This document shows, in pieces, positions 1-64,000 of a DNA stretch of 64,000 bases (within the stretch, counting starts at the first letter, position 1; each line of letters starts with the position of its first letter). A program made the position numbers and the translations under genes. The notes under the pieces are model-generated. The model did no database searches, was not told where the DNA came from, and saw nothing but the letters and a program-made list of their open reading frames with translations. The DNA comes from Clytia hemisphaerica (Eukaryota > Cnidaria > Hydrozoa > Leptothecata > Clytiidae), in assembly GCA_902728285.1 (NCBI GenBank), contig CACVBU010000491.1:124001-188000 (forward strand). Direction: 5' to 3'.

Positions 1-2270
1 CAGACCCTTTTCCGTGATACTCTGAAGGAGGAATCTGGGAAAGAAGCTTTTAAACCTTGGATATTGACAGAAACGAAGTGAGTATAATTTAAACTAAATT
101 TTTTTGGAAAATTTGGGGAAAAAGTAGAAAATTTGAGAAAATTTTGGAATTTCAGTCCCATTCAGGGTCACTTTTTTCGCAAATTTCGAGTCCCACATAG
201 GGTCCATTTTTCGAACCTCAGCGGAGCACCCCCGTCGGTCGACAAGGGTAGTACCCCCCCCCCGGGAATTGGTTTACCAAATTCTGGCCTTTAAGAAAAG
301 CACCAAATGATTATTTAGGAACAAATTCAATAAGCAGTCCCAATCTCCTATTTGATTTGCACGTCTTTCAATAAGAGGTGTGTGTTCGTCAATCTTGTAT
401 GGTGAGCAGAAAGTTATGTGCCTGAATTATTATATTATGATTCTGTAATAAGATTTCTATAAAAAATTATGCGCATATTTCGTAAAGATTTCTTGCATTT
501 CATGCATGTTATGTTCATTCACTACATGGATGTTGTGTCACTCTCCTACTTGTTGAAAAGCCTGATTTGATTACCACTTTGCTTATAAAAGTTAAATTTT
601 CATTTTAGTCCATTCACTGAAGCAAATAGAGAATTGTCCAAACGAATCTTGGAACTTGTAAAAGGCACAAGCCCTGAAACTTCATCTGAAGAAATCACAA
701 GTAAAGACTTGAATTTATTCTATGATTTTTTAAAATAGGAGCCTGTGAAAGCATGCTTATAAGAGGGAGGCACTTAATGGAGGAAATATACCGTCAATCA
801 GGGTTACTTCCATAAGCAGGGGGTAACTTTCATCAACTCCAAACAGCAGATTTTTCTGGTCTGTTATTTTTAACAATCGAATTTCAATCGGTCGATTGCG
901 TTCGATTTGGTTCGACTGGTTCGATCGTCGATTCCGTTCGATTGAGATTGTCTGGTAATTGAATGTAAATATAATGCAAACAAGTTGTAAATAAGTAATG
1001 TGTTGTTTTTCTTTACTTTTACAAATTGCAGACCAGAAAAATCTGCTGTTTGAAGTTGATGAAAGTTACCCCTCATTTATGAAAGTAACCCCGATTGACG
1101 GTAGTACTGTTTAAACAGGCAACCCTCGCACCAGACATCCACATTCTAACCTATTAAGTTATTTTGGGTCTGACTTCAAAGATCTTTCTTTTGATAGCCT
1201 ATTTTCGAGCTTTTATCCTTGGCTCAACAAAGTTGATTCACTTTCCAAATATATTTTTTTCTTGCATTTTACTTCCGACCAAATCAGTCAGTCTGTATCA
1301 TGATTTTAATTTTATTTATTCAGATGCAATACACATTCGTTTCAAGTCTATTAGAGACACAAATCGGCGAAGAGGGAAGAATCCCAACTACAAAAAGGAT
1401 ATGGCCAAAAAATCACGTATAGATCAGGTGAGTTGTTTGGCTAATTACTTTGAGGCTGTCCAGGCACAAAAACTAGGTTCTATTTTTATGGTAAAAAATC
1501 TAAGTTTAAATCTTTAACCACAAACAGTTACTTTTTATGGCTGACAGGTGCTTGCAGACACTTTGAATGGAGATTACAAACGATTTTGTCGGTCAATTTT
1601 TTTTCTTTCAGTCAAAAGTTTCTAATTTTGATGAAATTTAAGACTTCTTTAATTTTTAGAGTGCACTTTTTTGAAAATGTAAATTAAAAAAAGGTCCCTG
1701 GCTCAATTGGGCAGCGGACTGTCAAAAGCACCTTCGCCATTAGATTGACGGGTGCCTGTAGATTTAAAGGTGCCCCTCAATTGACTAAATTCGCCCAGCT
1801 GACAAAGATTTAAACTAATGTTTACTTCTGTCAAAATACCTGCTTGATTCTTGGCTGTCTTAAATAGCAATCTTTTTATTTGATTCTCATTTGACATTCT
1901 ATTTCTTCATTAACAGAAACTCCTTACACGTATTACAACGTTGAACGATCCCACGTTGGATTCATGTTCAAAGAAATTATGGAGAAAAATCGTAACCATT
2001 GACATGGTATCATCAGACGAAGATGAGGTTGATGGGGACGTCAAAACTTTTATTGTTAGGAAACCCACCTGGAGACCAAAGAAAATAGACCAATTATTTG
2101 AGGTGTTGGACAATCACCATGATAAGAGTAGAAGTCAGCGGTCTAAATTTCAAAGTTATAAACGTGTTCTTGGACCTGACTCCTTGAGGCCTGAGCCTGA
2201 TTGGTCAGGGTCTCAGTTAACTGCGATGAAAAAATTGGATTTAATCCCCAGCCACAATGAGAATGAGTAG
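1..2270 (+). CDS. 3' part of a four-exon gene, uncharacterised protein with acidic SSDEDE motif
   Basis: Four exons can be read with consistent phases and GT-AG borders: 1-77, 609-700, 1324-1427 and 1917-2270, ending in TAG. The 5' end lies outside the window. The last exon (118 codons) holds a basic first half, an acidic patch (VSSDEDEVDGDV), then TFIVRKPTWRPKKIDQLF and an Arg/Lys/Gln-rich stretch ending near RPEPDW. From memory, proteins with this SSDE...RP.PWR arrangement recur in many copies in cnidarian and sponge genomes, with no assigned function. No catalytic motif is visible. The lack of stops or frameshifts across four exons suggests a functional or recently functional gene. It could itself be part of a mobile element. 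The gene call is fairly sure; the function is unknown. Confidence 0.6.
158..274. repeat. end of a G/C-run-tipped MITE
   Basis: The stretch carries GGGTC/GAGTCCC-type phrases and ends in a C10 run plus GGG (GTAGTACCCCCCCCCCGGG). This resembles the termini of the elements at about 47.92-48.14 kb and 49.49-50.04 kb. Only one end is evident here; it lies in intron 1 of the gene at the window start. Confidence 0.5.
791..1101. mobile_element. MITE with ~73-bp terminal inverted repeats, TA target duplication
   Basis: The ends CCGTCAATC and GATTGACGG are inverted repeats. The arms continue inward almost perfectly through GGTAACTTTCATCAACT and CAGCAGATTTTTCTGGTCTG. A TA dinucleotide flanks both sides (789-790 and 1102-1103). 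The interior has several ATCGA repeats and no credible gene. It sits in intron 2 of the gene at the window start. Confidence 0.85.
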
Positions 2271-2332
2271 TTGGCTCGCTCCCTCTAGCTGGTTGATTAT
2301 TTTCAAAATTTTCATGGCAGTTGAGGTGAGGG

Positions 2333-2705
2333 GAATTAATGAACTGGTTTACCATCCGCTACCGCTCAAGTTCATTATTTCTTTAAAAACTCATTATTTG
2401 CTTCTTTTTTTCATGCCAAACTATCCAAAACACTCCTCAAAGTAAACTAAAATAACATCTTCGCTACACAAAACCATGTTTTCGGGCGTTTTTTAAAGCA
2501 GTGGGTGGTTACAAGGGTGTTTTAAAAACTTACATTTTAGACGCATCTCAATTTTTGAATTTTTGTGCATGTGATTTTGATTCTGAAAGTGAAAGCAACT
2601 GTTTCACAGTGGAATTCAAGTTTAGAAGCTACCAGGTAGAAATAATGAACGATGAAGTTTTGCTGCATCAAATATTTATGTGACGGTAAACCGGTTCATT
2701 AATTC
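2333..2705. mobile_element. short TIR element (MITE)
   Basis: GAATTAATGAACTGGTTTACC at the left is matched in inverted form by GGTAAACCGGTTCATTAATTC at the right, with one mismatch. The 60-70 codon ORFs inside have no recognisable motif and are read as chance ORFs. Confidence 0.6.
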
Positions 2706-2786
2706 TTATCGCCAGAGTGAATGAATTGGTCCCTCTTTTAAAAAAAAGATTTGATGGACTTGTCAGCTCTAAGAACAGGCTTATTG

Positions 2787-2868
2787 TTTTGAAATTTGAC
2801 TTCTGACTATTAATACTGTGTAAAGCTTTTGAAATTTGACTTCTGACTATTAATACTGTGTAAAGCTT
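2787..2868. repeat. two-copy tandem duplication, 40-bp unit
   Basis: The unit beginning TTTTGAAATTTGACTTCTGA occurs twice head to tail with essentially no divergence, indicating a recent local duplication. I see no gene between 2.71 and 3.21 kb. Confidence 0.9.
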
Positions 2869-3211
2869 TCTAAATTTTCCTACATTCTTGAAAACAACTT
2901 TTTAACAAAAGATTTTACACCTAAAGTGCTCTGTTCATGGAGATTGCAACACCTTTGATAATTGGCCTGTTTTCTTTGGATTCCAGTAGAGCAGACTTAA
3001 ACACTGTGAAATTAAAATTTTGTGACATTCCAAAATTTCTGAAATATTTTTACAGCATTCTGACTAAGTTCAGAATCAGGTTCACAGTTACAGACTGTCT
3101 AAACGAATTTTGAGTGATCAAACTAAAATTTTTCGTCTTCAAAGTTAGTTATTCGATCTGTTTGGTTTCTTTTTTTTTGTGAGAAATTAATTTGGTCTAA
3201 TTTTCTTAAAT

Positions 3212-4030
3212 CAGGGATCCCACTCCTCCTAAAATTCCTAAAATAAGTCAAAAATCCTCCTAAAATTCAAGAAATCTCTTTCATCTTCTATCATCGTCTA
3301 TTTTTCATCTATTCAATTTTTTGAAGGGCCAACCATGGTTTGGCCCGAGGGGAAAATTTTGAAAATTTGAGCTCTAGATTGCTTGAAAATGCACTCAGAA
3401 CAAAATGCTTTCGAGAACAAATTAAAAATTAAAAAAAAAACTTGGCATTTTGCAAAATAACCATTTTTGAACAAATTAGCGCTCAATAGTTGAGGCACAA
3501 CTATTATGACTAGTTTTATTTTGTTTGTGTATTGGTCTCCAAACCTGTCGTCTATTTTTTATCTTTTCAATTTTTGGAAGATCTAAAGATGAGTTTTTGG
3601 TAACTAGCCTTCTGTTGAAATATCTTTTGTTACTTTGAATAAAATCAGTCTATGTTGCTCAGATTACATTTCAAATTTGTCCCCAGTTTTTCTAATTCAA
3701 GATGCCTTTTGTTAATATTTTTTTGATCTTCTAAGTTAGCAGTAAGTATGACTGGTGATTTAGCCATAATGAGAGAATTTCTTTTAGAACGAATAATAGT
3801 TTACCAATACATAAAGTAATTTTATTTCTGTTACATTATTTCAGTCTTCCTGTGGGTGATTTTTTTTTCGATAGAACATTTTTCTGATTGCTGACTTCAG
3901 GTCGATTTTAGAAATTTATTTCTTAAATTTTTCTAAAATCCTCCTAAAAAATTGAAAATTCTCCTAAAATTTGACCAAAATCCTCCTAAAATTTGTCCTA
4001 AAATTAAGATATTCAGGCGTGGGATCCCTG
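3212..4030. mobile_element. non-autonomous hAT-like element, CAGGGATCCCAC termini
   Basis: The element starts CAGGGATCCCAC and ends GTGGGATCCCTG, with CCTCCTAAAATT repeats just inside both ends. Six bases TTAAAT flank both sides. CAGGG-type tips suit hAT elements, although hAT normally makes 8-bp duplications, so the superfamily assignment is tentative. No transposase is encoded. Confidence 0.65.
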
Positions 4031-4794
4031 TTAAATTGACAAAATAAGGCAAAATAGGACACCAACTTTCATCCCCAAACAAATTGCCAGTGTGGGTCAC
4101 TTGGTACAAATCTGTAATTGATTCTGGTATTGAATTATATTTATTATAAATTATATTTTTATCTGTACAAAATAGCGAGGTCAAGAATCGGGTGATAACT
4201 CACGACGACGGACAATTATCTACCGATACTTAACCTCACTTTTGTTATTTTTTTAAAAACTACTTACCGTAGAACTGCTAAGGCCTAACTTGCCAAAGCT
4301 ACAAAACTTCTGATAGTTATGTAGTGTAGCCACAACAAAAATAAGATAAATTAAGCTGCTCAAGCAACGTAAAACTCTGATTTCCTCTAATGAACGAAAG
4401 TAAACTTATTTAGTTCAATCCTAGAAATATCCATTTTTTGGGGTTTAAAATTTGCAAATTGAGCCCTTTTTTGCGTGTATAGAGCGGTCCTACGGTAAAG
4501 ATAATATTATGATGATAATACTAATAAAATTATAACTTATTTATAACTTCAACTAGAATTTCTATATAATTATTTTCATTATTGTACATTTCTATGAATT
4601 TTATTTTGAATTGTATATAAACGAATTTTGTTCACTAGTAAAACGAAAATACAGCGTAAACACTAAATAATGTTGTCTTTCATTGAGTAAACATAAGCAA
4701 TTTTTAATACCAAGAAATTTAGAGTTATTGTTTCATAAAGCGTTTGAACATGTTAATTGGACTTGATCAAGAAAACGGTCGAGGAACAGAATGA

Positions 4795-5045
4795 ATTTCA
4801 TCATCTATTCGCTTTCAAAAATTCTAATTTTCCTTCATTCGTAAAACGAAGCATAGTTTTTCTTTCTCAGTAAAACGTTTACAGCGCATGATGGAATTTC
4901 TCATATTTTCGCTGTCAGAAAGTTCAATTTTCCTTCATTCGTAAAACGAGCATAGTTGGTTTTTCTCAGTAAAACGTTTGCAGCGCATGATGGAATTTCC
5001 CACATATTCGCTGTCAGAAAGTTCAATTTTCTTAAATTCGCAAAA
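4795..5045. repeat. tandem repeat, ~105-bp unit, about 2.5 copies
   Basis: Units carry AAAACGTTTRCAGCGCATGATGG, CGCTGTCAGAAAGTTCAA and TTCATTCGTAAAACGA in the same order. The surrounding 4.03-5.3 kb is AT-rich and has no gene I can support. Confidence 0.75.
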
Positions 5046-5326
5046 CGAAAATTTCCTCTTCTAGCAATTTTCCTAACCTCTGGAAGACCATATTTTCGCA
5101 CTGTCGATATTTATCGTAAAAAGCTCTGATCGACTAGTTTCGCTGCATATCGCATGTGCGATAGATAATTATTTCATGCAGTGCAGCACAGGTGAGGGAA
5201 CCCAACCTTAATAACTGTTTATATCCCTGTTTTCTTGCACTTCATAAAAAGGGGTGTCTTTTTCACGGTTAATTGTTGCCCTTTTACTTCCTAGGTTAAA
5301 AATATTCCATTTCTTTGATTTGACAG

Positions 5327-7807
5327 GTATTGAGCAATTCGGTTGACATTGCTTTACAAATGCAGAACAATGATGCAACCATTTCAACTCGAAAGTTCAT
5401 AGGAATGTTCAATAAATTCTTTGATATTCTTAATGTCAAGAGCACAACGATTGGGTTTAGATAGTCCAGGGTCTGGAGCTCAACTATTTTTTGCCTTTGA
5501 TAATCTGATGGTGGAAAAAATAGAGAGTCCAGTGGAACCCACAAATTATGTAATTGAAACTATTAACTGTCACACCAAATTTGAATTTAAAACCAATCAG
5601 AATTCCCTCTTTTTTAAATTTATAACTAAGGTCTTCGCATAATTAGAGGGGCTGACACCATAATTATTCATTCTAAAATGGCAGAAAAAAAAACATAAAA
5701 GTTTAACATAAACTTTTATTTTTAAAAAGAGAAGAGAAATCACTATAATTTATAAGTGTTTTTTCTTTTCCTGTTGTATATAAACATAATGAACAACAAT
5801 GTCTTCCTCACTTGTGTTTTCAGATGTAAAAACCAAAAGATTTTGTTCAAAAAGTGTAAAATTAATCACCCAATTTGAAAATAAACAAGCATCTTCTACC
5901 ACCCACTGATCAGATCTTCGTTCATTTCTACCGTATCTTATCTACCATTTTGCCTTCGACTTCTCGAAGGTTTATTTACATCCCCTTGGTTGCATCAACT
6001 AAAGATCTATATCTCAAACAAAATCAAGATATTGAGAGGGTATTTTAAAAAAGCCGTGCGACCACGAAACTCTCTCTATTTTGTTTTTAACACAGGGAAT
6101 GAGAGAGCATTCTATTCAATATACTTTCTGCCGTATTAGCGTAGAAATTGCACTCCAACGTAGATAACAGATTAAGTAGATAATTATAGGAGGACAGCCG
6201 TATGAAAAAGAAAGTGAGTGTACATACTAGCAACAGCATCGAATATTACTTTTTCTTAATGGCAAAAGGAAAGACTTCCATTATTTTCTCAATGTGATCA
6301 GATTGGTTTTCTTCTTTAAGATCTTCATTGTAGAATTGCTTCGTAAACTTTTAGATTCTCGGAATTAGATTTTGTTTTGAACGGCAGTTTGTCAAAATCA
6401 ATAATTAAGCTGTGGTTTTCCTCACTAAGATAAAAACATTATTTAAAGACAAACAATACGGGCATTTTATTTTTAATCAAACAACCACAGATATTGCGCA
6501 ATTTAGAATTATTTTCAAAAGTTGACGCATGCGTCGACCGAAAACGGTCGAGGGGTTCCCTCTGACGTCCTATCGCAGCGCCATCATTCAAATCAGAAAG
6601 CGAAGATAGTATACGGCAGACTTTCTGACTAGGGTTTAGAGAGCTGAATGATGACAAGAAGCCTTTTGAGGGTAAAGACAACGACAACCGTTTGGAAGAG
6701 AGTTGTTAGCAATTTTATACAGGATACGATCTATTAAGGAGGATACGAATGGTAGACTGAGTCGCAAACTTTTCCCAAAGTAATTTCACGTGAGAGGAGC
6801 AGGATGAGCATCTGCCCACTTCCATTGCTGTATTGAGTCTTAATCTTAATCTGTATCTTTTAAGCTCAGTGTTTATTTGGTGTTTAGATAGGAGATATGA
6901 AAAAAGGTTTTGTTTTATTTTCTCTTTTGTTTCTATTTAGTGGCTACTGGATACCTTCCTACCATTTCTAGCTAATTGGGAGAATGAAGTAAATAATCTT
7001 GAACTTGACGACGAGAAGAAGAAAAAGAGGATGTACCTTTCTCAACAGACATCAACAGGGCTCAAAATTACAAGTAAGCTCTATCTTTTTTCATTTTAAA
7101 CATTTGTTCTTACACCATCCTACATTTTTCATAACTATATCAATTTCCTGGAGACCCTTGAAAAATCAGTATTAATTTGTCATGCAACTTCTACTTTTTA
7201 GTTCCTATTTAGCTAAAGAATCAGGGGTTAAGCTAAGTGACCTTTTTTCTGACTTCTGTGTCTTTTCCTAAGCATATCTAAAGGACTATAAATCAAAAAA
7301 CAATTCTCAATAAGGAAGAAGCATACTACACCCTCTGTTACCATAAAAAGAAAGTATCTACCGGAGAATCTTAGCAAGGTTGTTTTAAAAATCAAGGGAA
7401 TTGAAAAGAAGAACGAGATCTAAAGAATTTAATATGATAACATTTCAGGGGTAATTTAGGCAGCATTAGAGGACACACTAATTGGAGAGTCGAAAGTTTC
7501 ACTTTTCTCATACTGTCTAAAGATTTCCTTGAAAGAAGTTGTGGTGGAAACCTATGTTCGAAATGATGCTCAAACCCTTGTAAATATGTTAAGAAAGAAG
7601 TGCTGGCTACCATACCATTTCAGCGCTTTTGACCAATTTTTTAATCTAGGTGATGCGATCAATGACAAAAAACTTTTTCTCTATTATATAGCCTACTCAA
7701 TGAAAATCGAAATGATCCCAAAGCTATTTCGTGCAGGAGTTAAATATGTGTTGACGGATCGATTTAACCAGGATCCACTTGAGGAACATTTTGCAAAGCA
7801 AAGGTGA
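5327..7807 (+). pseudogene. P-element/THAP9-like transposase fragment (three exons visible)
   Basis: Three separated stretches match the C-terminal half of animal P-element-type transposases. Exon 5327-about 5453 encodes VLSNSVDIALQ...FNKFFDILNVKS. Exon 6941-7073 encodes WLLDTFLPFLANWENEV...KKRMYLSQQTSTGLKIT with a GTAAGC donor. The block ending at 7807 holds GVKYVLTDRFNQDPLEEHFA, the RFNQDPLE signature typical of this family. The DNA-binding THAP domain and most of the catalytic region are not visible, the 3' part stops early, and the ~1.5-kb intron at 5.45-6.94 kb holds no gene. A decayed, incomplete copy; the motif match is strong, the exon borders less so. Confidence 0.7.
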
Positions 7808-8354
7808 ATGTTTGGTAGCTTTGACAACCCAAGTTTTCTACAGTATGGAGAGACTGAGAAGAAGATTTTACTAAATTTGTGAAAGTCAATCGTTCCTGCG
7901 ACTACTTTAAATAAAAACCTGCAACTCGTTAGTCCTGAAGGTTCAAACTTTTAAGAAAACTATAGCAAATAAATAAATAAAAAAAATTCTTAAAAAAAAA
8001 TAAAACGACCATAAAAGTGTATGTATATATTACTGTATACAAAAAAATCTAAAATTCCATAACATAACATGAGATTTGAAACACAACAAAACAAAAACAA
8101 CGCTTTCACAATATATTGAAAATGAAGGCAAGTACAAACCACTTCAGGAAATAAACTTTTAGCTATGTCAGTAATGAAAAATATTGTTATTTTCAAACAG
8201 GGAATACAACCCATAACGTGAAGTTCGCAAACAACAACAAAAACGTAACAACAACGTAAAATCACAAAAATGGAAACCACAATACAAAAATGTCAATAAA
8301 TAACCAATTTTAAATTAATAAATATTCAATAAATTATCAATCGTTATAACCAGA
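7808..8354. other. AT-rich intergenic stretch, no gene seen
   Basis: Low-complexity A/T runs and AACAAAAAC-type repeats. The minus-strand ORF here is hydrophobic only because it translates A/T-rich repeats. Confidence 0.6.
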
Positions 8355-10132
8355 TCAACCAGGTAATTGTTTTCTTTGCGAGACTGTGCCTTTGTTGTCT
8401 GCAGCACCTTTTGATTTGTACTTCAAAATATTAAGCCAGTCTCTTACAAAAGCATGACAACGAATGTCAATCCACATTTTAAACACAGAATCCTGCAGCT
8501 CCTTTGATAACTTCACATCGACCTCTCTAGTCAGTGTCTCCCATCCAAGTTTAACCAATCCGTTATCTCTGAATCTATTCAATAGAAGCGGTCTTAAATC
8601 TTCTCCTGTATACTTTGTTAAGAATTGGTTGTTTAAAATCTTTCGGGTGACATATTCAAGTCCACGCATGAAGATATAAAACTCATCATTTATAATAAAC
8701 AGACCACCTCTGTTCTTTTTTTCTGTGAAATGTTTTGTGTATTTTAAAATATCCATTACTTTGCCCCCCCCTGTTCTCTACTCCAACTATGTAATACAAT
8801 CCAGAAACATATACAAGAACATTTTCTTCCTCAGCAGAGAGTCTAAACTTTTCTTCTGCAATCTCATTTTCTTCATCTGGATGTGATTCGTTCTTGGCAG
8901 CAAGTACTAACTTGAAGAAATTTGATGCAACATGGCCAAATAAGATAGTTGCTTTTTCCCTTTCCAAGCTGGCAAGTAAATTTAGCCATTCTTTTGTCAG
9001 AATACCATCCCAAATTTGTCTTTCAAAATTAATAGTGGCACTTTCAATTTGATGTATGCTTTTGGGAATAATTTTCTTGACGACATCCCAAAGATGTTGA
9101 AAGAATGTATTAATTTTCCAGTCATTATCTTTGATAAGCTGCAAAAGATGTGATATTAATTTGTGAATGCTACATTTTGGTTTCAATTTAAAGAAAGGGT
9201 CTTCTTGCGCTTTTTTCAAACAAGTTCTGCCAAATTCTTGAACTTTTTTAGACATTGACTCCTCCCATGACGTATTTACAGTATTTGTTGTCGTTTGTTT
9301 GTTGTTTTTTTGCTCTTTTACTTGTTCTGTAGCAATCTCTTTTCCTATAAAAGAAAAGAATCAATCATAAATATCTCGGGAATATAACTTTGAAATATAC
9401 TTTAATAAGATGGCTCATATTTTCGGAATTAGATTTTTTTATTTTTGTGCATTCTGCTTACCTTTATAAAAGATAGTGTATGATGACTTATATTTTTGAT
9501 TGAGTTTATAATTTACTTTTATATATTTGGACCCAGATTCATTTTTTATGCAAATCAGAATTTGTTTCTTATTGGGCTATTATGTATTCTTTTTCGATTA
9601 GGTTATGATAACAATTTTCATTCAATATGACCCATAGTGGGATCATCCCTTGAGAATAAAAAACGCATTACACTATCGTTTTTATTTCGAATCCTTTCTT
9701 TTTCAAACAATATCTATTTATGTTTGACACATCCTTGAGCAAAGAGTAAGAAACATTACTATTAACTGCAGTAAATAGAACGTAGAAATCCTTACCACAT
9801 TTCTCTTCGTGTTTTTCAAAGCATTTTTTTTTGGTAAGGTTTACCACAAGTGCCACATACCAGCTTGGGTTTTTCAAACTTGGTTTCATTTTCTTCCCCA
9901 GCAACAACGACCATTGGGATGTTGCTATCTGGTACAAAAGTGATTGTAATCGGGGTATTTTCGACGTCTAAGTTTAAATTGCCATTTCAATGTCGTCTTC
10001 GTCAATTATGATCTCACCTTCTTTGAATTCAGCCACTAATTCATTCTCATCATCGTCGCTGAAGGTGAGTTCATCGAAGTTAAGGTTTGCAAGAATATTT
10101 TGATCCTCATCTTCTGCAAAGTTGGCCGCCAT
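8355..10132 (-). pseudogene. two-exon C2HC zinc-finger protein, frameshifted
   Basis: Exon 1 (10132-9796) starts with an acidic N-terminus (MAANFAEDEDQN...) and leads to a finger reading C-G-T-C-G-K then, after a frameshift, C...H-E-E-K-C-G. Exon 2 (9344-8355) joins in phase and encodes a helical region with AEEENVLVYVSG, then NRGGLFIINDEFYIFMRGLE and a C-terminal FVRDWLNILK. The frame breaks at about 9965, at an A9 run near 9825, and at a C/G run near 8765. From memory, related proteins with a GGLF..SDEFYIF segment are numerous in cnidarians with no known function. Either a pseudogene or a gene with homopolymer assembly errors. Confidence 0.55.
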
Positions 10133-10342
10133 ATTTGTTCAACTTTCGCTTTCGATTTTGATCACGGCTGCCATTTTGCGAATGCACATATACCGTTGTG
10201 CACATAAGTAATCTAAGCGTTCTAATTGGCTAGATTTTTACACAATCGAAATTTCAATAGAACAAAAGGCTTCCTAGCCTATATTTCTATAGCTGAATAC
10301 CGCAATTCTTATCCTCTTTTCCCAAATCTCTGGTACAACAAA

Positions 10343-10576
10343 GGAACGTAAATTTGTTATCCAATCTGTTCCAAAGTGAACTGTTTGAGAACGTTTTCTC
10401 TAGGGGAGTGCGTTCTGTTCACTTTCCTTCTCTTTTCGAGAACAAACAAGTCCTCTGTAAAGAGAACAAAGCGAGTTTTATTAATCACCCTATTTGTTTC
10501 CTTTGCGCGTTACATAAACTGTTCATATTGATCAGGGAACAATTTGTTCTTCTTAATGAGCAGAATAAATCGTTCC
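10343..10576. promoter_or_regulatory. GTTC/GAAC cluster upstream of recombinase copy 1
   Basis: About eleven GTTC or GAAC tetramers occur in 235 bp, several as TTGTTC/GAGAACAAA, with CTTTGCG followed by AACTGTTC at 10502-10523. A similar cluster including CTTTGCG...AACTGTTC lies at 44.86-45.03 kb, the same relative place in copy 2. Candidate recombinase or regulator binding sites; function inferred only. I see no gene between 10.13 and 11.17 kb. Confidence 0.45.
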
Positions 10577-11125
10577 TTTTGGCATGGATTGCATTTGTAC
10601 ACTTTTATTAAGGAATAATTAATACCTTAATGCAGGTTTCGATATGTACAATAGAAAAAGGATCGAATTCGTTATTGCCGCTGGGAAAAGAGTATTCTTT
10701 TTATGTAAGGTATAATTTGATTCCTTGGGCATTGGAAGATTATGTACCTAATTTAATTGTTATCAAAAGAACAGTTTTATCATTTCTTTTTACTACAGTT
10801 TAATGTATTTGTAGGAAAAAAAGTTTTTATTATAAGGAATCATTTTCTTTCTTACTAAAAGGTCCTTTTCGACACTAACAGTCTAAATCATAGTAATCCT
10901 TTATTGTTCGTAAATACTCCAAAGTTTAAGAACAAAAAGGGTTATGGTTCACATTATGTTGAATTCCTTAGAGAAGGAAAAGGCGGTAGAATGATAAAAT
11001 GCTTACTTCCCCCGGTTAATGAAAGAGACAATGAAAAAGCAAATTTTCTGAAGGTTGCAAAATAATTTGGATCGAATATAAAAGATGACCCCCTGCATTT
11101 AGTAATCAAAGCAAAATCTAAATGA

Positions 11126-11135
11126 TATAAAAAGG
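11126..11135 (+). promoter_or_regulatory. TATA-like box of recombinase copy 1
   Basis: TATAAAAAGG lies 43 bp before the ATG at 11169. Copy 2 has ATAAAAAGG at nearly the same distance from its ATG. Confidence 0.5.
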
Positions 11136-11168
11136 TCCTCTTATTAAACTTATTCATCAAGGGCGAGA

Positions 11169-13129
11169 ATGGCTCGCAGAAAAGTGCTCTTCGTAGACTG
11201 GCATTCGATCAATGGTTCAGCTAACGGGAAAAGAAAGTTGTCATTCGATGAAAACGAAAAAGGTAAATTCACTTGTCTAGCAAAGCTATGCCTACATTCA
11301 GACTTTGAAAGTAAAAGAGGTTTACGAAAACATATAGACAACAAACATCCTTGGTACTATTATTTTGACGAGCAACCAGAGGTGAAAAGGGAAGAAGTTG
11401 AACTAAACCAGCCTGCTGTCCAAAGAAAGGCTTCAAATAGTTCCAAGCCATACTATTCAATTGACGAGGGAATAGGAAATGCGTTTTATAAATGGCTAAC
11501 CACTACTTAGGAGGTAAAAATGATAGAGAAGCGAAACAGGTAGCTAAACGCGCTATGAAGTTTTTGATGAACAGTACTGGTGACAACGAGTCACTAGCTC
11601 CTTTATCTTATGAACTTGTTGATTGTTGTTTAGGCTCGACAACCATAATACTAAAGTTTTTGACTGTTTTAGAAGAAGAATAGAAAATGTCTTCTTCAGG
11701 AGCATTGAACTACGTAAAACCTATTTCTGATTTAATGGATTATAGAAAAGCATTTGGGATCAATGATAACAAATTGAGATGTTTCACAATCACCGAAGTC
11801 TACTTAAGAAGAGCTAAAGAGAACTTGAGAAAGAAAAAACGACTTGACAGCACCCGAAACTTTGATTTGGAAAATTTGATTGGTCGAGATAGTTGGGCGA
11901 GCCTTGAAAAAATGGAAACATTAATCCCGTATCACATCATGCACTACAGAGATATCATCAATAAATGCAAAGTCCAAGAGCCCCTACCAAACAAGCAGGA
12001 CTTGACATTTTGTACTCGTTTCATCACTACGTTTTTGTTCCTGAGAGTGAAGTGCAGCCGACCTATGACATTTCAGTATTTAACCTTGCAAATGATCGAA
12101 AAAGCCAAGAAAACAGACGGGTTTGTTGATCAAAGAGAATTCAAGACTGCAGGTAAATACCTTTTTGACACCCTCATCTTAACCGAGGACGTATTCACCG
12201 TACTCGACACGTATATAGACCTCGTACGACCCCTAATGAGTCCAATTTGTGATTATCTGCTAGTATCTACGACAGGACACCAATACAAATCTTTAACTAC
12301 TGCCATGACTCTACTTGTACATAAAGCTATAGGAAAGTACATTCATCCAACTCGATATCGACAGATCGTTGAGACTGCAAGTGCAGATAGATTATCGAAA
12401 TCAGAACAAGAAATCATTTCTGAAGACCAAAAACACAGTTCGGATGTTGCGAAGGTACACTACAAAAAGAAGCAATCGAGAATAGTGGCAACACAGGGAC
12501 AAATGTGCATGGAGAAAATGCTAGGAGCAGCACGAACAGATCAACAAGAGGCAATTTCTGAGGTAATTAGAGATTTAACATCAATATCGAAATCTTCCTC
12601 CCCTATGAATCTCAACCAAATGGCCGAACCTTCTTCTTCGAACAATGCTAATAGTAGTGCTACCCCTTTCATTGTTGAAACAGACGAAGAAAACTTTGAA
12701 TCCAACAACTTAGATGCCCAATGTAGAGAGGTAAACAATATTATGCAGCGTGTACAAAATATGTGTTCTTCAGTTGGTAATTCAAACGCCAGTCCTGATG
12801 ATTCTACTGACGTTCAAATGGAAATTATTAGCTCAGTTAAAGCATCGACACCTGCTCGCTCTCAAAAACGACCCATGTATGACAAGACAAAGATTAGCAA
12901 TAGTGTCACTGTCAAAAGAGAGATCGTCTCGAAGGAGGCTGGTAACAAGGAAGTTAAGTTCTCGCCAATGGAAGATAATATGCTTTTAAAAGGTATCAAA
13001 AGACACGGTGACAAAAACTGGGCTGCCATTATTCGAGATAAGGCTTTTGATTTCCACCAATCAAGAAGCCGTGATTCGTTGAGGGTACGTGCTGATTCTG
13101 CTGCTTTTAAAAAACTCCTCAAAAAATGA
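11169..13129 (+). pseudogene. Tyrosine recombinase with N-terminal finger and C-terminal Myb/SANT domain, copy 1
   Basis: Domains in order: an N-terminal Cys/His finger (FTCLAKLCLHSDF...GLRKHIDNKHPWYY), a helical core-binding-like region, a catalytic domain, a Ser-rich linker and a Myb/SANT-like domain (KFSPMEDNMLLKGIKRHG...W...SRSRDSLRVRA). In the long frame from 11687, candidate catalytic residues are R125 (CSRPMTF), K201, H220 and R223 (HPTR), H250 (QKHSS) and Y259 (VHYKKK). The nine-residue H-to-Y spacing is that of tyrosine recombinases. Lesions: a frameshift near 11.50 kb and a TAG at 11681-11683 where copy 2 has TGG (Trp). The catalytic half is uninterrupted. Predicted role is integration and excision of the host element. 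The recombinase assignment is inferred from residue pattern, not from a search. Confidence 0.7.
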
Positions 13130-13345
13130 ATCATTTTTTCATTTTTGTTTTAATTTATGAATTTTTATGGTTGCTTCACTCTTGTATTGTATAATAGCGT
13201 TCTTTGTAGTACGTAAAACATTGTAAAAAATATTTTGTAGTCAAAATCTTATATGTTTTCAATTCGATATTAAATTTTCAAACATTAGGAAACAATGCTG
13301 TGTTAAATTCATTTCTGCACTTTTTTTTAAGAAAACTTAATAAAA

Positions 13346-13754
13346 ATGGAATACAGTTCTACGTCGTCCAGTGAATCTGACTCGACTGTGTGTGAAAAAT
13401 TAAAAAGAGGTGACAAACGGAAAAGAAATTTTAGAAGAATAACTTTGAAAAGGGATCCACGAGAGGGGATGTGTCTTTTATTCGAGTGACGAAAAATCTT
13501 CAACAGAAAACAAAAATACAAACATTATTGAACTTAGCACTGAAAAAGAATTGGAAAATATTTCAATTGAAGTCTTATTGACTTCAACCACAAGCTTGGT
13601 ACCATTGGATAACAATGAGGATGAGCTTGAGAAATCCATATTGGAAATAGATTTGGAAAAGACGGTAAATGATATTTCAAAACCAAAACAGAAAAAAAAT
13701 GAAAAGCCAACAATGACCTATTTATATTCTTCTTTTTTTCCTTTTGCATTATGA
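13346..13754 (+). pseudogene. small Ser/acidic protein gene, copy 1
   Basis: It begins MEYSSTSSSESDSTV, passes a basic patch (KLKRGDKRKRNFRR), shifts frame near 13470 and continues with Glu-rich sequence (LDNNEDELEKSILEI) to a stop at 13754. It lies about 220 bp downstream of the recombinase on the same strand. A similar-sized gene with an acidic Ser-rich N-terminus sits in the same place in copy 2, which argues that it is a real third component. No known domain recognised. Confidence 0.45.
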
Positions 13755-13799
13755 AAGTGGGCGTTTTCTTTTTTAGATTTAGCTACTTCTAATTCTTCT

Positions 13800-13940
13800 T
13801 ACCCGTTGTTACTTGTTATTTCCTGTTGTTACACTTTTTCTGGAACTAAGTCAAATTGACCGAAAAAGTTAAGTCCAGAATCGAAAGTGCCTCTTGTTAC
13901 TCGTTGTTACCTGTTGTTACTTGTTGTTACCTTTTGTTGC
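13800..13940. repeat. irregular TTGTTAC repeat between the convergent genes
   Basis: About eight TTGTTAC/GTTGTTACC units surround a non-repeat core. It occupies the convergence point of recombinase and helicase, where copy 2 carries its 112-bp satellite. Confidence 0.6.
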
Positions 13941-15924
13941 TAAAAGTGAAAAGGGTAACGTCTTTTAGAATGTTTATTCTATTGATTTTCTCAAATGCTA
14001 ACTGGAATTGAACATTCAAGTTTTTCGAGTCACAGCTCGATTTAAGCGAATCTAGGTATTTACCAGGGCCATAGCAGAATCCCGGAATACAGGCTGTCCC
14101 TTTTAATCTATTAAATTTAATTACCAATTTTGTCAAACACGGTGACTCGATTTTGTATTGTGAAAAAATTCCTGAGATTAATTGAAGCCATCTTACCGTG
14201 TTAAATCTTGACAATTTATTGGAATTTTTTTCCACTCCTCCTCAGACAACTTTTGAAGTTGGTACAGTGCTCCGTCAATGCGATCTGGATGTGTGGTGAA
14301 AAGTGGATGTTTCTTTTCCCATCTCTGAGGGTCGTTTTCATCAGCTCCCAAGAAATACAAATTCATCTCGTGTTCTGTAAAGGTCAATTCAGCTTCAGAC
14401 GTCGTTTCTGATGAAGTTGATTCGCCGGCACTCTCACTTTCGAAGTCGGAATCTGCCAGTAATTGATCGACTAAACCGTCATAATCGTTGAAGACGGCGC
14501 CTGTGCGAAGTTCCTCTCGCTTTAGTCTGAATAGCTCTTGGTTCGTGCACGATTCGAAAAGAGGCATATCTTTTAGGACTTTTGCACAGTAATGGAATAC
14601 TTCCATACAGTTATTTCTCAGCCAGGCTAGAAAAAATAAAGGAAAATGCATTTTATAGTTAAACACACGATTATATAAAGCTGAAACAAATAAATATAGT
14701 CACCGAAAAATATATTAATTTGATTGATACCTTGTAAAACTCTCTTGGCGTCTTCACAGCTTAGCGAGTTGGATGTCCACTCATCCATGAACACTACTTC
14801 TGTTGAATCTTTTATCATGTGGCCGGCGAATCGGCCTTCTTGCGTGACACCTGCAATGTGTTCAGTTGAAATCAGCCCTAGGAGGTAACAAGTACATCAT
14901 ATGTAATAAATTCTACCACATGAAAGTTGGTTTTACGACATTCGAGAAAGCATCTTTAGTTCAAGCATTAAAAGGAAGATTTTGTATGAAATTTGGCGTT
15001 TCTTACCTTGTAGTGTGTAGAACCAGGTGGTTTTTCCTGAATTTGATTGTCCATGTAGCAACAGTTTTCGTTCTTTGATAGGAAACATCTTATGTAACAA
15101 CAATTGATAGAATTTTTGAAGAAATTTCACTCTCGTCTTCTGCTTGGGAAAACTGTTAAATATACCTGAAAATGCAAGAGATTTGGTTAGAAAAATGACA
15201 TTCAATTCATCTAATAAAAAGTTTATCTTTTGAAAGACATTTTCACTTGAGATCGCTTTAGCAAAGAAAAAATGTTGAACCTAGCTTGAAAAAAAGGTTA
15301 CCTCGGATGTCAGCCTTATACTCGTAACGAATAAGCGTTCACGGTGTGTGATCTGGTGCAAATTTCTTTATTTTTACAAAACGCTTTTCAGTTATCAAAA
15401 AACATGTACCATGTGGCAAAACTTCAATCACGTTGAACAGTCGTGTCATTGGTGTTATCAGTCCGCAATCTGGATCAGACAGCAATTCCGTAACTCTCTC
15501 AATATGTGGAGTCAACAGCTCGGCAATCTTTGTAATTTTCAGACATCTCATCAGATACTTCTTGATTTTCGTACACATCACGTAAGTAAACATACACTCC
15601 TTGGGCTTTTTGTAAACCATACCTTCACATATAGCGTATCCCTTTTTCTTCATATGCCTATCGATTTCTGCAATGGCTTGACAAATCTTGTTCTGTGGCT
15701 TAGGTTTTGATGGTACAGCGGCTAAAATTTAGTTTTTGAAAGCTTTCAGTTATAAATAACACATAACGTTGTTTCGAAGTCCACCTAACGTTTTTAGGAC
15801 ATTAAGAACGTTCTAAAAATTAACACTAAATATGATCTAATTTTAGGGTCCTGGAAATAGTTTTTTGAGCATTTTATTCTTAAATTATGTTATAAATATA
15901 TATATAGTATGAAAATAAAATGTT

Positions 15925-16138
15925 TTCTCCTGTCAGACCTACAAACAACAAAGAGTGGCCGAATTCTTTTTCCTCTTAGAGAGACGATGTTACAATGAAA
16001 GGGTAATTAGTCCTCTCTGGGTCCCTCTGTCTTTATCCTGGCTTGGGACAGGCTGACTGTCATTTAAGACAGCCAGGCGACATTACCCCAGCGGCCTGTA
16101 CAAGATGACAACAAACTCCAGGCAGACTGACAGGAGAA
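15925..16138. mobile_element. 214-bp MITE in a helicase intron
   Basis: TTCTCCTGTCAG at the left is matched by CTGACAGGAGAA at the right. The interior is richer in G+C than its surroundings and has its own inverted phrases (AGACAGCC). It lies in the intron between the 169-bp and 420-bp exons of helicase copy 1. Confidence 0.7.
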
Positions 16139-16919
16139 GAAAACAAAACATGAATCAACAAAGGTGTAAACACCTTAGACTCCTTTGGATATATATATAT
16201 CTGCTCTGCCACCCAAATCTCCTGAGTGAATATAGTTGGACAGAAATTCTTATTTCTTCACATATATATTCAAAATAAACATACCTCTATCAGAAGAATC
16301 GTCAACTATAGTGATGGAAAGACGTGTAAATTTGATGTCGTCCATTCCTTTTAACAGCTTTATCTTCACGTCTATGGGTATCGTTGGCCGAATGGATAGG
16401 GATGCTGGTACCTTGTCCTCTCCGACAACGTTCACGTCCACCGGTAGAGAGGACTAAAAATATGAAACAAACATTATAGAAATCTTGAACTTTTAAAACT
16501 TAATTATTTGAAATCAAAAACACAGTGAAATATAGAATTATAGGATTTGTTTATAATCAATCAAAAAATTGGGTGTAAGATAAATTTTTTTATTAAGGAG
16601 AGCCGTGTTGTTTTAGAGCGATGATAAGTTTGAAATTACGTACCTTATGACGCTTCATAGTTGCCTCAGAGAGCTTTAGATTGTAGAATTTGCATGCTTG
16701 CTCGATCATTTCTCTACGGTTGTAATCTTTCAATAGGGAGCTTAAGCAGCAGCAGTGGTGAGTAGAGGGAGGCGGTCGTAATTGAACACCGCCTTCAAAC
16801 AACCACCCTCGTCCAAAATATGATAAGCTTCGAAACATGGCAAAGCTTTAAAAAAAGGCGCGAAAAACATAAACAAATATGGCAGAGTTCAATATTCGAT
16901 TCACATCATAATAATCATA

Positions 16920-17875
16920 ATGCCAAGTTCTAGAGAGATTAGAGAAGCTCTTTTATTTGGTTACTATGATAATATTTTAGATGATCAAGAATTTTTGTTG
17001 TTGTATGACTTACATAGATCAAGAAACCCAGATTTTACATACTGGAGATATGCTGAATTTGACTTGTATAAGCTAAATGAAGATTCAGGTTCAAGAAAAA
17101 TGACATTTATATTTTGAAAGAACTTTTTCAAATACCATATGAAGTAGTTTGCTATAACAGATCAAAACTCAATGGTATTGAAGCGTTTTGTATTTTTTTG
17201 GGACGATATGCATATCCAGTAAGATTTGGATCCATGATACCAATTTTTGGAAGATCAGTTCCTGAGTTGTGCATGACTAATTATAACATTTTAAACCATA
17301 TTCATAATAACTATGGCAGACTTTTATCAGGATTTAATCATCCATGGATGTCTCCTGCATCTCTTGAAGAGTATGCTCATGTCATCCATAATAAAGGTGG
17401 TGCTTTAGATTTTTGTTGATGGTACGGTGAGACCAGTTAGTCGACCCGGACAAAATCAAAGAATTCTCTATAATGGACATAAACGTGTTCACAGCATTAA
17501 ATTTCAAAGTGTCGTTATCCCAAATGGACTTATAGCAAATTTATTTGGACCAGTGGAAGGGAAGAGACATGATGCAGCTATGCTGGCACAGTCTGGTCTT
17601 CTTGGGCAACTTCAGCAACATTCCCATGCTACAGATGGACGTATACTTTGTATATATGGAGACCCTGCCTACCCTTTGAGAAGGCAACTTCAAGCACCAT
17701 TTAAAGGACCTAGATTAACAGCCCAACAAACTGGTTTCAATAAAAGTATGTAAGAGTTTCTGTGGAATGGGTTTTTGGGGATATTGCAAATTTTTTCAAG
17801 TTCATTGACTTTAAAAAGAATCTCAAAGTTCGTCTGAGTGCTGTTGGTAAAATGTATTTGGTGTGTGTGCCTTGC
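16920..17875 (+). pseudogene. Harbinger DDE transposase, frameshifted
   Basis: The N-terminal part (MPSSREIREALLFGYYD) leads into the nuclease domain. Catalytic residues are seen as D in VDGTVRP, D in IYGDPAYPL and E in VEWVFGD, with NGHKRVHSIKFQ between the first two, as in PIF/Harbinger nucleases. Frame breaks occur near 17.10 kb, near 17.41 kb (short deletion just before VDGT) and near 17.75 kb. The source element is therefore no longer autonomous. Confidence 0.8.
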
Positions 17876-18521
17876 TGATTGTGATCCACCAAATATCAAC
17901 ACATATTTAGCTTAAATATATTTGCTGTTCTGACCTGTTTTATTAACTTGGATCTTATCATTTGTACATTTTATTTACCACTGTTGTTAGAAAAGAATCC
18001 TAATGTTCAACTTTCACTTTTTTTTTAAAAAGACATCAAATAAACATAAATACATACTGCGATAAAAATTACAAATATTAACATAGTAAAGCAAAAAAAA
18101 TTCAATGAAACACAGCTTTGGCTTTTTACTGAAAATTGATAAATCAATGAAATCAAAACAAGAAACACAATCTTTTCATAGGGACTGATAGGGACTAAAA
18201 AATAACCCTACAACATCTTTAAGTCTTAGGGCTTTACAGCACTAAAAGTTAAGGGAAAATCATGGTCTGCACTGCTATCACATACATTCAAGAACCATTT
18301 CTTAAAAAGTTGAGAGCAGTTTTTCAAAAGAAAAGAACAATATAAAACAATTTTTCTTAAAGCAAGATAATTTATCTAATGCTGTACTGGCACTTGTTCT
18401 AAGCGTTAAATGTGGTCCAAACAAGTTAAAAACAGTCTGACAGTTATAAACAACTCAGAGCTTAAAAACTACGTTCAAATTTTAGAACAACTGAAGTAAA
18501 TGTCAACAATAAAGAATAATT

Positions 18522-19517
18522 TCAACGCCAAGAAATTCCATTACAAAACCAACAATACAGTAATCTATTGTTTTTTGTGTCTCTAGCCATCAATAATTGG
18601 AGCATTGTCTGATTTTGTCTTTGCTGCTGATCTAACAATTTTTGCAAGTTTTCTTCACGTTTCGCAGCAATCTCAAGTTCTTTCTCCCTCAAAGTTTTAT
18701 CTATATTCATTTTCTCTCTCATAAAACACAACGTATCATCTCCTGATCTTCTTGTTCGTTTCGTTTTTGAATTTGATTCCATTGCTGGTTCATCGCCTTT
18801 TCTTTTGGTCGTCTCTGAGTGAGTCTCCATGCATTGCCTTCGCATTTCAGTTGCAGTTTCGCGTTCTTTTTCTGCTGCCCGATTATTCTCTTCACGTTCT
18901 TTTAGTGTTAAAAGCTCAATTTCTTCGAATTTTGAGACAATGTCTTCCATTGCAACCTCAAAATCAGTTGGTTCTTCTGGAGCTATTCCAGTTGCTTTTT
19001 CCTCATCTGCTTTTTTGCGCTTGAAATTTTTTTCCATCAATCCATATCGTTCTCGTACAGCACGGTGATTAACTGTAAACTTTGGGTCATCTAAAGTATT
19101 TAAAGTCTCTGCAATCAACTTCCACGACTCACCTCGCTGTGTGGTGCCACTCTTGTGATTGTAAGGTTCATATGTATATATTTCTCGTACCAGAATCTCC
19201 TCGTGTTGGTGAGTCCAGATCATGGGAGACCTAAGAATAGAATAAAAGAAAACTAGCAAGAATACCAGAAAACAAAGACACCAAAATCAAAAAAAAGTTG
19301 TTTTTGGGACAAAGCTGATTTTGTTTTGTTTTGATCTTCAGCTGTCTCGTTTCAAAAAGGGCAAAACAAAACAAAAAACAAGAAAATGAATGAAATGAGT
19401 AAGGCAACTGAAAAAAATCAGAAATTATTAAATACAAGTTGTGATGAGAATGTATACTAACTTTCTTTTTTGTTTTTGTTCAGCTGCTGCAACAGAAACT
19501 CCAACTTGTTCAGCCAT
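18522..19517 (-). CDS. Harbinger Myb/SANT-like DNA-binding protein
   Basis: Two exons (19517-19462 and 19230-18522) join in phase 2 with GT-AG borders, giving a protein of about 254 residues. An N-terminal Myb/SANT-like trihelical region (MIWTHQHEEILVREI...SWKLIAETLN) is followed by a KR-rich stretch and a long charged coiled coil with many Glu/Arg heptads, ending MARDTKNNRLL. Family knowledge: Harbinger elements encode a Myb-like partner that takes the transposase to the nucleus and to the ends. No lesion is seen, unlike its transposase partner. The start is chosen at the upstream ATG because the splice phase fits. Confidence 0.75.
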
Positions 19518-19740
19518 TTTGTTTGAATTTCTGCACGTTTTCAAGAGAACGTCATTTCAGAGAATTGAAGTCTCAAGATTTCGTGGAACGGCTTTCGCAA
19601 GGGGTTTCCCCTGTTCTGAGCATGCGCAGTGATTATTTGTTCTCTCGAAGACCGCCCACGAACGCCACCGCCGCCGCTGCTTAAGCTCGCTAATGTCTGA
19701 AAGAGCGCTGCGGAGTAATATTCGTCACTTCTGGTTTTGT

Positions 19741-20506
19741 CTGAAGAGTAAGAAGAATTCAAATGAATACATTTTTTGAGAATTTATTCACAACCCTACT
19801 TTGATAGAAGTATTTCAATGTTATTTATAAGAGCAAATAAAGAACATTTTAAAAGCTTTGCAGACTCTAAAAACACCCAAATGTTTAGAAAAATTGGTAA
19901 ATATACTCAAAAAATGTGAAAATAAGAAAATTCTTAGGCTCAAAAATCAAAAAGTTAACAACATTTGAATAAGGCTTCAAAAATATTTTGGATGTTCTCA
20001 TAATTTGCAATAAAGTAAATTTTCAGCTTTAGAATAAATTTATTTGAATCGTTGTTTTTGCCACTTTTTGTGCAAATTTATTCGATGGAAAGGGCTTATA
20101 AAGGTCAATTTTCAAATGTTCTAGGGGATGGGGGTTAAAACCAGTGGGACACTTTTATATGAACAGGGAACCTTTGAGGGACATCTCACGAATAGAGAAG
20201 TTTGTCATTGATTGTTTTTTACCATATGCTTACTTTATTCCATTTTGAGCTTATAGTTTTGAACACAGTGAAGTCTTGTTGTCTCGTATTTTAGATAGAA
20301 CTTTGCATCGCTTGACTGGAGAATTTTAAATTTGTTCCTCAAAGATTTGATTTATAAAGCTTATAAGTGAACCACAACCTTAATTTGTGAGCGCGATTTT
20401 TGCTCTGAAGAATTTAATGCGTGATTTTTAGAAAATGTAGCCATCTTGTATAAAAGTATTGTTGAAACAACCTCTGAATTCTTGTGTTCTAATATTCTTT
20501 TTTAAG
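19741..20506. other. AT-rich gap, no gene seen
   Basis: I looked here for the missing first helicase exon (counterpart of MSDSESSEEQEKK in copy 2) on the minus strand and did not find it. Confidence 0.5.
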
Positions 20507-20782
20507 GTGGTTTGGGCTGGTGAACCAGGAATTGACGATGGCGGACCATTTCGAGAGTTTTTTCTGCAATGTATGAGCTTTGGACTTCTTTCAGCCCATT
20601 TCTTTGGTTCAGAGGATGAGTTCATGTTTACATCCTACACCGATCAGTTGTCAAGAAATAAGTATCGTCTCTTGGGTCAGTTATCAGCTCTTGCCATTCT
20701 AAACATTGGCCGTGGGCCTCAATGCCTACACCCAGACATAGTGGATGAGATTTTTCATTTACTTGAGATTTTTTCAATATAA
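20507..20782 (+). pseudogene. HECT-like E3 ligase domain exon
   Basis: After a pyrimidine-rich acceptor the exon reads VVWAGEPGIDDGGPFREFF, then LLGQLSALAILNIGRGPQCLHP, to a TAA. The GE.G.D.GGP.REFF phrase is the hallmark of the HECT N-lobe. From memory, G2E3-like HECT fragments are common in cnidarians. The C-lobe with the catalytic cysteine is absent, and no upstream or downstream exon can be joined. Probably a fragment or relic. Confidence 0.55.
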
Positions 20783-23464
20783 TTTATTGTTTCTTCACGT
20801 AAAAGGATTTTTAAAATGGTGATGCCCAAGATTTGGCAAATAAAATTTTAAGGCCCGAACATCGCCAGTATTCGTTGGAAAACACTTTTTCATGATTTTG
20901 TACATAATGAAAAGTCTGGCATATCTTGAATATCATGTGAATATCATGAATTCTGGCAATTTTTATCCATTGATTATTTATTTTCCCTGTTAATTTGCTC
21001 GTCTTTGTCAGGTAGGTCCAATTAGCATCGGGCTTGTTTTTTATATAGGTAGCTAAATCTCGTTTCTTGACACTCTTGAGTTCTAGGATTTGATTTTCTT
21101 TGTTGGTCTTTTTAAATTATTAATAAGCTTAAATACTTTTGATCAATTTCAAAAATTGATTTTGTTTTCCATTGCAAGTATTTCATCAGTCGACAAACGT
21201 TTAATGGAAAAGGGTTGCTGCCTTAAGAAATTTTTCTTGAAAGAAAATCGCGAAGTACAGTTACAAGAAGTCAGATCCGTAGCTGACTCAGCAAAATTTA
21301 TCATTTTCGATATTTCAAGAAATGGAAGTGGCAAGCTTGTTTTAAATCAGTTTTTATAAAAAGGTTTGGTGAAGTTAAAGAACCTACCATAAGAACGGAT
21401 GTAAGGAAGGAACTAATTTGTTTAAAAATATGAAATTTCCAAATATTAGAAAATCGTACCTAACACGCACATCACGCTTTGCCTGAAGAATGCACCAGTA
21501 TGAAAATACGGTATATATTTTGTAATTAGTTAAACCGACACAAATAAAAATTGAAACTTACAGTGCTAACGGGTCTGAATTGTCAAGAGTGCCTTCATCT
21601 AGCATGTCCTGTAAAAGAATTATAATTTGGCAAAAATTTAAGAAATGTTTAAGTATGTTTCGAGGTTGCAGAAATTATGTTTGGTGGAATTCAACTTTCT
21701 TTGAAGGAAGTACGTAAAACTGACTGAAACGCATTTATCTTGGTGTATAATTTGTACTCTTAGGTGCCGTGGGGAGGGGCACATTTATTAATTTTTCGAT
21801 TTTTTCAAACCAAAACAAAGTCTCTTATTTATCTGTGAGTGAAAAGCCTGTTTTTTAGCCCAATTTTGTCCAATTGCAGTGTTTTTACCAGTTGAAACCC
21901 ACCCTCATTTATTAAAACTTTTGAAATCTTCCACTCATTTATTTTGACCCCCTCGTTTATTCAGCACCTGAGTATATACACTACTTTATTTATTGGCTGG
22001 AATCTTAATTTTTTGTTTCTTTCTTTCCATGAGAAGATTTTTTTTGTCTATACTATATTTCATGACATAAAATTCAGTGGACAGGTGAGATGTTTTTATA
22101 GTCACAGTACAAAAAAACAACATTTTTTCACCTTACTAAGCCAGTAATGTTAAGGTGGTTTTTATCGATGTCAAAAACACATACTTTTTCGGCCAAATTG
22201 TGAACATTAAGGGTTAAAATGCTGAAGGTCGCCATTCGCTAAAGTTAATTCACTTTTGTAAAACTCAAAGGGGAAAACAAAAGAACTAAATAACCTTGAA
22301 AAAATCAATCCAAAATTGCGAGGAGTACCCTCTAAGTTTGCTCCACCAAGTCTCGATTCGCTAAAAAAAAAGGATAAGAAGGATGTCATTTCAAAAATAT
22401 TTAAAGTGTATAAACCTTAAACATATAGTCAGGGGCTAAAGTTAGGATATTTGGCACAACCTATACATGGAGTATAAACAACATTTTATTGCTGGGATTG
22501 ATAGTTGGGACCCTTAGGATCATTTTAAGCCAGAGTGCCATTTTTCTAAGGTTGAGCATTTTTCAAAATGGCGGATTTTTGCAAAAATCCAAAAATGTGA
22601 AAATTTTAAGTTCTACAAATATTGTCATATTATATACCGTTGGGAAAGGAAATTTCAAGCTCAACAACTTTTTTGCTTACATCAAAAACTAAAAATGTAC
22701 TCAAAGTGAGAAAAATGTCAAAAACGATGACGTCATCATTTTCATTTTTCAATTTTTTCTTTGGACATAGGCATGTGACACACCGTTGGAAAGGAAATTT
22801 CAGACCGAACAACTTTTCTGCTTACGAGAAACGATGAAAATGTACTCAATGTGACTCAAAACGGAAAAAATGATAACGTCATCATTTTCACTGTTTTAAG
22901 TTTTTCTCTAACCTTATACACGAGACGTGTATCATATGAAACAGGAATCTGAAATGAAATCTCTTTTATTTGTATTGAGAGCTAGAAACGTACACAAAGT
23001 GAGTAAAGATTTTCCAGTAGTTTAGTCTTTTTTTCCTTTATAATGTTAAATTTGAGTTTGTTATCACGTTGAAAAGAAGTTGAGGTTTTTTCATGGAGTT
23101 CAAATGTTGTCGCTTTTTATCTTTAGTGAAAAAGAAAGAAAATAGAATAGTAGAAAGATCAAAATGGAGGAAGAAACAGAAGGAAATGAAGGAGAAATTC
23201 AAAAAGTTTGCTGCTTTAAGAACGTTCTCGAAAATTGTAAGAAGAAAGAGCATTATTAGTGGAATTAACTCAAAATCGACTATCAATAGTCAAAAGGCAA
23301 GTCGAAAACGTAAATATAACCTCGATTTATTTAGTGGAGAAGCAATGAAATTTGTTCATAAAGAATGTCTTCTAGAGTATACATCTACAGACCATATTCA
23401 GAGACATAAACGTAAAACTTCAGACAGCCATCAACCTGCAGCAAAACGGACCAGGAGATCTGAT

Positions 23465-23665
23465 GCAATTGACTTCTTTGAAGATTTTGGTATCATCAGC
23501 AAACAGTAGGATCAATGAGATGACCTTTTCAGGGAGATCATTGATGTATAGCACGAACAGTATTGGTCCCAGTACACTACCCTGTGGAATACCACTCACT
23601 ACAGGGTCTGTAGTCGAGAAGGACTGGTTCACTTTTACTGATTGTAAGTTAAAGTTAAATCTGAC
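23465..23665 (-). mobile_element. 201-bp internal fragment of a non-LTR reverse transcriptase, 9-bp target duplication
   Basis: The minus strand encodes [21 protein letters not shown] and [10 protein letters not shown], i.e. reverse transcriptase motifs including the ADD catalytic box of Jockey/CR1-type LINEs. AGATCTGAT occurs at 23456-23464 and 23666-23674, directly flanking the fragment. Neither a poly-A tail nor either end of a LINE is present. Confidence 0.8.
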
Positions 23666-25799
23666 AGATCTGATATTCCAAGATTGAAACAAGAGGATAT
23701 TTCTAAAGTTAAATTAACACAACCGAAAATATCTTACTTCAAAGGAGTGAAAAACCCTCCAATGCCAAAAGACTTCAGCTTAAACCAACCGCTTTCATTG
23801 ATAGTATTCTGTAAACAAGTTATCCTCCCTGAAAGAGCTAATCACGAAGACTTTCAGTTTATCAAATCCATTTTGCTAAAGGATAGCTCACCAGATTTCA
23901 ACGGCTATAATACCCAAGGCATTAGAACTAAAGGAGAAAGCTGAAAGCCTAAAACCAAAGTTATGTTCATCTCCTTGTTAGACCAAACACCTTCAGATCC
24001 ATCGACAGTTCTTACCACAATGTTGGAGGCAGAGAGAGTTACCAACAATGCAGGCCAGGTTATCACTGTATTTACCGCTGACCAACAGCTTTATCGAGTT
24101 GTGTTGGACGTTATTTGGACAGGTCCAGAAAGATTTAGCAATTTCGTGCCTAGAATCTGTGGAATGAACTGGATCATGAGTTTTATTGGAAGTATCGGGA
24201 TCTTAATGCAGAATAGTGGTTTGCTTCCTTGGTTGAAAAGTGCCTTTGGTGGTGTGGAGAAAATGCTACTTGGCAAGAAATTCCCCATGAACGTAAGGGC
24301 GCTAAGATTCGCTATGCTAGAAATTCTGAGAGGTCCCGTAGAACATTTGGATTCGTTCGTTGCTTTCACCGAATTCCTTGAATCCTTTTGTACAGAAAAT
24401 AAGCAGGAGGAGAATGAAAACGAGGAGAATGAAAAAGAGGAGGATGAGAATGAAGAAGAAAACAAACTTACGAAACACTGGGTCGTAAACTTCATTAAAC
24501 CAGTGCTACTAATACACCTATATATTCGAGCCGAACGTGAAGGTGACTTTGCACTCCACCTATACACATGCCACAAAATAATGCCTTATTTCTTTGCATC
24601 GGGTCATATGAATTATGCTTGTTATGGAATCTGTTACCTCAGAACTCTGCATAAACTTCCAAAATGTATTCTAGAAGCTTTCATGAGAGGAGAGCCTGTC
24701 ATGCGACATCAAGATGGAATATGGAACGGAATTTGGAGTGATATGATGATCGAAACGACGTATATGAGGTATGGTAAAGGACCTGGAGGAATAATCGGTG
24801 TAACAACACAATCAAGAACGGTACAAATTCGGACGGAGAGTTTACCAGCTTGCACGGAGGTCTTGAAGGATCTCAACGAAGTGAGAGGAAAAAACTCTAA
24901 AGTTAAAAGTTCTCATAAAGAAGAGTCTAACACAAGAATTGAAAATGACTTAAAAGATCGTATCAAATTGAGGGATGCCTTACAGTTATGTGCTCACCCT
25001 TTCGATCCAGAGTCCAACAATCAAAATCTTCTCATAAACAACTACACGGGTGAGATTGCCCCTGATGAGTGCAATGTTCAGAGGTCTCTGAAAATTGGCG
25101 CAAAACAGTTATCCAATTTCGTATCTCATCTTCCTACTGGTTTCTACAGCACTATTCAAAAGAAAGTTGTTACAATGGCAAGCAAACCCAAACGCAAGGA
25201 TTCCACTGAACATGAAATGTACAACACTGAAATGTTATACTCCCGTGTCATGTGCCTTTTGAGCGTTGATCAAATTTCTCTTGATTATTTATTCAAATAT
25301 GAACTATCACCGATTCCACTTTCGATGTTTAAATCCACTGGAGAAGGCAGATTCCCTTCCAACAAGTCTTCTTTAAAAAAGAAGCTTAAAGTAGAAATTT
25401 CCAAAAGAAACATCAAATCGGATGCAATCATCATAGATGGGTGCGCTGCTTTATACCATGTACACTGGCCTAAAGAAGCAAAAGTCTCAGATTTTGTCGA
25501 CTCTTTTGTTCAATACATCGCAAAATTCCTTCAACACAGCACGGTTTTCCTCATCTTTGATCGCTACAGAGACTACAGCATAAAAGGACAGACAAGGTTG
25601 AAACGCCTAGGCAATCATCTCCGCACGCATGTATTGACGTTGGAAACACCGCTACCTCCCAAAGAAATGACTTTGAAGTCTAGAATCCAACTAAAATCCA
25701 GCTGATCAACCTGATTTGCGATTCACTTCTCAACCACTTCACAATCAAAAAGTGTCAACAAACATTGTTCATAGCCAGTCAAGACGATATTGTACTGAA

Positions 25800-25865
25800 A
25801 AATTCTCGGAACTCGTAAAATATTTCTCATACGTACTCACAACTGTCCGATAACTATTACATATC
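25800..25865. repeat. half-copy of the foldback MITE seen at 63.83 kb
   Basis: CTCGGAACTCGTAAAATATT, then TTCTC and a GATAACTA end, match the right arm of the element at 63829-63965. The insert sits between the PIN-like region and the Cys-rich tail of the pseudogene at 23.1-26.1 kb. Confidence 0.6.
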
Positions 25866-28803
25866 GCTTTTACAATTACAAATTTAGGCTCTTCCACTCT
25901 TTTTAGCTTCCCAGTGTAAAACTAACGCATGTTCGTGTGCCAAAGCAAAGATGGGCTGTAGGGAATTTTATGGATGTGGAGACGAGGGTGACACGAACGA
26001 ATGCAAAAACAAATGGAACGAGAACCAGTACGAAAGCGATGATGAAGACGAAAATGAAGATGAATTTGCGGATGAGGACGAAGACAACGAAGACTAGTCA
26101 TTTAGAAAAATATTTTTAGTGTTCATAAGTTTTTGAACTTTCTTAAAATGTTTCCAATAATTTGCTTATTTCATTTCAAAGTCGTTATTTTTTGCCTATG
26201 TTCAGAAAAAAAAATTGAAAAAATGAAAATAGTGACGTCATTATTTTTGGCATTATTCTCACGTTGAGTACATTTTCAGCTTTTGATGTAAGCAAAAAAG
26301 TTATTAAGCTTGAAATTTCCTTTCCAACAGTGTGTCACATGCCTATATTCAAAGAAAAAATTGAAAAATGAAAATGATGACGTCGTCGTTTTTGACAATT
26401 TTCTCACTTTGAGTACATTTTCACATTTTTGGATTTTTGCAAAAATCCGCCATTTTGAAAAATGCTCAACCGTAGAAAAATGGCACTCTGGCTTAAAATG
26501 ATCCTAAGGGTCCCAACTATCAATTCCAGCAATAAAATGTTGTTCATACTCCATGTATAGGTTGACCTGGTTCAGCCCCTGACTAATAGACTGGAGTCGT
26601 TTATATGACGTAATCTTATTCGATACGGCAAAAATTTATCAGGGGGTTCCGCAATACATAAAAATTTTCGGCATTAATTAATTCTGCATTAATTCATTGT
26701 TGCATTAATTTATTCCCTTATAAGGTATCAATGAATAGTACATACTTGATTGGAAGTTGATCTTCCAAAAGTGTAGCTATTATAACCAGCAAAGGCATCA
26801 TTGAAACCTTCTCTCAATAATCTTTGGGTTGCAGCAATTCGGTAATTTTCAGTTCCATGGTCACTTCTAATTCTTCTTGGAATTCCTAAATAATGAATTA
26901 TTTAATAGAAGATTTTAAAACCATTTCTAACTGTTTTACTTTACCCTATATATCATGGTTCATCTTGCAGTGGCGTTGTAGCAGGGGTTTCCATATTAAT
27001 AAGACTTTTTAAGGAAATGTTCTGTCGCAGCTTTCTTTTTCTTAATCTTCTAAAGTCTACTCAATTGATAAGCTTGATTAGCATAAATTGTAAACCAAAG
27101 AAATATATAACATACCTCCAACCTCCTCAATACAATCTAAATAATAATTTAGTATCACGGCTGGATCGTTATTTGTAGAACCAGCCTTCAGCCACAAGAT
27201 TTTGCGTGAATACTCAAAAATAAATCGCTCTGGTCTATATTGTTAACAGGTTAGTAATCACCTCATAACCGAGGGCTTTAAGAAAGAGTGTAAAAAGAGC
27301 TTTCCAATGGTATATGTGTCTTTCTCTCATCATACAAGCTTCAATGGCCATTTCAAGTTTGAAATTTATGTTAAAAGTTGGTGGAAAATTTCCCTTACTT
27401 CAAAAATATGCAGAGTCTAAGGGACCAGGGGTAATATCATTGAATTTTCTAAAATTGACCCTGAAAACTAGACAAAACCATTACAGTACTAGTAAAATCA
27501 ATAAAATCAAGCCTATATATTTTTTCTAGAGTAACATCGCATTTCCATTAACTTCCTTCAGGGAACTTGCTTGTATTACAAGTAATTTTATTTTTAAAAA
27601 CATCAATACTCACCCGTCAATACAACCATGAAAACAAAGACCGAAGGGTTTCAGCTTATCATACCCGTCCAAATGCCAGGTATAGTTTGAGCCCTGAAGT
27701 ATACAAGGAAACAATGATCAAAAAGTTACCTAATATACAGGTACGAGCCGGGAAGTATCTTATCCATTTGGTGGACTAACTTTCTTGGGGTTTTTCTTGT
27801 TCCTTATGGTAATAAGAATATTTTAAGCTTCTGGGCCACCTGGATTTCTCACCTGGGTATCCATAATGGCGGATTTTTGGTCATGTGACGCCCGTAGGCA
27901 AAACCGAAAATTCTTCTAACCCAAATATAGGCATATTATATATCAATCGATCGGAAATTTGATACTGATTAATTTTGAGATACAAAGTTGGGTCTGAAAA
28001 CTCAAGATATAAATCACTTTCGTTTTCTCAGGTTTGGCTGCAGTTGTGGGCGGGCTTTCATGGAGTGAGGCAATTCTTTTATTCATATCTCAAGAAATAT
28101 GCTTTTAAACATATCAAAACTTTATGTGCTCCTAGAAAAGGCATTAAAAATTGTTTGTGAAAATTTTCAAAAATTTTGCAGTAAAAATGTGTATTTTACA
28201 GACCAGAGTACAATTTTCTTACCGTCGAAAAAAGATCTTTTTCTCTCAAAATTGGTCTTTTTGTCTGAAATGAATTAGTGAAATGATGCTTAATAAGGTT
28301 TAGAGCCACTCGATTCTTCATATTATACTCAGAGAGGTACCTGGGGAATAAATAAGGGCTAAATGTGTCTGGTCAGCCCTTATAAGCATGTTTATTTGGT
28401 AAGATTGATCCAAAAAACGGTGAAAACTTCCAAGCTCTTACTCAAATATTGACAAAGTCTCTCATTGTATCTCGACATTAAACAAAGTTGAACCTTATTC
28501 CTTAGTTTGACACATGCAAAGAATCAAGAATACATGTAAATCGCTGTGTGTATTTTACAGACCAGAATTAAGTGCTTCTAGGTGGTTATATTGCCCTAAA
28601 ATGTTTAGACTTACCACGGAAAAACCCGAGCTGGAGAATTTTACCGAGTAAAATCCGTCAAGATCCTCGAATACCTATATCTTTATTATTCATGCATGTA
28701 ACGAGAAATCTGTGTAGCCTGTCTTTGAGACTTCGAGAAGTGCTTAGAACTTCCAGAACTGCGTAGCTACATAAGCATAAAATTTTGATGCAATTAGTCT
28801 GGC

Positions 28804-29067
28804 GTGACCGGATAGCTCAGTCGGTAGAGCATTCACCTTACAATCTAAGGGTTGTGGGTTCGATCCTGGTCACCGCCAACTCAGCGGATGAGTAGCTTAG
28901 ATTGGGTAATCTGATCTAGGCGGTAAGTTACTGGGAGCTGAGAGTAGGTGTGGTGCTCCACCTCAGCATTCGATCTCCCAGGTCTAGCACAAATAGAAAA
29001 GGGGATAGACTCCCTCACTCCCGGCTCCGCCGACAGCCACCAGATGAATATACTTACTTTTTTTTAC
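28804..29067 (+). mobile_element. tRNA-derived SINE with 10-bp target duplication
   Basis: A pol III A box (TAGCTCAGTCGG) and B box (GGTTCGATCC) are in tRNA spacing. The anticodon loop reads CTTACAA (UAC, Val-like), but acceptor and anticodon stems are decayed. A hairpin-rich unrelated body and a T-rich tail follow. TTAGTCTGGC flanks both sides (28794-28803, 29068-29077). Confidence 0.8.
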
Positions 29068-29535
29068 TTAGTCTGGCTTTGAGACCACTAAGCCTGGATA
29101 GCTTTGTATGCGCCAGACGACAGACTTTGAATTATTTTCCTAAAAAAGAGCAAAGCCCCAAAGTTTTGTTAGACACTAGCACAGATTTGTCGCACAGTCA
29201 CTGAACGGCCTGTAGAGTTTCTGTCCACCCTACGACCATCACATGGTATGGGTTGGTCCTAGCAAAGTAGCATTTACTTTTCATTAAGTGAAACACAGCA
29301 CCGAGTTGGAGTTAGTCCTGATCTCCTAGACGACGGTCAATACTTGGTACACTACTGCGCCTTCACATGGGATAAATCATAACTGGACGTCTATCTTCCA
29401 TTGTGTCTTTGAACCGAGCTTCGTTGTCGCCTGTATTTTAAAATTGGTATAAAAATCCGTTGATTTTCCGTTACAATGCTATTTCTTTGAATTACTTAAG
29501 TAAAATGATTGATAGATAGCTTGATAGTTTGAAAA

Positions 29536-29770
29536 TCTATATATTAATGCTAAAACGTGTGTGTTTACAACGTTTTATAAAAAGTTTTCGAAAATCTAAC
29601 AAAGCTCTACAAAGCCTCCTCTTCATGGCGTTGAACTTTTTTCTCCTTTCTTTCATAAAATCAAAATCTTATCATCAATCACCAGCTATCTTTCTTCCGT
29701 TGGGTTTTTTTTAGATGTATAGTGATTTGCTGGATTGGGACACGCAGCGTGCGACGCTGCATACGGCTAG
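29536..29770 (+). mobile_element. 235-bp non-autonomous Helitron
   Basis: It starts TCTATATATTAATGC immediately after an A and ends CTAG immediately before a T, the A/T insertion rule of Helitrons. Ten bases before the end (29744-29760) is a 7-bp stem, 3-nt loop hairpin (GCAGCGT/ACGCTGC). No Rep/helicase gene is carried. Confidence 0.8.
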
Positions 29771-32360
29771 TTACTCTCAAGTCACAAAATATTATTTTCA
29801 ATTTTTTTTATACGCTGAAATGGAGAATTTCAACTGCGTGTATACTTTTGAATCACTTTTGTCATTCCAATAGCATACCATAGCGAATCTAAAAATAGAC
29901 ATTGATTTTCTTTGACCGAAATTCAATCCGTCAACCTTTGCGTCAATTATGCTTGCACGCAAATTACACTCAATACAAAGAAAAAAGTAATAAATTTCAC
30001 GACTTTTGAATTAAAACAAAAAAGGATTGTGGGATTGAATTTCGGTCAAATGAGAGGGACAAGCTGGAGTTTTTACAAGCTCTTATTTGATTTGGTTGGT
30101 CGGTAAGATGTAATAAAAAGAATCTTTTACTTTTCGAAAGAAAGCGTCATCTCTATCACTTTAAATGACCATTAGTGAAGTATCTTGTAAAAACTCCAAG
30201 GCATCTCAAATGAGAGAAGTAATAATCGTGACGTTTGCATGACGAAGCGCTATTAGTTTTTTTATTGACTTGAAAAAAAAAGTATGCCAAAGTTGTGAGC
30301 CTGTGTCATAAGAATATCATAATTTGAATCCTATACTCTCAATCCTATATACTCGATATTATTTCATCGGAGTTTTGAAAAATGACGATGATTTCGCATC
30401 TGTTATTTCTTTGTTATGATATAGATAAAAGACTGGAGAAGAGTAGAAACAACAGAGACTTTGTGTGTAAGTTTTGACGTTGTTAGCAAGGTATTCCCAA
30501 GGTAGATCATCAAAACCTATTGTTTCATTTTATGTTTTAACGAGGCGGCAACGAAGCTCGCAGTGCTTACGAAGGAGAAGGATGTCACGTCGTTTGTTCA
30601 TGTTCTGACAAAGCCACAGAGACCAGATGATTCTAAAACTTTAAAACCTCGTGATGGGAAAGGAAAATGGGATCATCATCAGCAAGCCATGTCCAAAACA
30701 AATAAGAATTTTAAAATCAAGATTTCTTAATATTATACTTAGATTTTTGTAAGAAAACGGGGATATTTGGACATAGTAAAGCATTATTTTATATGGCAAT
30801 AACTTCTTTAAGCGCTTTAAGTTAAAATTCCTACAGTCTGACTTTTTCAACTAGCTGAAGGCGTTGTGTTGCATTCATGTAGTTAAAGCGGATATACAAT
30901 GATGCATTGGACCATTATACGCCTCTTATAATTGTAACAGTAACCAGAATAGGTTCACAAATATGGCTCCATCACTAGGCTTCCTACAATGGCATAGTAT
31001 TATCGCCTCTCGAAGCCATATTATGCCGACGTTTTTTGGCCCTGCAGACAACGCAGATTCTAAGCCCTCTAAATCTCGTTTCATGCATGAACAATAAAGA
31101 TAAAGGAATTGGCGAATTTTGACGGATTAACTCAGTAAATTCTCAAGTTCGGGTATTTCTGTAGTAATCTAAAGCGTTTTAGAACAAGAAAAGCTCCTAG
31201 AAGCACTTGAATCTGGTCTGTAAAATACACACTTTAACGATTTACATTATATTATTCATAATTCTTTGCATTAGTCAATCTAAAGAACAGAAGGTTCGTG
31301 TTTAATGTTGAGATGCAATGAGAGAATTTTTCATTAATTATTTGGAAATTTCACCGTTTTCGGGATCATGTCTTACCTTAAATCATACTTATAAAGTGCT
31401 GACCGGATACATTTAGCCCTTACTTGTTGCTAAGTACCCCTCTGAGTGAGATTACGAAGAAGTGATTGGCTCTAAACCCTATTGGGAAATATTTCGCTCA
31501 TTCATTTCAGACAAAAAGGCCAATTTTGAGAGAAAAAGATCTTTTTTCGACGGTAAGGAAATTGTACTCTGGTCTGTAAAATACACATTTTTACTGCAAA
31601 CTTATTGAAAATTTGCACAAACAATGCCTTTTCTAGGAACACATAAAGTTTTGATATGTTAAAAAGCATATTTCTTGAGATATGACTAAAAGAATTGCCT
31701 CACTCCATGAAAGCCCGCCCACAACTGCAGCCAAACCTGAGAAAACGAAAGTGATTTATATCTCGAGATAGGAAAGTTTTCAGACCCAACTTTGTATCTC
31801 AAAATTAATCAGTATCAAATTTCCGATCGATTGATATATAATATGCCTATATTTGGGTTGGAAGAATTTTCGGTTTTGCCTACGGGCGTCACATGACCAA
31901 AAATCCGCCATTATGGATACCCAGGTGAGAAATCCAGGTGGCCCAGAAGCTTAAAATATTCTTATTACCATAAGGAACAAGAAAAACCCCAAGAAAGTTA
32001 GTCCACCAAATGGATAAGATACTTCCCGGCTCGTACCTGTATATAACCCTAGATTTCCCTAGAAGTTCTACCCAGAAGTGTGTTTATCAAGATGAATTCA
32101 AAAGAGTTGGAAAAGTAGCAAACAGAGGATACAATCTTAATTTTTTTGAATACATTCCATCTACTCCCTCAGGATCCAATTCCCTCATTAATGTTCGAAC
32201 TCGTTCTCTAGAAATGCAAAATGAATGTTGTTAAAAAAATGATATCACAGGCAAAGATTTTTTAATCTAGCTATAACTTACCGACGAAGAATTCCTTGGC
32301 CTGAATATTTTTCTTCATATGTGTAGCCTTTGTTGAAGTACTCCAATATGAAACCATCTT

Positions 32361-33384
32361 CTAGTAGAAAAAAGGTGTATATATGACCTTGAAAGTTTGG
32401 TACTCTCCAGTGTCATATAGATGCCCTTTCGTTAATTAATTTTTCAAGGTTTTGTTATTCCGGGTGGGTCCCTTAACCTGTTCATGTTTGTGTACAATAC
32501 AGTTCATATTCCCTCTCTGTCATGGCGGAAGATTGAAATGTTAATTTGATAAGAATAGGCGGCCATCGAAAAATAGTTGTGTTCGCATCGCAGAAGGTCT
32601 CAAAAAATGATGCGGGCAGATGGGCGGAAAAATTTCCAGGTTTTTGAAATATCGCCTGAAGAAACCCCCAAAGAAAAAGTTATATATATTTGAAGAACAT
32701 AAGTTGTTTCTTCTGGATTTTTCCCAGATTTTTTTTGCATCTCCGCACCAGAAAATCGGTGAAAATTATGATGTGGGCGGGCGACACGAACATAACAATT
32801 TTTCAATGGCTGCCTATAAAGCTATAAGATATAAACCTGATTACATAATAGTATATAATCAAAAAACAAGACCAATCTGATGAGCCAATCTACAGTAATA
32901 TAAATAACTTTATAACAAAACAAACCTAAGGAATGGATATAGAGTGCAAAAGTAGAAATATTGGTAAAATTTAATGGAATTTTACAACCTCCATTATAAT
33001 ATACATTTTGCTTTCCCCCATCTGCCTATCTGCCCATGCATGATATGCTGTCATTATAAAAAAAGGATTATTCAAGATTACTAACCAAAAAGTGGGTAGA
33101 TTGTTTGTTTTAGAGGGGGGTTAGGATTAGATAGGGGACGATAGGGGTGGTCCAGAATTATATATAGTGTTCTTTTCAAGTTGATATCCGAATATACATA
33201 CTATCCATATTTTTATCTTTTGGCTTTACTTGCAGTTAGTCTTGTGTCCTGCTGTTGCTCGCTGGTGCTTGCATGGACTTTACACATCAATATATGTCCG
33301 ATGATATCATTTACACATCATTGCGTGTCCTTTTTGTACACAACAATACGAGACCGCCTACTTTTTAGTTAGCACTTGTGTTAG
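32361..33384. other. no gene recognised
   Basis: Partial inverted phrases (GGGCGG, GCAGATGGGCGG/CATCTGCCTATCTGCCC) suggest remnants of small elements. The overlapping ORFs at 32.6-32.9 kb on both strands have no motif. Confidence 0.5.
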
Positions 33385-33845
33385 CACTATTAAGTTGACT
33401 TAGCACTCCTAAGTTGACTTAGCACTACCAAGTCGACTTAGCACTACCGAGTCGACTTAGCACTACCGAGTCGACTTAGCACTACCGAGTCGACTTAGCA
33501 CTACCGAGTCGACTTAGCACTACCGAGTCGACTTAGCACTACCGAGTCGACTTAGCACTACCGAGTCGACTTAGCACTACCGAGTCGACTTAGCACTACC
33601 GAGTCGACTTAGCACTACCAAGTCGACTTAGCACTACCAAGTCGACTTAGCACTACCAAGTCGACTTAGCACTACCAAGTCGACTTAGCACTACCAAGTC
33701 GACTTAGCACTACCAAGTCGACTTAGCACTACCAAGTTGACTTAGCACTACCAAGTTGACTTAGCACTACCAAGTTGACTTAGCACTACCAAGTTGACTT
33801 AACACTACTAAGTTCATTTAGCACTACTAAGTCGACTTAGAACCT
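33385..33845. repeat. 19-bp tandem satellite, about 24 copies
   Basis: The unit CGACTTAGCACTACCGAGT is repeated with variants ordered along the array: AAGTTGAC copies at both edges, AAGTCGAC next, GAGTCGAC in the left-central block. Each junction makes a GTCGAC palindrome. No gene overlaps it. Confidence 0.97.
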
Positions 33846-33937
33846 CTAAGTATAAGTAGTTTTAAAATGGCACTAATCAGCCACAGTACTAACAAGCCAC
33901 GGTACTATTGCATGTATTACACACCCAATGTATCCCT

Positions 33938-34420
33938 TAGACTAGTAAACTAGTCGTTGAAAACAGACCCATATACAAAAAATCAAGCTCCAAATAAAAA
34001 GAAATGAAGAGGTGAAGTTTGCGTCTCTTTTCTGAATTTCAACGACTAGAAGCTTCTTCCCTCAAAAAACGTTGTTTAATTATACAACTTTTTTTAGGTT
34101 TTTGAGAATCCATCCTACTTTTTTGACTAAATGATATTTCATAGTAACATTAAACATGGGAACATATTAATAAATGAGCATTTCCAAAAACGCAATAAAC
34201 AGAAAGAAAAATAAATGCAATCCCGCACCGGTCAGATAGACAGAAATCTGTATGTCTCTCCTTACGATTTTAGGTGAAGAAAAAAAGGCATTGGAAGTAG
34301 CTTCTAGTCAGTTATTTTCCTTTTCTCTCACGCGCGCTGAATATTTAATTAGTGTTTATATTATTTGATTGACAGTTTTATTATAAAGTTATAAGTAATA
34401 ACTGACTAGTTTACTAGTCT
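33938..34420. mobile_element. 483-bp TIR element with 10-bp target duplication
   Basis: TIRs AGACTAGTAAACTAGTC and GACTAGTTTACTAGTCT (each also internally palindromic) are flanked by the direct repeat ATGTATCCCT (33928-33937, 34421-34430). A 9-10 bp duplication suits MULE- or Kapitonov-type elements more than Tc1 or Harbinger. No coding capacity. Confidence 0.8.
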
Positions 34421-35019
34421 ATGTATCCCTACACCATTCTCGATAAAAAGAATACTCTGTTTTTTCATCAGGTGACAATCCATGCATATCCTTTTATTAC
34501 ACATCTCACATTCCACCATTTCTTTCTGCTTTGTTATGACTTATTGGTTACACTGTCCACATTCTGTTCCTTTCCATTAAAGCCCGCATTAAAGTCAGTT
34601 TAGCAACAAGGGTTGAAACGGTGCTACTTTCGCTTGTTTTGCATTCAGTTGTTGAACATTTCCTTTTGGAAAGTTGAGTTTTCGTCTTCAGCAACAGTTC
34701 TGTATTGCTTTCTTCATATTTAAACTCGCTTGTGACGACACATATTAGGAAGATTTATAGAGCAAAAGGATAATTTTGAATTTTTTTTTCAGGTTTTGCG
34801 AGGCTCTGACCATTATTAATATACATCTCTGTGTAAAATGATTTAAAAAAACATATATTGGGAGAAGCAGCCAATAGGACCTCTATATAGGTCAAAAAAT
34901 GTCCTATACAGAACATGATTAAAATAAAATTGATCTAGAAGAAATGTACCTTTTTTATAAATTATAATTCACTTTTTCTAGTTTCATTCGGCATTTTAAA
35001 ATCCTTCATACATTATTAA

Positions 35020-35129
35020 TACAATAATAAACGGTAGCCACGGGCTTTACCGGGAAATGTAGCCCGCGAGCAAGTTCCGCTACAAGGGCTACATTCCGGT
35101 AAAGCCCAAGGCTACCATTTATTATTGTA
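35020..35129. mobile_element. 110-bp perfect-ended foldback MITE
   Basis: TACAATAATAAACGGTAGCC and its inverted copy form arms of about 46 bp around a short GC-rich loop (GCGAGCAAGTTCCGC). GTAGCC/GGGCTAC words also occur at 37.2 kb and in the tandem array at 41 kb. Confidence 0.8.
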
Positions 35130-35652
35130 TTTGTTAACCAGAAAACTATCAAAATGAGACTTGAATATTTAAAAATCATTTTTATATCTTTGCCAAAGTA
35201 TTCACTTCAAAAATTCGAAAAACAAACGACTATTATCATAAAAGACTTTTTCAGAATCGAATGTTTTTTTCTTCCAAATTCGAATGTCTCTTTTCTCTTT
35301 CATCAATCGAATGTCTCTTTTTCAATCGAATGTTTACATTTTCATGGGTCAGGAGGAATGAAACCTACTCACAAAACAACGATTTGATGACCGAAAACAA
35401 AGAGACTTGGCGATTTTAAACAATAAAAAGATTTGTTTCCATAAACAAAAGAACTTCAAATTTCTTAAATTATATTGACAAAGAAATAAATTATAAATAT
35501 TACTATGCAAGTGGAATTCAGACGAGACGAACATATTTCAACTTACTTGAAACAACACAGAGCTTCAAACTGACAAACCACAAATCAACGAAAGGGAAGA
35601 ACAAGAAGACAAACTTAACGATCTTTAACTTTAAACAGTTGTTAAAATTTCT

Positions 35653-36942
35653 TCACTCGTCATCCTCACTATCACTCTCTATTACAAGCCGTCTTCTCTT
35701 TGCTGGTTTTCCAGAGTTTACATTAAAGTTGAATGTGCAATTTGAAATTTTGGCACCCTGGAACATGTTTTCAAATTGCTGATGTTTTGAATCAACGCGA
35801 ACTGATGATGATTGAAGAGAAGATGCATTTGCTGAAACAACTGTACTTGAACTTGTACATTCACGATTAATGTTACTCATTGGTCGTTTTCCACAACCAC
35901 TTAAAATGTTAAACATTGTTTGCTGCTGAGCCTTTGAGGCACTGTGATAGGACTTTAACGACTCAATATTTTTATGTCCACTGAGTTGTGCCACATGTAT
36001 TGGGTGAACATCTTCTCAAGAAGTGTAGTAATCGATGTTTTTCTGGCGGAGTGGTTCGAAATTTTTGATCGACTTGTTGTTGAATCTGGACCAAGAATGT
36101 CCTTTGCATGAGACACGAAGTTCCCTAATGAATTCTTTCCCAATGGACGGTTGTAATACCATATTTTGCTGTTGGAATCCATTTTTGCTTCTGGAATTAC
36201 TGCCAAAAAGAAAGGCGAGTCTGCACTTTTACTTTTCATAAAACATGACAGGGCATTTTGGACCTTGAGTTTCGTAAGCTCTTGGGTTAAACGACCGTTG
36301 GTGGGAATAGGAATTTTCTCCTGTTCTTGTTTTAGTTCCTCTTTCTTTGTCCCATTCTAAGAATCGTTCTCCCTTCTCCTCTACCAATTTTATGTCTCCA
36401 AAACAAAGTTTCCTGGATTCATCCCGAGCCCTGAATCCAAAGTGGTTAGTATGGATCCACCAGACTGTTCTTTGTAACAAATAGGGTGTCCTGCCTCCAA
36501 AGAAATTATAGTCGTAAAGTTTATTAATCTCATCAGCATCTAGAGGGCGGGTTGCCTTTGGCTTGTTCCCCGTACCTAGTTTAGTAAGTTGCTTCCTTTT
36601 GGCTGCCAAAACCTCTCTCGATGTTTGAAAATCATCTGATTTAAAGTTTATTTGAATTCCTTTCTCGTTTAGGGCACGCTGCCAGCCATTTCTCAACGAG
36701 TTTAAAGAGTCTGGTTGGTAAAGTTCACCAATCAACACCGTGGCATTCATATAAAAGTCACAAACGAGTGAGTTCATCTCCACTGCATCAAGTTCCAGAA
36801 AGTTTATGTTTGAATACGATTTCCTTGGACTCCTTCGAAATTAAATTGTTCAGTCTGCGTACAGCACTGTTGGTGTTAAGAGCTCTGTAGACTTGAACTT
36901 GTTTGATGCAAGGAAATGTTTTACTTCATCATCAAATGGCAT
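35653..36942 (-). pseudogene. Crypton/KIAA1958-type tyrosine recombinase, frameshifted
   Basis: Read from 36942 leftward: a short N-terminal helical part (MPFDDEVKHFLASNKF), an SFLNSLRNGW-like core-binding region (DSLNSLRNGWQRALNEKG), TSREVLAAKRKQL, a catalytic domain with box I R (FRARDESRKL), a possible K (YYNRPLGKN), HxxR (NHSARK) and GHKN...Y (QLSGHKNIESLKSYH), then a Ser-rich tail and a basic/acidic end (KRRRLVIESDSEDDE). The GHKN(I/V)(Q/E)SL..Y signature is that of Crypton-derived proteins such as KIAA1958 and ZMYM2. Frame breaks lie near 36.85, 36.23 and 35.99 kb. It is clearly a different lineage from the recombinases at 11 and 45 kb. Confidence 0.8.
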
Positions 36943-38214
36943 TTTTACTGTCTGATGCTTCAGCTGGATATATCGACTCCAAAATTGAAGTTCACTTTGA
37001 TTTTTGCGATTTCTTTTTTAGTGTAGTTTTTAAAAAAACTTTTTTTGTATTTTAAACTTTTTCGTCCCATGAAAATCTCAATTTGACCAAAATTGCTTTA
37101 CTTTATTCACCTTTGTTTACGTTTTGGCTACCAATTTTATTTCCCTAACGACGGGCAACTCTGGACAATGTAGGCCAGTGGTCAAGAGCTCTAAGCCAAT
37201 GAAAACGCTCAAAAAGCCGTGTAGCCCGCTTATAAAAAGTAGCCGGTTAACAATGTTGAAATGTAAAGAGTAACACCGGCAAATGATCATGGTCAAAAAT
37301 AGTGTGACATTTGAAAATTGACAATTTTTCAATTTTTTTACACTTTAGGTGATAAATGTGGCTGACATTTGTTTTAACAGCTGGAAATTTACACGCTTCA
37401 AGTTCAAAGCTTAACCTAGGCTTTAGTAGTTTGAAAAGTTCTGTTAGGTGATGGTTTGTGGCTTACAACCATTTACAGTCGACTGCTTGGAAATGTGAAC
37501 CACATGTTTCCACATCGAGTTTTCGAAGAAAAATAAAACAAAATTTATAAGATCTATTCCCTGATTATACCAGGTGATGAATTTTAAAGTTATAAAGTGA
37601 AGATTTTGCGGCTTACATTTATGCCAAATTTACTCTTATGCATTTGACAGTCTATATTCAAAGTGTGATTTATTTGGTTGACGTTAACTATTCAACTCCA
37701 AATTTAACAACAAGTTACATTTTAAGTTGCTCTTTCTTTTTTAAAAAAACTCAAGTGAAGGTATTATTTTTTTATAACGTAATTGTCGACCACTCCTAGT
37801 CCCTTTATTTAATATAAAGTCATACAATTGTGAACTTACATGTTATTCCTTAACTTTATATTTCAAATTTTCGACATAAAAGTGGAAAAATGTGGTTTAC
37901 AAATCGTGAAACATATTTTAACCAATAAAATATAAAATTTCTAATTTTGAAATATTAAGAATATCGGTCAAAAGCTAATATAAATGAGAGAAATAAATGC
38001 AAATAATAACAACAAGTGCCTTAGTATAAATAAATGAAATTAAATTAAGTGAAAAATTGTGGCTGCTAGATAATAATAACCTTTTGAAAAACTTAAATAC
38101 AATGCTGAAATACAATGTATTATTCTAAGAAAACTTGAAAAAAGAAATTTTTGTAACGTAAAATTTATCAACAAACTACCTGAAACTATAAAGGGACAAA
38201 ATGGGGCTTACAAA
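36943..38214. other. AT-rich stretch, no gene seen
   Basis: Contains a GTAGCC-rich patch at 37.21-37.25 kb similar to the palindrome at 35.02-35.13 kb, possibly the two borders of one inserted unit. Otherwise AT-rich. Confidence 0.5.
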
Positions 38215-40868
38215 TTATACAACATCAAATAGATATTCATTACTTTCAACTATAGTGCCATTTGTGACAAAAGGTTTTCCACCGTTGTCTTCAAACAAAA
38301 CGAAAGGGTACACAACTGACTCTTGGAAGAAGAACACCGATTTCTTTTTTATGACATTGAAATATTGTCCCTTCTTTGTTTCATGATGCCGTTCGAGGTA
38401 GTTACGTTCAATATATGAATGACCTGGAGTAATGACATGATTGAAATCATCTGTAATCTCTTCAATGGCAATCTCATTACTTTTGATCAGGATAAACCAA
38501 AAAGTATCTGCAGAAGAATCATCAGCAGCAACAGCACAAATTGTCCCAGGTACTCAGAAGTCTGTCAGGTTTAACTCGCGATCCTCATCTTCGTCATCGG
38601 CCTCTGTATGCTTAGGGATGTCTGAACGAAGTGCGGTCGTCTTCAACATCTTGACAGCAAATGGATAATCCTGAAAAAGATCACAGGAGCCATATGAAAC
38701 AGCACACTCATCACACAGGCACAGGTATGGTGCTGCTCGAATTGTGTTTTTTTTGAGAAAATCCATAACATGAAAGTATGATGAGCTGTCAATCGTTTCA
38801 GTTTTATGGGTGCGTGATTCTACCCTGGTCGCTTTAAGTTATTTGTTGTGAATTTGTTTAACAATGTACTTTGGATTGTCATGTTTCATAAATTTCTCCA
38901 GATGGAAATCCAACATATCCTCAGCGTCTTCCATATAAGTACCATTTGCAATAGCTCTCCTAATAGCAATCTTTGCTATTCCCCCAACATGGTCTCCCTT
39001 GCCATGACCGGCAATTCCATAAACTCTGATTATTTTCCGATCGTATTTGTCTGCAATATACTGAAGATCATAGAAATGCTCAGCTCATTTATACTGAGAT
39101 GTGCAATTATCGCTTTCAATCAAAATGAAGGGAGGCAAAGGAGAACACACTTTTGGTCGTGTTTTCTGTCATCAGATAGGTAAGGATGGCAGTATTTATC
39201 TCCATCTATTTTCAAAATGCCAGAATGAGTGATTTGACTGTGGCTCCAATGCCTTGATTGTGGCTCAAACTGCATTGGAACAGAAAGATTTTCAGAAAAA
39301 TCAACATCAATGGAAACATGGTCGAACAGTGATCTTAACTCTTTAATGCTGTTTCGGTAATGCCTTAAGTGATTCCTGTGATGGACGAGGCTGCTCCAGA
39401 AGTCAGAGACAAAATCAACAATAAATTTCATGTTGGCATTAGTCTGTTTGCTTGTTAGTTTTTCCGTGACTTTGCCATATTTTGAGATGTGTTCTTCCAT
39501 GACAAAGTGTGTCAATTTTTTTATCATCAAATTTCTCCAACAGCTCTTTCTTCAGGATATCCCATTTATCTTTGATATGATGACATGTGGTATCTTTATG
39601 CAGGTCCAATCTAGGTAGGTTGATGCTCCCATTTTACAATTTGTGGAAATATGCTGAAAGAGGTTCTCGTATGTAGAAAAAGAAATTTCGATCTTATTCT
39701 CCTTTGCTATTTTAATAAGAGCACTGATACTCCAACGTCGATGAAGATGTTCCTTACAGCCTCGAATGTAAAATGGTTTACGAGAAAGAAATGTTCCGTA
39801 AGACACCTTGCTCTCAGCAGCAAGGTTGTAAAAACAAAAGACCTTCCTTACAGGTTTTTCATGAATCATCCACGGTGCTTCTTAAAATTTAATACCTCTC
39901 TTATTCGTAGAAAGGGTTCTTGTGTCAACAAACTGCAAATTTGTTTGTATTTTTGGTTTATCGTTGATTTTCAATTTGGCTGGTCGAGAGGTGAGTGTGG
40001 ATTGCAAACTATTTCGGTGCCAAAATTCCCAGACCGATTTCCTTGTAATCAAGCAGGTCATTTTTCGCCCTGATTTGGTCGGCTTACTGAAGAATTTGTT
40101 GCATTTCTCTGTAAGACCTAGCCGTTTCATTAACAGGACAATGGCAGAAACTTGTTGATCGTCTGTCATATTAGCCTTTTGGATTACATTGAAACAAGTG
40201 TTCGCAACACGGCTTTTCTTTTTACGAGATCTTGGACTCATTGGGGAAGATGTCTGTTTGTAGACTGAAACCTAAACTCGATTAAAGATGTTTTTATGTC
40301 AATCCAAAAAAGGTCAGTTAAATAGAGGCTTGAAAATTACTGTCTCTTACCATCAATAGTTGGTTCAGCAATCATATCAACATTTCTTTAAATCATGATT
40401 GGAACAAAGTCATCACCATAATCAGATTCTTCAGAACCTCAAAAATAAAATTGCATCTTCATGCTGTGTTCAATAGCATTTAACTGGTCTTCAGTCATAT
40501 AAGGCAGGTTTTCAAATGTTGTTGGGGTTTTATTGGCACTTGATGTCTTAGGTTTTTTGGAATTTGAGGGCTTTGATGTAGAGGGTTTTGATGGATCATG
40601 CATTTGGATCATATGCCGTTTCAAATGCCAATTTGACTGAATTTTTTTTCTCACAAACATCACATTTTGTTGATTTTTCTCCAGTACATACGAGCTTGTG
40701 TTTCTTTAGACTGTCACTTCGATAAAAGGTTTTAGGGCACAAAGAACAGGACAAAATATTGGAAGCTCCACCTGACTTGGGACAACGCTTCTTGAGTCTA
40801 GAAAGACTTTTTTATTGTTTAAAAGGCGCAAAACAATCTTTACATATCCAAGTTTTTTCTTTGTCCAT
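38215..40868 (-). pseudogene. zinc-finger plus RNase H-like transposase-family gene, degenerate
   Basis: From 40868 leftward: C2H2 fingers (CSLCPKTFYRSDSLKKHK, then CDVCEK...HLKRHMIQMH), a disordered Ser/Lys region, a DNA-binding-like part (MTDDQQVSAIVLLMKRLG), a Cys/His region, then DVDFSENLSVPMQFEPQSRH, HPYLSDDRKHDQ, ESDNCTSQY and YGIAGHGKGDHVGG, ending LFDVV at 38215. Spaced acidic residues in DFSEN, ESDN and GKGD...HVGG suggest a DDE/RNase H-like nuclease. From memory such DFSEN proteins are numerous in cnidarians. Stops near 40.84, 40.44, 40.40 and 39.88 kb and frameshifts at A/T runs (e.g. A8 near 40.65) break it. Confidence 0.6.
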
Positions 40869-40972
40869 TTTTTTTCTCTAAAATGTAAAAAAAAAAATCA
40901 GTTTTGTATATATTTCATGAAAGACTAAGCTTTGAATCTTTGTTCTAAAGTATCTTGTTAAAATAAAGCCAA

Positions 40973-41640
40973 TTCAGCCCATTCATTTTTGAAAAATTAT
41001 TGAAAAAATAGCAAAGTCTCGTTTTTCATTTAGTGCGCATGTCTCTGTTAGAAGACTATGACCCATTCTCTTTCTGATTTGATATGATGCAACTTAAAAA
41101 TTATCCGATATTGACAAATGGACGGGCTACCGGGCTACCAAGCAATTTCAAGCTAAAACCGATGGGCTACGAGCGGGCTACCATCAAGGTAGCCTATTCA
41201 TTTTTGAAAAATTGTTTACAAAACAGCGAAGTCTCGTTTTTCATTTAGTGCACATGTCTCTGATAAAAAACTATGACTAATTCTCTTTCAGTTTTGATAT
41301 TACGTCACAAATAAGTTATCCGATGCTGACAAATGGACGGGCTACCGGGCTACCAAGCAATTTCAAGCTGAAACTGATGGGCTACGAGCGAGCTACGAGC
41401 GGGCTACCATCAAGGTAGCCCATTTTTCAAAATTTGTTGAAAAAACAGCAAAGTTTCCATTTTTAATTAGTGTGCATGTCTCTGATAAAAAAACTATGAC
41501 CAATTCTCTTTCTGATTGATATGACGTCACTGAAAGTTATCCGAAATTGACGAAATTGCTTGACTACCAAGCAAATTTAAGATAAAACCGATGGGCTACG
41601 AGCGAGCTACCATCAAGGTAGCCCATTTGTGGAAAAATGA
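40973..41640. repeat. three tandem copies of a ~219-bp unit
   Basis: Each unit contains a poly-T/CATTTAGTGC phrase, ACTATGACYAATTCTCTTTC, TTATCCGA and a GC-rich block (GGGCTACCGGGCTACCAAGC, GATGGGCTACGAGCG, ATCAAGGTAGCC). It lies just upstream of the zinc-finger/transposase pseudogene. Confidence 0.85.
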
Positions 41641-42076
41641 AAAACGATATTCGATTATTTTTGCGCATCAAAGTCAAATAGTTAAATTTAGCCTAGTATA
41701 TTGTTCTTTGAGACAAGTGACATGCGCAAAACAAAAGGTTAACCTCGTTTTGGACAAAGTTTAATATTGACTATATGAGAAAATGCTCAAGAAGTAATCG
41801 TTCATTTGGATCAGACATTTGAAACAAGCAGGACATGCCAAAACAAATTGGAGACGTTGTTTATCTCGACTCTGCGGATTCGAGCGGCTTAGAGACCGAA
41901 TACGAGACCATCATATATCACATTTCAAACAGCGAAGGTTATACAAAGTCCGTCACAAACGTAGCCTTCCAGATTGGATGATCAAAACGATGGAAAAGGA
42001 AGAGCAAAGTCGAAAAACAACTGTAACTGATGAGGAGAATTCGAAACAAAGTGCTAAAAAAAAGCCATCCACGTAG

Positions 42077-43406
42077 AAACTTTCTACTCAAACGACGTTG
42101 ATATTGTAAAATTTTTGAGAACCAAATAAAATGCAATTACTCAATTTTTCTTTTGATTTCTGTCTTCCCTTTTCCGGACCCTGAAATCCTATGCAAGGTT
42201 AACTTCAGCCACATATGACAAAATAATGAATTACCTTTACAACTGTACATGATGCTTAAGGCCATTTTTTTTGATTCCCAGCTTCTGCATCTTGGTTTGA
42301 TGTAGTTAAAGTCATCGGGTTTTCCACTCTTATAGAAAGCTTTCGACACTTGATCTTCCACGGCCTCTGATTTCATCACGATGAAAAATGCAATCCCAAT
42401 CCTTGTATATTTCTTGGCAGCCTGTCCTTTTTTCTTTTAGTTCGATTGCATACCAGTAACACAGGCCACAACCAGCTCAACCCCGTAAATGTTTGGAATA
42501 GTTTGCTGCATTGTTGTTTTTCGCCTTGTCATGTCATCGTCACCCAGGGCACGACAATACAGCATGTGACTAGCTCGTGGTATCTAGATTCAAAGATAAT
42601 GTTTCAAATTAATTTGTATTCCGTTGTTCTTAATATGACTAACTTACCTATCGAATCGCAAGGATTGCACAAAATGGTCAAACTTAACAAAGCAAAATAA
42701 GATCAAAAATGATAAAAGAAGAAAGATATAAAATAGCTTACTTGTAAAATGATAAACCTATGGAGAGCATCTTCAATTTCGTCGCTCGTCAATGATTTGG
42801 CAGGATTTACAGTCTTGACTTCCATCTCTTCTCTCAAACAATTTGTGTAAAAGTGAACTCACACAGTTTAACATTTTTCTTGAGAATTTATAGTCCTTTA
42901 CGAAAAAGCTGCAGTTTGCGAATGGAATTGATATCAATCAAATGGTTTATAGCCGTTAATTTCTGGTCATCCGCACTATTTTTGGAATACGAATAGAACT
43001 CAATTTTAATAAACCAGCTGCGCTGGAAGCTCCGGCTTTAGAGATTAAAAGATGTGAAAGATGAGCTTGTTGAGTTAGTTGTGTTCGAACGTTGCCCACA
43101 AACTACTAATCAGAACAGACAATAAATCTATTGCAGAGCGAGTATAAGAAATAATCTTAACGAATAAATAAACCAGCCGGAAGTTTAGCTCTTCTTAGTG
43201 ATTACACATGCACTTTCTTGCTTAAATAACCAAGCCCATCCCCCGCCCACTCATCCTCAACTAAAAAGTTCAAAATTGGAGCTAAAGGAGATAAACATTT
43301 AGAAGTCAATATTTCCAAGTTCTTATAAATTTTTTTTTTTCTAAACTTGCCAATAGCGAAGCCATGATGCGCCGTTGATTTGATTGTCCGGATAAAATTT
43401 CGTTAA
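42077..43406. other. no gene I can support
   Basis: Short minus-strand coding-like pieces occur (MEVKTVNPAKSLTSDEIEDA at 42.82-42.74 kb and a Lys-rich stretch at 42.14-42.41 kb), but they cannot be joined into a recognised protein. Confidence 0.4.
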
Positions 43407-43757
43407 TGGGATAAACTTTCGCGAGGATTTAATTTCGCGATTGGGCCTACCCGCGAAATTTAAAAATTTTGCGGGGACTTAATTTCGCGGGTGGCATTAT
43501 TGGGTGGCAATATTTTCACGATTTTGTGACTTAACTGTCAAATCGTGCATTTTGGTTGTTGAAATACTCATTATTAGCACTTCTTTGATGCCAGTAAACA
43601 TTCAAAAAGTATTTGTTTGACAAATTTTCAGTTTTGTTTAGAAATATTTCGCGGATGAGGCCTTTCCAAATTTCCATTGAGACTTAATTTCGCGGATGAC
43701 ACCCACGATGACATCCGCGAAATCAGCAAAATTTAATCCCCGCGAAAGTTTATCCCA
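43407..43757. mobile_element. 351-bp MITE, TTAA target duplication
   Basis: TIRs TGGGATAAACTTTCGCG and CGCGAAAGTTTATCCCA, with ATTTCGCG(G/A) phrases repeated inside, are flanked by TTAA on both sides, as for piggyBac-type elements. A relative of the TTTCGCG phrase occurs near 56.69 kb. Confidence 0.85.
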
Positions 43758-43859
43758 TTAAGCCACGGGTTTTTAGCTAAGCATTATTTTTTCTGCTGGG
43801 ATAATACTTGGAGAAGAGTAGGATGAACCAAATAAAATGGTACAATAATGTGTATGTAA

Positions 43860-44540
43860 TAAATAGTGTTATATTTGGAAAAAACCTGTTTCGGGTTTGA
43901 AAAATGTTCAAAAGGAACGGTCGCCCCAGCCAATGAAATTACGACAAAGTCCAAAAGATTTCATTTTCAGCCATAATACTGTGAAAATTTCTCCAATCTT
44001 GTTCAAATTTACACAGGAATTGTGTTTTAGTATCCTTTACTGAATTCTCATAGTGATATGTTTGTAAAAAATCTGTGTTGGGTTTGAAAAATCAAAAGGA
44101 ACGGTCGCCAGCCGCGATGAAATTACAACAAAAAGTCCAAAAATGATAATTTTCAGCCATAACACGTCTGACTGTGAGAATTTCTCCAATCTTGTTAAAA
44201 TTTACACATGAACTATGTTTCAGTATCCTTTATTGAATTCTCATAGTGATATGTTTGTAAAAAATCTGTGTCGGGTTTGAAAAAAAAAAGGAACGGTCGC
44301 CAGCCGATGATGAATACAGTACGACAATAACAAAGTCCAAAACAGGATAATTTTCAGCAATACATAACACCACAAAAAATACTGTGTATCAATGGCTGTG
44401 TTTTTGAAAGTTTCATTGTCAAGTTTGAAAATCCAAAAGGAACAACCACCAATTATATCATCATGAAAAATGACCAACAGACCAAAAGTCCAAAATAGAT
44501 CATTTTTACAGCATAAAACCATGAGAAACACACGTATTTG
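43860..44540. repeat. ~191-bp tandem repeat, about 3.5 copies
   Basis: Units share AAAATCTGTGTYGGGTTTGA, AAAAGGAACGGTCGCCAGCC and ATTTCTCCAATCTTGTT. The minus-strand ORF across it is a by-product of the repeat. Confidence 0.85.
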
Positions 44541-44854
44541 AATTCAGTATACAGTCAGACAGTACAACGTACAACGCACCATCAGACTTCTCATAAATCA
44601 TGTCCAAAACATCATGAATAAGGATGAAAATGATCAATTTTTCACTGAAATTTGCCAGTATTTGCTACACAGTCAGCTAGTCCACTTTCGATAGCCATCT
44701 TTTTCTAAATACTTTTCGGCCAATCAAATCACAGTATTATCGGAATCAGTGATCCGTTTTTGTTAAATCGGAATAGATCATCGGATTAGATAAACAGACA
44801 AAAAATGTCTTAACCATTGTCGGAAGAGAGAATTAAAGGCTCCTAGGCCGGAGC

Positions 44855-45030
44855 AATGAACACAACATTCCTTAATGAATAAATTGTTCAATGTTTTATT
44901 TAGAAATGATTACATTGTTCTGTCATGAACGCTTTATTCCCTTTGCGAATTAATATCTAACAAACTGTTCCTTTGTTCATTTTTATAGAGAACAAATTGC
45001 TTAGAATAATATGTTACTAATTTGTTGTTC
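44855..45030. promoter_or_regulatory. GTTC/GAAC cluster upstream of recombinase copy 2
   Basis: About eight GTTC/GAAC words in 175 bp, including TTGTTCATTTTTATAGAGAA and CTTTGCG followed 20 bp later by AACTGTTC. The same word order occurs upstream of copy 1. Candidate recombinase or regulator binding region. Confidence 0.45.
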
Positions 45031-45416
45031 TATCAAAAACATTGATGTTGCTAAAGTAGCATTGTATTTCCCTAGAGAAAGTGAGTCATAATCTGAATGT
45101 TTCCTATAGAATGAATGTATCAGACTGTTTACGAAAGATGAGTTTGGCGTTGCTATAGTAACTGCTAAATGTATTTAAATTATTATGGAGTTTGTTCCGC
45201 ACTGGCCTTTTACTTAATTTTAGGTATTCTTATATAACAGGAATACGTCACATAATTGTTTAGGGTTCCTATTGGACAATGTAATCATGGCGGGCACTGG
45301 GAGTTGCATTGCTATTGGTTTCATTTTGAAAGGAGGTAACAATTACAATACCTTGAATAGATCAATTTACAATACTGTGCAAAACAACCCCCTGGTAAAA
45401 TGATGTCTGCAATGGT

Positions 45417-45427
45417 GAATAAAAAGG
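45417..45427 (+). promoter_or_regulatory. TATA-like box of recombinase copy 2
   Basis: GAATAAAAAGG lies about 45 bp before the ATG at 45470 and shares ATAAAAAGG with copy 1. Confidence 0.45.
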
Positions 45428-45469
45428 CCAAATCTGATCCAACACTCACTCCAGATTTGGAGCTGTAGC

Positions 45470-47339
45470 ATGGACAGCTCTAGAAGACTTTGTGTAAATT
45501 GGAAGTCTCTAGAAGGCGCAGCTCACGGGAAAAGACCATTGATCATTCGTCCAAATAACCAAGGTTTGTTTACTTGTCCTATAAGACTTTGTTTACACGC
45601 CGACTTCAAAAGTAGCCGTGGTTTGAGAAAACATGTATCGAACAAACATCCGTGGTACTACTTTGATCCCCAACCAGTGGTAAAACGTGAAGAGATGCAG
45701 AGAGCTATACCGAAAAAGAAAGCAGTTACAGCTGGGAAACCTGTTTTTTTTCCTTAGAAGAGGGAATCGGACTTCGCTTTGTGCTATGGTTGTGTACTTC
45801 TTGTGGAGGAGGAAAAAACCGAAAGGATGCCCGGCATATCGCCAAAAGAGCTATGAAGTTTTGTATGCACGCCCTCGGGAATAACGAAAGTGATAACGAT
45901 CTAACTGAGGAATTCGTCGATTGTTGCTTGAGTTCCACTTCTATATTCATTTCTTTTTTGAAACTTTTAGAGGAAGAATGGAAATTAAGCTCATCTGGAT
46001 CATTGAATTACGTGAAAGCAATTAATGACTTTGTGGATTTTCGAAAATCACACGGTGTTCCGGATAGCACGTTACGTTGTTTTACCGTCGTAGAAGTCTA
46101 CCTACGCCGAGCAAAGGAAAATTTAAGCAAGAAAAAGAACTTTGAGTGCAACAGAAATCTTGATTTAGAAACGCTTATAGCGAGAGACAGTTGGGCATCC
46201 ATCGAAGAAATGGAGGCAGTAATCCCTTACCATATGCAATCATTCAAACAAGTGATACACAAGTGCACCTTAGATGACGGTTCAAGGATGTTAGCAAAAG
46301 GTGATTTAGTTTTTTCAATTCGCTTCATCACAACACTTCTTTTTTGAGAGTTAAGTGCTCAAGACCAATGACTTTCCAATTTCTTACCGTCGCCATGATA
46401 AACAAGGCTCGTGCTAATGGTGGTTTTGTTGATCAAACCGAGTTCAAAACTGCTGCAAAATACATTTTTGATACCTTAATTATTGATGATGATGTTTTGG
46501 CTTTGATCGATCTATATTTAGTGCATATTCGGCCACGTCTCATCCAAAGTGCGAATATTTACTATTGTCGACGAATGGAACCCAATTTCAATCTTTAACG
46601 ACATCCATGACAATGCTTGTCCACGAAGCAATAGGTAAATACATCAATCCAATCCGATATAGACAGATTCTAGAGACTGAAAGCAGTGAGCGATTGTCAC
46701 TTGAGGAACAGCACTACATTACTGAGGATCAAAAACATAGTTCTCAAGTAGCAAAAATCTATTATAAAAAGAAACAATTTAGAGTTGTTGCAATCGAGGG
46801 CAAAAAGTGTATGGAGAAAATGACATCACGTTCTGCACATAATGGAAATTTGCTACATTTGTTCACTAATATTGATCTCACATATGACAGTGAAGTTTTA
46901 AAGAAAAGTCAACATATAATCTCAGACGTTGCTTCAAGTAGCTCTGCACCAAGCAATCCCATGGATCAATTGAATATAAACAGCACATGACCCTTATCAA
47001 CCTGTAGTCGAGGCTGATGACGCAATGGATTTGGTGATTACCGAATCTCAAATTGATGAGAAAAATGGAAAAGTTGCAGGCGTGCCATCTTTAAATGTGC
47101 AAGCCAATGAACATGTCATTAAAAATGAACTTTCAGAAGCGGGCAGTAAGTCTTGCAAAAACGTTAAGTTTACTGCTGAAGAGGATCGTTGTTTGAGTGA
47201 GGGAATCAAGAAATATGGCAAAACCTCTTGGGCTTTAATTCTTAAGGACAAGGCACTTAAATTTCATGAATCTCGATCTAGAGATTCTCTGAGAGTTAGA
47301 GCAGGAAGTGTAGCATTTAGAAAACTACATTGTACCTAG
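45470..47339 (+). pseudogene. Tyrosine recombinase with finger and Myb/SANT domain, copy 2
   Basis: Clearly homologous to the gene at 11.17-13.13 kb over its whole length: N-terminal finger (FTCPIRLCLHADF...GLRKHVSNKHPWYY), a helical region (SSSGSLNYVKAINDF), R in CSRPMTF, H/R in NPIRYRQ (H replaced by N), H in QKHSS, Y in KIYYKKK, and a Myb/SANT-like end (KFTAEEDRCLSEGIKKYG...SRSRDSLRVRA). Frameshifts: T8 run near 45.75 kb, T6 run near 46.34 kb, near 46.55 kb and near 46.99 kb. Two are single-base changes in homopolymers. The replacement of the first H of HxxR, if real, would add to inactivity. Confidence 0.7.
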
Positions 47340-47503
47340 TATTTTCATAATATATGGTTTTTGAGAAAACAATATAATCTTTTCAAACTAAGAGTCTCAA
47401 GAGGGTTCTGAAGCTCTTTTTTGTTCACACGAGAAATGCTTATAAGTAGGTTTGTCATGTTTCTATCTCTCTTTCTCGTGTTCAGTGTTGGAAATTTGCA
47501 GAC

Positions 47504-47899
47504 ATGACTGATAGTTCCATCGATATCTCAGATTTTTCTTCTTCGAGTGAAGATATTTCAGAATTCTCGTCTTGCAACGAAAAAACTTCTTCAGAAATGG
47601 AAAATATTCCAGAGACAGATTGTGAAGAAACTGAACCTTCTCACAGTCCTTTAGAGTCAGTTCAAGATATTTGTGTGCTTCAAGAGTTTTTCAAAAAAAC
47701 ATCCCAAGATCAAATCCTTTTCAAGACATTAAATAATGAGACTAGTCTCGTTGAAATTGACGAAAACCCAATAATCGAAGAGTTTATTGAAAAATACAAA
47801 GATGATCAGAATGTAATTGAAATCAATTTAATTACTCACATTTTTTCTAATTTTTTTTCAATAAATTTGTTACTTTCTTTTTACTTGTATGATAACTGA
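47504..47899 (+). CDS. small Ser/acidic protein gene, copy 2
   Basis: 131 codons without lesion, starting MTDSSIDISDFSSSSEDISE and rich in Ser, Glu and Asp throughout; a hydrophobic C-terminus (FFSINLLLSFYLY) follows. It starts 165 bp after the recombinase stop on the same strand. Copy 1 has a similar but frameshifted gene in the same place. The last residues run up to a MITE, so the true C-terminus may have been altered by that insertion. No known domain. Confidence 0.5.
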   Translation: MTDSSIDISDFSSSSEDISEFSSCNEKTSSEMENIPETDCEETEPSHSPLESVQDICVLQEFFKKTSQDQILFKTLNNETSLVEIDENPIIEEFIEKYKDDQNVIEINLITHIFSNFFSINLLLSFYLYDN

Positions 47900-47916
47900 T
47901 GATGGCGTAAGCCGAA

Positions 47917-48140
47917 AACCCGGGAGGGGGGGGGGTACTAGGTTTGCGAGGTGACGGGTATGTCCGAGCCGAAAATCGACCCTTTGAGAGACAAAATTTG
48001 GTGATTTTGGGACCCTTTGAGAGACCAACTTTTGAATTTGTACCCCTTGAGAGACTTTTGAGGAATGAGAAAAGGTACCCTTATGGCTCGCACATACCCG
48101 GCACCCATTTTGCCTAAGTAACCCCCCCCCACCCCCGGGG
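47917..48140. mobile_element. G/C-run-tipped MITE
   Basis: Left CCCGGGAGGGGGGGGGGTAC and right CCCCCCCCACCCCCGGGG tips, with repeated TTTGAGAGAC and AAAAGGTACCCTTATGG phrases inside. From memory, elements with CCCGGGGGGGTACT ends are common in stony corals. It sits directly after the small acidic gene. Confidence 0.8.
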
Positions 48141-48309
48141 CCGAAAAGCTTTTTATTAAATTTTTTCAAATATATTTTACTTCATAATTGAAATCAATTC
48201 TGATCATGTATTAGAAGAATTCATTATTAATTACGAAAGTTGATTATTAAAATATTTGTAATGTAGTCGTGTTTGTATTTATTGCTAATCTATCAATAAA
48301 AAACTTCGG

Positions 48310-49305
48310 ATAAATTCTAATTTATTATCACAACTGTAAAAAGAATTATCATATGTTGTAGCATATAGTTTCATCCTACCTCACCATGTCACAACCTTTT
48401 AGGCAGAAAAACTGTCAAGATCTAGATCCGCATCTGTTATCACAAGTTTCTAAAGAATTATCACATGTTGTAGCATATAATTTCACCCTACCTCACCATG
48501 TCACAACCTTTTAGTCAGAAAAACTGTCAAGATCTAGCTAGATCCCCATCTGTTATCACAAGTCTCTGAAGAATTACCACATGTTGAAACGTATAGTTTC
48601 ACCCTACCTTACCCTCTCACAACCCTTTAGGGAGAAAAGATGTCAACATCTAGATCCGCATCTGCTATCACAAGTCTCTGAAGAATTACCACATGTTGTA
48701 ACGTATAGTTTCACCCTACCTCACCCTCTCACAACCTTTTAGGCAGAAAAACTGTCAAGATCTAGATCCGCATCTGTTATCACAAGTCTCTGAAGAATTA
48801 CCACATGTTGTAACGTATAGTTTCACCCTACCTCACCCTCTCACAACCTTTTAGGCAGAAAAACTGTCAAGATCTAGATCAGCATCTGTTATCACAAGTC
48901 TCTGAAGAATTACCGAATGTTGTAACGTATAGTTTTACCCTAACTCACCCTCTCACAACCTTTTAGGGAGAAAAGATGTCAACATCTAGATCCGCATCTG
49001 CTATCACAAGTCTCTGAAGAATTACCACATGTTGTAACGTATAGTTTCACCCTACCTCACCCTCTCACAACCTTTTAGGCAGAAAAACTGTTAAGATCTA
49101 GATCCGCATCTGTTATCACAAGTCTCTGAAGAATTACCACATGTTGTAACGTATAGTTCCACCCTACCTCACCCTCTCACAACCTTTTAGGGAGAAAAGA
49201 TGTCAAGATCTAGATCCGCATCTGTTATCGCAAGTCTCTGAAGAATTACCACATGTTGTAACGTATAGTTTCACCCTACCTCACCCTCTCACAACCTTTT
49301 AGGTA
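48310..49305 (+). repeat. 112-bp satellite, about 9 copies (first block)
   Basis: The unit runs CTGTCAAGATCTAGATCCGC, then TCTGTTATCACAAGTCTCTG, AAGAATTACCACATGTTGTA and CCTCACCCTCTCACAACC. Divergence between units is low. It occupies the convergence zone of element copy 2. Confidence 0.95.
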
Positions 49306-49484
49306 GAATAAACCAGCTGTGCTGGAAGGTCAGCCCAATAAGCTTAAAACGATTAGAAGGAAGTACAATCAAGAAACCTAATTCGTTGTTAAAGTCAAAG
49401 AGGTTGAAAAGCTCATACTTCAGACGAAAAAATGTTTAACACAAAGTTGGATTTGTCCAAAGTGTACATGGGATAGATGTTGGA

Positions 49485-50040
49485 ATGGGGGCCCGGAGGG
49501 GGGGGCAGTCAGGCAAATTGACCGACGGGTATGTGCGGCGGTTAAGGGTATGTTTTTCTAAATATTAGAAATGCACTGTAAGGTTGGACTTTTGATAAAT
49601 GCACTGTAAGGGTGGAAATTTCAGCAAATCTGGGAAAAATTGCAAATTTTTGCTCGAAAATGTTGATTTTTTTTTGCTCTGAAAGAGTTTAAAATTGAAA
49701 AAATGCACTGTAAGGGTATGAATTTCACCGATTTAATTCTGCACTGTAAGGGTGCGATTCTAAAAGCCAATTTTTTCGCCGCACATACCGTCAGTAGGTA
49801 AACCCACTGCCCCCCCCCCCCCGTTGTACTAGGTTTAAAATTTTGGTAGATTTTTTCCAAATTTCGGTTTGATTTTCACCAAATTTTGGTCAAAATTTCT
49901 GGAAATTTTCGATTTTCGTGATTTTGGGACCCTTTTAAAGACTAACTTATGAATTTGTACCCCTCTGAGAGACTTTTGAGGCCTGAAAAAAAGGTACCCT
50001 TATGGTTCGCATCCATTTTGCCTAAGTAAACCCCTCGGGA
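49485..50040. mobile_element. G/C-tipped MITE interrupted by a second MITE
   Basis: GCCCGGAGGGGGG at the left and TTGTACTAGGTTT...TTTTGCCTAAGTAAACCCC at the right correspond to one element of the 47.92-48.14 kb type, split by the insert at 49493-49822. Confidence 0.6.
49493..49822. mobile_element. 330-bp MITE nested in a G-run
   Basis: Imperfect ~40-bp TIRs read GGGGGCAGT...GACGGGTATGTGCGGCG and the inverse ending ACTGCCCCCC. ATGCACTGTAAGGGT is repeated four times inside. Inserted in the G-run tip of another MITE. Confidence 0.75.
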
Positions 50041-50626
50041 AATTTCTCCTAAATCTGTTCGTTAGAATGTCTTAAACCTGTTCATTATTCTCTGAGAAAG
50101 TATATCCGAGGCGGTCGCTTTAGATGTTCACTGTTCACTGCAGCTTTCGTCACATTTGTCAGATTGATTTAAATGACGTGTTGAACCATTTAGACCCCTA
50201 GTATAATGTGAATGAGTAGGGGCATTTTATATTGAGGAAGCTGCGTCGAAAATTCCGTCCAGTTTCGATAACTCAATCAAAAGTTATGATGATTCCAAGT
50301 TTCTGTTAATATTACGCCACACTTTGACGTTCTTTTCTCTGCTTTCTTACACACAAAGACTCTCTCCAGACAAGAAAGCCTCAAAACTAATCATAAACAA
50401 GACGACTCGGAAGTCGAAAATTTCGTATAATAATCAAACATTGTATGACGAAATAGAGAAAATGCTTCGAACCTTGAAAATTTGAAAGGGATAAGACTGA
50501 GAAATACTGACCATAAAAAAATAACGAGGTCAAGCAGGGGGATATCTGCTATACAACGACGTGTGAAACGTGATGCCTGGTGGATATTGTACACAAAGGT
50601 CATGCAGATACCATTTTACTTACTCT

Positions 50627-50745
50627 CTCACCTGAATCCTATCCATAAACTATCATTCCCTTTTCTCACCTGAATCCTATCCATAAACTATCATTTCCTT
50701 TTCTTACCTGAATCCTATCCATAAACTATCATTGCCTTTTATAAG
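50627..50745. repeat. three-copy ~41-bp tandem repeat
   Basis: ACCTGAATCCTATCCATAAA plus CTATCATT and a CCTTTTCT spacer occurs three times head to tail. Nothing coding was recognised between 50.05 and 51.3 kb. Confidence 0.85.
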
Positions 50746-51316
50746 AAAGGCAAAGTCATGCTTGTTTGACCTTTGCAGATCTTGTTATTAGCATGGGGTC
50801 AACCTCCCTCCACCCGTTAACAGCCAAATACCATTAAAAATTGAAAATGGCTTCTTGATGGCCCCTTCAGGAACGCAATGCCAAGTTGAATACAATTAAA
50901 AACTCCACAGACTCCAGCATCGAAACAATGATAAGAAAATATCTAGGTAGTACACTCATTTATAAATCATTCTTGTGTTTTGTTGTTGGAGCTTCATCTA
51001 CTCTGTTGATGCACCATACTGTCACACACCTTTGGTGGATGCTGAAAAGTATTATCAGATTACACAGCTCAAAACTGTCTGGTGTTTGTCCAGTGTTATG
51101 TTACACAAATTCTTGACACTGGTCGGTCAAACACCGGACTTTTTTCTTTTACCCAGCAACAGAGTGATTCACATCTGGTCTTGTGTTAGGAAAGTTTTCT
51201 TGTTTGACACCAGCCTTTTTGTGTCCGGTACTTCAGTAGGGCCGCTGTGTAGGCAGGCGGTCTTAGCCTTATTCAACCTGACATTGCGTCCTATGAAAAC
51301 AAAGTTATTCCAGATA

Positions 51317-51471
51317 GACCTTTTGCTAGTCAAGATGTCAAATGATTAAAAAAACCAGCCTCAAAACAATGATTAGAAAAGTTAATGCCCAATTAGAATA
51401 ATTATGTGCTATAATGTGGTCATTGTTTTAGTGCTAAAGTTTCAACAGAACATACTGACTAGCAAAAGGTC
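51317..51471. mobile_element. 155-bp MITE, GACCTTTT tips, TA duplication
   Basis: GACCTTTTGCTAGTCA and TGACTAGCAAAAGGTC (last base of the inner arm differing) are flanked by TA (51315-51316, 51472-51473). Confidence 0.7.
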
Positions 51472-51549
51472 TATTAAACACCTTCCCATTCGTTACAATC
51501 AATAACTTTTTCCAATAATGACCAATGTTGGAAAAGATATGGAAGGATA

Positions 51550-52534
51550 GACCTTTTTTCAAAGAGAGAGCAGAAAAACAATGATAAAACCATGCATAAT
51601 TATTACAATATGCATGATACAGCAAGGACACTTGTATAGCGTAGCTGGACTGAGTACAACGGCTATTTCTCTTTCTCTTTTTAACACATGTCTGTTGGAG
51701 CGAATCCGCGAAATTAATTGAAATAATTAGTTGTTGCAAAGTTTATTAGTTTTCATAAGGGACTTTTTTGCAAGATTTTATATTTGACTTTATCTTGAAT
51801 GGAGATTTTTAAAATAAAATATAAGTTTGATCAATTTATAAGCCAAAAACCTTGAAAAAAGGGTCCTTCGAAAAAGTTAAATTGTAAATTACGTAAGTTA
51901 TTTCAAGGTATAACAAATATTTTAAACAATTCTGAGAAGGTTGAAGTTGAAAATGACGAAGAAAAAATGAGTAAAAAATAGCCTAAACTCGCCTAAACTT
52001 TCACCAAAGTACCCAAATCTTATAATGGCTATAGCAAGATGTCGAACAAGGAACGAAATACATCATACTACAGCTGCTAAAAGCAAAATCTAAACATCAT
52101 TCACGAGAAAAAAAATTTCTCTTTTTTAATGATTTGATTGTATAAAGGCGTGATAAAACTCATTATAAAGTAATTGTTCGATTGTTAATTTCTCGTTATT
52201 ACAATCATGTCAAAGGAATTTCATAAAATATCTTTAGCAACAAACTTTCCATGCAAAATCCATCTTTCTGACGATGGTTTTTCATTGTTAAGAACTTTTA
52301 TTTAAAAGTATTTCTGATTGGTAGAAAAAACATGAGGAACGACCTCTTATTGGTCAAAGAAAGACAATATCTATTATTACGACGACACACATGGTTCAAA
52401 GAAAATAAATTAGTGCTCAGACCAGCTACGCTATACAAGTGTCCTTGGATACAGTAATTATGCATGGCTCTATCATTATTTTTATGGCTGGACTACATAA
52501 TTATTCAACAGGACATCCTCTTTGAAAAAAGGTC
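51550..52534. mobile_element. 985-bp non-autonomous TIR element, GACCTTTT tips, TA duplication
   Basis: The TIRs start GACCTTTTTTCAAAGAG and continue about 115 bp with shared CCATGCATAATTA and CAAGGACACTTGTATAGCGT phrases; TA flanks both sides. It shares its first eight bases with the 155-bp element 80 bp away. No gene inside. Confidence 0.8.
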
Positions 52535-52854
52535 TATTGATTTCCACCTTCACATGTTTTGGGCATTCTCGGCCCAGTTTTTCAGAGGCAAAAATCAAAA
52601 AGTTTGTGGCCTGAACCTGGCCCGAACATCAATGACTTAGGGCTGAAAATTGTTTGAGTTTAGCTCAGTTTCGGGTATTTGTGCCATGCATATGGGTCGT
52701 TGTTCGGGGCATGTTATGGCGGGTCGTACCAATTCTCAAGGATTTGTAATAGACCATATGGTTATTGCCTATCAATTATTGGAATAGTTGTTTTGGAGAA
52801 CGCAACGGCCTATTAAATAACAAATTACTCAACATACATTACTTTCCCTCAGCC

Positions 52855-53425
52855 AATAAAAATGGAGAGAAAAGATGTCACGATCTAGATCCGCATCTGC
52901 TATCACAAGTCTCTGAAGTATTACCACATGTTGTAACGTATAGTTTCACCCTACCTCACCATGTCACAATCTTTTAGGCTGAAAAACTGTCAAGATCTAG
53001 ATCCGCATCTGTTATCACAAGTCTCTAAAGAATCACCACATGTTGTAACGTATAGTTTCACCCTACCTCACCATGTCACAATCTTTTAGGCTGAAAAACT
53101 GTCAAGATCTAGATCCGCATCTGTTATCACAAGTCTCTAAAGAATCACCGCATGTTGTAGCATATAGTTTCACCCTACCTCACCATGTCACAACCTTTTA
53201 GGCAGAAAAACTGTCAAGATCCAGATCCGCATCTGTTATCACAATTTTCTAAAGAATTATCACATGTTGTAGCATATAGTTTGACGCTACCTCACCATGT
53301 CACAAACTTTTAGGCAGAAAAACTGTCAAGATCTAGATCCGCATCTGTTATCACAAAGCTCTGAAGAATTATCACATGTTGTAACGTATAGTTTCACCCT
53401 CTCACAACATTTTAAAGTGAAAATC
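52855..53425 (+). repeat. 112-bp satellite, about 5 copies (second block)
   Basis: Same unit and orientation as the block at 48.31-49.31 kb. It ends about 10 bp from the helicase stop codon (53435, minus strand). The two blocks were probably one array split by the insertions between 49.3 and 52.8 kb. Confidence 0.95.
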
Positions 53426-53434
53426 ATTCAACAT

Positions 53435-56400
53435 CTAGTCGGACTGGAAGGGATCCTCATTGTCGAAGTCGTTATATATGGCACCTTCTCTGTCTTTTCT
53501 GATTTCGATGTCGTTTGCAAAGAGTTTCTCGTCCCTGATTTGCTCTGCGACCCAATGGAAAACCTCCATACAATTCCTCCTCAACCAAGCTGAAACGTGA
53601 AGTACAACTTCATGAAGAGATTATTTGCATCACAAGGATATAGCTCAAAATATACAAGCATACTGAACGCAAACAGCCTATTGTCATAGTAAAAACGGTT
53701 GATATAAATATTTATTCTTGAATAAAGACCCTGGACATTTTGCAGTTAATTCTATTGGCATGGAACTTACCGCTGACGGCAGGATCTTTCTTTTCCTTCA
53801 ACGTTGCCGTTCTGAAAATTGCCAGACGCTTTTTTAGTGCCAGCCCATCGTCACCACCGCCAAAGTCTGGGAATTCATTCGTTGTAATAAAAAAGCCACT
53901 GTTGTAGTGGCAGGAAGTGACGCTCTCGTGTATCTTTAAAAAAACAAGATAGACAAATGGATCATAAACAACCGAAACAAGATTGGCCATGCTCAGGATT
54001 TTTCTCAAAAAATAACAAAACAGCCAACAGAACTGTGCTGGAAGAAATTAAATGTTGTAATTAAGAACAAGATTGAGGAAAGGATCGGAAGCTTAGAGCT
54101 TATTACCTTGTAAGATGCGCTTAGCATCCTCACAGGACAATGACTCTGGTGTCCATTCATCCATTACAATGACTTGCGTGTTTTTATTGACATCAGCTGC
54201 CGAAAATCTTCCATCAGGGACAATGCAGCTGATGAACTTCGATGGGACGAGTCCTAGTATGAAAGTAAAATTATCTTTTGAATTCTGTTGAGACACGAGG
54301 ATAGAGACGGAATGGGAACATGGTTTAACTGGAGCTCACCTTCCATTGGACAGAACCAACTGCTCTTGCCACTGTCGGGTGGGTCAACCAATATCAATTT
54401 TGCCTCTTTCTTTGGAAACTGTTGGTGGAGAAGTATTTGATAATATTTGACCAAGAACTCCTTTCTAATTGCCGGGTTGGGGAAGCTGTTTTCTATGCCT
54501 GAAAAAAAGGAATGAGAGTTACTCCTGATGGCGCCACTGTTGACTGAAATGATGTCCACGACCCTCAAGTGTGCAACAGAAGAAGTATAAAAAGGATTAA
54601 CAAGAGTAGTAAACATACCTTCGATAAAGGGCTTCGGATTTGGAATAGCACGGTGATCATAATTGACAAAGGAGCGCAGAGAGCCTTTCAGTTGTGGGTT
54701 GTTTTCGAATTTCTTCTCTCTGATGTTGAAATAATAGCCCTTTTTCACTTCCACATAATTGTAATCGACAATTAAATTGGGCAGAATACGGCAGTCTGGT
54801 TCTTGCAACAAGCGAATTACTTCAAAGTACGATTGAGCAAGCCCGTCAGCAACGTAAGGATTCTTGAACATCCGTAGCACAAATGATTTGACACTTTTGT
54901 AAGAATAATAAGTGGATTTGGACTCTGGTATGAGCTTGTGCATTGTGAGCTTGTCCCATTGTGCATGCGGCAACTTGTCTCTTGCATCACTCGTTTGACA
55001 ACATCGATACCTTTGCATAATTTGCTAGTCGGCCTCAAACCGTGCAATCCCGGCGGGGCGGCTAGTAGTGAGTAAAAGAAAATAGAGAGTTAGATACACC
55101 GTTACTGCCTTATTTAGGTTAACATGGTAGCATTATTATTCTAAACCCAAAAAAATGATTTCAAGTGCCGTAAAAGTTAAGGAAAAGTTCATACCATTTG
55201 AATGCTTTTCAAGAAGCCTGAAGTCGACGGTGAATTGGCGCAATTGATGAATACCATCTTCGATAATATTTCTCCCAAAACAGTTTGTTGCTAAATAGAT
55301 ATTAGCTGGCTTTATGTTTTCGTCCACAGGGATATCGTCTACTTGTTGTCCTTGTTCTGTGGCCTTTTGTCGGTCAATCCGCATTTTATTCAGTATTATT
55401 TTCTGCAAAGGTTCGGCAAGGTTGTGGTCCTTCAAGACAATGTACAGTTGCCTTGAGGAAAATTCCACAATTTTCTCGATGCTGGCACCTAAGAAAAATG
55501 AAAAAAAAAAATAATTGAAAATTAAATTTCGCATGCTTTTTCTCCTAAAAGTTGTGACAGTATGAAACAAGGCGTAATTAACGGTAACAACGTGTGGCAA
55601 TTTTTTGAAAACATGTGACAAGGAAATTTTACAAAGTTTTTCTCGTAAAAGTTGCGACAGTGTGAAACAAGGCGTAATAAACAGTAACAACGTGTGGCAA
55701 TTTTTCAAAAACATGTGACAAGGAAATTTTCCAAAGTTTTCCTCCAAAAAGTTGTGACAGGGTGAAACAAGGCGTAACTAACGGTAACAACGTGTGGCAA
55801 TTTTTCAATAACATGTGACAAGGAAATTTTCCAAAGTTTTTCTCCTAAAAGTTGTGACAGTGTAAAACAAGGCGTAATTAACAGTAACAACGTGTGGCAA
55901 TTTTTTGAAAACATGTGACAAGGAAATTTTACAAAGTTTTTCTCCTAAAAGTTGCGACAGTGTGAAACAAGGCGTAATTAACGGTAACAACGTGTGGCAA
56001 TTTTTTGAAAACATGTGACAAGGAAATTTTACAAAGTTTTTCTCCTAAAAGTTGCGACAGTGTGGAACAAGGCGTAATTAACAGTAACAACGTGTGGCAA
56101 TTTTTTGAAAACATGTGACAAGGAAATTTTACAAAGTTTTTCTCCTAAAAGTTGCGACAGTGTGAAACAAGGCGTAATTAACGGTAACAACGTGTGGCAA
56201 TTTTTTGAAAACATGTGACAAGAAAATTTTCCAAAGTTTTTCTCCTAAAAGTTGTGACAGGTTGAAACAAGGCGTAACTAACTGTAACAACGTGTGGCAA
56301 TTTTTCAAAAACATGTGACAAGGAAATTTTCCAAAGTTTACCTCTTCCGTTAAGGACGGTACACGTAGCAATGTTAAACCCACTCGTCATGATTTTCTTG

Positions 56401-56540
56401 CAGATGAAGTGCTCGTATTTATGGGCCGTCATTTCTGGACAGTCCAATGCCAACCAAACTGCAAAGCCAGTAAGGTTTCTTCGTGCTTTTCCATTGCAGT
56501 TCTTCTTCTCTTGCTCTTCTGAACTTTCACTATCAGACAT
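53435..56540 (-). pseudogene. SF3-type helicase gene, copy 2, seven exons
   Basis: Exons: A 56540-56342, B 55488-55195, C 55061-54619, D 54498-54340 (159 bp), E 54253-54107 (147 bp), F 53933-53771 and G 53589-53435, about 515 residues. Introns are phase 1. N-terminal residues MSDSESSEEQEKK are acidic. Exon D holds Walker A (PPDSGKSSW, with D in place of the usual first G), E Walker B (VIVMDEW), F motif C (FFITTNEFPDFG) and G the end (AWLRRNCMEVFHW). Lesions: a frameshift inside exon C near 54.97 kb, and exon F is one base out of phase with E. Predicted AAA+ SF3 DNA helicase acting on the element's DNA. The family assignment rests on the A-B-C motif order and spacing. Confidence 0.75.
55530..56335 (-). 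repeat. 100-bp satellite in helicase intron 1, about 8 copies
   Basis: The unit (minus sense) contains AAACATGTGACAAGG-type and GTGTGGCAATTTTT-type phrases in inverse. Because 100 is not a multiple of 3 and stops are rare, long ORFs appear in every frame; these are not genes. The minus-strand unit reads LPHVVTVNYALFHTVATF, similar to LPHVVTYSFTLPHPLTTF from the plus strand of the 112-bp unit. Confidence 0.95.
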
Positions 56541-56610
56541 TTTATTTTTGTAAACACACACCTTACTACAGCGCGTGTTTGTGTGTGACAAATCAATGAA
56601 ACTGCTCTCA

Positions 56611-56650
56611 ATTTATAAAATTTTGTTCACTTCGCAAAGAGAACAAAAAA
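56611..56650 (-). promoter_or_regulatory. putative helicase promoter with GTTC/CTTTGCG motif
   Basis: On the minus strand TTTGTTCTCTTTGCGAAGTG is followed by GAACAAAA and a TATA-like TTTTATAAAT about 75 bp before the ATG. CTTTGCG next to GTTC also occurs at the other end of the element and in copy 1. Confidence 0.4.
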
Positions 56651-58348
56651 CAATCAAATGATTTAGGCGTACAAACTTTCGCGAGCAGAAATTTTCGCGA
56701 ACTTTGGCCCTTTTCGCGAAAGTAGATGTCTTTAAAAATTCTAGGAAGGACCATTCTTGAAACTTTATGCTCGCACAGAATTCTTAACAAAACAGAAAAT
56801 CTGTAAAACTTCAAACTTTGAATAAAATGTAACTTTTATGGCACTTTTTAGCCTGCTGAAAGACAAATGTTTCAAGCCAATCCAAGAAGAAGTTCCTCTA
56901 AGCCATTTTTTCATGTGAAAATTCTCAATTTTAAGTCTTGAGGACCAAAAATACTGTCAAAAGTCCTCTTGCAGAAAGCAATACCCTCATTCTTATTCAA
57001 TAAATTTGCTGCAGTATTTTTTATGGAGTGATTACGTTATGAAAATATATTTGAAAATTGTATAAAAAGCTTTTCGGCTTACGCCATCATCAGTTATCAT
57101 ACAAGTAACAGTAACAACACAACATGGCGAAAATTCACTTGATTACGTTATGTTTTAGTCATAATTTTTGAAATTGAAAAAGTATGTTCTGCAAGTGGTC
57201 TATTTTAAATACTTGTTTTAAAAAACACACCCGCAATAATACTTGAAAAACTAGAAAAAACCTTTCAATAGCGAATGAAAATTAAAAAAAGCTTGAAACT
57301 GTTATTTAAACACAACATCATCAATGAATTTTTTTATCAAACATGGCAATTGTTATGTAAAATTCATTCAAAGTCATTACTTGACAAAACCTATCATGTT
57401 TAAATGTATGATTACAAATATAACTTACATGTTGTTGTGCAAGCCGATGGAAAATATGTCCAAAAACAAATCACCTCTCTGTTGAGAAACAGTTTATTAT
57501 TATTACAATTATACTTTTTGGGTAAACCCTTACGAGAACTAGTATTTTTGGCACTTTGGTATATTATAAGGTTAAGTTAACCAAACCAATTATGGCCATG
57601 GGAAAGACAGCAGAAAGCATTTCCAAAAGTGAAGTGAGAAACAAAATGATAATAAATGAAACTTCAAAGTTGAATTGATCAACATTCATTGAATACTACA
57701 TAAATCCAACCCTGACATGTACAATTTCTATAAAAAGCTAACACTGCAAACGGGATATGCTGAACGGTACTTTTAAATAGTGCAATTGGTGCTTATTGCA
57801 AGAAAACTTTAGCCAGAAAGAAAGGATGAAACAAATAATGACAAAAAGGATAATATCAATAATAAGTAAACCAAAGGCAATTGTTTAAGTTAAAAAAAGA
57901 GGTAACACGCCCACTTATTAATTTTTGTGAAAATGTTTTTGAAAGTCTCCTCTTTTGCCCTAATTCTGCTGCAATTCTCCACCCAGGACATTTTTCTACC
58001 TACCTAAGTTTTGAGAAATTCTCCCACCTGGCTTTTTCTGAACCCCCATTTATTTAGGTATCCAAGAGTAGTTAGGGCCTTTATGGACCTTATTTTATTA
58101 AAAGTTTTCAATTTTTCTTGTAAACAAATAGACTAATCCAGTGTAATATTAACTTTTTTTTATTCTAAAAACTTTTGTTAATCATATTGTTTTGAAAAGA
58201 TAGAATCAATGTTTGGGTCAAAGACTGATAATTGAATTGAAAAATTAAATTTTCAATATTTTGATCCAAACTCTTGAGGAAATTATGACATAAAATTCTA
58301 ACAAGTCTCCTGTTCTCTGGTAAACCATCTCGAATTAAAAGTCAAGTA
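56651..58348. other. AT-rich intergenic stretch
   Basis: Contains a short TTTCGCG inverted pair at 56.68-56.73 kb and a fragment (AAAAGCTTTTCGGCTTACGC with CATCATCAGTTATCATACAA at 57.06-57.1 kb) matching, in inverse, the MITE junction after the small acidic gene at 47.89-47.92 and 48.14 kb. No gene seen. Confidence 0.5.
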
Positions 58349-58681
58349 CCTTAAAGGAAGAAATTTTGGAGGGAATTTAATTTGGCGGATGGCCAAAAAA
58401 GTTTTTTCAGAGGGAATTTAATTTGTCGGATGGACGAAAAAACTAAATTTGGCGGGAATTTAATTTGGCGGTCGCTTAAAAATTTAACCTTAAGATGGCG
58501 TCGAAACAGCGAAAAAATAGCAAAAACACCTTAAAAGACATCATATTTTCAAAATGTTTAATTTGGCGGGAATTTAATTTGGCGGATGGCGGAAAAAGGG
58601 AAATTTTGGCGCGAACTTAATTTGGCGGATTTCAGCCAAATCCGCCAAATTTTATTTCCGCCAAAATTTCTTCCTTTAAGG
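58349..58681. mobile_element. 333-bp MITE, TA duplication
   Basis: CCTTAAAGGAAGAAATTTTG and its inverse bound the element; AATTTAATTTGGCGG is repeated inside. TA flanks both ends. Confidence 0.85.
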
Positions 58682-58813
58682 TAAGTAGAGTATGACTTGA
58701 GTTACTTGACTTTTGCAGCAGAGATCTTTTTTTAGAGTTCAAGTTTATTTCGAGTATTCCACGTTATTAAGAATGAACAAAATCTTACCGAAAGTCTTTA
58801 ATTATATTTTCTC

Positions 58814-59140
58814 ACGTAAGGCGGGTAAACTGGTTGGTTTGAAAAACCCGAGCTCACGATTTTTTTACGTAAAGCGAGGAAACTCGTTTGTTCGAAGTTA
58901 CTTGGGTTTCCAATTTTTTCACGTAAAACGAGTAACTCGTTAGTTCGAAAGTACTCAAGTTTCTAATTTTTTCACGTAAAGCGAGTAACTCGTTAGTTCG
59001 AAAATACTCAGGTTTCCAATTTTTCACGTAAAGCAAGTAACTCTTTAGTTCGAAAACACTCAAGTTTCCAATTTTCTTATGTAAAACGAGTAACTCGTTA
59101 GTTCGAAAGTACTCGGGTTCTCAATTTCTCAAGTAAAGCC
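58814..59140. repeat. ~55-bp tandem repeat, about 6 copies
   Basis: Unit words are TTCACGTAAARCGAGTAACT, CGTTAGTTCGAAAGTACTC and AAGTTTCCAATTTT. ORFs on both strands cover it but are repeat translations. Confidence 0.9.
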
Positions 59141-59593
59141 AGTAACCGCGGGAAAATATATAAGCACAGAGTCAGGGCGTCAGGGCGGTTTACTGGAAAA
59201 AAGTGGCGGTAGAAGTTTGAAGCAAACACTGTAAACACCTCTATCACTGCTTACTCCACCCGAAATTATCACGCCTTCTCTAAACTATTCCCCTTTTAGT
59301 GATTTTGTGTAGATCGTCAATTGTTGGGCGACCAAAAAAGCTAAGTGGACCACAAGCCTTAGTTTTGTGAGATATCTATCAAATCAATCATGTTTTTTGT
59401 TTCCTGAGACAGAAGTGTTTCAATATAGAAGTAGTGTTAGGGTTAAATTATGTCAATTATTTGACAAGTATGATACTTTTTTTATTTTAGAAATACGCTG
59501 GCTGATGGCTGGTTGAAGGAGATAAGTGGTCAAAATAGTGGTAGTTAATTAATGATGGTTTCTTCTCAACAAGAATAATACATTCATATATCA

Positions 59594-61615
59594 TCATTTT
59601 TCGTAATACTCCACGAACTTATAGCTCTCCTCTTCAATAGATTTATTGCGACTATTTTCCATTTGCTGAACGAAAATTTAAATTATAAGAACAAATCTTT
59701 GTAATATACATACATTTTTATCTAAAAACTTAATATTTTCAAGCTGTAGATGCAAGGCAAACAAATATCGGACCATACAAAAACCAATTCATTACATTAC
59801 TGTAGTTGAAAGTCAATTCCAAAACGTCAAATGGAAATGAAATAATTCGAGCAATGATCAATAGTTGGCTTTTCTATAACTTACCTTAATAGTCCTGAAA
59901 GCTTTGTTTTCTTTAGGCATATGCAGTTCAAGTAAAGCTAAGAGATCTTTCATTGCCTCGTCCGAAATCTGATGGCGTACTGTAAATCCTTTAAAAAGTA
60001 AAGAAAATAATTCTCAGACTCTTGAAAATGAGCCCCTTAATAGGCCAGTGTCCAAGGTTCAGAAAAGGCCTTAAAAATGGTTTTCGTAGGGCACCCCTTA
60101 GATCAGGGCAAATTTTTGATATTATGCTCCTAATAGGGTGTAAAATTGACAAAAAAAATTTGCCCTTCGAATCTCCTGCAGTTTTCGAGTGAATCGATTT
60201 TTAGTTAATCGATAGAACTTATCAAGGGTCCCCCCTTTACTAACGGTTTTTTCGAAGTCTGAAAATCAAATATCTGATGCTACCAACTGATTCAGCTTGA
60301 AAAGTAGATGAAGAAAATGGGGTTATTTTTTAAGTTTCGACCACCTGGTGCCGAGAAATGGCATTTTTAAGGCTAAAAATCTACGTTTTTGGCGTTTTTC
60401 CGATGACGTCAGCATTTTCCTAGAAGCATTTTCAGAAAAATTCATTCCCACGGCTGGATAGCCCTGAATTAGTAGTATCCAAAAATGGTATGGTTTGTTA
60501 ACTTTCGATGTCAAAATCTCGAGATATTTTGGTTTAAATATTGAAAATTATCGATATTTTCTGCTGAGTCAGCAGTTTTTCAGCATATTTACCCACCTTA
60601 AAAATGAATTATCTCGAGATTTAGACATAGAAAGTTAACAAACCATACCATTTTTGGATACTACAAATTCCAGGGCTATCCAGCCGTGGGAACGATTTTT
60701 TCTGAAACTGCTTCTAGGAAAATGCTGACGTCATCGGAAAACGCCCAAAACGTCAATTTTTCGCCTTAGAAATGCCATTTCTCGGCACCAGGTGGTCGAA
60801 ACTTAAAAAATAACCCCATTTTCTCTATCTACTTTTCAAGCTGAATCAGTTGGTAGCATCAGATATTTGATTTTCAGACTTCGAAAAAACCGTTAGTAAA
60901 GGGGGGACCCTTGATAAGTTCTATCGATTAACTAAAAATAAATTCACTCGAAAACTGCAGGAGATTCGAAGGGCAAATTTTTTTTGTCAATTCTACACCC
61001 TATTAGGAGCATAATATCAAAAATTTGCCCTGATCTAAGGGGTGCCCTACGAAGTGACACAATTCACTACCTCGGCCGCTGGACTATAACGGCGGCAGAT
61101 GATACTGGTCGGACTATTCGAGACCTAACTAGTGCCTAAAGCACTAAAGCTAAAGCTAAAAATATAAAATCATATATACCTAACATAGAAGAAGCATGCT
61201 CTTTTATTGATATTTTCGATCCGTCGAATACCCAATCGTCATCAATAGGAAGTTCGTGTACCTCGCCGTCACTCTGATCACTTGAAGAATTTGCCTCATC
61301 GTCATCTTCTTCTCTGAATTGAAGCGTCCGCATAGTAGCTGCTATGAGTTGATCAATGTCATGTTCAATGTCAGGAGCTTCGTTTGCTTTAGTTGCTTCA
61401 AGAGAATGATGATCTTCACACATTTCTGTGTCGGAGTCTGTCAGTCTATCATCAAGCTCATTTTGAGAAGATATTTCTGCTGTTAATAATGGTGGCTGCT
61501 GGTGCTGCGTTATACCGTGAGCATTCCTGTAGTGCCGTTGAGCATTAAATTTTTTGGTAAATTTTGCAAAACATTTCGAACAGCAGAATTCTTTATTAAA
61601 TTGTATTACGTCCAT
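59594..61615 (-). CDS. three-exon C2H2 zinc-finger protein, intact
   Basis: Exons 61615-61180, 59988-59885 and 59665-59594 join with correct GT-AG borders and phases (1, then 0) to give 203 residues and a TGA. An N-terminal C2H2 finger (FCCSKCFAKFTKKFNAQRHY...H) is followed by a long acidic Ser/Asp/Glu region (EEDDDEANSSSDQSDGE), then FTVRHQISDEAMKDLLALLE and a short charged C-terminus (MENSRNKSIEEESYKFVEYY). The middle part resembles, from memory, the N-terminal region of large transposase-like proteins of cnidarians (finger, acidic linker, short helical block), so this may be a truncated or co-opted relative. It is the only multi-exon gene fully inside the window, apart from the two-exon Harbinger partner, with no lesion. 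Intron 1 holds a 0.97-kb foldback element. Confidence 0.65.
60082..61053. mobile_element. ~970-bp foldback element with ~450-bp arms
   Basis: The left arm begins TTCGTAGGGCACCCCTTAGA and its inverse ends the right arm. The arms are about 95% identical through AATTTGCCCTTCGAATCTCC, GACCACCTGGTGCCGAGAAA and TTTTGGATAC, around a ~75-bp loop (near 60535-60610). No ORF of interest. It lies wholly inside an intron. Confidence 0.9.
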
Positions 61616-63828
61616 TCTCCAGTGTGATATTAAATAAAATACTTAATTTGTAATTTTGTAAATTTGCAAAATGACATACCCCCGAAAACCGCGAAAAGTA
61701 CGCGTTTTTCGAGTAATTAAGAATTCGGTCTCAGGCCGCTTCCCAGATGCGACGGGTGTGACACTTGAGATAAAAATGAAACTGGGTACGAATTTGGTCT
61801 CCAAGAACCCGAGTTACTCGGGTAATAGGCAGTAATTTACTCGTCTTACTCGAGTTTTTGTTTAAAAAAATTAATTGAAAAAAGGCGCCCTTTTTGTCCT
61901 CATTTTCATTTTCATTTTCAATTAGTTTTTGAATTGAAGAGCAGTGGAATCTTGTATTGGAAAAGCTTCTGTTAGAAAAGGTAAGCTAATTAAGTTAAAG
62001 TGTTGAACTGTATTTACATTACTGACTTTATAAAAGTCGACTTTGCTGAGAAATCTCTTTACCTATTCCGAATCGGGTTTGCTGAAGTCGGACTACCTTT
62101 TATTCCAAGTTACGAATCCATACGTCAGGTCGTGTTTTTTTATGATCGAGCATCTGCACATGATAGTATCAAATGGTAATGACAGGTAGTACCTGTGCTG
62201 TCTGATGTCTGATAGACAATAGATGTACCAATAGACTTCTTAATATTTTTTAGTATGAAAGAATTTCATCATGTCATTGTATCCAGATGGTGTCAATTGA
62301 ACAAGTTCAAACGAAAATTGCAATAGAACCAATCCAATGTTCAACAACAACAACAACAATATCTTAAGCAAACAAACTGCATACAACCTTTTCATGAAAG
62401 TTAGATTGCAAATGGATGGGGGAATGGCGTCAAAAATATTATATGACACAAAATAGAAAATGTAACTGCTAAAGCAATGTTAGATATATATGAGCTGAAA
62501 CTAATGACTATTTGTGGAATCTATTTACCTACAAAACATTACAACTTTTTAGAAAACAGCTATTAATGGTATAAATGACAGGAAAAGCCATTGCCAATTG
62601 CCATTGGACTGAATTTCTCTTGTCTTGTTTGGTCAGCTCAGCTGGTCAGAGCACCTAAAGCAAAGACTTATTCATTGCATTTTATTTTTCTTTGGTCTGC
62701 TTTGGTTACAATGTCTGGCTATCACTTTTTTATTGCCGACCCAAAAAAATATGAGCGTTTTGATTGGTTGAGAGCATCGAGATATTTGCGATATTTCATA
62801 TTTCTCTAGTCTGGAAATATGACCGCGTTGACTTTTGGGGGACTGGGTAAGCGGCGGGAGAAAAATCAAAACAAAACCACCGAAAAGAACTGACTTTCGG
62901 AGAAACTGACTTGGGAGTCAAAGGGAAAACGCAACAAAAATATTTTCAGATTAACTTTTACTTTGGAGTTCTTCCATAAAAGACACTAAAATCAAATCTG
63001 ATGAACTAAGAAATTATAAAACTACTACTACTTGAGACCACCCAAATATTTTCAGCTTTTGGTATAAAATTCGTCCGTGTGTGATAAACAGTTTTTTATC
63101 AATGCATACAAAAAAACTTGAGATTCTTGAATGTTTGCCAATAAGATTTCTCATAACATAGCAAGGGAACTGAAATGTCTTGTATTAAACCAAGTGACGA
63201 GTGATTTTTATAAAAGTTCTCTCCTAATTCTCGTTCTCGACGAGGTACGTCCTTGACTTTTCAACTCAACAATCATTTACATCTTCCTTCTAAAATTCGA
63301 AACATTTAAAGCTTGACGATAATCAAGAAAGTATCCAAATTGTTTTGCTCTTGAAAAAATGTTGTTCTTTACCATTACATACATTCCATCATGGAACTTC
63401 TTTCATCCTCTGCTGCTATTCTTTTCCATGCATCGAAATAAAAACATAGGAAAAGACTGAATGTTATCAATCTGATTAATCCAATGATGAAGGGTTTCTT
63501 CTCTATTGAAACAATACTGTACACCATCTGCATTTTGAATTATCAATCTAGAAACTTTCAAATACATCTCTGAAATCTGCAATTCTCTTCAACACAAAAC
63601 TTCTGGATCGAAAATAATCGAAAATACTTCTCTGTTTTGTTTTTGTGTGAATATTTTCGGCGGGAACATATCGAATGTTTTATTGTTCGAATCTAACGTT
63701 CGAATTAGATTTTCGAATAAAAACATTCGAAACTACACAGAAGAAAGAAGCAAGGCAGAAGTAAGTTTTAAAACAAAAACAAAAATAAATTTATATCAGG
63801 ACAATTTTTTTGAGTCGACAATAAATCA
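61616..63828. other. no gene recognised
   Basis: AT-rich sequence. A tRNA A-box-like phrase (CAGCTCAGCTGGTCAGAGCA) occurs at 62.63 kb without a matching B box. Short ORFs carry no motif. Confidence 0.5.
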
Positions 63829-63965
63829 GTTATCACATGACTTCTCGTGCAATACTCGATATTTTACCGATATTTTTCCTCGCCTAAAGGCTCGGAAAAA
63901 TATTACGGAAAAATCTCGGAACTCGTAAAATATTTCTCGTATTGCACTCGAAGTCATGCGATAAC
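63829..63965. mobile_element. 137-bp foldback MITE
   Basis: GTTATCACATGACTTC and GAAGTCATGCGATAAC are the outer arms; CGTGCAATACTCG and CTCGTATTGCACTCG lie inside, and a CTCGCCTAAAGGCTCGG palindrome forms the centre. A half-copy is at 25.80 kb. Confidence 0.75.
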
Positions 63966-64000
63966 TAGTACATATTTCTATAATCTCACATTATATATTT

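Follow-up and report, generated by a model that had tools for sequence, protein, structure and literature searches.

The window, a stretch of 64,000 nucleotides of the Clytia hemisphaerica genome, holds two copies of an element in which a tyrosine recombinase (YR) gene on the + strand faces an SF3-type helicase gene on the - strand. The first-pass annotation had proposed two such copies, and both were recovered, copy A at 10333..20003 and the genes of copy B from 45470 to about 56540; its right limit for copy A, 19.7 kb, was slightly short, as homology to the sibling C77 reaches 20003. The features are as follows.

Copy A
10333..20003, +: decayed element, delimited by homology to sibling C77:265167-274752
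10333..11168, +: region upstream of the YR gene; the sibling counterpart is rich in GAACAA/TTGTTC
11169..13129, +: YR gene with a C2H2-like finger, a YR domain and a C-terminal Myb/SANT domain; frameshift and stops
13346..13700, +: small acidic gene, a broken remnant here but open in siblings C77 and C853
13790..13940, +: array remnant with a GTTGTTAC-rich unit; large and inverted in siblings
14196..16734, -: exons of the SF3-type helicase, with Walker A at about 15040 and Walker B at about 14800

Copy B
45470..47340, +: YR gene, decayed and split over several frames
47504..47899, +: small acidic reading frame of 131 aa
48292..49332, +: tandem array, 112-bp unit
52867..53438, +: further array built of this 112-bp unit, oriented as the first and adjoining the 3′ end of the helicase gene
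about 53438..56540, -: SF3-type helicase with some seven exons as judged by eye
54257-55024, -: helicase segment with Walker A
54096-54255, -: helicase segment with Walker B
53770-53936, -: helicase segment with sensor 1, ITTNE
55508..56407, +: 100-bp tandem array within a helicase intron
56633..56683, +: candidate right end, by local score, with a MITE tip after it; both decayed

Both copies are decayed. Copy A lacks about 195 bp of its left end, carries a 3-kb unrelated insert (16734-19692) and has lost the helicase exon with motifs B′ and C. In copy B, part of the helicase is covered by the NCBI Clytia model P0121, which takes in three exons. The right end of copy B is plausible, with a local score of 34 compared to 32 for the largest of 200 shuffles; the left-end candidate scored 20, compared to a shuffle mean of 21 and a maximum of 28. 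Over 1.3 kb, the YR genes of the two copies are 65% identical in DNA. It had been claimed that the same three genes occur twice in the same order and orientation. This is exact for the YR and helicase genes and positional for the third, since the acidic ORF of C77, the sibling of copy A, has no significant similarity to that of copy B.

Complete relatives are present elsewhere in the C. hemisphaerica genome. The C77 sibling, 9.6 kb long, was examined in full: the YR gene, the acidic ORF, arrays and helicase exons fill most of its length. From its ORF content, it carries a YR and no reverse transcriptase, it has no ORF above 200 aa besides the YR, and no capsid-sized gene fits. Tandem arrays, often inverted, lie 3′ of most YR genes read. 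Between the left end and the YR gene, GAACAA/TTGTTC was counted in siblings and copy B: it occurs 6-17 times in 17 of 17 stretches examined, against means of 0.5-2.7, and exceeds the largest of 200 simulations in 15 of them.

Two predicted proteins: a tyrosine recombinase and an SF3-type helicase

Assignment of the first protein as a YR is supported by the residues it keeps and by alignment of its catalytic region to E. coli YRs. Among the 120 relatives listed out of 996, the putative catalytic residues were found in 119 (R299), 120 (K327), 119 (R399), 119 (H424) and 118 (Y433) sequences. They follow the canonical order R, K, R, H, Y, with the H and Y 9 apart, the spacing of H270 and Y279 in XerD; box II reads TxxR, not HxxR. 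Compared by profile with five E. coli YRs, the catalytic region aligned with an E of 0.02 (0.26 and 0.38 for controls). The hhalign probability was low (2.4), and the alignment ends before H424/Y433. It pairs R399 with XerD R247, and R294, not R299, with XerD R148. Position 294 is R in 114/120 and K in 6/120, less conserved than R299. Since hhalign picks R294 and conservation favours R299, either may be the first catalytic arginine.

The YR domain was thus recognised by motif conservation and profile comparison; single-protein scans against Pfam and PHROGs did not name it. A PDB profile search returned no YR structure, and the matches in PDB sequence searches were Myb domains. No relative was obtained in one IMG/VR scan with the YR or in a scan of prokaryote genomes. 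DUF3504, the Crypton domain, was matched by none of 23 YRs. The window also holds a DUF3504 YR, to which the element YR shows no similarity.

In the Clytia helicases and their relatives, we recognised by eye the motifs GxxxSGKT, hhDEW, QGG...QKH and ITTN, which we take to be SF3 motifs A, B, B′ and C. Together with matches to SF3 models, all below curated cut-offs, they support the SF3-type assignment made in the first-pass annotation. TIGR01613 matches 5 of 6 relatives chosen from 142, including Clytia P0226 (E 6e-5 to 5e-3); among ten chosen relatives, DUF5906 matches two (E about 8e-6) and Parvo_NS1 four (E 0.013-0.037), and other P-loop families score similarly on these helicases, for example MMR_HSR1 at 0.0033 in P0127. 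Separate exons gave no SF3 family match in Pfam and one weak replication-initiation match in PHROGs (0.19). Profile searches of the PDB with the helicase profile returned no SF3 structure, the matches being unrelated proteins, many of them P-loop, and one IMG/VR scan with the helicase gave no relative.

Gene pairing, element ends and integration sites

We found 83 helicase loci in the genome. At 51 of these, the helicase gene converges with a YR gene and lies at most 15 kb downstream of it, where about 0.9 would be expected by chance; the remaining loci are divergent (3), tandem (1) or unpaired (28). The same arrangement holds at 13 of 18 loci of a YR clade whose identity to copy B is only 31-35%. 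As convergent pairing is kept between such distant YRs, the pair looks old and selected. In addition, copies have borders in common. As far as tested, in C. hemisphaerica, neither of the conditions named beforehand as refuting the first-pass annotation was seen: the two genes are neighbours in other copies, and the first protein has the catalytic residues of a YR.

The siblings define sharp ends, CCTTAATGTAGTTGATTTTATA on the left and ...GATGATATG on the right, with a 5-bp core common to both, CCTTA; this terminal direct repeat is within the 4-6 bp range of fungal and oomycete Cryptons. We found 37 right ends (control 0) and 71 left ends (control 6). At least 15 of the 37 right ends lie at a MITE tip, 12 share their core with a second copy's left end in head-to-tail fashion, and 10 are followed by no listed MITE tip and no listed left end. 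The YR gene is present in 34 of 37 left-to-right spans, and a helicase was detected in 17 of those 34. In ten helicase-less elements the sequence itself was inspected, in six of them up to the right end. Outside the arrays, copies in the helicase-less subgroups mostly share 97.5-99% identity. Their spread implies that the helicase is dispensable in cis for spread.

When elements were read through, TA was present both at the left flank and at the far end of the MITE in 5 of 6 cases, so that a MITE bordered by TA remains once the element is removed. Different MITE subfamilies carry elements that are 97.5-98% identical (C308, C321). We rejected the flanking MITE as a part of the element: it has its own two tips with TA outside, and it differs between near-identical elements. 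The joined flanks of the C207 element match C822:56244-56366, with 99% identity confined to the left flank, which suggests a candidate allele carrying neither MITE nor element. The MITE-tip and head-to-tail junctions are those of site-specific, Crypton-like YR integration.

Proposed mobility mechanism and related systems

We propose that the YR would excise the element as a circle via the CCTTA core of its two ends, a step that fits the junctions. The circle would then integrate at the CCTTA of a TA-flanked MITE tip or, alternatively, at the CCTTA on the left end of a copy already in place, generating head-to-tail pairs. Full members also encode the SF3-type helicase, transcribed toward the YR gene. 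It would most likely melt an origin, perhaps in the tandem or inverted arrays or in the GAACAA-rich region, so that host polymerases could copy the excised circle before it re-integrates; members lacking a helicase would use one supplied in trans. The best reading is a YR DNA transposon of a variant type, with a helicase that probably copies the excised circle. We consider it likely that the Clytia family consists of DNA transposons of about 6-22 kb moving by tyrosine recombination, circle excision and helicase-driven copying included. That it constitutes a non-viral animal integrative replicon, excised by its own YR, copied by its own SF3 helicase from an inverted-array origin and re-entering at landing pads on transposon tips, is a narrower idea that we put forward tentatively.

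The helicase could instead be accessory cargo in an otherwise ordinary Crypton-like YR transposon, acting for instance in host replication or on intermediates of recombination, with no copying of the circle. The 17 of 34 YR-bearing spans without a detected helicase have unchanged ends, and near identity within the helicase-less subgroups points to recent spread, both in favour of cargo; a convergent pair maintained at 31-35% YR identity however looks old and selected, and the SF3 helicases known elsewhere are replication proteins. We find the cargo explanation somewhat doubtful. A transposon moved by Tc1/mariner activity, composed of element and MITE with the YR as passenger, as in the Mariner-Crypton fusion MarCry of Fusarium, would account for the TA flanks of MITE-with-element in 5/6 cases, TA target duplications being described for MarCry in PMC3212892. 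Such a composite is very improbable: near-identical elements on different MITE subfamilies and head-to-tail arrays sharing one CCTTA call for insertion into a MITE or another copy.

We also considered whether the element is an integrated DNA virus, now decayed, with Polinton-like viruses as its relatives; a virus-like replicon had been one suggestion of the earlier reading. According to the portion of PMC4642659 consulted, some of these viruses encode a YR (OLV11-like) and several an SF3 helicase; the helicase of the Clytia element matches SF3 models of viruses and plasmids, below curated cut-offs. Unlike them, the complete C77 element, mostly filled by the genes and arrays described above, has, by ORF length, no room for a capsid-sized gene, and neither IMG/VR scan gave a relative. 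We therefore hold an endogenous virus of this kind to be improbable.

Comparison with described systems sets the same features in context. Cryptons (CryptonF/S/A/I; Kojima & Jurka 2011, PMC3212892) are YR DNA transposons with a proposed circular intermediate; in that article, 4-6 bp terminal direct repeats are given for the fungal and oomycete groups, no terminal repeats are reported for animal Cryptons, and the word helicase is absent from the main text. The Clytia elements resemble the former groups in being YR DNA transposons with short terminal direct repeats, and differ from Cryptons by a YR without DUF3504 match, with an N-terminal C2H2-like finger and a C-terminal Myb domain, by the additional helicase gene, by internal arrays and by MITE-tip insertion. 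MarCry-1_FO of Fusarium oxysporum likewise unites a Crypton and a TA-type transposon, but in a fused composite that has a single set of mariner ends (PMC3212892), in contrast to repeated site-specific insertion into separate MITEs. Endogenous crustacean nimaviruses, as described in the part of PMC10871703 consulted, share a YR with a C2H2 domain and one repeated kind of target, a likeness of description and not of YR sequence; their genomes are very large (one of 579 kb) and insert in telomere repeats or 28S rDNA.

In titles and abstract openings of the open-licence PMC literature, we found no description of a mobile element with a YR and an SF3-type helicase. Nor did we come across an account of a YR paired with a virus-type replication helicase on one mobile DNA family that inserts at the tips of another small transposon. 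To our knowledge, how YR DNA transposons increase in copy number without replicative transposition is an open question; a YR element that carries a helicase of replication type suggests an answer that can be tested, copying of the circle. In this model jellyfish, which is kept in culture, the family is abundant, and its near-identical copies, sharp ends and defined target make excision, target choice and replication accessible to assay. The family may also be relevant to how the YR and SF3 gene sets of some virus-like elements arose.

Genes of the two copies

Copies A and B both carry a tyrosine recombinase (YR) gene and a helicase gene on the opposite strand, and in both the two genes converge, which agrees with the first-pass annotation:

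11169-13129, + strand, YR gene of copy A
14196-16734, - strand, helicase gene of copy A
45470-47340, + strand, YR gene of copy B
about 53438-56540, - strand, helicase gene of copy B

Both copies are decayed. The copy A YR contains a frameshift and stop codons, and its helicase has lost the exon that bears motifs B′ and C and is split by a 3-kb unrelated insert; the copy B YR is scattered across several frames. Within the insert (16734-19692) are an ORF resembling Myb/SANT (PF12776, E 0.005, short of the cut-off) and what by eye looks like a DDE reading frame of Harbinger type. The annotation had listed a small acidic protein as a third shared gene. For this gene the agreement is one of position only, the acidic ORF of contig C77, which carries a complete sibling of copy A, showing no similarity to that of copy B on comparison. 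Between YR stop and tandem array, copy B, C77 and both C853 elements have an acidic ORF of 60 aa or more; C207, C672, C599, C374, C508, C308, C788 and C423 have none there (C403 was partly masked). The Clytia protein model P0001 is 100% identical to a YR gene on C77, and the helicase protein P0121 is an NCBI model of Clytia hemisphaerica.

Other features were observed in the window. A second, unrelated YR gene (35656-36840, -) matches DUF3504 (Crypton-type; E 7e-8) within 36232-36840 and has, by eye, a GH...Y spacing of 9 in the ORF downstream of it. Inverted repeats of about 370 bp at 22457-26564 surround a 586-aa ORF (23945-25705; weakly matched by DUF6589, 0.044) and may form a DNA transposon. 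Inverted repeats of ~1 kb, 87% identical and 2.4 kb apart, occupy 27733-32044; an array of 19-bp tandem repeats lies at 33286-33950, and a long inverted repeat with 316-nt arms, 97% complementary, at 60083-61053.

The two proteins and their pairing

The assignment of the first gene as a YR was supported. A single search gave 996 relatives at E≤0.001, and R299, K327, R399, H424 and Y433 are retained in 118-120 of the 120 listed. Compared with five E. coli YRs, the YR profile gave E 0.02 (unrelated controls 0.26 and 0.38). In this alignment XerD R247 pairs with R399, and XerD R148 with R294 (R in 114 and K in 6 of the 120 listed relatives) rather than with the better conserved R299 five residues C-terminal, so both are candidates for the first catalytic arginine. 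The alignment ends short of H424 and Y433, whose spacing of 9 equals that of XerD H270-Y279. At the N-terminus is a C2H2-like pattern, each of its four residues kept in 104-105 of 105-106 ungapped relatives, with weak Pfam matches only. Among 23 members scanned with Pfam, 22 have a C-terminal Myb domain, and DUF3504 was not found.

The SF3 reading of the helicase held at the level of motifs: Walker A (GxxxSGKT/S), Walker B (hhDEW), B′ (QGGL...QKH) and sensor 1 (ITTN) are present. The SF3 model matches all fall below curated cut-offs, the exon pieces gave no SF3 match, and PDB profile searches with the helicase found no SF3 chain. At E≤1 a profile search gave 142 relatives, 120 of them listed; some relatives lie on contigs longer than 1 Mb. 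NCBIfam TIGR01613 (C-terminus of P4-type primases, an SF3 type) matches five of six chosen relatives, including Clytia P0226. DUF5906 matches two and Parvo_NS1 four of ten chosen relatives, some of which also match MMR_HSR1 and other P-loop families; PPV_E1_C matches P0121 weakly (0.026).

That the two genes should be neighbours elsewhere was confirmed in the 417-Mb Clytia assembly, which holds at least 153 YR loci (three queries merged) and at least 83 helicase loci (one query). With a YR at most 15 kb away, 51 helicase loci are convergent, 3 divergent and 1 tandem; the other 28 are unpaired. Uniform placement would give about 0.9 pairs in any arrangement, although members of a repeat family are not independent loci. 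Pairing holds across subfamilies: in a YR clade that shares just 31-35% identity with copy B, 13 of the 18 loci are convergently paired.

Ends, targets and internal repeats

Aligning siblings, as had been proposed for defining the ends, gave ends shared among them: TACCTTAATGTAGTTGATTTTATA on the left and ...GAACACTATTTGATGATATG on the right, each with close variants, the right one followed by the core CCTTA. All 15 left ends read that are not in tandem have TA in front of them. Six elements were read through, and each is flanked on the right by a MITE (a small TA-flanked transposon) some 320-460 bp long, with tips like CCTTAAGGGTATTAATTTTCGCG. In five of the six, C672 being the exception, TA follows the far tip of the MITE and so matches the TA that stands before the element. 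The genome-wide counts are 37 right ends (control 0) and 71 left ends (control 6), 52 of the latter with a YR at most 6 kb downstream. At least 15 of the 37 right ends continue into a MITE tip (100 of 600 pattern places listed), 12 share the core with a left end, as head-to-tail copies, and 10 have neither next; one of these 10, on C628, is probably joined to the left end of a copy-B-like subfamily, with the YR of that copy following after 608 bp. There are 37 left-right spans, some nested (C421, C817) and three without a YR; among the 34 others the helicase was detected in 17 (9.6-22.5 kb) and not in 17 (5.8-14.8 kb).

With up to two mismatches, the right-end/MITE-tip pattern occurs at 600 places in the assembly. 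Among those listed, most one-mismatch matches have the sequence TACCTTA of a free MITE tip, and many landing pads thus seem to be vacant. At 58349-58681 the window has a MITE-like copy that is flanked by TA, has CCTTA at its tips, resembles the target and is unoccupied; a TTTCGCG/CGCGAAA cluster at 43417-43741 is probably another MITE copy. A stretch of contig C822 (56244-56366) matches the C207 element's left flank at 99%, without element or MITE, and is a possible empty allele.

Tandem arrays lie behind most YRs read, with units of 102, 109, 126-129, 190-225 or 112 bp by subfamily. Forward and reversed arrays meet in C853, C77, C207, C672, C599, C374, C508 and C403; the reversed array of C788 and C423 comes only after helicase exons, and copy B has two 112-bp arrays in the same orientation. 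Repeats of 215 bp at 40976-41627 of the window, by eye like the 221-bp unit of C374-type elements, are perhaps the array remnant of a third element. The stretch from left end to YR was examined in 17 cases, and all 17 contain GAACAA/TTGTTC 6-17 times (Markov-model means 0.5-2.7); several of the stretches come from close siblings, and for copy B the left limit was assumed. In two (853, 853a) the count is not above the largest of 200 simulations.

Proposed recombination and recent activity

No description of a eukaryotic YR element that is non-viral and carries an SF3 helicase was found in the open-licence literature (titles and abstract openings). The CCTTA junctions, the single core common to tandem copies, and elements 97.5-98% identical sitting on different MITE subfamilies together point to a YR that would recombine a circle with a CCTTA target. 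By eye, MITE tip and left end are alike beyond the core, which would explain why both serve as targets. The helicase may copy the circle, with the arrays or the GAACAA sites as its putative origin. Siblings are 97-99% identical outside the arrays and, among the matches listed, EukProt YR relatives named TCONS look like transcript models; both suggest recent activity of the family.
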